Shown here: positions 1-47,960 of the stretch, piece by piece
How positions within the stretch are numbered: position 1 is the stretch's first letter
Layout of the letters: each line of letters begins with the position of its first letter
NCBI GenBank assembly: GCA_019359115.1
Contig: JAHHHW010000108.1
Span: forward strand, 1 to 47,960
Origin: Pelatocladus maniniholoensis HA4357-MV3
GTDB taxonomy: Bacteria; Cyanobacteriota; Cyanobacteriia; Cyanobacteriales; Nostocaceae
Length of the DNA stretch: 47,960 nt
Direction of reading: 5' to 3'
Notes under the pieces: model-generated
What the model saw: only the letters and a program-made list of their open reading frames with translations
Databases searched by the model: none
What the model was told of the DNA's origin: nothing
Position numbers and translations under genes: made by a program

Positions 1-256
1 TGATTTGCTTAGAGCAAAATTCCACCACCAGCGCGAACATCCAAATGTTTGAGCCAATTGTATTTGTTGTTGTTCAGATGGATATAAACGAACTTGTACA
101 GCTTTGCGTAGCACTCAATATCACCTATGAGCGTTTCTTTATTCTACTACTATCTACACTTAGCAGTAAAGCTATTTCGGAAAATATTTGGACACTCCTC
201 AAATATCTTCTCCCTCGCCGTGAGCAGCATTGGTCGAAGATACTTTCGTAGCGTCC
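1..256. other. Left edge, no supported gene
   Basis: A 68-codon open frame (45-251, plus) fills this stretch, but its translation matches no family I recognise and it has no convincing ribosome binding site. It could be the tail of a decayed gene or a chance frame. I see no RNA gene here. Confidence 0.4.
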
Positions 257-311
257 CGCCTTATATCCCGGCGCTAAACGGAGTACCGTTATAGCGCCGG
301 GATATAAGGCG
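257..311. terminator. Long perfect hairpin after devA
   Basis: Two 19-bp perfectly complementary arms (257-275 and 293-311) extend inward through a further short stem (277-281 with 286-290) to a four-base loop. It begins 7 bp beyond the devA stop codon, so it probably ends or stabilises the devBCA transcript. It has no clear T-run, so it could equally be a REP-like dispersed palindrome. The arms are seen directly; the role is inferred. Confidence 0.6.
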
Positions 312-317
312 AAATAG

Positions 318-1013
318 TTAAAACAAATCTTCTTTAATTATCCGACCATCTTCTATGTGGATGATTTTATCTGCTATGTCTAGAACTCGATTGTCATGAG
401 TCACCATTAAAATAGCACATTGCTGTTCCTTAGCCAGTAGCTGCATTATTTCTACAACTTCTCGACCTGATTTACTGTCTAAGGCAGCAGTTGGTTCATC
501 TGCTAAAACTAATTTGGGCTGACTCACCAAAGCACGGGCAATGGCTACACGTTGCTTTTGACCTCCCGAAAGGTGGGTAGGATAATAATTAACTCGATGT
601 CCCAATTTAACAGCATGAAGCATCGCTTCTGATTTCAGACGAGCCTGTCGATAAGAAAGATTTTTTTGTAGTTCAAGTGACATTTGGACATTCTGGCGGG
701 CTGTTAAGAAATCCAGCAAGTTGTGAGCTTGAAAAATATAGCCAATCTGACGTCGTATTTGCACTAACTTCTCATTACTAGCCCCATGTAACTCCCAATC
801 TATAAATTTAAGGCTCCCTTCTTGGACAGATCGCAAACCACCAATCAAAGTTAATAAAGTCGTTTTTCCTGAACCAGATGGGCCAGACATAATTACAATT
901 TCTCCAGATTTTATAACTAAATTAATGTCAAATAAAATCTGGCTTCGTAATGATTTTTGACCGAAGTAGTGATTGATATTTTCAACGGAAACAACAATTT
1001 CTTGTTGAAACAT
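318..1013 (-). CDS. devA: DevA-type ABC exporter ATPase
   Basis: 231-residue ATP-binding subunit of a DevBCA/MacB-like exporter. It has a Walker A motif (SGPSGSGKTTL), the ABC signature LSGGQKQRVAIARAL and Walker B LVLADEPTAALD followed by the H-loop VTHD. It is the last gene of a devB-devC-devA run on the minus strand, 25 bp after devC. In heterocystous cyanobacteria DevBCA, working with the outer-membrane channel TolC/HgdD, exports heterocyst glycolipids. These genomes carry several paralogues, so the substrate here is not fixed by sequence. Being divergent from a glycolipid-synthase-like cluster suggests export of that product (inference). The family call is secure; the specific paralogue is not. 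Confidence 0.9.
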   Translation of the reverse strand: MFQQEIVVSVENINHYFGQKSLRSQILFDINLVIKSGEIVIMSGPSGSGKTTLLTLIGGLRSVQEGSLKFIDWELHGASNEKLVQIRRQIGYIFQAHNLLDFLTARQNVQMSLELQKNLSYRQARLKSEAMLHAVKLGHRVNYYPTHLSGGQKQRVAIARALVSQPKLVLADEPTAALDSKSGREVVEIMQLLAKEQQCAILMVTHDNRVLDIADKIIHIEDGRIIKEDLF

Positions 1014-1038
1014 GAATTTATTATGTTATGTGATTAAA

Positions 1039-2211
1039 TTAGAAAATGTCTGCTGGATCTACAGAACGCAATTTATTTGTTGATAAAAATGCCGAAGTTA
1101 AACACATTAAGAGTGTAGAAAATAAGATTATTAATGCCTTATCGTAACTCATAATTACTGGTAACTGAGTAGCATTTTTTGCCAAATTATATAGACCAAT
1201 AGATATAATGATGCCAGGGATATAGCCTACGATTGCTAAAATTACAGCCTGTTGAAAAACTACACCTAGCAAATATTTATTTTTAAATCCCATTGCTTTT
1301 AATGTTGCATATTCAGCTAAGTGATTAGATATATTACTATAAAGTATTTGATAAACAACAACTACACCAACAATAAATCCCATGATTACCATAAGATTAA
1401 ATACAAATCCAATAGGTGTTCTTAGACTCCAATAGTTTTTTTCAAAATCAATAAAACCCTGACGCGTTAAAATTTTCACATCTTTGGGTAAGTGATCTGA
1501 CAAACTTGCTAAAACTTTTTGGTGATCAGCACTGGGTTTGAGAGTAAGTAATCCTATATCTATATAATCAGCAGTACGGTCTCTAAATACCTTGATGAAA
1601 GTTGAGTAACTAATCATTAAATTTCCATCAACTCCAAAGGAAGGACCAAGCTTAAACAAGCCACCGACTTTAACTTTGTAGCCAATTGTTGAATTATATC
1701 CAAATATTTCAATTCTGACAGATTCTTGTTGCTCAAAATTTTCCGCGATTGGTCCAAATTCTGAGCGAGAACCACGATCAAATAAAACTACATTAGGACG
1801 TTTGAGAAGATTTATATTACTCTCAACATCTGGTAATTTAAAAACAGATTCTGCTGGGTCAAAACCCAGCACGTAGATTGGGAACTTACGACCATTAATT
1901 GGATTTTTGAGTTTAGCAAATTGAACGTATACAGGCATGACTGACTTTATATCATCAAACCCTAATGCTTGATATAAACGAACACGTGGAAAACTTTGAT
2001 TTGAGGTTAAAGATTTATATTGAGAACTTATTATAAATAAATCTCCTGCTAAGTTTTTCTGCACTTGCGTAGCACTATCATAGAGAGCATCTTGAAAGCC
2101 AATTTGCATGAACATCAAAACAGCAACAAACGTAATACCAGCTAAAGCTACTACAAAGCGAAGTTTTTGTCGAGCTAGTTGTAGCCAGGCTACAGGTATA
2201 TTGTTAATCAT
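1039..2211 (-). CDS. devC: DevC-type ABC exporter permease
   Basis: About 390-residue inner-membrane permease with the MacB/FtsX-type layout: one N-terminal membrane helix (near residues 18-38), a large periplasmic domain, then three C-terminal helices. The open frame could begin at 2295, but I chose the internal ATG at 2211. Family members start with the pattern M(I)xxIPxAWLQLxRxK, which begins exactly here, and a GAGG box lies about 11 bases upstream. The extra 28 upstream codons look unrelated. It sits between devB and devA in the usual order and forms the transmembrane part of the pump energised by DevA and coupled to DevB. Confidence 0.88.
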   Translation of the reverse strand: MINNIPVAWLQLARQKLRFVVALAGITFVAVLMFMQIGFQDALYDSATQVQKNLAGDLFIISSQYKSLTSNQSFPRVRLYQALGFDDIKSVMPVYVQFAKLKNPINGRKFPIYVLGFDPAESVFKLPDVESNINLLKRPNVVLFDRGSRSEFGPIAENFEQQESVRIEIFGYNSTIGYKVKVGGLFKLGPSFGVDGNLMISYSTFIKVFRDRTADYIDIGLLTLKPSADHQKVLASLSDHLPKDVKILTRQGFIDFEKNYWSLRTPIGFVFNLMVIMGFIVGVVVVYQILYSNISNHLAEYATLKAMGFKNKYLLGVVFQQAVILAIVGYIPGIIISIGLYNLAKNATQLPVIMSYDKALIILFSTLLMCLTSAFLSTNKLRSVDPADIF

Positions 2212-2306
2212 CTTGTAAACCTCAAAATTGAGATTAAAAATGCAATTTTTTGGAAGAAAATCCTCAAAAAATTTATTCAGATTTTCTCTGCTCAAAAAAG
2301 TATTTA

Positions 2307-3512
2307 TTATTGAGATTGTCCAAGATTAATAAGTACTTCTACTTGTAAGTTAGTCAGGGCTGCAACTCGTTCATTATCTTTTGGATTATTGATACGAATT
2401 TTGACATCAACTACTTTGTTATCTGTATCTGCTCCTGGATTGTTACTAAAGATATTTTGTTGGGTAACTTGTAAGCCTATATCTGTTACTGTTCCTTGCA
2501 ATTTGCCGGAAAAAGCATCGCTACTAATAATTGCCAACTGACCTAGATGTACTTTTTTAATATCAGTTTCATAGACTTCTGCTACCACATACATTTGGTC
2601 TGTGTAACCGATCTGAGCAATTCCTTGATTGCCGATAATTTCTCCAGGCCAAGTATAAATTTTGATGATTTGCCCATCTACAGGCGATCGCACTATGCTT
2701 AGATCCAGATCAGCACGAGCCTGTACTACTGCTGTTTTTGCCTTCTCAACCTCAGCTTGAGCTGCTTGTACATCGGTAGGACGGACTTCAGCAATACTTT
2801 CCAGCCTAGCTCTAGCCTCACTTAACTGTTTTTGAAGAGTGTCTACTGTACGGCTTCGATTAGCTTTTGCCTCATTGAGCTGTTGTTGGACAGTATCCAT
2901 TCTCAAGCGTTTAGCATCTGCATCTGATGCTGAAATGGCTCCCTGTTTGTACAACATCTGATATCGTTGATTTTCACTTTTGGCATTACGTAATTCTGCC
3001 TGTAAGCGAGCTATGCTTGCTTGTTGTGTAGATATTTCTCCATCTAACTCAGCTTCTAGGCGAGCAATAGTCGCCTTTTGGGCAGCTATATCTCCTGCTT
3101 TGGCTCCTGCTTTTACCTGATTGAGACTAGCTTGGGCAACCAAAATTTGTTGTTTCGCATTTTCTAAGGCTGCAAGACGGACATAAAAATTGTCAAGAAG
3201 TGCAACTGCTTGACCTTTACGCACTTTATCTCCTTTGTCTACAAGCAGTTTTGCGACTTGCACACCACCTTGGGAATTAGGAGCAGACAAATTAATCACT
3301 TCTCCTTGAGGTTCTAAACGTCCAAGAGCGGCAACACTAGTAATAGTAGGGGAATTAATTGGGGTAGCTGAATCATTATTTGCAGACTTTGGTCTAAATC
3401 TAGAAAGGCCGTAGAGAGAAATTGCACCGATACCTACAGCCATAGCAATTGCTAAAATTATAGGCAACTGATTTATAGGTATCGTAATTGGCTGCCTTTG
3501 TTTTTGCACCAT
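2307..3512 (-). CDS. devB: DevB-type HlyD periplasmic adaptor
   Basis: 401-residue membrane-fusion protein. It has one N-terminal membrane anchor (about residues 15-36), a split lipoyl/biotinyl-like domain (LLVDKGDKVRKGQAVALLD and SPVDGQIIKIYTWPGE), a long alpha-helical hairpin of coiled coil (about 115-265) and a beta-barrel domain. Such adaptors bridge the DevCA inner-membrane pump to TolC. It is first of the three genes, so the promoter should lie in 3513-3760. That spacer is AT-rich and shows no obvious strong promoter by eye. A HIP1-like GCGATCG site lies inside the gene. Confidence 0.9.
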   Translation of the reverse strand: MVQKQRQPITIPINQLPIILAIAMAVGIGAISLYGLSRFRPKSANNDSATPINSPTITSVAALGRLEPQGEVINLSAPNSQGGVQVAKLLVDKGDKVRKGQAVALLDNFYVRLAALENAKQQILVAQASLNQVKAGAKAGDIAAQKATIARLEAELDGEISTQQASIARLQAELRNAKSENQRYQMLYKQGAISASDADAKRLRMDTVQQQLNEAKANRSRTVDTLQKQLSEARARLESIAEVRPTDVQAAQAEVEKAKTAVVQARADLDLSIVRSPVDGQIIKIYTWPGEIIGNQGIAQIGYTDQMYVVAEVYETDIKKVHLGQLAIISSDAFSGKLQGTVTDIGLQVTQQNIFSNNPGADTDNKVVDVKIRINNPKDNERVAALTNLQVEVLINLGQSQ

Positions 3513-3760
3513 GATTTATGTTTTGCTAGTTAAGGATACTACTCTCTTGCAATTATTCATGTAATTTAAGAGAGACGAATGGCAATATCTCTGCTCTACA
3601 GTCATATAAATAGTAGAAAGTAAAGTGGATCAGATTGGCTGATAATTTCGGATTTTATTGTTGCTATCAGAGGATGGATTATAGAAAAAATATCCATCAC
3701 TCTGTAGCAGTAACAACCAATCAGGAATTTATGTCTTCAAATTTGTACTTATTTATTGAT

Positions 3761-4075
3761 TTAGCACACCTCTTTTTTCCTTTTCATAATGTCTAAGTAT
3801 TCGCTGCGAGTTCCATCTATACGATAGTGATCGCAGATCTGACAGAGTTTTAAAAGATCTAATCGACTAAATACTTTCTGATGCTCAATTCCATTATCAT
3901 TTCTCCATCGCCAAAAAGTTGTTCGATCAATACGGCGATTGTTTTCAGGCCATCGTCGTCTCGATAAAAACTCTATAAGTTCTTGTTCATAAAAACAGTA
4001 GCCTTTTGGCAATTTGAGGAGCTCTTCTCTTAAGTTAGATAGTGGTATGAGTGGATCTAGCTCAGATAGTCTCAT
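3761..4075 (-). CDS. Small hypothetical, possibly DNA-binding
   Basis: 104 residues, not assigned to a family. It is basic and helical, with a central TTFWRWRND segment framed by predicted helices (EQELIEFLSRRRWPENNRR before, RLDLLKLCQICDHYR after). That arrangement is reminiscent of a winged-helix or MerR-like fold in which an aromatic/arginine segment contacts DNA. It lies between the divergent devBCA operon and the biosynthetic cluster, where a local regulator would be expected. It starts at ATG 4075. Regulator function is inference only; no paralogue occurs in the window. Confidence 0.5.
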   Translation of the reverse strand: MRLSELDPLIPLSNLREELLKLPKGYCFYEQELIEFLSRRRWPENNRRIDRTTFWRWRNDNGIEHQKVFSRLDLLKLCQICDHYRIDGTRSEYLDIMKRKKEVC

Positions 4076-4852
4076 GCCAGCAACTCCGTTTAGTTTCGTG
4101 GAATTCTAATCAAGTAAAAGCTGAATGTCACAAGGTGGTAATCATATCTAATGGTAGATGAGGAAATAGAGTTATTAAGGTAGTAAATATGTTCAATGCC
4201 ATTACCTCCTGTACGGAGTTAAATCTTTATTCAATTTAATCACCAACCATAGTCTTTTTGATACTCAAATGCAACTCCTATGCAACAACTTTAAAAAGAA
4301 AAAATAATCGCAAGTAAATTATTAACATGAAGAGTAATAAGCATCTCTTCGCAAGCAAATATATTAGTAGAATTTAGTGAAAAACGTAATTAATTCATCT
4401 ATCATCAAGCAGAATAATTTGTATCATTTATTTGTGATTGAAATAACAATATAAAATTTATATAAAATCTAGACTCGTACAATATATTTTTAAAATGCCA
4501 TTTTTTTATAGTAGATGTTTATACTAATAATTTTGATACATTAATCTGCGTATAACTATCCCATTTCACTCTTCTGATAAAAAGAACTTAGAAGGAGATG
4601 CTTCAACAGTATAAACAAATAGTAATAAATAGTACATATAATTTGAATCCAAACTCATAAATTACATATTCTCAGAATAAAGAATGGAAGCTAACTTTAT
4701 AATTCAGTATGAAAAATAACTTATTTTCTTTTATTTTTTGCCTGATTCTCGGATTTTTATGGCATTAACATGACCTTCAAAAGAAGGAATATACAATTTA
4801 TATGCAATTTTGGAAGATAAACTCTTGGTAGATGAGATAGTGTAATTAAAAG
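4076..4852. other. AT-rich 777-bp spacer
   Basis: No coding frame of substance on either strand. The stretch is strongly AT-rich (notably 4230-4800), with several TATAAT-like hexamers such as those near 4450-4530. I find no repeat family, RNA gene or clear operator. It probably contains promoters for the minus-strand small gene and for genes to the right, but none can be placed with confidence. Confidence 0.5.
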
Positions 4853-5170
4853 TTGGACATAGGTGATGTGGCTAAAGTTGTTCGCGTCCTCAAGAGAATG
4901 AAACTACAGCGATTCATGCTCTCATTAACCAGATTTGATCACCAGCGGCTAATTTTTCATGCAGCCCGCCAGACAGCTCGTAAAGCTGAAATGGCACGTA
5001 TCGCAGTGCATGAATGGCTCAATCAACACGATTCTGAACTGGAAGAATGGAAAACCAAAACCGCTTCTGAGCTTGGAATTAGTATTAGTGAACTTGAACG
5101 ACGGCTATTAACTGCTGCTGAAGAAAAGACAGAATCTAGAAAAAAAAGTAGTAATGCTGATTCAGAATAG
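4853..5170 (+). CDS. Small hypothetical helical protein
   Basis: 105 residues if translated from the TTG at 4853; an internal ATG at 4898 would give a 90-residue product. The composition is charged and helical (MARIAVHEWLNQHDSELEEW, then a Glu/Lys-rich C-terminal tail). I do not recognise a family. The coding look is moderate, the start is uncertain, and no strong Shine-Dalgarno is visible. It is the only gene between the AT-rich spacer and the megasynthase leader and reads in the same direction as the cluster, so a regulatory or accessory role is possible but unsupported. Confidence 0.45.
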   Translation: MDIGDVAKVVRVLKRMKLQRFMLSLTRFDHQRLIFHAARQTARKAEMARIAVHEWLNQHDSELEEWKTKTASELGISISELERRLLTAAEEKTESRKKSSNADSE

Positions 5171-5714
5171 AACTACGTTTAAACTGTGGCATAATTGCTC
5201 CATAATGTATCAAATTATCAACAACGAATGAATGATCACTAATGTAGTTATAGGAATCCTTTTTGTTTGATTAACTTAGTAGTTGAGCTAGGGAGATCTT
5301 AACTCTAAATATGAAACCTAAACTGTACTTAATTCGGGTTAAAAGCTCAATAGGAATCCTATATATGAATTGACAATTACCTTACAGAAAACACTTCATT
5401 AGAATTTCATATCCCAATAGTTGGTTTGTTGCATATAAGTTGCTACACAGAAGTAAGCAGTCTAGAATAAGCAGCAAGAGTCATGGATGATATGACTAAA
5501 ATAAACTAATTGGATTAACTTCTTTCGATGAAGTAATCCAAAATAAAGCTATTTCAAGACTTATGTAGCAGCCTTAAAGATATGAATTCTAACTCGCTCT
5601 GTAAAGATAATCAATGATTGCTCTCCTAACTATTACTTCAAGATTATTTTGTATAGAGCATATAAATCTTGGCTATTTCCCTATATTCTCCAAGTAAATA
5701 ATGAAAATTAAGCC
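5171..5714 (+). promoter_or_regulatory. Leader of the biosynthetic operon
   Basis: 544 bp without a gene directly upstream of the megasynthase, so the operon promoter is most likely here. Two copies of a TAGGAATCCT(AT) palindrome occur at 5250-5260 and 5349-5364; related copies lie at 35855-35867 and 44114-44130. A TATATT-like -10 candidate lies close to the start codon (about 5680-5690). The megasynthase ribosome binding site is weak (AAATTAAG). No riboswitch or RNA gene is recognisable. Confidence 0.4.
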
Positions 5715-8700
5715 ATGGCTGCTTCTAGAATTGAAGTTGACTTTGCACAGTTACAAAAAGAAGTAAGCAATTGTGAAAAGGCTTTGCACAAACTGATACA
5801 GGTTAAAAAAATGATGTCTGCAAATGCAACTGAAACTCATAAGATCAATAGAAGATTGCAACAAAATCCTGTTGCTATTATTGGAATGGCTTCTATTTTC
5901 CCGCAATCTAAAAATTTACGGGAATATTGGGAAAAAATTATTCGCCAAGTTGATTGTATTACTGATGTTCCTCCATCGCGCTGGAATATTGAGGATTACT
6001 ATGATCCTAACCCCAAAGCCCCTGACAAAACTTACTGCAAACGTGGTGGATTCATCCCCGAAATCGAATTCAACCCAATGGAATTTGGACTTCCTCCAAA
6101 TCTTTTGGAAGTTACAGATGTTTCCCAGTTACTGGGTTTAGTTGTTGCAAAAGCAGCAATCGAAGATGCAGGCTATGGCGAAACAAGACAATTTAACCGA
6201 GAGCGTACTGGGGTGATTTTGGGTGTAGCCCTAGCAAGACAGTTAGCAATGCCATTGGCTACTAGATTAGAGTATCCCATATGGGAAAAAGTCTTAAAAA
6301 GTAGTGGCTTATCTGACCAAGATACGCAAAAAATTATCGAGAAAATCAAAAGTGCATATGTGCCATGGGAAGAGAACGCTTTTCCCGGTATGTTAGCAAA
6401 CATAGTTTCTGGGCGAATTGCCAACCGCCTAGATTTGGGAGGAATGAACTGTGTAGTCGATGCTGCTTGTGCCAGTTCATTAGGAGCATTAGCAATGTCA
6501 ATTAGTGAACTAGTCGATCATCGAGCCGACATGATGCTCACTGGTGGAGTTGACACTGACAACTCAATTGTTGCCTATATGTGTTTTAGCAAAACACCTG
6601 CTGTTTCCCCAAGCCAGAACACCAAACCTTTTGATGCTCAATCAGATGGCATGATGTTGGCTGAAGGTATTGGTATGTTGGTGTTGAAACGCTTGGAAGA
6701 CGCAATTAGGGATAATGACCGAATTTATGCAGTGATCAAAGGTATTGGCGCCTCCAGTGATGGTCGCTATAAAAGCATTTATGCACCTCGCCCAGAAGGT
6801 CAAGTCAGAGCTTTGCATCGTGCTTATGAAGATGCAGGATTTTCACCTACCAGTGTTGGTTTAATTGAAGCACACGGCACAGGTACCATGGTTGGAGATC
6901 CCACCGAATTTACAGCTCTCAAAGAAGTTTTTAGCGAAAACAATTCCCGAACACAACATATTGCACTTGGAAGTGTCAAATCACAGATTGGACATGCAAA
7001 AGCTGCTGCGGGTGCTGCAAGTCTAATCAAAACAGCATTAGCTTTACACCACAAAGTATTGCCAGCAACCATTAATATCACTCAACCACATCCTAAACTA
7101 GGTCTTGAAAACTCACCATTGTATTTGAATACAGAAACTAGGCCTTGGATTTGCTCTCAAGGAGAAGTGCCAAGACGTGCAGGAGTGAGTTCCTTTGGTT
7201 TTGGTGGCACAAATTACCACATTGTCTTAGAAGAATACTCTAGTGAACACGATCGCCCTTATCGTTTACATAACACCCCCCAATCAGTACTGTTATTTGC
7301 ATCAACACCTGAGCAGTTAAGATCACGCTGTCAAGAAATTTTGGGTCAGTTGCAATCTCCAGAAAAAGAAAGAAGTTATGCACAACTAATTGCAACGTGT
7401 CAATCATCAGAAATTCCTGCCACAAATGCTAGAGTAGGATTTGTCGCCGAATCTTTGACTGAGGCTTGCAAATTATTGCAGATCAGTATTGACTTGCTCA
7501 CCAATAAGTCACAAGCGGAATCTTGGGAGCATCCTCAAGGAATTTATTATCGCAAAACGAATCTGCCAACTGAAGGCAAAGTAGTTGCCTTGTTTTCTGG
7601 TCAAGGTTCTCAATACCTGGAAATGGGTCGAGAACTTGTCATCAACTTTCCTTGCTTGCGACAGACCTATAGTCAGATAGATAACCTTTTCTGCAAAGAT
7701 GGTCTCAAACCCGTTTCAGAAATAGTTTTCCCTCGCCCTGTTTTTGATCAAGCTCAAAAACAGTCACAAGTTGAAGCATTGCAAAAGACAGAATATGCAC
7801 AAGCAGCAATTGGAGCTTTCAGCGTTGGTCTGTATAAGCTATTACAACAGGGAGGATTCAAGCCAGATTTTCTCGTCGGACACAGCTTTGGAGAATTGAC
7901 GGCTTTGTGGGCTGCGGGTGTTCTCAGTGAGGAAGATTACTTTTTCCTGGTTAAAGCCAGGGGTCAAGCGATGGCTGCACCAAACGATCCTGAGTTTGAT
8001 GCAGGAGCTATGCTGGCAGTTAAAGGTGATGTCAGTCAAGTTGAAGAAATCATCAAGAACTTCCCTCTAGTGACGATCGCTAACTTGAATTCTCCAAATC
8101 AAGTGGTGTTGGCAGGAGCGAAAGCTGAGATCAGCCAAGTACAGGAGCAACTGAAAGCTAAGGCTTATTCTACCGTTTTGCTGCCTGTTTCAGCAGCTTT
8201 TCATACACCATTGGTAACTCATGCTCAAAAACCCTTTACTCAAGCAATTGAGGGAATTCATTTCAACGAGCCAATAATGCCTGTGTATACTAATGTGACA
8301 GGAAAGTGTTACCCGCAAGAACCACAAGCGATTCAAAAAATCCTGAAACAACACCTGATTAATCAGGTACATTTTAAGCAAGAGATTGAAAATATTTACG
8401 CTCAAGGTGGCTATTGTTTCATAGAGTTTGGCCCTAAAGGCATTCTGACTAAATTAGTCAAAGATATCCTCTGTGATCAACCTCATTTAGCTGTGGCTTT
8501 GAATGGCAGTTATCAAAAAGATAGCGATCGCTGTTTTCGAGAAGCTGTTATGCAATTACGTGTCGCTGGCTTATCTTTAAAAAACCCCGATCTCTACCAA
8601 CTTGAGCAGAAAACACCAGAAGTAAAAAACAATAAGCAGCTGATTGTCCAGCTAAATGGTTCTAACTACATCTCAGAAAAAAGAAAACAGGCTTTTGAAA

Positions 8701-11700
8701 AAGCTTTGCACAACGGACATCAAGTTAATCTCCCACACACAAAAGATAAATCCTCTGAGGTAAATACTCTGTCTACATCCCCTATTCAAAAGACAGATCA
8801 GACGCCCATCTCCCAACCTGTCAATACACACCGCAGCGAGTCCACACCAGTTGCAAACGGTAATAAACCAGAAAAATCTTCTGATCTAAACAAATACCCT
8901 CAAGCAACTCCTAAAGCACAAATGCAAACAAGTCCAGAACTTACTCAAAATTATCAACTAGTTTTAGATAGTTTAGAATATAGCCTCATAGAATTCAATC
9001 GCAATCAACGTGACGCCTTACATGTTCATGAACAATCTTTGAAGCATCAAACGGAATATACCAAAACCTTTTTCCAACTGATGCAGCAACAGAATTCTTT
9101 GCTGGTAAATGATCAATTCCCTCACCAAGATGCGGAAACCAAACAAATAGCCCTCTCCTACTCTGAGCGCAGCATCATGCGCTTTCACGAACATCATGGT
9201 GAAACACTGCGTGTCCACGAGCAATATCTAAACCATCAAACAGAACAAACCAAAAAGTTTTTCCAATTGCTCCAGCAACATTACAGTCAGCTACTTGCTA
9301 CCATAAACACGGAACAGCCCACAGTATTGCCATCAGAAACGACATCTATTGTTAGTGATGAACATACTTCTGTTGCTCCAGTTGCAGTCAATGATAGAAC
9401 TACCACATCTGTTGCTGTACCCACTCACAGCTTTATAACTAACTTTGAGCCTGTTTTAGTCAATGGCACAAGCAATGGTGTGAGTAATGGTGTTAGCAAT
9501 GGTACTTACAATAGCACTAGTAACGACACAAAAGCAATCTCCGTAAAAACCTCTGATACTCTTGTCATTCCAACTTCAGATGTGCCGTCATTACCTATAA
9601 CCATTGATGAACCCACCTTTATTCAGACTCTACTAAACATAGTCAGTGAAAAGACGGGCTATCCGGTAGGAATGCTGGAACTGTCGATGGATATAGAGGT
9701 GGACTTGGGAATTGATGCCGTTAAAAGAGTTGAAATTCTGGGATCATTACTGGAATTATACCCATATTTGTCCAAACCCAATCTCGAAGAACTAGAAAAA
9801 CGACGTAGCCTTGGTCAAATCGTAGAATATTTGCGGACTCTGCTTCCAGGAAGTACTGACGTTGAATCTGCACCTGGGAAGACAGCACAAGAAGTTGCTT
9901 GGAATGAGGCTAAGAGCAGCGAAGTAAGTGACGTGGGGACGCGGGGAACAAAAGACGCGAAGAGTGAAAATATACAAATAATTTCTTCCGCAGTTCCCCT
10001 CACTTTTACTACTTCCGAAGAAGCAACTTCACCAGTTTCCTCCTCCGATTTAACTGATCTCAGTCAAATTCTGCTAAACGTAGTTAGTGAAAAGACAGGC
10101 TATCCAGTTGAAATGTTGGAGCTGTCAATGGATATGGAGGCAGATTTAGGTATTGATTCCATTAAACGAGTTGAGATTTTGGGAGGGCTATTAGAATTAT
10201 GCCCAGATTTGCCTAAGCCCAATCCTGAAGAACTGGGAGAATTACGTACTCTTAGTCAAATCGTTGACTATATGAAACAACAGGCTAATGTGCTGGAAAA
10301 AAAAACACTTCTAGCCGAGCCTTGCAACCAGCAATCTGAAGTAAATCATAATATTCTCCGCAGTTCAGTTCATCTCAAATTCCTTCCTGAACCAGATATA
10401 TTAGATTTTTCCTTACCTGAGAAGTATATCGCCTTGCTTACTGATGATGGCACCCCCATGACTTCAGAACTAGCTCTAGCTCTTTTACAGGGTGATTGGA
10501 AAGTAGTTGTGTTGAGTTTTCCTAAAACCTTAATTGCAGATCAATTACCTTTACCAGAAGGAATCAATCGGGTTGTGCTGGCAAATTTGAGCGAGGAGCA
10601 TTTGCAACATCAGTTAGAAGCGATCGCTTCTCAGTATGGTCAAATTGCTGCTTTTATCCATCTCAATCCTGATAGCCATGATGATACAAGTAATCACGTC
10701 CGTTACTTGGAAACTGAGAAAGCACTTCTGCGTCACGTTTTTCTCATCGCCAAACACCTCAAAACATCACTCAATCAAGCAGCATCTCAAGGATGCAGTT
10801 GCTTCCTTAGCGTTGCTCGTCTTGATGGCCAGTTTGGGCTAGGCTGTAAAACTAATTTTGGTGCCATTAGTAGCGGATTATTTGGACTAACCAAAAGCCT
10901 GAATCAGGAATGGGAAACTGTATTTTGCCGTGCAATTGATCTAAGTCCCGATATAAATACTCAAACATCAGTACAGTATATCCTTAACGAACTTCATGAT
11001 CCCAATCGGTTAATTGCTGAAGTTGGATATAGCTCACAAGGACGAACAACGTTAGTGTGCAAGCCGGAGAGATGGGGACATGGAGGACATGGAGGACACG
11101 GAGGATATGGGGACACAGAGGACATTTTTTCTCCCTTGTCTGTCTCCTCTTCTCATTCTCTCAATCCCCAATCCCAAGTTTTTCTTGTCAGTGGTGGTGC
11201 AAGGGGAATCACAGCTGAATGTGTCATCAAGCTGGCGCAGTGTTATCAATGCAAGTTCATTCTGCTAGGGCGTTCGCCTGTAGATCCTGAACCTGTGTGG
11301 GCTGAAGGCTGCTCGACAGAAGGGGAATTGAAAAAGCGGATTATGGATGATTTTATCGCCAGAGGAGAAAAGCCTACACCTGCAATGGTGCAGAAAAAGT
11401 ACAAGGGTATTTCATCTAGACGAGAAATTCAAGCAACGCTACGAGCAATTGAGAAAGCTGGTGGACAAGCGGAATATCTGAGCGTAGATATCACCGATGC
11501 AACACAACTTCAAGAGCAAGTTGCTACAGCAGTTGAGCGTTTAGGTGAAGTAACCGGAATTATTCATGGGGCTGGTAATCTAGCAGATAAGCGAATTGAA
11601 AATAAATCAGAACGGGATTTTGAAATTGTTTATGCTGCCAAAGTTGCAGGTCTGGAAAACATGCTACATTGCGTGTCACCTAGCCAACTTAATTATTTAG

Positions 11701-12869
11701 TGTTATTTTCCTCGGTAGTTGGTTTTTACGGGAATATTGGTCAGTCAGATTATGCGATCGCCAATGAAATTCTCAACAAGTCCGCTCATCTTGTTAAACG
11801 CAACTATCCAAATTGTCATGTCGTTGCAATTAATTGGGGACCTTGGGATAGTGGCATGGTAACACCAGAATTGAAGAAAGCTTTTGCCGAAAGAAGCATA
11901 GAGACTATTCCTATAGAACTTGGAACTCAGATGTTAGTTAATGAACTAGCACCAGTAAATCAACAAACTACCCAAGTAGTAATAGGTAGTCCCTTAGTGT
12001 ACATACCTCAGTCGTCCAACCCAGATCTGAAAAAATATCGTATCCAGCGCCGATTAATCTTAGCAGCCAATCCATTTTTACAAGATCATGTCATTGCTGG
12101 CCGTCCAGTTTTACCTGCTACTTGCGCTCTCACATGGATTGCTAATACCTGTGAACAACTTTATCCTGGCTACAAAATCTTTAGTTGCTCAAACTTCAAA
12201 GTTTTGAAAGGAATTGTTTTTGATAAAACTCAGCCAACTGAATACATTTTAGATTTGCAAGAAATTTCTAAAAACGATGTTGATGAGATACAGTTTGATG
12301 CTAAAATATGGAGTAAGAATCTAGAAGGGAAAACTCGTTATCATTTCAGCAGCCAGCTAAAGATTAAGCAGAAAATTCCAGTTTCTCCTAATTATGATTC
12401 GCTTAATTTAAAAAGGGAAGAAATAACACTCGGTTCTAATAAATCACTTTATCAAAACGGGGCATCAAGCTTATTTCATGGAGCTTCTTTTCAGGGTGTA
12501 AAAACTATCTTAAATGCTAGCTCTGAAAAAATAACTCTAGAATGTGCTTTGTCAAATGTTGAGGAAAGAAAACAAGGGCAATTTCCTGTAAAAACTTTTA
12601 ATCCCTATATTGCAGATGTTCAAGTTCATGCACTTTGGCTTTGGACGCAATATTTTCATCAGCAAGGTTGTTTACCATCAGAAATTAAAACTTTTGAACA
12701 GTTCGCACCTATACCATTTGATAAACCCTTTTACGTTTCTTGCGAAGTAAAATTGAAGACAGAATCATCTGTGACTGCTGATGTGATTGCACATGATATT
12801 CAAGGGAAAGTATATAATCGCATGATTGGAGCAAAAGGAACTATTTTACCCAGAAGATTTAAAGATTAG
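5715..12869 (+). CDS. PfaA-like megasynthase KS-AT-ACP-ACP-KR-DH
   Basis: 2384 residues; iterative type I PKS of the secondary-lipid/PUFA-synthase type, related to HglE and myxobacterial Pfa2. Order: short N-terminal helix; KS (about 50-490; Cys252 in DAACASS, His in EAHGTGT and IGHAK); AT (about 585-900; FSGQGSQ, Ser724 in GHSFGE); a linker with two related helical repeats (about 1083-1131 and 1143-1194); two ACPs; KR (NADP site SGGARGI near 1827; SS, YAIAN); and a C-terminal DH (His2125 in DHVIAGRPVLP, Asp2301 in ADVQVH). ACP2 keeps the carrier serine (Ser1482 in LGIDSIKR). In ACP1 it is Ala1335 (LGIDAVKR), so ACP1 cannot be loaded. Low-complexity inserts lie near residues 1250-1275 and 1787-1800. 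There is no thioesterase. It is the first gene of the 14-gene run. Confidence 0.93.
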   Translation: MAASRIEVDFAQLQKEVSNCEKALHKLIQVKKMMSANATETHKINRRLQQNPVAIIGMASIFPQSKNLREYWEKIIRQVDCITDVPPSRWNIEDYYDPNPKAPDKTYCKRGGFIPEIEFNPMEFGLPPNLLEVTDVSQLLGLVVAKAAIEDAGYGETRQFNRERTGVILGVALARQLAMPLATRLEYPIWEKVLKSSGLSDQDTQKIIEKIKSAYVPWEENAFPGMLANIVSGRIANRLDLGGMNCVVDAACASSLGALAMSISELVDHRADMMLTGGVDTDNSIVAYMCFSKTPAVSPSQNTKPFDAQSDGMMLAEGIGMLVLKRLEDAIRDNDRIYAVIKGIGASSDGRYKSIYAPRPEGQVRALHRAYEDAGFSPTSVGLIEAHGTGTMVGDPTEFTALKEVFSENNSRTQHIALGSVKSQIGHAKAAAGAASLIKTALALHHKVLPATINITQPHPKLGLENSPLYLNTETRPWICSQGEVPRRAGVSSFGFGGTNYHIVLEEYSSEHDRPYRLHNTPQSVLLFASTPEQLRSRCQEILGQLQSPEKERSYAQLIATCQSSEIPATNARVGFVAESLTEACKLLQISIDLLTNKSQAESWEHPQGIYYRKTNLPTEGKVVALFSGQGSQYLEMGRELVINFPCLRQTYSQIDNLFCKDGLKPVSEIVFPRPVFDQAQKQSQVEALQKTEYAQAAIGAFSVGLYKLLQQGGFKPDFLVGHSFGELTALWAAGVLSEEDYFFLVKARGQAMAAPNDPEFDAGAMLAVKGDVSQVEEIIKNFPLVTIANLNSPNQVVLAGAKAEISQVQEQLKAKAYSTVLLPVSAAFHTPLVTHAQKPFTQAIEGIHFNEPIMPVYTNVTGKCYPQEPQAIQKILKQHLINQVHFKQEIENIYAQGGYCFIEFGPKGILTKLVKDILCDQPHLAVALNGSYQKDSDRCFREAVMQLRVAGLSLKNPDLYQLEQKTPEVKNNKQLIVQLNGSNYISEKRKQAFEKALHNGHQVNLPHTKDKSSEVNTLSTSPIQKTDQTPISQPVNTHRSESTPVANGNKPEKSSDLNKYPQATPKAQMQTSPELTQNYQLVLDSLEYSLIEFNRNQRDALHVHEQSLKHQTEYTKTFFQLMQQQNSLLVNDQFPHQDAETKQIALSYSERSIMRFHEHHGETLRVHEQYLNHQTEQTKKFFQLLQQHYSQLLATINTEQPTVLPSETTSIVSDEHTSVAPVAVNDRTTTSVAVPTHSFITNFEPVLVNGTSNGVSNGVSNGTYNSTSNDTKAISVKTSDTLVIPTSDVPSLPITIDEPTFIQTLLNIVSEKTGYPVGMLELSMDIEVDLGIDAVKRVEILGSLLELYPYLSKPNLEELEKRRSLGQIVEYLRTLLPGSTDVESAPGKTAQEVAWNEAKSSEVSDVGTRGTKDAKSENIQIISSAVPLTFTTSEEATSPVSSSDLTDLSQILLNVVSEKTGYPVEMLELSMDMEADLGIDSIKRVEILGGLLELCPDLPKPNPEELGELRTLSQIVDYMKQQANVLEKKTLLAEPCNQQSEVNHNILRSSVHLKFLPEPDILDFSLPEKYIALLTDDGTPMTSELALALLQGDWKVVVLSFPKTLIADQLPLPEGINRVVLANLSEEHLQHQLEAIASQYGQIAAFIHLNPDSHDDTSNHVRYLETEKALLRHVFLIAKHLKTSLNQAASQGCSCFLSVARLDGQFGLGCKTNFGAISSGLFGLTKSLNQEWETVFCRAIDLSPDINTQTSVQYILNELHDPNRLIAEVGYSSQGRTTLVCKPERWGHGGHGGHGGYGDTEDIFSPLSVSSSHSLNPQSQVFLVSGGARGITAECVIKLAQCYQCKFILLGRSPVDPEPVWAEGCSTEGELKKRIMDDFIARGEKPTPAMVQKKYKGISSRREIQATLRAIEKAGGQAEYLSVDITDATQLQEQVATAVERLGEVTGIIHGAGNLADKRIENKSERDFEIVYAAKVAGLENMLHCVSPSQLNYLVLFSSVVGFYGNIGQSDYAIANEILNKSAHLVKRNYPNCHVVAINWGPWDSGMVTPELKKAFAERSIETIPIELGTQMLVNELAPVNQQTTQVVIGSPLVYIPQSSNPDLKKYRIQRRLILAANPFLQDHVIAGRPVLPATCALTWIANTCEQLYPGYKIFSCSNFKVLKGIVFDKTQPTEYILDLQEISKNDVDEIQFDAKIWSKNLEGKTRYHFSSQLKIKQKIPVSPNYDSLNLKREEITLGSNKSLYQNGASSLFHGASFQGVKTILNASSEKITLECALSNVEERKQGQFPVKTFNPYIADVQVHALWLWTQYFHQQGCLPSEIKTFEQFAPIPFDKPFYVSCEVKLKTESSVTADVIAHDIQGKVYNRMIGAKGTILPRRFKD
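11069..11118. repeat. In-frame GGACATGGA-type tandem repeat
   Basis: Inside the megasynthase gene, about five degenerate 9-bp units (GGACATGGA, GGACACGGA, GGATATGGG) encode a His/Gly-rich stretch, W-G-H-G-G-H-G-G-H-G-G-Y-G-D. It sits between the two halves of the ketoreductase. A related G-rich segment at 9933-9966 (GTGGGGACGCGGGGAACA) lies between the ACPs. Both resemble short dispersed cyanobacterial repeats that inserted into linker regions without breaking the frame. Confidence 0.6.
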
Positions 12870-12870
12870 A

Positions 12871-12920
12871 AGGATAAAAAAGGACAAGGAGATATTTGTG
12901 AGTCCTTGTCTCTCCATCCT
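12871..12920 (+). promoter_or_regulatory. Intercistronic stem-loop
   Basis: The 89-bp gap between the first two synthase genes carries an 8-bp perfect stem (GACAAGGA at 12883-12890 with TCCTTGTC at 12903-12910). A weaker outer pairing (AGGAT with ATCCT) surrounds it. No T-run follows, so it looks like an mRNA-stabilising or partial-attenuation hairpin rather than a terminator. Confidence 0.5.
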
Positions 12921-12958
12921 AATTTATCTCCAAAAAATACATAGCTAGAGATTAAATA

Positions 12959-15900
12959 ATGGAAAACTATGAACAAATTAAAAATCCTAAAGTAGCCATT
13001 GTCGGTATGGATTGCTTTTTAGGTGGTTGTCAAGGATTAGATGCTTTTGAACGCAGTATTTATGAAGCAAATCAACACTTTACTAACTTTCCTTATGAGA
13101 GATGGCAAGAAGTTAAAAACCAAGATATTTTGCTCAAAAACAATAATTTTGACACTGAATTTGCACCTTTAGGAGCGTATATCAAAGATTTTGAAATAGA
13201 TTTTTTGGATTTTAAATTAGCATCTGAAGAAGACAAATTCAAACCTCAAGAACTGTTGATGCTTAAGGTTGCTGACAATGCGCTCAAAGATGTAAAATTA
13301 AACAAAGGAAGCAGGGTGGCAGTTATTATTGTCGCCGCAACAGAACTTTCTCTTCGTATTCTTAAACCAGAAGCGAAAGACACTATTTCCAATCTCTGGA
13401 ATTTTGCAGATCCTTTATTCACACTAGTTGCCGAACAACATTCTATATTCAAAGCTTTGGAGGTTGCAAAAAAGCTACTTGCAATTCGAGAAGTAGATGC
13501 TGTTGTTGTTGGTGCTGTCGAGCTAGCTGAGAATAGCCTTAGTGTTTTAGTGCAAAATCAAACGGCAAAATCCAACACAGGTGTTAATACTTTAAGTTAT
13601 GACCAGAATGTTAATGGTTGGATGCTAGGCGAAGGTGCAGCCGCCGTAGTATTGAAGCTCCACAAAACAGCACAACAAGACAATGACCGTATCTATGCGG
13701 TAGTTGATGCTCTCAATATCTTGAAGGATAATTCTTCTTCTCACGCGATTCCTGACTCAAAAGCAGTCACGCAAGTATGTCAACTTGCTTTTGATTTGGC
13801 AGGTATTAAACCCAAGGACATTGGCTATCTAGAAGTTTTTGCCAGTGGGGTTCCTCAGCAAGATGAGTCAGAAATGCTAGGTTTGATTCGAGCTTATCAG
13901 ACTTCTGAGCCTGATCTGTGTTGTGCGATTGGTAGTGTCAAAGCCAACATTGGTCATACCTCTGCTGCATCAGGAATAGTCAGTTTAATTAAAACAGCAC
14001 TCTGTTTGTATCACCGTTACATTCCTGGTGTTCCTCACTGGTCTGCTCCCAAAATGCCGCAAATCTGGCAGAATAGTCCGTTTTATGTTGCTCCTGAATC
14101 AAAGCCTTGGTTTTTAGAGAAAGGAGCTACTAAAAGAATTGCTGCCATTAACAGTATGGAGATAGATGGCAGTTACGCACATTTAATTTTATCGGAGGAA
14201 GCAACTCAGATACATCGTAGCAGCAGATATTTAGAGCAAATGCCTTTTTATCTTTTTGCGATCGCAGCTGAGGATTGTTCTACATTATTAGAGCAGATCG
14301 GTTCCCTAGAACAAACAATTGCCAATTCCTCTTCTCTATTTGCTGCTGCAAGCATTACTTTTAAAGCTTTTCAACAGCGTCAAAATGCCACTTATGCACT
14401 GGCAATTCTCGGACGTAATCAACAAGAATTGACGCGGGAAATTCAGCGCGCTCTTAAAGGTGTTGCAGATGCTTTCAATACAGGTAAAGACTGGCAAACA
14501 CCTGTAGGTAGCTATTTTACGCCCAAACCATTGGGTAACAAAGGTAGTGTTGCTTTCGTTTATCCTGGTGCTTACAGTTCTTATCTTGGAATTGCCCGCA
14601 ATCTCTTCCGCTTGTTTCCCAAAATTTATGAAGATCCAATCATCAAAAGCGTTTACACTCGTGTCAACAATATAGAAAAAATTCTCTATCCCAGAAGTCT
14701 GAACAAATTATCAACAAGGCACTTAGAAAAGTTGGAACAGCAATTGATAGATGATCCAGTTGCAATGCTCGAATCTGAGGTTGGCGTTGCTGGACTATTG
14801 ACTGCTATTCTGAGAAATTATTTCCAACTACAGCCCCAATTTGCCTTTGGGTATAGCTTGGGTGAAACGAGTATGATGCTTTCTCAGGGTATCTGGACAC
14901 ACTTTCACGAAGGTAGTGAAGGCTTGAGTTCATCTGCTTTGTTTAAAACACAGTTGTCCGGCCCTAAAAATGCAGTTCGCAAATATTGGGAATTACCCCA
15001 GGAACAGGATAGTGAAGGTAAAGAGTTCTGGAGTACGTACGTTCTCATGTGTCCAGTTTCTCGCGTTCGAGAAGTTCTTAGACATGAGGAGAATGTGTAC
15101 TTAACTCTCATCAATACTCCAGAAGAAGTGGCGATCGCTGGTGATACAAAAGCCTGTCAAAGGGTGATTAAAACTCTAAATTGTGATGCTTTCAATGCTC
15201 CTTTCAATCATGTAATTCATTGTGAGCCAATACGTTCTGAATACGATGCACTTGTTAAACTAAATACCTTACCTATTCAAAACGTACCAAATACCGTTTT
15301 TTATTCTGCCGCAGAATACAAACCTATTACTCTTAACAGTGATTCTATTGGACACAATATTGCCAAAGTGCTTGTTCAACAGCTTGATTTCCCTCGGCTA
15401 GTTCAGCGCGTCTGGGACGACGGCGCCAGAATATTTATTGAAGTTGGTGCTGGAAATAACTGCTCAAGATGGATTAGTGGAAACCTCAAGCAAAAAGAAC
15501 ACATGATGGTTTCTCTAAATAAGAGAGGGATAGACGAGCATACTTGTATTGTTAAAGCATTAGTAAAGCTCCTCAGTCATAGGGTAAAAATGGACTTGTC
15601 CTCACTATATTCTCAAGTTCAAGAAAATAATATAAAAAGTCAATCTAAGCTTAAAACTATAACTTGGAACGGCAATGAATTGAACATTGCATCATTAAAC
15701 AATACAGACAAAAAAAAATTCCAAGATACAGTTTCAGGTATTTCGATTAATGGTGAAGAAAAACGACAGTATAACATACTGGATTTTAAAGAGTTTGAAC
15801 GTTTGGATCATTGTTTTAAGCACAATTCTGTAAAAAGTTTTGAATTTGCAGAAAAATCACAAAATTCAAATGTGAATACGATACAGGATGAAAATTCTCA

Positions 15901-16129
15901 ATACTTCTCTGCTTATAGTTCAAGCATTCATACTTCTGTTCAGCAAGAGCGTATGATAAATTTCCGAAAGAATTTATATCAAAATCTCAGTGAAAACACT
16001 TCTCGTATTACCAAATCTCACAGTAATTTTTTAGAAATACGACAAGAATCATTGCTTCAAATAAGTGCTATTATTCACCTTCAGTTAGATTGTTTACAGC
16101 ATATTTTTCATAGCAAACATCACTCATAG
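12959..16129 (+). CDS. PfaC/HglC-like chain length factor plus acyltransferase
   Basis: 1056 residues. The N-terminal 420 residues have a ketosynthase fold but are inactive for condensation. The nucleophile Cys is Gln160 (VAEQHSIF) and the first catalytic His is lost (EVFASGV in place of EAHGTGT), while the second remains (NIGHTSAASG). This Cys-to-Gln change is the hallmark of chain length factors. An AT-like domain follows (about 515-850) with Ser633 in GYSLGE. The tail (about 860-1056) is low complexity and ends in a helical segment resembling the linker repeats of the first protein. Unlike bacterial PfaC it lacks an active KS and FabA-type dehydratases. It should pair with the KS of the PfaA-like protein to set chain length. 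Confidence 0.87.
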   Translation: MENYEQIKNPKVAIVGMDCFLGGCQGLDAFERSIYEANQHFTNFPYERWQEVKNQDILLKNNNFDTEFAPLGAYIKDFEIDFLDFKLASEEDKFKPQELLMLKVADNALKDVKLNKGSRVAVIIVAATELSLRILKPEAKDTISNLWNFADPLFTLVAEQHSIFKALEVAKKLLAIREVDAVVVGAVELAENSLSVLVQNQTAKSNTGVNTLSYDQNVNGWMLGEGAAAVVLKLHKTAQQDNDRIYAVVDALNILKDNSSSHAIPDSKAVTQVCQLAFDLAGIKPKDIGYLEVFASGVPQQDESEMLGLIRAYQTSEPDLCCAIGSVKANIGHTSAASGIVSLIKTALCLYHRYIPGVPHWSAPKMPQIWQNSPFYVAPESKPWFLEKGATKRIAAINSMEIDGSYAHLILSEEATQIHRSSRYLEQMPFYLFAIAAEDCSTLLEQIGSLEQTIANSSSLFAAASITFKAFQQRQNATYALAILGRNQQELTREIQRALKGVADAFNTGKDWQTPVGSYFTPKPLGNKGSVAFVYPGAYSSYLGIARNLFRLFPKIYEDPIIKSVYTRVNNIEKILYPRSLNKLSTRHLEKLEQQLIDDPVAMLESEVGVAGLLTAILRNYFQLQPQFAFGYSLGETSMMLSQGIWTHFHEGSEGLSSSALFKTQLSGPKNAVRKYWELPQEQDSEGKEFWSTYVLMCPVSRVREVLRHEENVYLTLINTPEEVAIAGDTKACQRVIKTLNCDAFNAPFNHVIHCEPIRSEYDALVKLNTLPIQNVPNTVFYSAAEYKPITLNSDSIGHNIAKVLVQQLDFPRLVQRVWDDGARIFIEVGAGNNCSRWISGNLKQKEHMMVSLNKRGIDEHTCIVKALVKLLSHRVKMDLSSLYSQVQENNIKSQSKLKTITWNGNELNIASLNNTDKKKFQDTVSGISINGEEKRQYNILDFKEFERLDHCFKHNSVKSFEFAEKSQNSNVNTIQDENSQYFSAYSSSIHTSVQQERMINFRKNLYQNLSENTSRITKSHSNFLEIRQESLLQISAIIHLQLDCLQHIFHSKHHS

Positions 16130-16264
16130 AAGATTTATAAGTTATGCACAAGCTGCTAAATAATTGCGGAACCAAAAAACACCTAGTTTCAAGTTTACGT
16201 TTCTGTAAAGATATAAAGCTGGGCATTACTACTTCTTATTTTCATAAACTAGAGGGCTAATAAC

Positions 16265-17914
16265 GTGAGTATTTTAAACACTGTAATACCTAAAAATCAA
16301 AATTATCTAAATTTTTCAGAGTTTAGTCGCAAGCAAAATCAAGTTTGGCAAGGTGCTTTAGATTCTGTCTCTTTTGATCAGGAAGCTATAAAAACTAAGC
16401 TACTGAATTTAGAGAAACCTTGTTACATTATTAGACTAGATGATGAAATTGGTGTAACCAACGAAGGTTACTTGTATCATTCCAATGGACAAACAGGAAA
16501 AGTGGAAATGCTCATAGCTGTTCCACCTCTAGCTATTCAACAGTTAGGCGATCGCAATTTCTTGGATTTTTACAATGTTAAATATGCCTATATGACTGGT
16601 GCGATGGCTCATGGTATTGCTTCTGAAGAACTAGTCATTGCTCTTGGCCAAGAAAGAATTTTAAGCTCATTTGGTGCAGGAGGACTAGCTCCTTCTCGTG
16701 TCGAAGCAGCTATTAAGCGTATTCAACAAGCTCTACCAGAAGGCCCTTACGTTTTTAACTTACTCCACAGCCCAAGCGAACCTGCGATTGAACGTAGTGC
16801 TGTTGATTTGTATCTCAAATATCAAGTGAGAACCATAGAAGCTTCTGCATTCCTAGATTTAACTGACAACATCGTCTACTATCGAGCTTCTGGGCTTAGT
16901 TTAAATGCAGCTAATCAAATCGAAATCAAAAATAAAGTAATTGCCAAAATTTCTCGCACAGAAGTTGCAAGTAAATTTCTTCAGCCTGCTCCTACAAAAA
17001 TTCTCAAGCAATTAGTTGAACAAGGTCTGATTAGCGAATTACAAGCAAAACTAGCTGAACAAGTTCCAATGGCAGATGATATCACCGTAGAAGCAGATTC
17101 TGGTGGTCATACAGATAATCGTCCTCTAGTTTGCCTCTTACCCTCAATTTTAGAATTGAGAGATGAAATTCAAAACAAATACTGTTACCAAAGACCTGTT
17201 CGAGTTGGAGCAGCAGGAGGAATTGCAACTCCCCAATCGGCATTAGCTGCTTTTATGATGGGCGCTGCCTATGTTGTTACTGGTTCTATTAATCAATCTT
17301 GTGTTGAAGCTGGAACTTCTCAACATACAAAACAATTATTGGCTCAAGCCGAGATGGCTGATGTGATGATGGCTCCAGCAGCAGATATGTTTGAAATGGG
17401 AGTCAAACTTCAAGTTTTAAAAAGAGGAAGTTTCTTTCCTCTACGGGCGCAAAAATTACTAGATTTATACAAAACATATGATTCCATTGAAGACATCCCA
17501 TTTGAAGAAAAAGATAAACTAGAAAAACAAGTTTTTAGAAAAAATTTGGAAGTTATTTGGAAGGAAACAGCAGCCTATTTATCTCAAAGAAATCCTGATA
17601 AATTAATCAAGGCTGCCAACAACCCTAAATTGAAGATGGCTCTAATTTTCCGTTGGTATCTTGGATTATCATCTCGCTGGTCTAACTTGGGGGAAAAAGG
17701 TCGAGAAATGGATTATCAAATTTGGTGTGGTCCAGCAATGGGTAGTTTTAATGACTGGGCCAAAGCTACTTATCTCGCTGAACCAAATAATCGGAGAGTG
17801 GTTGATGTTGCTAACCATATTATGAGAGGAACTGCATTTTTATTCCGAATGCAGAGTTTGCAAATCCAAGGATTACAAATGCCAGCTAACTACATTCAGT
17901 ATCAGCCGAAATAG
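16265..17914 (+). CDS. pfaD: PfaD-type trans enoyl reductase
   Basis: 549 residues. FMN-dependent enoyl-reductase of the PfaD family, related to nitronate monooxygenase/2-nitropropane dioxygenase and often mis-annotated as such. Signatures are the TIM-barrel phosphate-binding segment VRVGAAGGIATPQSALAAF, the EADSGGHTDNRP segment with the conserved His, and the long C-terminal extension (FEMGVKLQVLKRGSFFP). It starts at GTG 16265 with AGAGG upstream. In PUFA synthases and Hgl systems it reduces the double bond left by the dehydratase while the chain sits on the ACPs, so chains here can be fully reduced or partly unsaturated. It is third of three core synthase genes. Confidence 0.93.
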   Translation: MSILNTVIPKNQNYLNFSEFSRKQNQVWQGALDSVSFDQEAIKTKLLNLEKPCYIIRLDDEIGVTNEGYLYHSNGQTGKVEMLIAVPPLAIQQLGDRNFLDFYNVKYAYMTGAMAHGIASEELVIALGQERILSSFGAGGLAPSRVEAAIKRIQQALPEGPYVFNLLHSPSEPAIERSAVDLYLKYQVRTIEASAFLDLTDNIVYYRASGLSLNAANQIEIKNKVIAKISRTEVASKFLQPAPTKILKQLVEQGLISELQAKLAEQVPMADDITVEADSGGHTDNRPLVCLLPSILELRDEIQNKYCYQRPVRVGAAGGIATPQSALAAFMMGAAYVVTGSINQSCVEAGTSQHTKQLLAQAEMADVMMAPAADMFEMGVKLQVLKRGSFFPLRAQKLLDLYKTYDSIEDIPFEEKDKLEKQVFRKNLEVIWKETAAYLSQRNPDKLIKAANNPKLKMALIFRWYLGLSSRWSNLGEKGREMDYQIWCGPAMGSFNDWAKATYLAEPNNRRVVDVANHIMRGTAFLFRMQSLQIQGLQMPANYIQYQPK

Positions 17915-17969
17915 AAATTACACATTTTTCTGCCATTTATGTAATAACTTTTCCTAAGTAAATTGGCAG

Positions 17970-18065
17970 TTTTGATAAGTTGTGGATGCTCAGTTCCTCG
18001 ATTTATTAAAGAAGCCGAGGATCTATAACTCCTCATAATTAATGTGGTGAAGTACTAGCTAGTTA
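17970..18065. repeat. MITE-like repeat, copy A (degenerate)
   Basis: It shares its core with 25381-25465 and 36390-36475: a TGTGGATGCTCAG-like start, an imperfect hairpin (TCCTCG with CGAGG), then GATCTATAA and TAATTAATGYGGT. The left terminal repeat has decayed. It lies in the 194-bp gap between pfaD and darA. Confidence 0.65.
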
Positions 18066-18108
18066 GCTTGATTTGTATCGACCTACAATCATTTTTCCAA
18101 TTACAGTC

Positions 18109-19026
18109 ATGAAACGTGTATTGGTAGTTTATTACTCACAATCAGGGGATGTGACTAGCGCAGCTAAATCTTTTACCAAGTATCTTGATATACCAGAAGT
18201 CGAGCTTATCTGGGAGTGTATTAAACCAAGAGATGATTATCCTTCTCCTTGGAGCTTATATAAGTTTTTTGATGTTTTTCCAGAATGTGTGAACGAGGAG
18301 CCTCCAGAAATCTCTCCACCGAAATTTAGTCAAGATGATAAATTCGATTTAGTTATTCTTGCTTATCAGGTTTGGTTTTTAGCACCATCTTTACCAATTC
18401 AAGGATTTTTGAAATCCAAGTATGCAAAAGTTTTGAAGGATACAAAAGTTATCACTTTAGTAGTTTGTCGAAATATGTGGCACTCCGCCTCAGAAATTAT
18501 GAAGAGAATGATTGCTGAAGTCGGAGGTATTCATATCGACAATGTGGTTTTGACTCACCAAGGACCACCTTTAGCTACCTTCATCACTACTCCCCGGCTA
18601 TTATTTACTGGGAAAAAAAACAAATTTTTGGGAATATTCCCTGCTGCGGGGGTTACAGATGAAGACATCTATGCACTATCAAGGTTTGGCAAGCGTTTAG
18701 CCAACAATATCGATGTATTAAGTGATTATTCTCATCAGCCAATGCTTAAAGGACTAGGGGCTGTTGAAGTGAATCAACGTTATGTTATCCCGGAATTAAT
18801 TGGGCGATTACTATATCATCCATGGGCCAAGATTGCTCGTTTTTTTGGTAAGCAGGGAAGCTGGAGCAGAATACCAATTATCTGTTTATTTGCGGTTCAA
18901 CTCCTATTTGCTATTCCTACTCTTCTCTTATTTTCTACGCTCATGCAATTTCTTTTTGCTTCCTTGATTAATCAAAAAATAGCATTTTATCTTGAGCGTT
19001 TGAAATCACCAACTGGGGTGAAATAA
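18109..19026 (+). CDS. darA: DarA-like dialkylresorcinol aromatase
   Basis: 305 residues from ATG 18109; an upstream TTG at 18073 would add 12 unlikely residues. The N-terminus is flavodoxin-like (RVLVVYYSQSGD). Family hallmarks are visible: SPWSLYKFFDVFPECV, LVILAYQVWFLAPSLPIQ, VVCRNMWHSASE and LLFTGKKN. The C-terminus carries hydrophobic segments (ICLFAVQLLFAIPTLLLF), suggesting membrane association. In dialkylresorcinol pathways DarA acts with the ketosynthase DarB; it is thought to oxidise the cyclohexanedione formed by DarB to the aromatic resorcinol. The adjoining darB, 53 bp downstream, supports the call strongly. Confidence 0.87.
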   Translation: MKRVLVVYYSQSGDVTSAAKSFTKYLDIPEVELIWECIKPRDDYPSPWSLYKFFDVFPECVNEEPPEISPPKFSQDDKFDLVILAYQVWFLAPSLPIQGFLKSKYAKVLKDTKVITLVVCRNMWHSASEIMKRMIAEVGGIHIDNVVLTHQGPPLATFITTPRLLFTGKKNKFLGIFPAAGVTDEDIYALSRFGKRLANNIDVLSDYSHQPMLKGLGAVEVNQRYVIPELIGRLLYHPWAKIARFFGKQGSWSRIPIICLFAVQLLFAIPTLLLFSTLMQFLFASLINQKIAFYLERLKSPTGVK

Positions 19027-19079
19027 GAGTTAACAAGAATTGAATTTTTTGAGTCCTATTAGTTTATTTGAGGTAAATT

Positions 19080-20231
19080 ATGGCTTCAGCATACATTACA
19101 GGTTTAGGAGTTTTTCTACCTAATGAACCGGTGAATAATGACGAAATAGAAAACGTTCTTGGGTTCATCAATGAAAAACCCTCTCGGTGCAAAAATCGAA
19201 TCCTCAAAAACAACGGTATCAAATCTAGATATTATGCAATAGATCCTAAGACTGGTAAGCAAACTCATACTAATGCACAATTAACAGCAAAAGCAGTGCG
19301 TACTCTTTCCAAAAATTCTAATTTTCCTTTACAGGAAATAGAGTGTTTAGTTTGTGGGACATCTTCTCCGGATCAGATTGTTCCTAACCATGGTCTGATG
19401 GTGCATGGGGAGCTTGGGTGTCCCCCTTGTGAAGTTATATCAACAAGTGGAGTCTGCTGCTCTGGAATGACCGCTTTTAAGTATGGATATATGAGCGTTT
19501 ATTCCGGGTTGACAAAAAATGCTGTAACCACAGGTTCAGAACTTGTGTCAAACCAATTTAGAGCGAAGTTCTTTCAACCAGAAATAGAAGCTAAAATTCA
19601 GGAGTTGGAAGCAAAACCGATCATAGCTTTTGAGAAGGATTTTTTGAGGTGGATGCTTTCTGATGCAGCAGCAGCAGTGCTAATCACAGATACACCTCAT
19701 CAAAATGGTATTTCATTTAGGGTAGACTGGGTTGATATTATCTCTTTTGCCAATGAGCTAGAGACTTGTATGTATGCTGGAGCCGTGAAGAGAGCCGATG
19801 GTTCTTTAAAAGGCTTGCGGGATGTTGAAAATCCAGATGAAGTCTGGAAAGAAAATTATATTGCCTTAAAACAGGATGTAAAACTGCTAGGTGAAAATGT
19901 GGTTCCCTATGCAATTCAAAAAGGTTTAGCACAAGTCCGAGACAAACATAACCTGAAATCAGATGATCTCACTTGGTATTTACCTCATTACTCATCAGAA
20001 CATTTTAAGCAGTCACTCTACGATGAGTTAGTGGCAATTGGATTTGAGATTCCGTTTGACAAGTGGTTTACTAACCTAACATACAAGGGTAATACAGGCT
20101 CTGCCTCTATCTTTGTTATGTTGGAAGAATTGATGTCATCAGGAAAACTTGAACAAGGTAATAAAATATTTTGCTTTATTCCTGAAAGTGCTAGATTTTC
20201 ATATGCTTATATGCTCCTGACAGTGGTCTAA
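19080..20231 (+). CDS. darB: DarB-like ketosynthase (KAS III fold)
   Basis: 383 residues with a thiolase/KAS III fold. The start, YITGLGVFLPNEPVNNDEIE, followed by NNGIKSRYYAIDPKTGKQTH, is characteristic of DarB-type ketosynthases. The active-site Cys is in STSGVCCSG (Cys127, or its neighbour 126), His in LPHYSSEH, Asn in YKGNTGSAS. GAGG lies about 10 bases before the ATG. DarB enzymes condense two acyl units (a beta-ketoacyl and a second acyl thioester) and close the ring to 1,3-cyclohexanediones; homologues act in flexirubin and cyanobacterial bartoloside pathways. Here the acyl partners probably come from the Pfa-like synthase and the free ACP (inference). Confidence 0.9.
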   Translation: MASAYITGLGVFLPNEPVNNDEIENVLGFINEKPSRCKNRILKNNGIKSRYYAIDPKTGKQTHTNAQLTAKAVRTLSKNSNFPLQEIECLVCGTSSPDQIVPNHGLMVHGELGCPPCEVISTSGVCCSGMTAFKYGYMSVYSGLTKNAVTTGSELVSNQFRAKFFQPEIEAKIQELEAKPIIAFEKDFLRWMLSDAAAAVLITDTPHQNGISFRVDWVDIISFANELETCMYAGAVKRADGSLKGLRDVENPDEVWKENYIALKQDVKLLGENVVPYAIQKGLAQVRDKHNLKSDDLTWYLPHYSSEHFKQSLYDELVAIGFEIPFDKWFTNLTYKGNTGSASIFVMLEELMSSGKLEQGNKIFCFIPESARFSYAYMLLTVV

Positions 20232-20380
20232 TTTGTGCTGCACAGCGACTCTAGTCAGTCGTCTGTCATGTTTATTGCCACTCATTAATAATAATGAGTT
20301 TAAGTTAAGAAATGGTGCTATTTTGACAAACGACTTGGCTCATCATCCAGAGATTGAAGTACTGCTCCAGGTGGAATCAG

Positions 20381-22198
20381 ATGGAAAATCTATGGACAAA
20401 ATTGGAAAGCGATATCAACGCCAATTTTGTAAGGATATTAAATGTAAACACACCTGGCAGTGACTTGCTTTTCAAGAACCAGAGCAGTGAACTCATGTGG
20501 GGTCGTTCTGGGAACGATACCTTTGTTGGTTTAAAACCTGGTAGTGATCATTCCGCTCAACCACAAATTGATGTTATCTTGGGTGATGCGGACTTAATGG
20601 CGGCACTAAAGGGTAGTCAACTTCACTGGGGCGATAGATTTGTTCTTGGTGATTGGCAACAGCCATATTATACCGACGGCAATCAAATCGACTTTGGTTT
20701 AAAACAATTTGCTTCAATTTTAGACTTCAATCCCTGGCAGGATAAAATTCAGCTACACGGCACTTCTAAGGACTACAAGTTACTTAATTCTCCCGCAGGA
20801 ACAGCAATATTTTGGCAGCAGGGAATTGTACCTGATCTCATTGGGCTTGTACCTGGTATTCATCATTTGAGTCTTGAAGGAGACTACTTCCAGTACGAGG
20901 GTTATACTCCACCTCCTGGACCTGCACAAGCAAAGATTCAGCAATTGGGGACTACCGATGTTGACATAACCCTAAGTTCAGCTGCGGATACTTTTGGCAA
21001 TTTATATGTAGCAGGAGTGACTAGCGGCTCTTTAGGAGGAGTCAATGCTGGCTCTAATGATGCTTGGGTGGCTAAGTATGACAATGATGGCAATCAGAAG
21101 TGGATTCAACAATTTGGTACTTCCAGTGCTGACTTAGCTACTAGTATTGCCACCGATAAAGAAGGTAACTTCTATCTAGCGGGAATAAGCAAAGGCGATT
21201 TAGGAGGAAATAATCAGGGACAAGAAAATTATGATGTCTGGGTGGGCAAGTATGACAGCAATGGTAATCAGCAGTGGATTCAACAGTTTGGGACTGAACT
21301 TATCGATGCTTCCTTTGATGTGACAATTGATGACAATGAAAATGTCTACCTCTCAGGATTTACTATCAGGCAACAAAAACAAGGACTTTTTTTTCAGCCT
21401 GATGTTTTCGCAGATGATGTCTGGATAACCAAATATGACAGTAATGGCAACCAGCTGTGGTTTGAAAAGTTTGGTACCTCAGAATTTGACGAAGCTTACG
21501 GTATTGACGTCAGTAATGATGGCAATATCTACTCTACAGGATGGACTATGGGCGATTTGGGAGGAAAGAATGCAGGGCTGTATGATGTCTGGGTTGCCAA
21601 GAACAACAACAATGGTCAATTAGAGTGGATTCGACAGTTTGGCACCAAGGATAATGAATTTCCCAAGGCAATTGATACAGATGGTCAGGGTAATATCTAC
21701 ATGACAGGATGGACATTGGGTAGTTTGAGGGGGAAGAATGCTGGATCTGATGACGCTTGGATAGCCAAATATGATAGCAATGGTAATCAGTTGTGGATAA
21801 AACAGTTTGGCACTTACGGTGATGAAGCCTCCTCAAGTATGAAAGTAGATCACAATGGCAATATATTCCTAGCAGGATATACCGACAACAATTTGGGGGG
21901 AAAGAATGCTGGATCTGATGATGCTTGGGTTGCTAAGTACGACAGTGACGGTAATCAGTTGTGGATTCAACAGTTTGGAACCTCTAAGTCTGATGCTGCT
22001 ACCAATGTTACCTTCGATAACGTTGGTCACGTATACATCACAGGAACTACTGAGGGTTCTTTTGGAGGTATCAATGCTGGATCTGTGGACAGCTGGATAG
22101 CTAAACTCGATTCCCAGTCAGGAACTTTGCAAAACTTTAGTGGTACTCCAGAGCAGGTTAGTAAGAGTAACATTCTTATCGATAGCCTGCCAGTTTAG
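20381..22198 (+). CDS. CylK-like Ca-binding/beta-propeller protein
   Basis: About 605 residues from ATG 20381 (AGGTGG about 9 bases upstream); an earlier start at 20354 is possible. The N-terminal 170 residues resemble RTX-type calcium-binding sequence as found in cyanobacteria (GRSGNDTFVGL, DVILGDAD, WGDRFVLGDWQQPYY, DFNPWQDKIQLHG). The rest is seven SBBP repeats of about 55 residues, each with a GNxYxxG(W/F/Y)T core and DxWxAKYDSNGNQxW, so a seven-bladed propeller is likely. This architecture is that of CylK, which alkylates resorcinol rings with alkyl chlorides, and BrtB, which makes C-O bonds from alkyl chlorides. Placement between darB and a diiron halogenase-like gene fits. A structural SBBP protein is the alternative. 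Confidence 0.78.
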   Translation: MENLWTKLESDINANFVRILNVNTPGSDLLFKNQSSELMWGRSGNDTFVGLKPGSDHSAQPQIDVILGDADLMAALKGSQLHWGDRFVLGDWQQPYYTDGNQIDFGLKQFASILDFNPWQDKIQLHGTSKDYKLLNSPAGTAIFWQQGIVPDLIGLVPGIHHLSLEGDYFQYEGYTPPPGPAQAKIQQLGTTDVDITLSSAADTFGNLYVAGVTSGSLGGVNAGSNDAWVAKYDNDGNQKWIQQFGTSSADLATSIATDKEGNFYLAGISKGDLGGNNQGQENYDVWVGKYDSNGNQQWIQQFGTELIDASFDVTIDDNENVYLSGFTIRQQKQGLFFQPDVFADDVWITKYDSNGNQLWFEKFGTSEFDEAYGIDVSNDGNIYSTGWTMGDLGGKNAGLYDVWVAKNNNNGQLEWIRQFGTKDNEFPKAIDTDGQGNIYMTGWTLGSLRGKNAGSDDAWIAKYDSNGNQLWIKQFGTYGDEASSSMKVDHNGNIFLAGYTDNNLGGKNAGSDDAWVAKYDSDGNQLWIQQFGTSKSDAATNVTFDNVGHVYITGTTEGSFGGINAGSVDSWIAKLDSQSGTLQNFSGTPEQVSKSNILIDSLPV

Positions 22199-22263
22199 AT
22201 ATTTTTTAAGGATTTCATAGTACATAAAGTATTTGATTTTATAGAACTCATAAACACAGACAT

Positions 22264-23481
22264 ATGATAGATAACATTGAAGAATCAAATACAAAAAAAC
22301 AACCTCAGACTACATCCGATATACATGTCAAGAAGCATTTAAAACTTACAGAAATCAACTATCGGCGTAACAGGGAGTCTAATTACACCGAGAAAATAAT
22401 AGAGTTGGATCAAAACTTTAATTACAACAACCACAGAGATTATTATTGGAGCGATCCTGAGCTTTCAATTTTGTATGGTACTCCACTTTACGAAGCAGCT
22501 TCTTCCTCACAAAAAATTGCTCTCAATCATATTTTTTGGGTTGGAGGTTACAATCTTACTGCTGCTAGCGAGACTAATACAATTCTTTACAATCAGATTA
22601 CAAGCAGCGTTTTTTACAATGCAGGTGACTACAATACCTTGTGCCATGAGCTGGATGTTGAAACTTCTCAGGAACGCTACCACATTCATGCCTTTCGCAC
22701 GATTGGTGACATGACAGAGATGACCCTGCTAGGTAAGGTCATATGTGGAAATCCCCTTGCAGGAAATGAGTCCAAGGTGATTCAGAAGGGTCTGGGTGGG
22801 CGTTTGTCACCTGGACCTCTGCGACAGTTATTCAGCTTCAACTGGGGAAGTACGCCTTTCTTGGCATCTCAATATTATGCCTTACGTTTCACCGCCAATA
22901 TGATTCTTAAGCTAACAGAACACCCTCGTTCCCAATACTTCCGGCTATTGGAGAACAAAGGCGAGTTTATCCCAGATCCTGTGGCTGTCTCTCATTACCA
23001 TTTCTTGGATGAATCTTTTCACACTACAACTTCTCATCTGATCGCTCAAGATCTCTACAAAGACTTTCCAAAACCAACATCTTATGAGAAATTCATGGCT
23101 AATTTGGCAATCTACATGATGCAACTTACTATACTCAATGGGCTGTCTGCTGGAGCAGTTGCAAGTTTTTCTCCAGATAAAGTCTTTGTCATGCCCTTAG
23201 TTTATAAGATACTAAGAACTCCTCTATTTGATATGTCTAGTCAAGAAGCGCTCTGTTGGATAGAGAAGTGCTTCTGTCACGAACACGAAGGTTTACATTT
23301 GAATTTGAAGTACCACCAACACCTTTTCTCAAGTCTCTGCCAATTTTTCGACAAATTAGATTACACATGGTCTATCAATCGTGAGATGCGTGTTATGGCC
23401 GCAGGAGCTTCGATTAGCAAGACTGTCCAAGATAACACTAAATTCTTTGATAAATTCTCGAAATCTGTCGCTTGTATATAG
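22264..23481 (+). CDS. AurF/CylC-type diiron oxygenase or halogenase
   Basis: 405 residues. It carries all seven AurF-type metal ligand positions: Glu103, Glu137 and His140 (ExxH in QERYH), Glu219, His246, Glu250 and His253 (HxxxExxH in HFLDESFH). Glu219 to His246 is 27 residues, as between AurF E196 and H223. The superfamily includes N-oxygenases (AurF) and CylC-type dimetal-carboxylate halogenases, which chlorinate unactivated carbons of acyl chains on an ACP. The adjacent CylK-like gene, nearby ACP and lack of any amine-supplying gene favour the halogenase reading. The ligands are seen; the reaction is inferred. The flavin halogenase follows after 15 bp. Confidence 0.75.
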   Translation: MIDNIEESNTKKQPQTTSDIHVKKHLKLTEINYRRNRESNYTEKIIELDQNFNYNNHRDYYWSDPELSILYGTPLYEAASSSQKIALNHIFWVGGYNLTAASETNTILYNQITSSVFYNAGDYNTLCHELDVETSQERYHIHAFRTIGDMTEMTLLGKVICGNPLAGNESKVIQKGLGGRLSPGPLRQLFSFNWGSTPFLASQYYALRFTANMILKLTEHPRSQYFRLLENKGEFIPDPVAVSHYHFLDESFHTTTSHLIAQDLYKDFPKPTSYEKFMANLAIYMMQLTILNGLSAGAVASFSPDKVFVMPLVYKILRTPLFDMSSQEALCWIEKCFCHEHEGLHLNLKYHQHLFSSLCQFFDKLDYTWSINREMRVMAAGASISKTVQDNTKFFDKFSKSVACI

Positions 23482-23496
23482 AAGTCGAACAATTTT

Positions 23497-24882
23497 ATGA
23501 ATCACAGTGACTATGATGTCGTCATTATTGGAGGAGGTCCTGCTGGCTCTACTTTGTCTACTTTCCTGGTTCGCAAAGGACATCAAGTTTTGGTACTCGA
23601 ACGCGAGAAATTTCCCCGTTTTCACGTAGGCGAGTCTCTTTTGCCTGCAACCCAGCTGATCTGGGAAAAGCTAGGAATCGCTGAGTCATTGCAGAATTTT
23701 GGTAATACATTTAAATATGGTACGGAAATTCGGATGGGGCTTAATCCACAGCAATCTGAATATGAGTACAGCAGACAAGAATTTTATAACATTCCAAGAC
23801 AACGGCTTCATCAGCGTCCTTATGCCTATCAAGTAGAACGAAGCGAGTTTGATCTGTTTCTACTTAATCATGCTCGTCAAGAGGGAGTCACAGTTTTTGA
23901 GGAAGCAGTCGTCAAAGAAATCCTTTGGGAAGGTGACAAAGCAACTGGAATCCGTTGGAAAAACAAAGACAATATTGAATATATCACCAAAGCCAAATGT
24001 ATTGCTGATTGCTCAGGGCGGTACGCTTTTATCAGCAGAAGCCGTAAATTCCTGACTCCGAACAAAACGATCAAAACCTCGGCTGTATTTGGACACTTCA
24101 AGCATGTCACTCGTGCCTCTGGTATCCAGCAAGGCTACTTTAATGGATACTTGATTGAAAACGGGTGGATCTGGTTCATTCCGCTTGCATCAGACATCAT
24201 GAGTATTGGAGTGGTAATGAACGAGCCAGGAACAAGTTGGTGGAAGCAGAAAAGCTCAGAGGAAATTTTACTGACTTATATTAAGCAATATAAGTTTATC
24301 CAGGAGCGGTTTGAGCAGGCCGAACAATTTTCCAAAGTCCGAATGTTGCACAATCTATCCTACGCTTCAAAACACTCTGTGGGAAATGGCTGGATTCTTG
24401 TGGGAGATGCCAATTTCTTTGTTGATCCTCTTTTCTCTTCTGGGGTACACATCGCCTTTCGTTCAGCAGAAAAAGCAGCAGATGCTATTGATGGGTTTTT
24501 GAAGAACAATTGGGACAAAAAAGCTTTCCAATACTACCAAAAGTGGAGTCAGAAGGAGCATTTCCATGTTTCCACAACGATGGGACTCATGTACAAGATG
24601 CTGAAATACCGGGTTTCCATGGAGATTCTTGTCAAACTAACTGGCAAGTACAGCAATCACTGGGATAATCCACTACTGCGGCGCTTGGTTGCCTGGGGTA
24701 GTGGGTATTACGAAGAGTTCCACTTGGTACTTTATTGTTCTTGGATATTCTGCATTCTTCTGATCGCGATTGGCTGGGTGTATGAAAAGTTTTTGGGTAT
24801 CTCAGCTTGGAATACTCATCATGAGTTCAACTCAGAATCACCACAGGCGATCGCAAAATCTGTAGGAATCCTTGAGAAATGA
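23497..24882 (+). CDS. Flavin-dependent halogenase
   Basis: 461 residues; FAD-dependent halogenase family. It has the dinucleotide-binding motif GGGPAGS (residues 12-18), PRFHVGESLLP, a Lys73 candidate for the catalytic lysine (NTFKYGTEI), the halogenase signature WxWxIP (Trp224, Trp226, Pro229 in GWIWFIPL) and the flavin site GDANFFVDPLFSSG (303-316). These place it with phenol/pyrrole and carrier-bound substrate halogenases rather than generic monooxygenases. A hydrophobic C-terminal helix (about 413-433, YCSWIFCILLIAIGWVYEKF) suggests a membrane anchor, unusual for this family. The likely substrate is the resorcinol ring made by DarAB (inference). It needs a reduced-flavin supply, not encoded here. 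Confidence 0.87.
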   Translation: MNHSDYDVVIIGGGPAGSTLSTFLVRKGHQVLVLEREKFPRFHVGESLLPATQLIWEKLGIAESLQNFGNTFKYGTEIRMGLNPQQSEYEYSRQEFYNIPRQRLHQRPYAYQVERSEFDLFLLNHARQEGVTVFEEAVVKEILWEGDKATGIRWKNKDNIEYITKAKCIADCSGRYAFISRSRKFLTPNKTIKTSAVFGHFKHVTRASGIQQGYFNGYLIENGWIWFIPLASDIMSIGVVMNEPGTSWWKQKSSEEILLTYIKQYKFIQERFEQAEQFSKVRMLHNLSYASKHSVGNGWILVGDANFFVDPLFSSGVHIAFRSAEKAADAIDGFLKNNWDKKAFQYYQKWSQKEHFHVSTTMGLMYKMLKYRVSMEILVKLTGKYSNHWDNPLLRRLVAWGSGYYEEFHLVLYCSWIFCILLIAIGWVYEKFLGISAWNTHHEFNSESPQAIAKSVGILEK

Positions 24883-24999
24883 AAATGTTAGCAATTCAGT
24901 TCTATCAACCACTCCAGTTCATGATCTCAATCATCCAGAGCAATCAGTAGTTTCAACTGATTAGTTAGAAACTGTTCCTTTAATTTCACAGGTATAAAT

Positions 25000-25299
25000 A
25001 TGAATCAGTCGGTGATTAATTCAAGTGCCAAGCAGTCTTACACAGCAGAAGAAATACAAGCCTGGCTAGTCTCTAACATTTCTGAGATGCTAGGAGTTGA
25101 AGCAGATGAAATAGATATTCGAGAACCTTTAGATAGTTACGGCTTAGATTCAGCACAAGGGATGGTTATTACCAGTAGAGCAGAGAAATTGTTTGGATTT
25201 AAGATGTCTCTTATTCTGTTGTGGCATTATCCCACTATTGAAGCATTAAGCAAGCGTTTAGCGGAAGAATTGGTAGATTCGGAATCATTTGAGATTTGA
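25000..25299 (+). CDS. Free-standing acyl carrier protein
   Basis: 99 residues; a PP-binding domain fills positions 15-95. The phosphopantetheine attachment serine is Ser51 in SYGLDSAQG. The sequence after it ([28 protein letters not shown]) is typical of PKS/NRPS-associated carriers rather than of housekeeping AcpP. It differs clearly from the tandem ACPs of the PfaA-like protein, so it probably carries another acyl chain: perhaps the substrate of the diiron enzyme, or a donor for DarB or the acyltransferases. It lies between the halogenase and the TubC-domain gene. Confidence 0.9.
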
Positions 25300-25360
25300 T
25301 TTTGATGAGTAATGCGTTAAATATTTAAGCACTAAAGTGTTTACTACAAACCTATCAAAA

Positions 25361-25465
25361 AGTGGTCTGTCCCATTAATTTTGATGAGTCGTGGATGTTC
25401 AGATCCCTGACTTATCAAAGAAGTCGGGGATCTATAAACCCTTAGAATTAATGCGGTAGACCACT
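25361..25465. mobile_element. MITE-like element, copy B (intact)
   Basis: A 105-bp element with 20-bp inverted ends that match at 17 of 20 positions (AGTGGTCTGTCCCATTAATT at 25361-25380 against 25446-25465). An internal hairpin is formed by AGATCCCTGACTT and AAGTCGGGGATCT. It has no coding capacity. Related copies lie at 17970-18065 and 36390-36475, and an end fragment (AGACCACTAGT) near 38717. Confidence 0.75.
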
Positions 25466-25536
25466 AGTTAACCTTTTTCTCGAAAACTTGTTTCTGAAAG
25501 CATATAAATACAATCATATTGAGAGATAGAGAAACT

Positions 25537-27408
25537 ATGAACGTACATGAACTTTTAGAAAACCTGACTCAAAACGGTATTGACTTGTGGGTTAACAATA
25601 ATAAACTAAATCTTCGTTCTCCCAAGGGGGTAATGACACCAGAAATACAGGCTGAACTAACTGCTCATAAAACCGAAATTTTAACCTTGTTACGCGATAG
25701 AGATATTGCTCTCAAAGCCGCTTCTGTTCCATTAGATATAGGACTCAGTCTACAAACAATTGGTCGTATAATCGGGGGATTTATTCAACAATCAAATATG
25801 GAATATAAGCCACCAGTGATTGATCCTAAAGTTATGGCTCAAAAGCTAACAATTACATTTAGACCATTACCGAAAAATTATAAGCAGCTAGAAGTTATTA
25901 AATTCCAAGAAGAATTGGCAATTAAACTCAAGGATTATGGAGTAAAAGTTTTACCTTGGAAAGAAGCAACAACCGAATTAAGTTATGAAATTAATTTACC
26001 AATAAACCAATTAAAGAAAAACTTCAAAATTAGGAGTGTTAAATCGGAAATAGATGCAGTAATTGATGTGGAAAAATCTCCTCGTTGTATCCGAAAATTG
26101 GGTGTATTGGCAGCAGAGAGTTTGTATCAAATATATTCTCGCTTTATCTTAAAAGATCGAGAAATTTCTGTTTCTAGAATAGCAAAATTGAGTAGTTGGG
26201 CTGAAGACCATGTAGCAAAATACATTGAAGATCCTACCAATACTCAAGTAATTACTTTAACAGAAATAGATAAAAAATTTACAAATCCTTTAATTTCTTA
26301 TCAAGAAAAAATCAATATTGGCTTAAATACTCTCATCAGAACATTTTCAGAGATGGTAATTGGAGTATCCAGTGAAAAAATTTCCATTTTAAATATGAAT
26401 CTTTCTGATTCTGTATTTCATAAAAATGAGATCGAACACTTTGTTTTAAACTCATTAGTGCCTAAAGTTTTTGTGCCGATATATCCACTTTTGCTGAGTC
26501 GATTTACTTTAGGGCAGTATAATCCTCATGAATCTAGCTATGCTAAAAAACTAGTAAAATTAGGTAATGATCTGGCATCAACAGGTTTATTTCCACCAGG
26601 TTTTAAACTGTGTGAAGTTATTAAAAGAAAATCTCATAGAGATATTGTTAACGTCATTGTGAATGGGAGGACAGGTGTCTCTTATGGTTTTGTTGCTTAT
26701 GCTGAACCTCCGCAATATGTTGGTAAGCCAGAAATAACTGAAAATGAGTGGCAAATTCTATTGTCGGTTGCGGGATTTAGTAGTGATGAATTTCGTCAGA
26801 ATGACCAAGGTAGATATTACATCAAAACCAAGATCAAAGGAGAATATAGATTTAAACAGATTCCAGATATTTGGCTTGTCAGTTCTCGTTCTGGCTCAAA
26901 CAAAACAAATTTAAATCTTGAAAGTGATATTATTCGGATTGGTTTGAAAGAAAAGTTATTTTTGCAATTACCACAGGGTATTCATCCAGAGTTAGTAGAT
27001 ATCAAACCTTCTTATGATATCTATGTCATGCTTGCTATTACTTTATCTGCTGCTTTATACACACCAGAAATGATTAAAGATGGTGCGCCAATCGTTCATT
27101 TCCACGGCTATCCAGCATCTGACTGGTTTAAAGCAAATGAATATTATGTTGGAATAAACAACCCTTCAGTTCCTTGTGGAACTTATGAATCAGGAGTACT
27201 AAATTTTTTGGGTATTTCTTGCATGGCAAATCAAGAGGTAGAAAATACAGCCCTAGTAAGTTTAGTAGAACCAGATCATGGCACAAATTTTATAGCTAAT
27301 GATTTGGAGTATCTAGTAGAAAGATTGAAGACTGGGTGTAAACAAGGACAAATTGAACTTGGTGGAAAACATTTTGCTTCTTTGAAAGCAAAAGCCAGCG
27401 ATCGCTAA
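25537..27408 (+). CDS. TubC-docking-domain protein, unknown function
   Basis: 623 residues from ATG 25537 (an upstream TTG at 25519 is less likely). Residues 1-52 (MNVHELLENLTQNGIDLWVN, MTPEIQAELTAHKTEILTLL) are a TubC N-terminal docking domain, normally found at the front of NRPS/PKS subunits. The remaining 570 residues match no family I know: no membrane helices, no carrier, condensation or adenylation motifs. They include conserved-looking stretches such as YGFVAYAEPPQYVG, IVHFHGYPASDWF and LVEPDHGTNFIAND. The HFHGYP and EPDHGTN segments could hold catalytic or metal residues. It sits between the ACP and two condensation-like acyltransferases, so docking to a partner subunit is likely. The function is open. 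Confidence 0.7.
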   Translation: MNVHELLENLTQNGIDLWVNNNKLNLRSPKGVMTPEIQAELTAHKTEILTLLRDRDIALKAASVPLDIGLSLQTIGRIIGGFIQQSNMEYKPPVIDPKVMAQKLTITFRPLPKNYKQLEVIKFQEELAIKLKDYGVKVLPWKEATTELSYEINLPINQLKKNFKIRSVKSEIDAVIDVEKSPRCIRKLGVLAAESLYQIYSRFILKDREISVSRIAKLSSWAEDHVAKYIEDPTNTQVITLTEIDKKFTNPLISYQEKINIGLNTLIRTFSEMVIGVSSEKISILNMNLSDSVFHKNEIEHFVLNSLVPKVFVPIYPLLLSRFTLGQYNPHESSYAKKLVKLGNDLASTGLFPPGFKLCEVIKRKSHRDIVNVIVNGRTGVSYGFVAYAEPPQYVGKPEITENEWQILLSVAGFSSDEFRQNDQGRYYIKTKIKGEYRFKQIPDIWLVSSRSGSNKTNLNLESDIIRIGLKEKLFLQLPQGIHPELVDIKPSYDIYVMLAITLSAALYTPEMIKDGAPIVHFHGYPASDWFKANEYYVGINNPSVPCGTYESGVLNFLGISCMANQEVENTALVSLVEPDHGTNFIANDLEYLVERLKTGCKQGQIELGGKHFASLKAKASDR

Positions 27409-27461
27409 AGCTGAATTGAATCAAACTGAGTACAAAGCATGAAATACAGCACATAATACTT

Positions 27462-28868
27462 ATGCTCTACGACAGAGAACTTTCTCCTTTGGAGCAAGTT
27501 ATAGAAATTGTGAATCGTCGTGCTAGCGCTTACAATATAGTCACGATTTGTCGAATCAACGGACTCCTCGACGAAGAAACCATCAGACAAGCTTTGGAAT
27601 TACTACAACTACGTCATCCTCGGCTTAACTCTCGGATTGTTGATAAGTTAGATAGTCTGCGCTTTGAAACTGGAGATATCCAGATTCCTTTACGTGTAGT
27701 TAAAAAACTGCATTCACAACAATCACAGGAAGTTGTTTGGGAAGAACTCAATCAAAAAATTGAGAGTGACAAAACTTTAATGCGAGTTGTCCTTGTTCAT
27801 CTCAAAAATGACAGCAACGTCAATTATTTGATTACAACAATACATCATGCGATCGCAGACGGTTTGTCATGTATACAACTGCATTCAGAACTTTTGAAAT
27901 ATTGCCAAAAAATCATATCTTTTGAACCAATAGAAGTTGTCAGCTTACCTGCACTACCATCGATTAAAAAACTCCTACCAGAATCAATGCAGAGATGGAA
28001 AGGTGCGCTGAATATCTTCTTGACCATATTCAAGCATGTGGTAAGAGATATGCGATACCGACCAAAAACTTTAAAGTTTGAAAAATTTGCACCCATAGAA
28101 TCACGCCGTACTGGTATTGTCCACCGAAAGCTTAACAAAGAGCAAACCACACAATTAATAAATATTTGTAGAAAAAACCAGACAACTGTACATGCTGCTT
28201 TGTGTGCGGCGATGTTATTTGCAGCAGGTAGAAAAATCAATGCTGGCAAAAAAACGAATGTGGGTGTAAGCTGTTGGTCAAGCATTAATCTGCGTAACCG
28301 ACTCAAACCAAAAGTTAGTGATGAGCATTTAGGTGTCTTGGTTTCCGGTGATATTTCCTGTCATACCCTAAAAATAAATACAGGCTTTTGGGATTTAGCG
28401 CGCAACAGAAGACAACAAATGGAAATAAATACAGAAGGTGATCAGGTCTTTTGTTCAGCTTTATTAATTGAGCCGTTAACCGATTTTCTAATCACATTTC
28501 CTCGCCAAATGTTTGCCACAGTAGGTGTCACAAATATAGGAAGAGTCAACATTCCTGCGGATTATGGTGTTTTTAAACTTGAAGAAATTAGCTTTGTTCC
28601 TGCATGGGGAGCATTTGGAGGTTTGTGTGTTGCAGTTCTCACTTTTGAAGAAAAAATGGTTTTGAATTTCATGTTTTCTGAGCCTGCAATTAGTCAGGAA
28701 ACAGCAGAAGTTCTCGCCGATAATGTCCTTGCTTGTATTTTTGAGGCTTGCAACAACGCAAAATTCACTTTTTCCGATCAAATTGTTGCACTTCCTCGGC
28801 ATCAGCTACCCTCAACTGCTCCTACTGCTTTGAGTGTTGCTCGTCGAGGTTCTGGACGCTATCAATAG
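27462..28868 (+). CDS. PapA5/condensation-like acyltransferase 1
   Basis: 468 residues; CoA/ACP-dependent acyltransferase superfamily (chloramphenicol acetyltransferase/condensation fold, PapA5-like). The catalytic motif HHxxxDG is HHAIADG, with His129 the general base and Asp133 structural. A later TNIGRVNI segment matches the PapA5/alcohol-acyltransferase type rather than the DFGWG of peptide condensation domains. Stand-alone size fits transfer of an acyl group from a carrier to an alcohol or phenol. It begins 53 bp after the TubC-domain gene and is followed after 50 bp by a close paralogue. An acceptor hydroxyl on the resorcinol is a reasonable guess. Confidence 0.8.
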   Translation: MLYDRELSPLEQVIEIVNRRASAYNIVTICRINGLLDEETIRQALELLQLRHPRLNSRIVDKLDSLRFETGDIQIPLRVVKKLHSQQSQEVVWEELNQKIESDKTLMRVVLVHLKNDSNVNYLITTIHHAIADGLSCIQLHSELLKYCQKIISFEPIEVVSLPALPSIKKLLPESMQRWKGALNIFLTIFKHVVRDMRYRPKTLKFEKFAPIESRRTGIVHRKLNKEQTTQLINICRKNQTTVHAALCAAMLFAAGRKINAGKKTNVGVSCWSSINLRNRLKPKVSDEHLGVLVSGDISCHTLKINTGFWDLARNRRQQMEINTEGDQVFCSALLIEPLTDFLITFPRQMFATVGVTNIGRVNIPADYGVFKLEEISFVPAWGAFGGLCVAVLTFEEKMVLNFMFSEPAISQETAEVLADNVLACIFEACNNAKFTFSDQIVALPRHQLPSTAPTALSVARRGSGRYQ

Positions 28869-28918
28869 CCATTATTTTGATTGTCCAATTTTAATAAGTT
28901 TTTAATACAAAGGTAATT

Positions 28919-30304
28919 ATGCTCTATGACAGGAAACTTTCTCCCTACGAGCAAGCGATGGAGATTTTGAATCGTCGTGCGACAACATACAATATAATTA
29001 CGATTTGTCGAATTAACGGACTCCTCAACAAAGAAATTATTAGACAAGCTCTTGAGTTGTTACAAGCACGTCATCCTCGTCTTAAATCGCGGATTATCGG
29101 GAAATTAAATAGTCTGCGCTTTGAAAGTGGAGACATCCAGATTCCTTTACGTGTTGTGACAAAGCTGCACCCACAACAGTGGCAAGAAGTTGTTCAGGAA
29201 GAACTCAATCAAAAAATTGAAAGTGACAAAAGTTTAATGCGAGTTGTCTTTGTGCGTCTGAAAAATGAGAGCAACGTCAACTATGTGATCACAACAATAC
29301 ATCATGCGATCGCAGACGGTTTGTCATGTATGCAATTGCATTCAGACCTTTTGAGATATTGTCAAAAACTCATATCTTTAGAACCGATAGAAATTATCAG
29401 CTTGCCTGCATTACCACCGATAACAAAACTTTTTCCAGACTCAATGCAGGGATGGAAAGGTCGCCTAAATCTCTTTTTAGGGATGTTGAGACTTTTGTTA
29501 AGGGATCTTCGATATCGACCAAAAACTTTAAACTTTGAAAAATTTGCACCAATTGAATCACGCCATACTGGTATTGTTCACAGAAAGCTCAACAAAGAGC
29601 AAACCACACAATTAATAAATGTTTGTAGAAAGAACAGGACAACGGTACACGCTGCTTTGTGTGCAGCGATGTTGTTTGCAACAGGTATAAAAATCAATGC
29701 TGGCAAAAAAACAGATTTGAGTGTCAGCTGTTGGTCTCCCATTGATCTGCGTCATCGACTCAAACCAGAAATCACTGATGAACATTTGGGTGTTTTGGTT
29801 TCCGGTGATATCTCATGTCATACATTAAAATTAAATACACGCTTTTGGAATTTAGCTCGCAACAGAAGACAACAAATGCAAGAGACTGTGGAAAGCGATC
29901 GCGTCTTTTGTTTACCCATGTTAACCAAGCTGTTAATTAAGTTTCTTCTGGCTTACCCTCATCAAGTATTTTCAACAGTCGGTGTCACAAATATAGGTAG
30001 AGTCAATATTCGTTCAGATTATGGTGTATTTGAACTTGAAGAAATCAGCTTTGTTACTTCTAATGCAGCATTTAGAGGACTGTGTGTTGCAGTTCTCACT
30101 TTTGAAGAAAAAATGTATTTGAATTTCATGTTTTCTGAACCTGCAATTAGTCAGGAAACAGCAGAAATTCTCGCCGATAATGTCCTTGCTTGTATTGTTG
30201 AGGCTTGTAACAATAAAAAATTCACTTTTGCTGATCAAATGATTGCCATTCCCCGGTATCCTGCTTTGAGTATTGTTCGTCGAGTCCCTAGACACCGTCA
30301 GTAA
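28919..30304 (+). CDS. PapA5/condensation-like acyltransferase 2
   Basis: 461 residues, a tandem paralogue of the preceding gene with clear similarity from end to end, also at DNA level (for example, the N-terminal MLYDRxLSPxEQ and the region around the active site are nearly unchanged). HHAIADG and TNIGRVNI are conserved, so both copies should be active. Differences cluster in the central part and the C-terminus, where the first copy has a longer tail. Two copies may acylate two positions or use two donors; recent duplication without divergence is the alternative. Antisense frames seen in both genes are shadows. Confidence 0.8.
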   Translation: MLYDRKLSPYEQAMEILNRRATTYNIITICRINGLLNKEIIRQALELLQARHPRLKSRIIGKLNSLRFESGDIQIPLRVVTKLHPQQWQEVVQEELNQKIESDKSLMRVVFVRLKNESNVNYVITTIHHAIADGLSCMQLHSDLLRYCQKLISLEPIEIISLPALPPITKLFPDSMQGWKGRLNLFLGMLRLLLRDLRYRPKTLNFEKFAPIESRHTGIVHRKLNKEQTTQLINVCRKNRTTVHAALCAAMLFATGIKINAGKKTDLSVSCWSPIDLRHRLKPEITDEHLGVLVSGDISCHTLKLNTRFWNLARNRRQQMQETVESDRVFCLPMLTKLLIKFLLAYPHQVFSTVGVTNIGRVNIRSDYGVFELEEISFVTSNAAFRGLCVAVLTFEEKMYLNFMFSEPAISQETAEILADNVLACIVEACNNKKFTFADQMIAIPRYPALSIVRRVPRHRQ

Positions 30305-30382
30305 AAAATTTTCTGAATAGCAATCTTGATCTTTACAGCCTACATAACTTTAAAGAACTAGTTTAAAAAGTGAGTAAGTTTT

Positions 30383-31384
30383 ATGAACCTCTCTGGACAA
30401 ACACTTCTCATTTCAGGAATTGGTGGATTTATTGGCTTGCGGACTACTGAACTAGCCATAGCGCGAGGGATGAAAGTCCGGGGATTAGGACGTTCCGCAG
30501 AAAAAGTCAAAAAAGCACAACAACTAGGTGCTGAGATCATAGTTGGTAGTGTCACCGATCCTGCAACTGCTGAATTAGCTTGTCAGGGAGTAGACATCGT
30601 TTTGCATACGGCTGGTGTTGTCCAAGAAACTGGACAAATTAAGCATTTTCGTGAGATCAATGTGGGTGGAACCGTGAATATGGCTAAAGCTGCCAAAAAT
30701 GCTGGTGTCAAAACCTTTACTCATCTCTCCAGTGCGATGGTTTACGGTTTCAACTATCCCGATGGCGTTACAGAAGAAGGGCCACTGCGTGGTGAGAATA
30801 ATCCTTTCTGCCAAACAAAAATAGAAGCAGAAGCAGCACTCTTACAACTGGATACTCCACCAGATTTTGGAATCATCATTATTAGACCAGGAGATGTTTA
30901 TGGACCAGGGAGTATTCCCTGGATAGTCCGACCAATAGTGATGATGCAGCGAAAATTATTCGCATTGATTAACGATGGACAAGGAGTTATCAACCATTTA
31001 TATATTGATAATCTGATTGATGCCATCTTTCTTGCTATGGAAAAAGAAGTATATGGAGAAATTTTTAATATCACTGATGGTAAGAATACTTCTTGGAAAA
31101 AATATTTTACCAACTTAGCTGAAATAGCAGATTTACCTGTACCTTTTTCTTTATCAAAAGATGAAGCTAAATTATTTCTTCGGGTACGCGAACAGGGACA
31201 AAAACTTTTTCGGAAAAAGCCTGATTTGCTGCCAGAAACTATGGATTTTCTCTCTCGTCCCTATGCTTATTCTATTTCCAAAGCCCAAAGAATGTTAAAT
31301 TTTGAAGCAAATATTAACCTAGAAGAGGGAATGAGACGCACCCAGAAATGGCTGCAAATAACAGATATTCAAAAATTAATTTAA
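30383..31384 (+). CDS. Extended SDR (3beta-HSD/epimerase type)
   Basis: 333 residues, extended short-chain dehydrogenase/reductase. It has an NAD(P) site GIGGFIG near the N-terminus, VLHTAGVVQETG, the active-site Ser region HLSSAMVYG, and INHLYIDNLIDAIFLAME as in 3beta-hydroxysteroid/sterol dehydrogenase-like proteins. The canonical YxxxK is FCQTK: Phe142 (codon TTC) replaces the catalytic Tyr, with Lys146 kept. It therefore may be slow, use another proton donor, or bind without redox chemistry. As the penultimate gene of the run it could tailor a keto or hydroxy group on the chain; this is inference. Confidence 0.8.
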   Translation: MNLSGQTLLISGIGGFIGLRTTELAIARGMKVRGLGRSAEKVKKAQQLGAEIIVGSVTDPATAELACQGVDIVLHTAGVVQETGQIKHFREINVGGTVNMAKAAKNAGVKTFTHLSSAMVYGFNYPDGVTEEGPLRGENNPFCQTKIEAEAALLQLDTPPDFGIIIIRPGDVYGPGSIPWIVRPIVMMQRKLFALINDGQGVINHLYIDNLIDAIFLAMEKEVYGEIFNITDGKNTSWKKYFTNLAEIADLPVPFSLSKDEAKLFLRVREQGQKLFRKKPDLLPETMDFLSRPYAYSISKAQRMLNFEANINLEEGMRRTQKWLQITDIQKLI

Positions 31385-31409
31385 GAAGTAAACTACTCCT
31401 TAAAAATAT

Positions 31410-31880
31410 ATGATTATACAAAAAATTACTCTCTTTCATCTGTTTGTAATCTCTAATTTTGTCATTTTGGGTTTGGCAACAGCAAATCAAAATTCCACTA
31501 TCAACCTAACTGTTGTAGTAAATGGAATCCGTAATCAAAATGGGCAAGTTTGCCTGAGAATTTATAATAATGAACAAGGATTTCCCCTGAGTGATACTAG
31601 TGAAGTACAAAGTGGTTGTGTTCAAATTCAGGGAAGTTCTATCAAAAAAGAATTCTACGGATTGCAGCCTGGAACTTATGCTGTCGCCGCAGTAGATGAT
31701 CAAAATGGAGATTACAAACTAAACAGAGACTTTCTAGGTATTCCACAAGAGGGTTTTGGTGTGTCTAATAATCCAACAATATCAGTTAAAACTGGTATAC
31801 CAAATTTTAAAAACTCAAGTTTCCCACTGAGGAAGAATGCAACAATTAGGATTGCGATGAAATATTCGCTAGATCCATAA
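31410..31880 (+). CDS. Secreted DUF2141 protein
   Basis: 156 residues. N-terminal signal peptide (about 1-25, FVISNFVILGLATA), then a DUF2141 domain: NLTVVVNGIRNQNGQVCLRI, YGLQPGTYAVAAVDDQNGD and NRDFLGIPQEGFGVSNN. Two cysteines (QVCLRI and SGCVQ) may form a disulfide. DUF2141 proteins are exported beta-sandwich proteins of unknown function. It starts 25 bp after the SDR gene and is the last gene before a strong terminator, so it belongs to the operon. A role at the cell envelope in handling or delivering the product is possible but untested. Confidence 0.8.
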   Translation: MIIQKITLFHLFVISNFVILGLATANQNSTINLTVVVNGIRNQNGQVCLRIYNNEQGFPLSDTSEVQSGCVQIQGSSIKKEFYGLQPGTYAVAAVDDQNGDYKLNRDFLGIPQEGFGVSNNPTISVKTGIPNFKNSSFPLRKNATIRIAMKYSLDP

Positions 31881-32098
31881 AAGATCAAGTTTGACTGCGG
31901 TGCGATCGCCATCAGTGCATAGTAGCGATTGATGCTATTGTGGCTTAAACGCCACAGCCAAAAGTGCATCCAAACCATCGTATCAAGGACAAACGGCTAT
32001 AGATGTTGCATGAAAGTTGCATATACCTTTAAAAAATCATGCTTTTCTGGAATTCTTATTTATAGCTCAGCGAACCTTGTGCTCTTGGATTCATTTCC

Positions 32099-32131
32099 GC
32101 CAGTGATATTTTTTTACACTGGCTTTTTTTT
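32099..32131 (+). terminator. Rho-independent terminator of the cluster
   Basis: A 7-bp stem (GCCAGTG at 32099-32105 with CACTGGC at 32117-32123) is followed by eight T residues. It lies 219 bp after the DUF2141 stop codon and just before the IS element. This is the clearest intrinsic terminator in the window and marks the probable end of the biosynthetic operon. The 31881-32098 spacer contains a HIP1-like site and no gene. Confidence 0.85.
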
Positions 32132-32174
32132 CCTTTATATGAAAATATATTCTCTGTTATTGACACTCTCAGGT

Positions 32175-33497
32175 CTAAAGACACTGAGATTCTGCGGACA
32201 GAGTATACTTTGGTAGCACCCAAAGTCTAACTCTCGCTACGGTTGTCAAAGACCGTCTACCCAGTAAGCCTAAGTCTAAGCTTAGATTGCTGGCTACTTT
32301 TCTTAAAATATTTGCTGCACCATTTAAGTCAGCGTTAACAATTAGCCCTTTTGCTGACCGATACAAACCACGCTGTACACGCTTTCCCGATGCTTTCCAC
32401 CCTTCCGGCTTTTCGCCGTACTTGGGTAGGGAGTCTCCATCTAAGTAGCTGGCTTTTGAAGTGTAGCTTTCTTCGGTTTCTTGGTATCTGATGCCGTGTA
32501 ATTCACAAAGCTGTTTTAATCGGTCTTTAAGCTTCCCTAATGGCATTTGAACAAACTTTTGATTGTTCAATCTACCCATATCAGCGTTAGCTTTAAATCC
32601 ATCATTCCAACCAATAACTAATGTTCCAATGCCATATTTAAGGCAATGGTCAATAATTAGCTTTGCTGCTTTGTTGATGCCATCACGCATTTGATGGTTA
32701 CGTTTACGGGTTACACGGTCTAACCAGTTGTCCCAATAAGCTTCGGGTTTACCTTCTTTGCGTGTTGATACTTTTTTGTTCCATAGTTGATTCATTGCTT
32801 TCATTACACGAGCGTCAATCAACAAAGAATTCCCCAAAGTGTCAACACAAGCAGCGAGATTATCAGCAGTACCAAGGTCAATTGATAAAGCTTGATTAAT
32901 GTCTAATTCGTGTTTTTGTTTTTCCACCTCATAAGACATCTCAAGATAAAAAGCACCATTTTTAGGAAGAATGGTAAACTCTTTAATCTTTGAGTAATCA
33001 ATGTTTGATGGCATTGGTAATTTGAAATCTGACAAGCCAAACCACCGTCTCACAGTTAAGCCTAAAGAAAACTGTAGTTGACCATCAACAAGCTTGGGTT
33101 TTTGACCTCCACTGTTGGGATATGCCACCTTAAACAGCTTAGAACCCTTGAGGTAATCAGGTGGTTTAGGCTTAAAATGCAATTGTCCTTTGAAGTGTTT
33201 TTCTCTGAGTTCCTTAAAAGATTTAAAAGCTTCTAGCACTGATAACAATGTTTGCTGTGCTGGTGTAGATGGCAAAGATTGAGCAACTATTGATTTAGAA
33301 ACTGATGGTTCATAAGCTAAATCAAATTTACCAGTTAATATTTTGCCAGTCTTAAAAAATGTTTGACGCGCAAAATAAACACCATTGTTGTAAAGCTTCC
33401 CTGATTGTTGACAGAGATACTCTAATAACGCTGTAGTTTCACCATCAGGAGAAAGTAAAACTTGTTGCACTCCCATCGTTTTTTTTGCTTTAGCCAC
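32175..33497 (-). CDS. tnpB: TnpB RNA-guided nuclease of IS605 element
   Basis: 440 residues, full length for the family. RuvC-like motifs: Asp in LSIDLGTADN, Glu in YQETEESYTSKAS, and Asp in VNADLNGAANIL. The usual zinc ribbon (two CxxC pairs) between the last two motifs is missing; the interval has SYLDGDSLPKYGEKPEGWK instead. This is a recurrent TnpB subgroup. TnpB is a guide-RNA-dependent DNA nuclease whose RNA (omega/reRNA) derives from the gene's 3' end and the right end of the element, at 32159-32230 here. The frame is intact, so it may be active. Confidence 0.88.
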   Translation of the reverse strand: MAKAKKTMGVQQVLLSPDGETTALLEYLCQQSGKLYNNGVYFARQTFFKTGKILTGKFDLAYEPSVSKSIVAQSLPSTPAQQTLLSVLEAFKSFKELREKHFKGQLHFKPKPPDYLKGSKLFKVAYPNSGGQKPKLVDGQLQFSLGLTVRRWFGLSDFKLPMPSNIDYSKIKEFTILPKNGAFYLEMSYEVEKQKHELDINQALSIDLGTADNLAACVDTLGNSLLIDARVMKAMNQLWNKKVSTRKEGKPEAYWDNWLDRVTRKRNHQMRDGINKAAKLIIDHCLKYGIGTLVIGWNDGFKANADMGRLNNQKFVQMPLGKLKDRLKQLCELHGIRYQETEESYTSKASYLDGDSLPKYGEKPEGWKASGKRVQRGLYRSAKGLIVNADLNGAANILRKVASNLSLDLGLLGRRSLTTVARVRLWVLPKYTLSAESQCL

Positions 33498-33553
33498 TGG
33501 CTCGACTTTCCAGAACTTTGTTGATTTCTCTATAGTAATCGACTAGACTAAAA

Positions 33554-33988
33554 GTGTCAATAGATGTAGAGCAATCAACAGAGAAAATGTTAACGCAGGA
33601 AGATTACAAAACCCATAACCATGTTCAATTCTTGGTCAATTTCCATTTTGTGTGGATACCAAAGCGAAGAAAAAAAGTTTTAACTGGTGAGATAGCAACA
33701 AGAATTAGGCAGATTTTTGCAGAATTAGCAATAGAAAAGGGTTGGGATATTTTAGCTTTAGAAGTAGCACCAGACCATATCCATTTATTTGTTAGCGTCA
33801 AACCAACAGATACCCCGCATCTTGTAGTTAAAGCTTTTAAAGGACGCTCTAGTTACTACCTGCGAAAAGAGTTCCCATCCTTGTTAAAACTACCTTCTTT
33901 GTGGACTAATAGCTATTTTGTTAGCACAGCAGGCAACGTTAGTAGTGAGGCTGTCAGACGTTATATTGAAGACCCACATCACGGATAA
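33554..33988 (+). CDS. tnpA: TnpA Y1 HUH transposase
   Basis: 144 residues, single-strand transposase of the IS200/IS605 family. The HUH motif is HIH in PDHIHLFVS; the catalytic Tyr lies in AVRRYIEDPHHG near the C-terminus. It is divergent from tnpB with a 56-bp gap. The start at 33554 may be a TTG/GTG-type codon; a shorter product from the ATG near 33588 (MLTQEDYKTHNH) is equally plausible. The frame is intact, so the element could still move. Confidence 0.88.
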   Translation: MSIDVEQSTEKMLTQEDYKTHNHVQFLVNFHFVWIPKRRKKVLTGEIATRIRQIFAELAIEKGWDILALEVAPDHIHLFVSVKPTDTPHLVVKAFKGRSSYYLRKEFPSLLKLPSLWTNSYFVSTAGNVSSEAVRRYIEDPHHG

Positions 33989-34112
33989 TACAAAGAACAC
34001 GGTGGTTAAAACCACTCGTGTCGCTTCCCTCTCAGGTCTGTAGCTTGCTTCCCGTAGGGTAGACGCTGAGTTTCCCGCATACCGCGAGGTCTTATGAGAA
34101 AGCTGGTAGACT

Positions 34113-34228
34113 CAATACGGTTCGGATAAGACAAATCGATTAACTTTTAAATCCTGTACCAGACGCGATATATCGCGTCTGGTACAATCCCAAAATTATG
34201 ACGAAAAATCCTTAACCGAACCGTATTG
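34113..34228. mobile_element. 116-bp MITE with nested palindrome
   Basis: 18-bp terminal inverted repeats (CAATACGGTTCGGATAAG at 34113-34130; complementary at 34211-34228 with one mismatch). They enclose a perfect 32-bp palindrome at 34155-34186 (TGTACCAGACGCGATA and its complement). CTGGTAGACT before the left end and CTGGTGGACT after the right end form a near-perfect 10-bp direct repeat, a possible target duplication. No coding capacity. A GAACCGTATTG end fragment recurs near 45017. Confidence 0.75.
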
Positions 34229-34260
34229 CTGGTGGACTTATGCAAACAATAGCCAAAACT

Positions 34261-35379
34261 CTAATTTTTAGTTCGCGTTCTTAAATTAAAGTAAAAGTTT
34301 TTTAATACTTCACATACATATTCAATTTCCTCATCTTTCAAATCGGGATAGCTGGGAAGATTTATCCCACGCCGACTAATATCCTCGGCAACCCTATGAC
34401 GTTCATATCTTTGAGAATACATAGGCATAGTATGAACTGGGTAAAAAACTGGTCGAGTTTCAATACCTCCAACCTTAGCTAAATATTCTCTCAAGCTGTC
34501 GCGTTGACTTGCCTGGGGAGTGAGAATGGAAACCATCCAGTATGAATGAAAAACATCACCAATCTCAGGATGAACTTTTAATTTTGTGTCTTTTAAGTAT
34601 TTATTGTATAGTTCAGCAATATGGTGCTTTTTTTGCAAAATATCATTAATTTTTTCTATTTGGGCTAAACCTATAGCTGCACAAATATTAGTCATACGGT
34701 AATTGTAACCAACTACATCATGCCAATACTCTCGATACTTAGCTAAACCTTGTCTGTTGAAATGAAGTGCATGTTCAAAGGTACTTTGATCGTTGGTGAT
34801 TAACATTCCCCCTTCACCAGTTGTTATAGTTTTATTTCCATAGAAACTAAAAGTAGCTACATCACCAAAAGTACCTACATGCTGACTTTGATATTTAGAA
34901 CCTATAGCTTCTGCACAATCTTCAATCAAAAATAGTTTATATTCATCAGCTATTTCTTTAATAACTGACATTTCACAAGGATGACCGTATAGATGTACAA
35001 CTAAAATTGCTTTAGTTCTATCTGTTATACTCTTACGGATTTCTTGAGGATTTATTTGCCATGTATCAGGCAGAGAATCAACAAATATAGGAGTTGCACC
35101 TGTGTAAACAACAGCATTTACTGAAGCAATATAAGTTAGTGTTGGAACAATTACCTCATCGCCACAACCTATACCAAGCGCTAATAAGGCTAGATGTAAA
35201 GCGACCGTTCCATTACAAACTCCTGTAGCATGTTTTACATTAATATATTTTGCAAATTCCCTCTCGAATAAAGATACATATTTTCCCTTAGAAGAAATCC
35301 AATTAGAATCAAGACAATCGTTTACATATTTTTTTTCATTACCAAATAGACTTGGTTTATAAATAGGAATTTTATACAT
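34261..35379 (-). CDS. DegT/DnrJ/EryC1 sugar aminotransferase
   Basis: 372 residues; PLP-dependent aminotransferase of the DegT/DnrJ/EryC1/StrS family, close in motifs to GDP-perosamine synthase-like enzymes. Signatures are NGTVALHLALLALGIGCGDE, DCAEAIGSKY, and the PLP lysine Lys183 in SFYGNKTITTGEGG. It should aminate a nucleotide 4-keto-sugar for surface polysaccharide or a glycosylated metabolite. It is isolated, minus strand, and separated from the biosynthetic operon by an IS and a MITE, so membership in that cluster is doubtful. The start ATG 35379 is preceded by an AT-rich leader. Confidence 0.88.
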   Translation of the reverse strand: MYKIPIYKPSLFGNEKKYVNDCLDSNWISSKGKYVSLFEREFAKYINVKHATGVCNGTVALHLALLALGIGCGDEVIVPTLTYIASVNAVVYTGATPIFVDSLPDTWQINPQEIRKSITDRTKAILVVHLYGHPCEMSVIKEIADEYKLFLIEDCAEAIGSKYQSQHVGTFGDVATFSFYGNKTITTGEGGMLITNDQSTFEHALHFNRQGLAKYREYWHDVVGYNYRMTNICAAIGLAQIEKINDILQKKHHIAELYNKYLKDTKLKVHPEIGDVFHSYWMVSILTPQASQRDSLREYLAKVGGIETRPVFYPVHTMPMYSQRYERHRVAEDISRRGINLPSYPDLKDEEIEYVCEVLKNFYFNLRTRTKN

Positions 35380-35526
35380 TTTTTAGCAAGTCTTTTTTAG
35401 TAAGCCTTTTGTTAGTCATACTTGAAAGCAAGTATTCTGAGAGATTGCAACAATAAAAAATTTGGATTTTATATAATTTAGTTACACAGTATTACTGCCA
35501 AAACTCTTATTTAGCGATCAACAGCT

Positions 35527-35710
35527 AAGAAAATAAATGGAGCTTGATTGGGAGCATCCCAATTTTTTCAATATACCGCTAACGGTTTAAACCGTTAGCT
35601 AATAGCACAAGTCGTCTGAAGACGACTCAAATAAATCAAGCTATGAGACTGCGATTTCAATCGCAGGCGGGTTTTTTGAACATTTGGGATGCTCTCGCTT
35701 TATTTCTCTA
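35527..35710. repeat. Composite palindromic repeat element
   Basis: Inverted ends (AATGGAGCTTGATTGGGAGCATCCC-type on the left; GGGATGCTC with TTTATTTCT on the right, complementary in part) enclose three perfect hairpins: 35578-35599 (GCTAACGGTTT), 35610-35627 (AGTCGTC, loop TGAA) and 35649-35666 (CTGCGATT). The GGGAGCATCCCAA end recurs at 44889-44902. It is non-coding and may fold as a chain of hairpins in RNA or single-stranded DNA. Confidence 0.65.
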
Positions 35711-36389
35711 GTTTTTGTCAGATTGATGTTTATATGCAGAGTTACATAATCTGTGCCTCATACTAGCAGCAAATACCTCGTCGCCACTAGCGACCTATGA
35801 AATAAACAAGTCAAATACTCTTTTTTTCTGGCTTCTGACTTGTTTATTAAAAGTATAGGAATCCTATTTTATTTTGAAAACACTCCTTACATTTCTATTT
35901 CTTTTCTATTTATCTGTAAATCAAATAAATTACCAATTTAATAATTATATGAAATCAGTGGATTGTAAATTTACATGCTACTTTCATGCAATCACATGCT
36001 ACTGGATAAAAGTTGTTAGAGATAATTCATTTAGAGGATGTTTGAAAAGTATTGGGCGAATATATAGTAGTTCTCGGTTGTGTCCAATACGTACCCCACC
36101 CCTTAATCCCCTCCCCGCTTGCGCAAGCGGGGAGGTTTTGCGTCAGCAAAGCCGGGGTGGGGTTCCGACTGTATTGCAATCGAGTCAGAAGTGCTATAAT
36201 TCACTACTACACAAGCGCGACGCGTAGTGGATTCCTGAAAAGAAGTTCGCCTGCGCGGACTAATGGAAAATTAAGGGTTTTAAACCCGCGTCGGCAGTTT
36301 TGGCGTTAGACAAAGCCGGGGTGGGGTTCAAAGGGAATTATAAGTAATCAAGCGAATCTGATATGAAACGAGAATCTTCGGGTTTGAAA
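35711..36389. other. Gene-free spacer with GC-rich inverted repeats
   Basis: No credible gene; a 117-codon frame at 35874-36227 runs straight through repeats and is discounted. Contents: a TAGGAATCCTA palindrome at 35855-35867; an inverted pair ACCCCACCCC/GGGGTGGGGT (36093-36164) enclosing a perfect 26-bp hairpin at 36110-36135 (CCTCCCCGCTTGC and complement); and a second AAAGCCGGGGTGGGGTTC copy near 36313-36330. These are common types of dispersed cyanobacterial repeats. Confidence 0.6.
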
Positions 36390-36475
36390 CTTGATCAGTC
36401 GCGGGTGTTCAGATCCCCGACTTCGCAAAAGTTGTCGGGGATCTAAGTTGGGATATATAAGCCTTCATAATTAAT
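36390..36475. repeat. MITE-like repeat, copy C
   Basis: The core matches copy B: GTGTTCAGATCCCCGACTT, then a perfect 11-bp arm complement (GTCGGGGATCT), and a TAATTAAT end. The outer terminal repeats are absent. Its right edge overlaps the stop codon of the minus-strand gene at 36471, so the insertion has set that gene's 3' end. Confidence 0.65.
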
Positions 36476-36887
36476 CAAATACATATTTTTCTGCGACTTT
36501 CCAGTAACGAGAAAAGCGCTTGAGGTCTATATAACCGTCATAATCAAAAAATGGCTCTAATTCAAAAATTTCTAAATCTACAAAACGCTCTATTTGCTGA
36601 CAAATATTTTCAAACTTGGGACTAGGACTATCTGCTGTTACTACTTGTGTAGCATTATGTGAGTTAGCAAAAGCCAAAACCTCTTGGGCAACATCGCCAC
36701 GTCGGATAATTACAGGTAACTCTAGCAAGCATTCGTAAATAAAAGCGATGCGTTTGAGACTAATTTGCCATTCTTCTAGTAAAGCATCATCCCAAACCCA
36801 GATAGCAGGTGCATCTGGATATTCTTGCAATGCTGGATTGTGTGGACTCAAGCAATCCCCATGTACCCAGATAACAGGTTTACTCAT
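36471..36887 (-). CDS. Photolyase N-domain-like small protein
   Basis: 138 residues from the ATG at 36887; five extra upstream codons are open but less likely. The sequence resembles the Rossmann-like N-terminal antenna domain of DNA photolyases/cryptochromes: VIWVHGDCLSPHNPAL, IWVWDDALLEEW, ELPVIIRRGDV, and THxVTADSPSPKF-like. The catalytic FAD domain is absent, so it is not a photolyase itself. Stand-alone proteins of this kind are common in cyanobacteria and uncharacterised. It is divergent from miaB with about 100 bp between them, which must hold both promoters. Confidence 0.7.
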   Translation of the reverse strand: MSKPVIWVHGDCLSPHNPALQEYPDAPAIWVWDDALLEEWQISLKRIAFIYECLLELPVIIRRGDVAQEVLAFANSHNATQVVTADSPSPKFENICQQIERFVDLEIFELEPFFDYDGYIDLKRFSRYWKVAEKYVFD

Positions 36888-36986
36888 ACAATTTAAATTC
36901 AATCCAAGTCAAATGTTAATTGGTAGCTAGAGTTTATACAATATAGGGAAAACCCTTTAATTTATAAATCTTAAGTATAATCGCCC

Positions 36987-38351
36987 ATGACAATTTCACG
37001 CCGCCATTATCACATCACTACTTTCGGTTGCCAGATGAACAAAGCTGACTCAGAGCGGATGGCTGGTATTTTAGAAGACATGGGCTTTGAGTGGTCAGAA
37101 GATCCGAATCAGGCAGATGTAATTCTCTACAACACCTGCACTATCCGAGATAATGCAGAGCAAAAAGTATATTCTTATCTAGGCAGGCAAGCAAAGCGCA
37201 AGCATGAACAACCGGATTTAACACTAGTTGTTGCTGGTTGTGTTGCTCAACAGGAAGGAGAAGCCCTACTGCGACGAGTACCAGAATTAGATTTAGTCAT
37301 GGGCCCACAACACGCTAACCGTCTAAAAGATTTATTGCAACAGGTATTTGACGGCAATCAGATTGTAGCCACAGAACCAATTCATATTATTGAGGATATT
37401 ACCAAGCCACGCCGAGATAGTAAGGTTACGGCTTGGGTGAATGTAATATATGGTTGTAACGAACGCTGCACCTACTGCGTAGTACCGAGTGTGCGGGGTG
37501 TGGAACAATCTCGTACACCAGAAGCAATTCGCGCCGAAATTGAGGAACTAGGACGTCAAGGTTACAAAGAAATCACACTCTTGGGTCAAAATATTGACGC
37601 CTACGGACGGGATTTGCCAGGAGTGACACCAGAAGGTCGTCATCAGCATACATTTACAGATTTGCTGTACTATGTTCATGATGTTCCAAGTGTGGAACGA
37701 ATCAGATTTGCTACTAGTCACCCCCGTTATTTTACTGAGCGCTTGATTCGAGCTTGTGCAGAATTGCCAAAAGTATGCGAACACTTCCACATTCCATTTC
37801 AATCTGGGGATAATGAAGTTTTAAAACGCATGGCACGGGGTTACACTCACGAGAAATACCGCCGGATTATCAACACAATCCGTGAGTATATGCCAGATGC
37901 AGCGATTAGCGCTGATGCAATTGTGGGTTTCCCAACAGAAACAGAAGCACAGTTTGAGAACACACTCAAGTTAGTAGAAGACATTGGTTTTGATCAGTTG
38001 AACACTGCTGCTTATTCCCCTCGTCCGGGAACACCCGCCGCCGTGTGGGAAAATCAACTTAGTGAAGAAGTGAAAAGCGATCGCCTACAAAGATTAAACC
38101 ATTTAGTGGGGATTAAAGCCGCCGAGCGATCGCAACGTTATATGGGACGTTTAGAAGAAGTTCTAGTAGAAGACCAAAACCCCAAAGACAAAACTCAAGT
38201 AATGGGACGCACCCGCACCAACCGCCTAACTTTCTTTAGTGGTGACATTAACGAACTCAAAGGTAAGTTAGTGAAAGTCAAAATCACTGAAGTTCGCGCC
38301 TTTAGTTTGACGGGTGAACCAGTTGAAGTGCGAGAAATAGTATCAGTCTGA
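36987..38351 (+). CDS. miaB: tRNA 2-methylthiotransferase MiaB
   Basis: 454 residues, full length. Three domains: UPF0004 N-terminus with [4Fe-4S] cysteines ([30 protein letters not shown]), the radical-SAM domain with CNERCTYC, and a C-terminal TRAM domain ([20 protein letters not shown] to the end). It converts i6A37 to ms2i6A37 in tRNAs reading UNN codons, using two SAM molecules and a sacrificial sulfur cluster. A core housekeeping gene, unconnected to the upstream cluster. Confidence 0.97.
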
Positions 38352-38395
38352 AACTGCTTCGGGTTCTAGTGATCTGGAAACCTAACTTTGAAGGG

Positions 38396-38640
38396 TTTGT
38401 AGTAAGGACTTTAGTCCTTAATGAGCGCTTAAGCGCTCACTACATCATAATCTTGCATCAGCTTTTCATCCCGCCAATAAATAAATTTATTGGCTAATAG
38501 CTAAAGTCAGATAAATCTGACTAGGACAGTGTTTGAGTCAGTTTTAACGAACTTATGCTATTAGCCTCATTCCTTAATTCTGAGGCGGGATATGGGGTTG
38601 GTGCAAGATATCAGTTAATGAGCGCTTAAGCGTACCCTAC
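38396..38640. repeat. Palindrome-dense repeat region
   Basis: Within the 479-bp gap between miaB and the GH57-like gene, four perfect hairpins occur in 120 bp: 38404-38419 (AAGGACT), 38422-38439 (TGAGCGCTT), 38474-38493 (CCAATAAAT) and 38505-38522 (AGTCAGAT). A larger imperfect inverted pair (TTGCATCAGCTTTTCATCCCGCC at 38453-38475, partly complementary to 38584-38605) encloses the last two. AATGAGCGCTTAAGCG recurs at 38618-38633. No gene. Confidence 0.6.
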
Positions 38641-38734
38641 CCTACAGGAACACCTTACGGCGTACGGGAAGCCGCTATCGCGTCTACACTTACGAACTCA
38701 GCTAGCGTTGACTTGCCAGACCACTAGTACAACA

Positions 38735-38763
38735 AGGCAAAAGTAAAAAGTAAAAAGGCAAAA
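38735..38763. repeat. Heptanucleotide repeat (STRR)
   Basis: Four consecutive 7-bp units, GGCAAAA, GTAAAAA, GTAAAAA, GGCAAAA. This is the short tandemly repeated repetitive sequence class well known in heterocystous cyanobacteria. Confidence 0.65.
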
Positions 38764-38830
38764 GAAAGAAAGCTTATTTTATAGGCTTTTCAGCCATTTT
38801 TAATGGTAGCTTTATTTCCGCCGACCTGTA

Positions 38831-40327
38831 CTAGTTTAAAACAGCTTCGCCCCGCCGATAAATTTCGCGCGCATAATCAGTCCAAACTCCTTGTCCCCAG
38901 TAACGAAAACAACTGGTCTGCAACAACAAGTTATATAACAAAGCTTCTTGATAATCTGGACGCTGCGTTATTGAGGGATCTTGCTGCACCAATGAGTCAT
39001 ATTTTTCATGAAACATGATACTGAGTTTCTTCATCGGGTCTAAAACATTTTCATAGCCTTCCACCCAATTTAAATCATTCGTCCAAGAAGCACCATCCAT
39101 ATGAAATTGATGATCATTTGCTTTTAACTCTGCGATTACCTGTTCTACAGTTTCCGGTGTTGCATTATCTGGATTCACTCGCTGCCAAATTTTATGCTGA
39201 TGCACAGCTTGACAAGTTGGGTAATCTCCAGGATTTACACCTGCTGCTTCAATTAGTTCGAGATATTCAGTACCATTGAGTGCAACCACATCTGCATAAT
39301 TATTGCCTGCATCACGAATTTCATGATAAACCCTAAAGAAATCACGGGGATATTCGTTCATCATCACGCCGCCATTTTCTCCATCGGCTATTTGGGTAAC
39401 TAAAGAGGGGATTGTCATATTACCAATTTGTTGCTTACCCCTACCCTTGGCTTCAAAATAAGGTTGCATCTGAGCAACTAATTTTGTATCCGAACCTTGA
39501 GTTTTAATTAATGCTGTAATGCTGATAGCTTCACCATGAGAATTACGGGCAATCAAACGATTGGGAATATATTTATTCTCGTGTTTTAAGGCAGAACCAT
39601 CAAGGTTTTCCAGTGAATGTTCTTGCACCATTAACCAACGATAGCCACATTCTTTTAATGCTTTGATGTATTCAAATAGAGTATCTGGATGATTAGGTAA
39701 ATGCATTTCTGGAGGAGAAAAACCCTTGACGCGCTTGAGAGCATCGTAACCAAAAATAGCTGCAAAATGATGTTGCCACGCTTGGATGTGTAGTTTAATA
39801 TCAGGAATAGGTGTGGAGGGAACTACGGCATGACTCCACATCGTTCCTAACCATTCTACATAAGGCTGATATTGGGAATCACAAGTAATACGCTTAAGAT
39901 TATCGAAGATATCATCGCGTCCCATTTGACGCAAACCCCACAGCAGATTACCTGAATAATCAAGCATAATTCGAGGGTTACAACCTTCCGAAATCAGTTG
40001 CGGGATAAATTCTCCCATGCGGCTATAGCACCATGCAAAAGGCTCGGCATTATGATTATCTCCATTATTTGGATGTTCAAACATATACTGGAGATTACTG
40101 ATGATTTCGCCGTTTGCACCTGCGGGAATGCTTGGTTGATGCATGTGTAAAGCGCAGGCAAATCCCGCAGTAATATTTTCTAACTTAAGGTTAGTAGTGT
40201 TTAAATATACTGGTTCCTTTTGTTTAATTATTGACTGAATTGCGGCTTCCCAACCGCAAAGATTTGGCAACCCTGACCTTAATTCTGCCAATGTGGGTAG
40301 ATTGAAGGATGGTGCTGTAGCAGTCAT
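38831..40327 (-). CDS. Glycoside hydrolase family 57-like protein
   Basis: 498 residues, a cyanobacterial protein usually annotated as GH57. The N-terminal half contains ACALHMHQPSIPAGANG, in which HMHQP matches GH57 conserved region 1 (HxHQP). Further on come MLDYSGNLLWGL, GFSPPEMHLP and YRWLMVQEHSLENLDGS. GH57 enzymes act on alpha-glucans (amylases, branching and debranching enzymes); substrate here is unknown and the catalytic pair cannot be assigned by eye. Its start codon lies at the first unit of a heptamer repeat, leaving no ordinary Shine-Dalgarno. Confidence 0.82.
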   Translation of the reverse strand: MTATAPSFNLPTLAELRSGLPNLCGWEAAIQSIIKQKEPVYLNTTNLKLENITAGFACALHMHQPSIPAGANGEIISNLQYMFEHPNNGDNHNAEPFAWCYSRMGEFIPQLISEGCNPRIMLDYSGNLLWGLRQMGRDDIFDNLKRITCDSQYQPYVEWLGTMWSHAVVPSTPIPDIKLHIQAWQHHFAAIFGYDALKRVKGFSPPEMHLPNHPDTLFEYIKALKECGYRWLMVQEHSLENLDGSALKHENKYIPNRLIARNSHGEAISITALIKTQGSDTKLVAQMQPYFEAKGRGKQQIGNMTIPSLVTQIADGENGGVMMNEYPRDFFRVYHEIRDAGNNYADVVALNGTEYLELIEAAGVNPGDYPTCQAVHQHKIWQRVNPDNATPETVEQVIAELKANDHQFHMDGASWTNDLNWVEGYENVLDPMKKLSIMFHEKYDSLVQQDPSITQRPDYQEALLYNLLLQTSCFRYWGQGVWTDYAREIYRRGEAVLN

Positions 40328-40366
40328 TTGTCATTTGTCCTTTGTCATATGTCATTTGTCATTGGG
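40325..40366. repeat. TCATTTG heptanucleotide repeat (STRR)
   Basis: Six consecutive 7-bp units (TCATTTG, TCATTTG, TCCTTTG, TCATATG, TCATTTG, TCATTGG). The first overlaps the start codon of the GH57-like gene on the minus strand, so the repeat forms that gene's 5' leader and occupies its ribosome-binding site. Confidence 0.75.
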
Positions 40367-40528
40367 AAGGGTTTTGATGGTTATTTAGGTTTTGTAACTT
40401 TGTTTGTGTTTATTCCCGCAGACTTATTAATTCTTTAATCATTGTGACTGGCTGAATATCGTTTACCCGAATCCAGTAACAATTCACAGTTAAATTTGTT
40501 AGTTTGAAACAATTGGTATACAGTCTTA

Positions 40529-40630
40529 TTACTGCGAGATAAAACCAGCAAGCAAAAGGGGTAATAGGAGCAGGACAGACACAATCAACAATAGAGTTCC
40601 CGGATCAATCTTAATTTGTGGGTCACGCAT
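40529..40630 (-). CDS. Tiny single-helix membrane protein
   Basis: 33 codons, ATG 40630 to TAA 40529. The product has a short polar start (MRDPQIKIDPG) and one strongly hydrophobic segment (TLLLIVSVLLLLPLLLAGFI) before the end. It resembles the size and shape of small subunits of photosynthetic or NDH complexes, but matches none I can name. No clear Shine-Dalgarno is visible. It lies in the 457-bp gap between the GH57-like and DUF2382 genes, otherwise empty apart from repeats. Confidence 0.42.
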   Translation of the reverse strand: MRDPQIKIDPGTLLLIVSVLLLLPLLLAGFISQ

Positions 40631-40718
40631 TGTTTTGTTGATGAAAGAAGTATATATATGTACTCAGTTTAAATTATCTTGGTTTATTTCTCCAATCTAG
40701 GAGACTATTTATATTAAA

Positions 40719-40753
40719 TAGGGTGCGTGATAGCGAAGCCATAACACACCCTA
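40719..40753. repeat. TAGGGTG inverted repeat
   Basis: TAGGGTGCGT at the left pairs imperfectly with ACACACCCTA at the right, a dispersed repeat type frequent in cyanobacteria. It lies 32 bp beyond the stop of the DUF2382 gene and may serve as its 3' hairpin. Confidence 0.55.
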
Positions 40754-40784
40754 CAGTAATTTTATTTTCACTAAGCAGTTTTGA

Positions 40785-41624
40785 TCACAGAAGATCTCTT
40801 CGCTGTCTATTCGTTTCATCCAAAGGTAAATTACCTTCGGTTTCGATATCTAATTCTTCGCGACGAACTGTTTCTTGAGCTTCAACTACATCTCTATCAA
40901 CAATCTTTTTGACACGGACTTCTTCACGTACAAAAGCTTCTTTCTCTATTTCAGGTGTTTCTTCGTAGAGTTCTATACGTGCTACTTCTCCTGTTTGGAA
41001 TTGAGCTTCATTGGGACTAACTGCAACACCTTCTGCGGTGGCTGGAACTCTCTCAATTACAACTCGTTCTTTCTCAATTGGAACTGAAACAGTTGCAGTT
41101 TCTGTTTCAATATGTTTACCAACGGCAACTTCTCCGGTTTTGATGCGGTTTTTGTTAGCAATTAGGCGTTCTTCATACAATTTGAAAGTTTGATGGTTTT
41201 GCTCATTTAAATTATATAAAGACGCATCATTTTGATAATTGTAGCTATCGCGATCGTATGTTAAATTTCGTTCTGGACGATAATTCCTGCGTACCTGCTC
41301 TTCGTAATCATAATCGACAGTCATGTCATCTTTATAAGCAGGTAAATTTTGTACTTGCTGTTTGCTTAAGCCATCAACATAAACACGCTGTTGACTATAG
41401 TCTATGCGAGAAAGACCTATTGGTAGCAATATTCTTTTGCTATGAAAATCTGATTCAGTTTCAATGACTAAATAACGAAAACGTCCATCTGGGTCTACTA
41501 GCGCATCCATAACTTTACCAATTCTATTTCCGCCTTCGGTATAGGTCGGTAAACCTTTAATATCATCACCACCAAAGGTATCTCGGTAAGTAGGATCAAA
41601 GTCTTCAAGCTTGTAAAGAGGCAT
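40785..41624 (-). CDS. PRC-barrel/DUF2382 (AvaK-like) protein
   Basis: 279 residues. An N-terminal PRC-barrel (about 15-95: GLPTYTEGGNRIGKVMDALV, DPDGRFRYLVIETE) is joined by a Tyr/Asn-rich linker to a C-terminal DUF2382 domain (about 155-255) with the repeating charged pattern GEVAVGKHIETETATVSVPI and VVIERVPA. DUF2382/YsnF-like proteins are cytoplasmic and stress-linked; cyanobacterial versions include the akinete marker AvaK. Paralogues differ in expression, so an akinete role is not implied. Monocistronic, with an AT-rich upstream region. Confidence 0.87.
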   Translation of the reverse strand: MPLYKLEDFDPTYRDTFGGDDIKGLPTYTEGGNRIGKVMDALVDPDGRFRYLVIETESDFHSKRILLPIGLSRIDYSQQRVYVDGLSKQQVQNLPAYKDDMTVDYDYEEQVRRNYRPERNLTYDRDSYNYQNDASLYNLNEQNHQTFKLYEERLIANKNRIKTGEVAVGKHIETETATVSVPIEKERVVIERVPATAEGVAVSPNEAQFQTGEVARIELYEETPEIEKEAFVREEVRVKKIVDRDVVEAQETVRREELDIETEGNLPLDETNRQRRDLL

Positions 41625-41899
41625 AATAAAATTACCTATGAAAGCATCTATAACTATTACTTTAAAAAGTTAGTCAGTTTTTTTCCTCTTGCTTGCGACT
41701 GAATTATCTTAATTATTAAGTTTGAAAAAATCCATAGTTAATAGTAATAGCTGAAAAATCATGGTTATTGAGTTTTAACTGGATTATTATTAATTATGGT
41801 ATCTATCTATGGTTAGATTAAACAAATATTTTAAGTTAGTGTTACTTTTAGTGAACTAAAGTACATTGCTTTTGAGCTAATTCTTAATTTTTTGTTCAC

Positions 41900-42541
41900 A
41901 TGTCGAATCACCCTTGGTTAACGTTGGTAAAAAAACACCGAGCGATCGCAGTTATCCGCGCTTCAAAATTAGAACTTGGACGCCAGATGGCTTTGGCTAT
42001 GGCATCTGGAGGTATACAATTTATCGAAATCACTTGGAATAGTGCTAACGCTTGCGAGTTAATTGGCAAACTCCGTTCAGAATTACCTAACTGTATCATC
42101 GGCACTGGAAGTTTGTTAAATTTAGAACAAGTTTATCAAGCAATATCCGCAGGGGCGCAATTTATATTTACACCCCATATTGATCCAATGATGATCCAAG
42201 CAGCAGTTGCAGAAAATATAGCGATCATTCCTGGGGCGCTTTCTCCCACAGAAATAGTTACAGCTTGGAATCATGGTGCAACTTGTGTGAAGGTGTTTCC
42301 TGTACAGGCTGTAGGTGGAGCAAGCTATATTAAGAGTTTACAAGGGCCATTGGGTCATATTCCTTTGATTCCTACAGGCGGCGTGACTTTAAAAAATGCC
42401 CAAGAATTCTTACTATCAGGAGCGATCGCAGTAGGTTTGAGTAGTGAGTTATTTCCTAAACAATTTGTAGAAACTGAAAATTGGCAAGCAATATCTCAGC
42501 AAGCAAAAACTTTAGTCAATACTTGTTTAATCAGAGATTGA
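41900..42541 (+). CDS. eda: KDPG/KHG aldolase
   Basis: 213 residues, class I aldolase of the KDPG/KHG family. It has the general base Glu in IEITWNS, the GTGSLL phosphate-loop region, GAQFIFTPHID, the Schiff-base Lys in CVKVFPV, and IPTGGV. It cleaves 2-keto-3-deoxy-6-phosphogluconate to pyruvate and glyceraldehyde 3-phosphate (the Entner-Doudoroff step known in cyanobacteria) and may act on 4-hydroxy-2-oxoglutarate. The start ATG 41900 has no strong ribosome binding site. A HIP1 site overlaps the early codons. Confidence 0.92.
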   Translation: MSNHPWLTLVKKHRAIAVIRASKLELGRQMALAMASGGIQFIEITWNSANACELIGKLRSELPNCIIGTGSLLNLEQVYQAISAGAQFIFTPHIDPMMIQAAVAENIAIIPGALSPTEIVTAWNHGATCVKVFPVQAVGGASYIKSLQGPLGHIPLIPTGGVTLKNAQEFLLSGAIAVGLSSELFPKQFVETENWQAISQQAKTLVNTCLIRD

Positions 42542-42570
42542 TTAGTAACAATTAAGATTGCTCTATCAGT

Positions 42571-42588
42571 CAATAATTTTAATTATTG
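42571..42588. terminator. AT-rich hairpin after the aldolase gene
   Basis: A perfect 8-bp stem (CAATAATT with AATTATTG, two-base loop) starts 29 bp after the aldolase stop codon. It lacks a following T-run, so termination is only suggested. Confidence 0.4.
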
Positions 42589-42788
42589 GCGGATTCTTCC
42601 TTGTGAGTAAAAATACATAAATTTGATTTTTCAACAATTCCTCATTTTTCTTCTCCTTTGCTAGTTACGAATTGGGACATCTGCTATAGGATGAAATTAG
42701 GAAAACTTACGCCGATTGCAGCAAAAAGCGAAAAATAATCAGGGAAAACTAAAGTTTTCCTAAACAATGGCATTATGGTCTAATCATT

Positions 42789-43310
42789 ATGGAAAAGACA
42801 TCTTCTTCCAGTTGGGTGCATTTTCTAAAAGTACTCTTTGTGGGTACAGCACTCTGTTTAAGTGTTTTTAGTACCCCTTCACAAGGGGTTTTGAAACAAT
42901 CAAAACAATCAAAAAGAAGTACAATCAGGCAAACAATCGTTAACCTCAAACAATCTCAACGACGCTGGATACAAGTTGATTTGTCCCAACAACGATTAAT
43001 TGCTTGGGAAGGTAAAAAGCCTGTTTACAGAGTGATTATATCTACAGGAAAGAAATCTACACCGACTCGCACTGGTGTTTTTCGGATTCAAACCAAACTG
43101 AGAAAAACTCGGATGCGGGGTAGAGGCTACAACGTTCCCAATGTGCCATATACGATGTACTATAGGGAAGGCTATGCTATTCATGGAGCCTACTGGCATC
43201 GAAGATTTGGTACACCAGTTAGCCACGGCTGCATAAATTTACCACCGAAACATGCTAGATGGGTATACAAATGGGCATCGGTAGGTACGCCAGTAGTTGT
43301 GCAAAGATAA
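42789..43310 (+). CDS. L,D-transpeptidase (YkuD) 1
   Basis: 173 residues. An N-terminal hydrophobic segment (about 10-28) is a signal or anchor, followed by a YkuD catalytic domain with [36 protein letters not shown] and the nucleophile Cys in SHGCINLP. Such enzymes cross-link or modify peptidoglycan in the periplasm through 3-3 bonds or attach proteins to it. It is followed by a close paralogue in the same direction, separated by 134 bp filled with heptamer-type repeats. Confidence 0.92.
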
Positions 43311-43317
43311 TAATTTA

Positions 43318-43410
43318 CTGGTTAGTGGTTAGTTGTGAATAGTTGGTAGTCTTTCCAAACAACAAACAACCAACGATTCACAACAAACACCAAACAACAA
43401 ACACATTACT
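43318..43410. repeat. Degenerate STRR between paralogues
   Basis: GTTAGTG, GTTAGTT-type heptamers on the left and CAAACAA/CAAACAC-type heptamers on the right. The two halves are roughly complementary (GTTGTGAATAGTTGGT against ACCAACGATTCACAAC), so the transcript could form a long imperfect hairpin between the two transpeptidase genes. Confidence 0.55.
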
Positions 43411-43444
43411 TTGGGCATTTTCTGCGAATTAATAAATTAAGATA

Positions 43445-43978
43445 ATGGGAAATTGGATTGGTAGTAGTTGGCTGGCTTGGTTAACAACTTTTTTAGCATC
43501 TGTAGGAATCTTGTGTGGAGCTGCTTTTACTTCTTCCGATTCAAAGACAACTCTTTCACATTTTTCCTATCGTATATTTGATCGCAATTCTATTAACGAA
43601 GCTGATATCTGGAAGGAACTACGCCCTCCTCGCAAAATCGAAATTGATTTGTCAAAACAGCGCCTATATGCTTGGGAAGGAAGCCAGCTTGTCTATTCTA
43701 TGCGAATTTCCACAGGTAAGCGTTCGACTCCTACAAAAAAAGGTAAGTTTTTGATTGGCTCTAAGCATCGCTATGCCAGAATGCGAGGCCCTGGCTATGA
43801 TATTTCTGGTGTTCCCTATACTATGTATTTTTACGAAGGATATGCAATTCATGGTGCTTTTTGGCATAGTAATTTTGGAACACCAGTTAGTCATGGTTGT
43901 GTAAATTTACCAGTCAAAGAAGCTCGTAAGCTTTTCAATTGGTCTGATGTGGGGACGGTGGTAGTAGTGCATAAGTGA
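43445..43978 (+). CDS. L,D-transpeptidase (YkuD) 2
   Basis: 177 residues, a tandem paralogue of the preceding gene. N-terminal hydrophobic segment (WLAWLTTFLASVGILCGAAF), then [40 protein letters not shown] and the catalytic Cys in SHGCVNLP. Both copies keep all visible active-site residues, so both should be functional. The N-terminal thirds have diverged while the catalytic parts remain close, as expected for an old tandem duplication. Confidence 0.92.
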   Translation: MGNWIGSSWLAWLTTFLASVGILCGAAFTSSDSKTTLSHFSYRIFDRNSINEADIWKELRPPRKIEIDLSKQRLYAWEGSQLVYSMRISTGKRSTPTKKGKFLIGSKHRYARMRGPGYDISGVPYTMYFYEGYAIHGAFWHSNFGTPVSHGCVNLPVKEARKLFNWSDVGTVVVVHK

Positions 43979-44028
43979 AGAATGCAAAATATAGCAATCC
44001 GATTTGATTTCTGAATTACTCGTAGAGG

Positions 44029-44063
44029 CAGGCAACAGGCAATAGGCAATAGGCAATAGGGAA
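44029..44063. repeat. CAGGCAA heptanucleotide repeat (STRR)
   Basis: Five consecutive units (CAGGCAA twice, TAGGCAA twice, TAGGGAA), just downstream of the second transpeptidase gene. Confidence 0.75.
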
Positions 44064-44185
44064 AGCTGATAGTCATGCTTAAGGTCAAAATGTACGGAAT
44101 TTTTTCAAAAATCAAATAGGAGTCCTATATGAACCTTTGTCGTTAGATTACAGAGAAAAATGCTGAAAGCCCCTACAGCAAATTA

Positions 44186-44391
44186 TCAAATCTTTAAATC
44201 CAAAAGAGCCAGACGAATTTGCTCTATTCGCCTACGGTTGACTCCGAGATCCGACTCTCCCACGCGAGATGCTGATCGCAGATGAATTACTGACTCATTC
44301 GGAGGAAAATAAAACTCTACGTCATCAACAAATTTGAAGATGCGGCTTTTTGAAAGGTGCTTTTCTTCTGCAAAATGCGCTTGCAAGAATT
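44186..44391 (-). pseudogene. DUF1499 gene remnant (C-terminal half)
   Basis: The minus-strand frame encodes the C-terminal part of a DUF1499 protein: FKFVDDVEFYFPPNE, IHLRSASRVGESDLGVNRRR and the final helix. Intact members have roughly twice this length, with an N-terminal part missing here. The frame runs at its 5' end into the CRISPR repeat at 44392, and its only available start codon lies within that repeat. The gene was therefore truncated, apparently by rearrangement at the CRISPR sequence. A product is unlikely. Confidence 0.72.
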
Positions 44392-44500
44392 GTTGCAACT
44401 TCAATTAATCCCTATTAGGGATTGAAACCCTTGGGCTTTGGAACGTTCATTTATGAGAGTGGTGTTGCAACTTCAATTAATCCCTATTAGGGATTAAAAC
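44392..44500. CRISPR. Two-repeat CRISPR fragment
   Basis: Two 37-bp repeats (44392-44428 and 44464-44500) beginning GTTGCAACTTCAATTAATCC and ending in GGGATTGAAAC, separated by one 35-bp spacer (44429-44463). The second copy has one change near its end (GATTAAAAC in place of GATTGAAAC), as in a terminal repeat. The repeat contains the palindrome AATCCCTATTAGGGATT and is of the type common in Nostocales. No cas gene lies in the window, so this is an orphan or remnant array; orientation is provisional. Confidence 0.85.
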
Positions 44501-44630
44501 TTAAATCACAATTTTTTATCTGGAATATTTCTGTAAAAGCTTGGAGATCTATATAGAGGTAGACAGTACACGGTTGTGTGCAATCAACCTCAAACACCCT
44601 CTTATATATGATTAAGTTCGAGAAATATCA

Positions 44631-44822
44631 ATGATTAACCGTGTTTTGGATGTGATTTTTATAGATTCCTTTGCATTTGTCATTAATACGATGTTTGGTA
44701 GATTGCTTAAAAGTAAAATATGTAACTATGTGAGTGAGGGACAAGATAAACAGTTTACTGAAAATGAACGAGATACAGAGCAGAATGATCATGACGAATT
44801 TGCGGAAAATTTATATTTGTGA
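44631..44822 (+). CDS. Possible small hypothetical protein
   Basis: 63 codons from ATG 44631. The N-terminal half is hydrophobic (VLDVIFIDSFAFVINTMFG), the C-terminal half very acidic (ENERDTEQNDHDEFAEN). No family recognised and no obvious ribosome binding site. It lies in an otherwise gene-poor, repeat-rich stretch next to the CRISPR fragment, so it may be a chance frame. Confidence 0.25.
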   Translation: MINRVLDVIFIDSFAFVINTMFGRLLKSKICNYVSEGQDKQFTENERDTEQNDHDEFAENLYL

Positions 44823-44888
44823 TAGATAAAATCATGACTAAGTAATCGTCCGATATCTCAAATACATCAACGAAAAGCGATCGCACCG

Positions 44889-44985
44889 GGAGCATCCCAA
44901 ATGTTCAAAAAATTGTTAGTCATAATTTTGGACATGTAGAGACGTTGTAGGACATGTAGAGACGTTGCACTGCAACGTCTCTACA
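44889..44985. repeat. Repeat end fragment, 20-bp duplication and hairpin
   Basis: GGGAGCATCCCAAATGTTCA (from 44889) matches the ends of the element at 35527-35710. Then a 20-bp unit beginning GACATGTAGAGACGTTG is tandemly duplicated (44931-44950 and 44951-44970). The second copy forms half of a perfect 15-bp-arm palindrome (44955-44969 with 44971-44985, TGTAGAGACGTTGCA). This hairpin lies 76 bp beyond the Hsp70-like stop codon and may act as its 3' structure. Confidence 0.65.
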
Positions 44986-45060
44986 GGGTTTAAATGTTAA
45001 TTGATGTGTCTGATTTGAACCGTATTGTATTCGCCTCTACCCACCACCAACAAACAATAA

Positions 45061-46659
45061 CTAACTCAATTGTGCTACCAGTTGATTTTCCAACAGAGTT
45101 TCATTTGTGAGTAAATCCTCAACTGTGATTCGCAAAAATCGTTGTTCATCAACTAAAAACAGGATCTTGATGCGATCGCTTCCTGGAAATCCTAGTGGTG
45201 TCAACTTAGCAATAGTCCTCGCTCCATCTCGATCATTGAGGGGTTTGACAGTCGTCACACTACTATCAAGACGACGGGTAATCATGCGATCGCCATCAAA
45301 ATAAACTTCTGTAGCGCCTGTATCTGTCCCCAATTCGCCCATAATTAACTCAATGCTGGTCTGACTTTCTACAGAAGCACCCAAAACTACTTGTACTGGT
45401 TGAGACATCGGATAAGGTTGTCCCTCTCTAATAATCGGATGCCAACTGTGTCGATAGTTACGTCGATCCCAGTAGCGGATACCGTAACTGTGGTAAAGAA
45501 AGTCTTTGATTTCTACGCCTTGAGTGATTTGCAAAGCACCTTGAGCTATGGCTTCAAAGGGGCGATCGCACCGGATTTTTTCTGGTGCAAAATATTGCTT
45601 TACCCATGTCTGTACTGCTGGTATTTGTACGGTACCGCCAACTAATAGCACAGCATTAATATCGCCAACTTCAATTCCTTGGCGTCGTGCTTGTTGTAGT
45701 AGCTGAGTCATCGACTCATCAAGTCGTTCAAAAAACAAATGTTCTCTAAGGATACCTTCCAACGTATCGCGATCTAATTCCAACTCATAACTTTCAAAGG
45801 TTTCATCGTTGAAATAAACTTCACTCGCTTGGGTTTGAGTTGATAGCTGAATTTTTACCTTTTCCGCCAGTCGCATTGTTAAAGGACTGACTGATAAGCC
45901 TTGAGTTGTGGCAAAATAATCAACTATCCAATTGTCTAAATCAGAACCACCTAAATTTTGTCCAGCTTTAGCCAAGACATGAGCAGTTTTCACCTTTTGT
46001 TTGGAGTCTTCTGCTAAAAATTTATTGCCAAACTTGAGTAAAAACCCAACAGGCTTACTAGCGACTTTGGTACTTTTATCCAACTGCACCAAGGATAAAT
46101 CCAATGTACCACCGCCAAAGTCAATTACCAAGAGAATTTCTTGGTCTGCCATACCATAACCTAAAGCGGCGGCTGTTGGTTCATCCAGCATCCGCACTTG
46201 TTCGACTGGTAATCCTTGACAAACTTTGCCCAACCAGTAACGATAAGCTTCAAAACTATCCACAGGTACGGTTAATACCAATGATTCCAATCCTCCTTGC
46301 ATGGGTTCTAATTGGGTAATCACCTGGTTGAGGAACCATTGTCCCACTTGTTCAAAAGTAACTATTTGTCCATCTAATTCCGGTAAGAAACCTTGGATAT
46401 CTGTACCGATACCGCGTTTGAAAGTACGGAAAAAGCGGGGATCATTTTTCAAGTCTAAACCGCGATCGCGCACTTGTTGCCCGACCAAAACTTGTCCTTT
46501 AGTAGCATTTTCTACATAAAGTAAACTGGGGACGAGTGGCGGATTTAGACTTTGTTGAACTGATAAACCGGGTAGATTGAGAGTTTCTGACTCTTGGGTG
46601 ACAGGATTCCAACGAGTGATAACTGTGTTGCTTGTACCAAAATCGATTGCGATCGCCAT
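45061..46659 (-). CDS. Hsp70-family (DnaK-like) protein
   Basis: 532 residues from the ATG at 46659; an upstream ATG at 46695 adds 12 residues before the conserved MAIAIDFGTSNTV, so I reject it. The actin-like ATPase domain is complete: phosphate-1 DFGTSNT, phosphate-2 LVIDFGGGTLDLSL, adenosine site VLLVGGTVQIPAV, LDEPTAAALGYG. A shortened substrate-binding region follows (about 400-532), without the full helical lid of DnaK (over 600 residues). Many cyanobacteria have such short Hsp70 paralogues of uncertain client range. A GCGATCGC site overlaps the start. Confidence 0.9.
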   Translation of the reverse strand: MAIAIDFGTSNTVITRWNPVTQESETLNLPGLSVQQSLNPPLVPSLLYVENATKGQVLVGQQVRDRGLDLKNDPRFFRTFKRGIGTDIQGFLPELDGQIVTFEQVGQWFLNQVITQLEPMQGGLESLVLTVPVDSFEAYRYWLGKVCQGLPVEQVRMLDEPTAAALGYGMADQEILLVIDFGGGTLDLSLVQLDKSTKVASKPVGFLLKFGNKFLAEDSKQKVKTAHVLAKAGQNLGGSDLDNWIVDYFATTQGLSVSPLTMRLAEKVKIQLSTQTQASEVYFNDETFESYELELDRDTLEGILREHLFFERLDESMTQLLQQARRQGIEVGDINAVLLVGGTVQIPAVQTWVKQYFAPEKIRCDRPFEAIAQGALQITQGVEIKDFLYHSYGIRYWDRRNYRHSWHPIIREGQPYPMSQPVQVVLGASVESQTSIELIMGELGTDTGATEVYFDGDRMITRRLDSSVTTVKPLNDRDGARTIAKLTPLGFPGSDRIKILFLVDEQRFLRITVEDLLTNETLLENQLVAQLS

Positions 46660-46713
46660 ATCTAGTAATTTTGCGCTTTTGTTGCCAAGACGCAAATAGC
46701 TACTTCACCTTTA

Positions 46714-47667
46714 TTAAAAATTATTCTCTAACAGCCACCAAGAACGCAAATAGGCGATCGCTTGTTCTTTGTGTTTCGCTTCCACTTCAATCCAAGGTGC
46801 TTGGCGATAAACACTCGGCATAGCAATAATTAAATCACTATGCTTTCTATCATTAAAAGCTTCTTCCCCATTAGAAATATGAACTAATTGCCACTCAGGA
46901 TTAGTCCAAGTTTGTTGAGCAGCATAAAACATTTCTGTCACACTGGGATCATCATAACTATCTAAATTCTCGTGACAGATATGATGATGAGCATCGAATA
47001 CCAATGGCACACCAGTAAGTTGGCAAACTTCTAAAATTTCGCTAGCACTGTAAGCATACTCATCATTTTCCAAAGTCAAGCGACTTTTGATGTTTTCTGG
47101 TAGCTGCGAAATTACTTCTACTAACTGTTCAATTCGTTGAGATTTCCCACCATGAATATTCATCAACGACCAAGCAGAACGAGGTAAGCCCAACAAATCT
47201 AGTGTTCTCGCATGTCGTTGTAAAATTTTAATACTTGTTGTCACTACCTGCGGCGAATCAGAACTTAAGACTACATATTGATCAGGGTGCAGCACTATTC
47301 TGATCCCCAGTTGATTTGCCCGTTGTCCAATTTTACTCAAATCATCACTCATTTCCTCAAGCAAACTAGCCCCGATGTCATCTTCCCAATCACTCAATGG
47401 GAATAAACCAGAAGACATGCGATAAAGTCGAATATTATATTGTTGACAAAAAGTTAATGCCCCATCCAAACGCTGTAAGTTATCTCGATATAATTCTTTG
47501 AGGGTACTAGCGCGTTGTTCCTCACTCAATTGTAAATAGCGGGTGCGGGTAATCGTCCGAAAGCGCACCTGTTTAGAAAAAGTGATGCAAACCAATCCTA
47601 AATACGGCGGGGTATCTTTAGGTTTGGGGTGTACTACTGGGAGATTATCTAACTCAACTGGGGTCAT
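46714..47667 (-). CDS. uvsE: UV damage endonuclease UvsE/UvdE
   Basis: 317 residues, TIM-barrel UV-damage endonuclease. Conserved parts include YLGLVCITFSKQVRFRTITR near the start, YRMSSGLFPLSDWED, RIVLHPDQYVVLSSD, NIHGGKSQRIEQ, LTLENDEYAYS and VFDAHHHICH, which carry the His/Glu/Asp metal ligands. It nicks 5' to cyclobutane dimers and 6-4 photoproducts, starting an alternative excision repair. Its stop codon lies about 55 bp before the Hsp70-like start on the same strand, so co-transcription is possible. Confidence 0.93.
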   Translation of the reverse strand: MTPVELDNLPVVHPKPKDTPPYLGLVCITFSKQVRFRTITRTRYLQLSEEQRASTLKELYRDNLQRLDGALTFCQQYNIRLYRMSSGLFPLSDWEDDIGASLLEEMSDDLSKIGQRANQLGIRIVLHPDQYVVLSSDSPQVVTTSIKILQRHARTLDLLGLPRSAWSLMNIHGGKSQRIEQLVEVISQLPENIKSRLTLENDEYAYSASEILEVCQLTGVPLVFDAHHHICHENLDSYDDPSVTEMFYAAQQTWTNPEWQLVHISNGEEAFNDRKHSDLIIAMPSVYRQAPWIEVEAKHKEQAIAYLRSWWLLENNF

Positions 47668-47960
47668 TAACTCATAAATTTATGTGGTCGCCTCTTCGAT
47701 TTAACTAGTTTTTGCCCCTGAATGATGAGTATCTGAAGGTAGAAAGTTTCCTCAAACTGATGGAAATAGCGGTTTCCTCCCCTAGTGCATAATTAGCGAG
47801 TGAAACTTTCACGCCGATTATCCATGACAACATTATACAGCGTATTGCAGGTTTATGAAGTACAGTAACAACAGTTTGTAAACCAGTTTTTTAAATGTAT
47901 AGGATTAATCAAATCAAGTGCAGTTGCAATTAAAATATCAACCAGCTTTGCAGTAGTTGG
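47668..47960. other. Right edge, no gene seen
   Basis: 293 bp with no substantial open frame. The region should contain the uvsE promoter (minus strand). No repeat or RNA gene is recognisable. Confidence 0.5.

Follow-up and report, generated by a model that had tools for sequence, protein, structure and literature searches.

Heterocyst-forming cyanobacteria commonly carry a second gene island, the 'hgl-like island', in which HglE- and HglC-like synthase genes accompany HgdCB-type exporter genes (PMC11804610). The accessible text of that study reports extra hgl islands in 259 of 494 island-bearing genomes, describes the hgl-like island's product as unknown and not a heterocyst glycolipid, and contains none of the terms 'resorcinol', 'halogen' or 'PfaD'.

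Other described systems combine CylC- and CylK-family enzymes, as does the locus reported here. In the cylindrocyclophane (cyl) cluster the ring is built by a type III PKS (CylI), CylK has an Asp at residue 440, and C–C bonds are formed (main text of PMC8916777). The nostochloroside (ngl) cluster of Nostoc punctiforme joins CylC and CylK homologs to a lipid PKS, has a FAAL and a glycosyltransferase, and, according to the main text of PMC10849952, was selected because it lacks the resorcinol-forming CylI. The bartoloside (brt) cluster contains DarA, DarB, CylK-type and CylC-type genes and a glycosyltransferase; DevBCA homologs are also found at the brt-type loci of genomes G036 and G078. As given in the main texts of two studies, a dialkylresorcinol class accounts for 8 of 95 CylC clusters, from Nostocales, Pleurocapsales and Chroococcales (PMC8406957), while DarAB was not found in CylK clusters beyond bartoloside and the few halogenases of other kinds next to CylK homologs are of the FeII/2OG type (PMC8916777).

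We analyzed a 47,960-nucleotide stretch of DNA (the window) on one contig of the 6.7 Mb genome of Pelatocladus maniniholoensis HA4357-MV3. The window contains an operon of 14 ORFs, all on the forward strand, at positions 5715–31880 (Table 1). A first-pass annotation made from the sequence had described a hybrid operon of 14 co-directional genes, in which DarAB, a CylC/CylK-type pair and a flavin halogenase are joined to a Pfa/heterocyst-lipid-type synthase. The ORF list and Pfam/NCBIfam domain calls bear out the gene count, and domain calls and motifs support the hybrid. The proposed intergenic gaps of 15–237 bp hold if gene 10 starts at the ATG at 25537, which gives the largest gap of 237 bp; the ORF-list starts give 15–219 bp. 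The single intrinsic terminator said to close the operon was not found behind gene 14, either in a scan to 32300 or by reading the sequence – the inverted repeat GTGGC-N6-GCCAC at 31940 is not followed by a T run. Promoter and terminator scans returned sites no more numerous than in shuffled sequence, with two terminators at 3500–6000 against 1.0 expected from shuffles.

Table 1. Coordinates, strand and basis of assignment for features of the window.
Feature	Coordinates	Strand	Basis or remark
ABC exporter, three genes, divergent	318-3512	-	DevA/DevC/DevB-like, HgdABC type
Exporter ABC ATPase	318-1013	-	Pfam PF00005
Exporter FtsX-type permease	1039-2295	-	Pfam PF02687
Exporter HlyD-type adaptor	2307-3512	-	Pfam PF13437
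104-aa protein	3761-4075	-	81-100% conserved at this place
Small conserved ORF, 105 aa, upstream of gene 1	4853-5170	+	62-94% homologs at the same place
Gene 1, HglE/PfaA-like synthase, KS-AT-ACP-ACP-KR-DH	5715-12869	+	Pfam, motifs
Gene 2, chain-length-factor-like KS and PfaB-like AT	12959-16129	+	Domain match
Gene 3, PfaD-type enoyl reductase	16265-17914	+	TIGR02814, 664 bits (cut-off 449); PfaD tree
Gene 4, DarA-like, N-terminus flavodoxin-like	18073-19026 (probable start 18109)	+	Adjoins DarB
Gene 5, DarB/StlD-type ketosynthase	19080-20231	+	NF005293, 578 bits (cut-off 450)
Gene 6, CylK/BrtB-type alkyl-halide-using enzyme	20354-22198 (probable start 20381)	+	SBBP propeller, CylK match
Gene 7, CylC-type diiron halogenase	22264-23481	+	Motifs QERYH and HFLDESFH
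Gene 8, flavin-dependent halogenase	23497-24882	+	Pfam; motifs GGGPAG, WIWFIP, FVDPLFSSG
Gene 9, stand-alone acyl carrier protein	25000-25299	+	PF00550
Gene 10, TubC_N docking domain and ~570 aa without family match	25519-27408	+	Pfam
Gene 11, PapA/condensation-type acyltransferase	27462-28868	+	Pfam/NCBIfam, HHAIAD motif
Gene 12, second PapA-type acyltransferase	28919-30304	+	Pfam/NCBIfam, HHAIAD motif
Gene 13, SDR reductase	30383-31384	+	Pfam
Gene 14, DUF2141 protein	31410-31880	+	Pfam

The arrangement is not unique to the source genome. An identical 14-gene order is present in G505, G507 and G430, and in G429 it is divided between two contigs, which argues that the gene set is not a product of chance. 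In the G350 locus (PCC 7521) no gene 8 separates CylC from the ACP, and the contig stops within gene 11. Among named genomes with CylC, a pattern scan identified nine loci, the six close ones (78–85%) belonging to four Fischerella strains, Dendronalium and Cyanomargarita.

We lean towards the explanation that the locus is an hgl-like island that has acquired a bartoloside-type dialkylresorcinol cassette along with a flavin halogenase. In the pathway that we infer, the synthase encoded by genes 1–3 would produce a long chain, either acyl or beta-ketoacyl, CylC would chlorinate an ACP-held acyl chain (perhaps on the gene 9 ACP), and DarB and DarA would condense two chains to a 2,5-dialkylresorcinol. 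A free ring position would be chlorinated by the flavin halogenase, and the CylK homolog would displace the alkyl chloride with an oxygen nucleophile from a fatty carboxylate or a hydroxyl, forming an ester or ether. PapA-type enzymes would esterify hydroxyls, and DevBCA would place the lipid in the envelope. Gene content and order, intact catalytic motifs, co-occurrence and the history of exchange are observed here, and the product, the supply of chains by the island, export and each chemical step are predictions. No FAAL is encoded in the operon, which we count against this explanation with regard to the loading of the CylC substrate onto an ACP.

Genes 1–3 and 9–12, together with the divergent DevBCA-type exporter, match the hgl-like island as the accessible text of PMC11804610 describes it: HgdCB homologs lie with an HglE/F/G- and HglC/A-like synthase encoded in few ORFs. 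The unit reaches beyond the operon, taking in the divergent exporter and the conserved 104-aa gene. This last protein has no Pfam or PHROG match and is possibly a regulator. Homologs of one to three exporter genes lie upstream of the synthase in nine loci whose retrieved stretch extends there (G390, G142, G292, G383, G315, G447, G413, G414 and G506).

The source genome's own hgl island lies on a separate contig and includes an ACP-thioester reductase ORF (HglB-like) and a 1535-aa HglC-like ORF; the individual hgl letters given here to synthase parts are in part presumptive. Consistent with two distinct lineages, the genome carries two PfaD copies, and in a PfaD tree the window copy groups with island copies, outside the nine-row clade of the own hgl copy (SH-aLRT 100). 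This tree was built by a quick method, and among island copies its deepest split is weakly supported. Relatives of several operon genes lie at the own hgl island: two stretches of it (C107 36125–41554 and 33604–35298) align with gene 1, gene 2 aligns to the 1535-aa ORF minus that ORF's N-terminal KS, gene 13 has two paralogs there (57% and 66%), and gene 14 has a paralog (60%) near DevBC homologs.

Pfam detects one ACP in gene 1 and the second was read from its motif; in the first, Ala1335 replaces the phosphopantetheine Ser. Residues 447–890 of gene 2 match the PfaB acyltransferase, and its KS-like part lacks the nucleophile Cys and has a Gln at residue 158 ('AEQHS', by reading), as in chain-length factors. 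Lacking this Cys, gene 2 probably has no KS activity.

Islands lacking the cassette are widespread. PfaD is present in 215 of 217 Nostocaceae genomes, and gene 10 homologs within the E-value limit are present in 116 (6 by a TubC_N match only), with near-full-length homologs at 124 places in 110 genomes. A gene 10 homolog lies <20 kb from PfaD in at least 61 genomes, based on 99 PfaD places. At 25 gene 10 places a CylK-like gene is nearby but none of these PfaD copies, so gene 10 serves other clusters too. A gene 10 homolog also sits near a CylK-like gene at loci such as that of G295, which we provisionally label 'ngl-like'. Beyond TubC_N, gene 10 has no significant match among solved proteins, and its structure prediction was too poor to use (mean pLDDT 35.1). 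PfaD, ACP, gene 10 and acyltransferases are common to the window and the island loci that we compared. For L009 and L010, genes 11 and 12 each match the other copy as well (74–79%). The retrieved stretches of G142, G292, G383, G447, G094 and G379 contain genes 1–3, acyltransferase, ACP and gene 10, and within these stretches Dar, Cyl and halogenase genes are absent. We count these cassette-free islands, like the PfaD tree, in favor of the island-plus-cassette explanation. Relative to the hgl-like island in the accessible text of PMC11804610, the window adds DarAB, CylK, CylC, a flavin halogenase, an SDR and a DUF2141 protein.

The assignment of DarA rests on context. Gene 4 has no Pfam or NCBIfam match above cut-off, with a weak flavodoxin match at best, and its structure prediction was too poor to use (mean pLDDT 44.5). 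We call it DarA because it adjoins DarB and is 49–50% identical to the gene beside DarB at bartoloside-type loci. Gene 5 has the Cys/His/Asn motifs and scores 514 bits against NF053539 (resorcinol_DarB), under that model's cut-off of 550. DarB orthologs (≥76%) are present in 14 of the 217 Nostocaceae genomes, a count that leaves out two 41–42% matches in longer frames, and all 14 have an adjoining DarA-like gene.

The location of DarB bears on whether the island feeds it. An alternative explanation, which we consider rather unlikely, is that the operon houses two neighboring pathways: the island would make a lipid of its own, and the Dar cassette would draw on ordinary fatty acids and merely share the operon. 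The cassette-free island is the common state, as this alternative would have it, and in two genomes no island genes lie beside the Dar genes: G420 has the cassette on a 35.7 kb contig, with PfaD and gene 10 on another contig than DarAB-CylK-CylC, and G434 has DarAB. Bartoloside chains, moreover, derive from primary metabolism according to the main text of PMC7081238. Together with this chain source, the stand-alone cassettes suggest that the island need not feed DarB, and we count them against the preferred explanation. Against two separate pathways, DarB lies <9 kb from the island PfaD in 11 of the 14 DarB genomes, in three arrangements. In genera g1, g27 and g20, DarAB sits inside the operon between PfaD and ACP, with or without CylK-CylC; G390 and G417 have it next to the island, arranged differently. 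Of the remaining three DarB genomes, G438 has a different type of PfaD at a distance of 23 kb, and neither G420 nor G434 has a PfaD on the DarB contig or stretch. The slot between DarB and ACP is filled by CylK-CylC-halogenase, by CylK-CylC (G350), by one or two fatty acid desaturases identified with Pfam (G506 and G414) or by nothing (G413). The alternative chain-tailoring genes in this slot, along with DarB–PfaD proximity, favor the island-plus-cassette explanation.

Co-occurrence of the tailoring enzymes with DarAB points in the same direction. CylK orthologs (≥69%) and full-length CylC orthologs (≥71%) are found in the same 9 of 217 genomes – counts that leave out distant CylK-like genes in 40 further genomes and CylC-like genes in 21 further ones – and all nine keep the order DarA-DarB-CylK-CylC. 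The AurF match of gene 7 is weak and below the Pfam cut-off, and gene 7 has the QExxH and HxxDExxH motifs by which CylC is defined in the main text of PMC12101540. The flavin halogenase is present in 6 of 217 genomes from three genera, all six with DarB; five have it in the cluster, and G438 has two copies elsewhere, one of them beside a CylK-like gene. Because of kinship these co-occurrence counts are non-independent, and we attach no p-value to them. The absence of the flavin halogenase from G350, G390 and G417, and its location outside the DarAB locus in G438, count against the preferred explanation.

Gene 8 has an FAD motif, WxWxIP and an FxPxSxG-type motif, which we take to be halogenase motifs, and would chlorinate a free ring position of the resorcinol. 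We think it unlikely that gene 8 is instead a related flavin oxygenase or reductase, with chlorination confined to the alkyl chain. Lower-ranked matches do include flavoprotein/dehydrogenase and reductases, and NCBIfam equivalog cut-offs were missed (CmlS, 198 of 900 bits). However, WxWxIP is accompanied by an FxxPxxSxG-type motif, Pfam Trp_halogenase scores above its cut-off, the nine best PDB matches are named halogenases or alkylhalidase, and orthologs are found only in genomes with DarB.

The predicted type of bond depends on gene 6, which matches CylK over residues 21–600 (541 bits) and has both CylK/BrtB domains. Its R51 and Y410 correspond to CylK R105 and Y473, which are kept in all 13 aligned CylK homologs, and its E380 corresponds to CylK position 440. 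This position is Glu in 12 of the 13 and Asp in G438, as in CylK itself; it is Glu in all eight aligned orthologs (G430's own copy lies outside the set) and in G036. The CylK-like gene of G036 has both published brtB primer ends, exact, at the gene ends, and that of G078 has one exact end and one with two mismatches, which suggests that Glu440 is the residue of BrtB or a close relative. The contrast with the Asp of C-alkylating CylK (PMC8916777) rests on two biochemically known enzymes. The main text of that eLife study describes Asp440 as highly conserved among homologs keeping R105 and Y473, which speaks against Glu as typical of the whole family.

In bartolosides C-2 is alkylated and so unavailable, as stated in the main text of PMC7081238. 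Glu440 and an occupied C-2 in a dialkylresorcinol would together favor ester or ether formation over cyclisation, and O-alkylation is the favored activity for gene 6. The alternative of C–C bond formation, yielding a cyclophane or C-alkylated dimer, is quite improbable: CylK is the sole solved relative found, R105 and Y473 are conserved, and C-4 and C-6 are free as possible nucleophiles, but the window has Glu rather than Asp440, as at the brtB locus, the C-2 position used by CylK would be blocked, and the ring would come from DarAB rather than CylI. Residue 440 and the blocked C-2 led us to reject the cyclophane. The first-pass annotation had proposed a halogenated, possibly cyclised or esterified dialkylresorcinol lipid; a halogenated dialkylresorcinol stands as the likely class, and cyclisation is unlikely.

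Its statement that this gene set is not known from any characterised pathway agrees with our searches of open-access literature, which returned no such cluster. The brt genes differ from those of the window in order, at 33–60% identity, and the genes matched at the brt loci include neither a dedicated synthase nor a flavin halogenase or PapA; a glycosyltransferase without a dedicated PKS, as in brt, does not describe the window cluster. Judging from the main texts, DarAB and CylC clusters in Nostocales (PMC8406957) and the lipid-synthase half (PMC11804610) are already in print, and new here is the union of an hgl-like island, a bartoloside-type cassette and a flavin halogenase in one cluster. 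Some dialkylresorcinol clusters of PMC8406957 may be these same loci, and its three 'nitronate monooxygenase' CylC clusters may be PfaD-type clusters. The loci described here run against both statements from the main text of PMC8916777, on DarAB with CylK and on the type of co-localised halogenase.

By joining a widespread island to ring-lipid and chlorination enzymes, the cluster offers a concrete route to the island's product, with chemical handles in a UV-active ring, chlorine isotopes and chloride dependence. The strains provide a set in which the same island occurs with DarAB, DarAB and desaturase, DarAB and CylK/CylC, or the full gene set of the window, and residue 440 is a candidate switch between O- and C-alkylation that can be tested. 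More tentatively, hgl-like islands might generally serve to make exported envelope lipids, with one segment that is exchangeable and sets the specificity. In Fischerella-type strains the DarB-CylK-CylC segment would be swapped between lineages and would convert the chain of the island to dialkylresorcinols with aryl and alkyl chlorination, which CylK would O-cross-link into esters, ethers or oligomers. If true, this would give hgl-like islands their first product class.

Gene trees show exchange of this segment. With genus groups taken from a genome tool, and the identity table inspected before the tree tests, a group of the window's genus (four genomes) is rejected for DarB (AU p 3.6e-8), whereas it is recovered in the tree of the adjacent DarA (support 100/99). 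Grouping of the window, G505 and G507 is rejected by the CylK tree (p 9.6e-7) and the CylC tree (p 6.1e-5). This discordance indicates that PfaD and DarA track the genus, whereas the DarB-CylK-CylC segment passed between lineages; one possible reading is selection on chain choice. The window DarB is nearest to those of G506 (93%) and G413 (90%), that of G505 to G430 and G429 (89 and 88%), and that of G507 to G350 (87%), while PfaD is 93–96% alike within the window's genus.

Trees of DarB, CylK and CylC contradict the genus, whereas the DarA tree does not. The inner operon segment that carries the three conflicting genes has therefore been exchanged.

We observed that homologs of gene 10 occur in hgl-like islands and also near CylK-like genes. 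At 25 of 124 gene 10 places a CylK-like gene is near and none of the 99 listed PfaD places is nearby. The gene 10 protein thus serves lipid clusters of at least two kinds. The flavin halogenase also occurs away from DarAB: at locus L122 of the Nostocaceae genome G438 (contig C443, 3496-7243) its ortholog (66%) adjoins a CylK-like gene whose product has Asp as residue 440, and the DarAB genes of that genome lie apart from this pair.

In gene 1, which encodes an HglE/PfaA-like synthase, the phosphopantetheine serine of the first of two tandem ACPs is replaced by alanine (residue 1335). Alanine is shared with G505 and G507, genomes of the window's genus, and G506 has proline; the remaining two-site loci examined retain serine. 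One gene 1 ACP therefore looks inactivated in the window's genus.

DarB-like domains (38–46% identity) were found in 37 of 388 Cyanobacteriales genomes, in other families (e.g., locus L131 in G020), mostly inside longer open frames of about 540–670 amino acids. On a linear Streptomyces plasmid (NZ_CP109562.1, locus L148, 3580-7675), a ketosynthase III is followed by a DarA-like gene (29%) and an FAD-dependent oxidoreductase – possibly a resorcinol cluster.

Beside the operon, the 104-amino acid protein matched no Pfam or PHROG family and may be a dedicated regulator.

Features within and beside the operon
Feature	Position	Strand	Remark
104-aa protein	3761-4075	-	81-100% conserved adjoining hgl-like islands (loci reaching that far)
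Gene 1	5715-12869	+	
Inner segment	19080-23481	+	
Gene 10	25519-27408	+	
IS200/IS605-type pair	32175-33988		OrfB/TnpB-like gene and Y1 transposase; immediately downstream of operon
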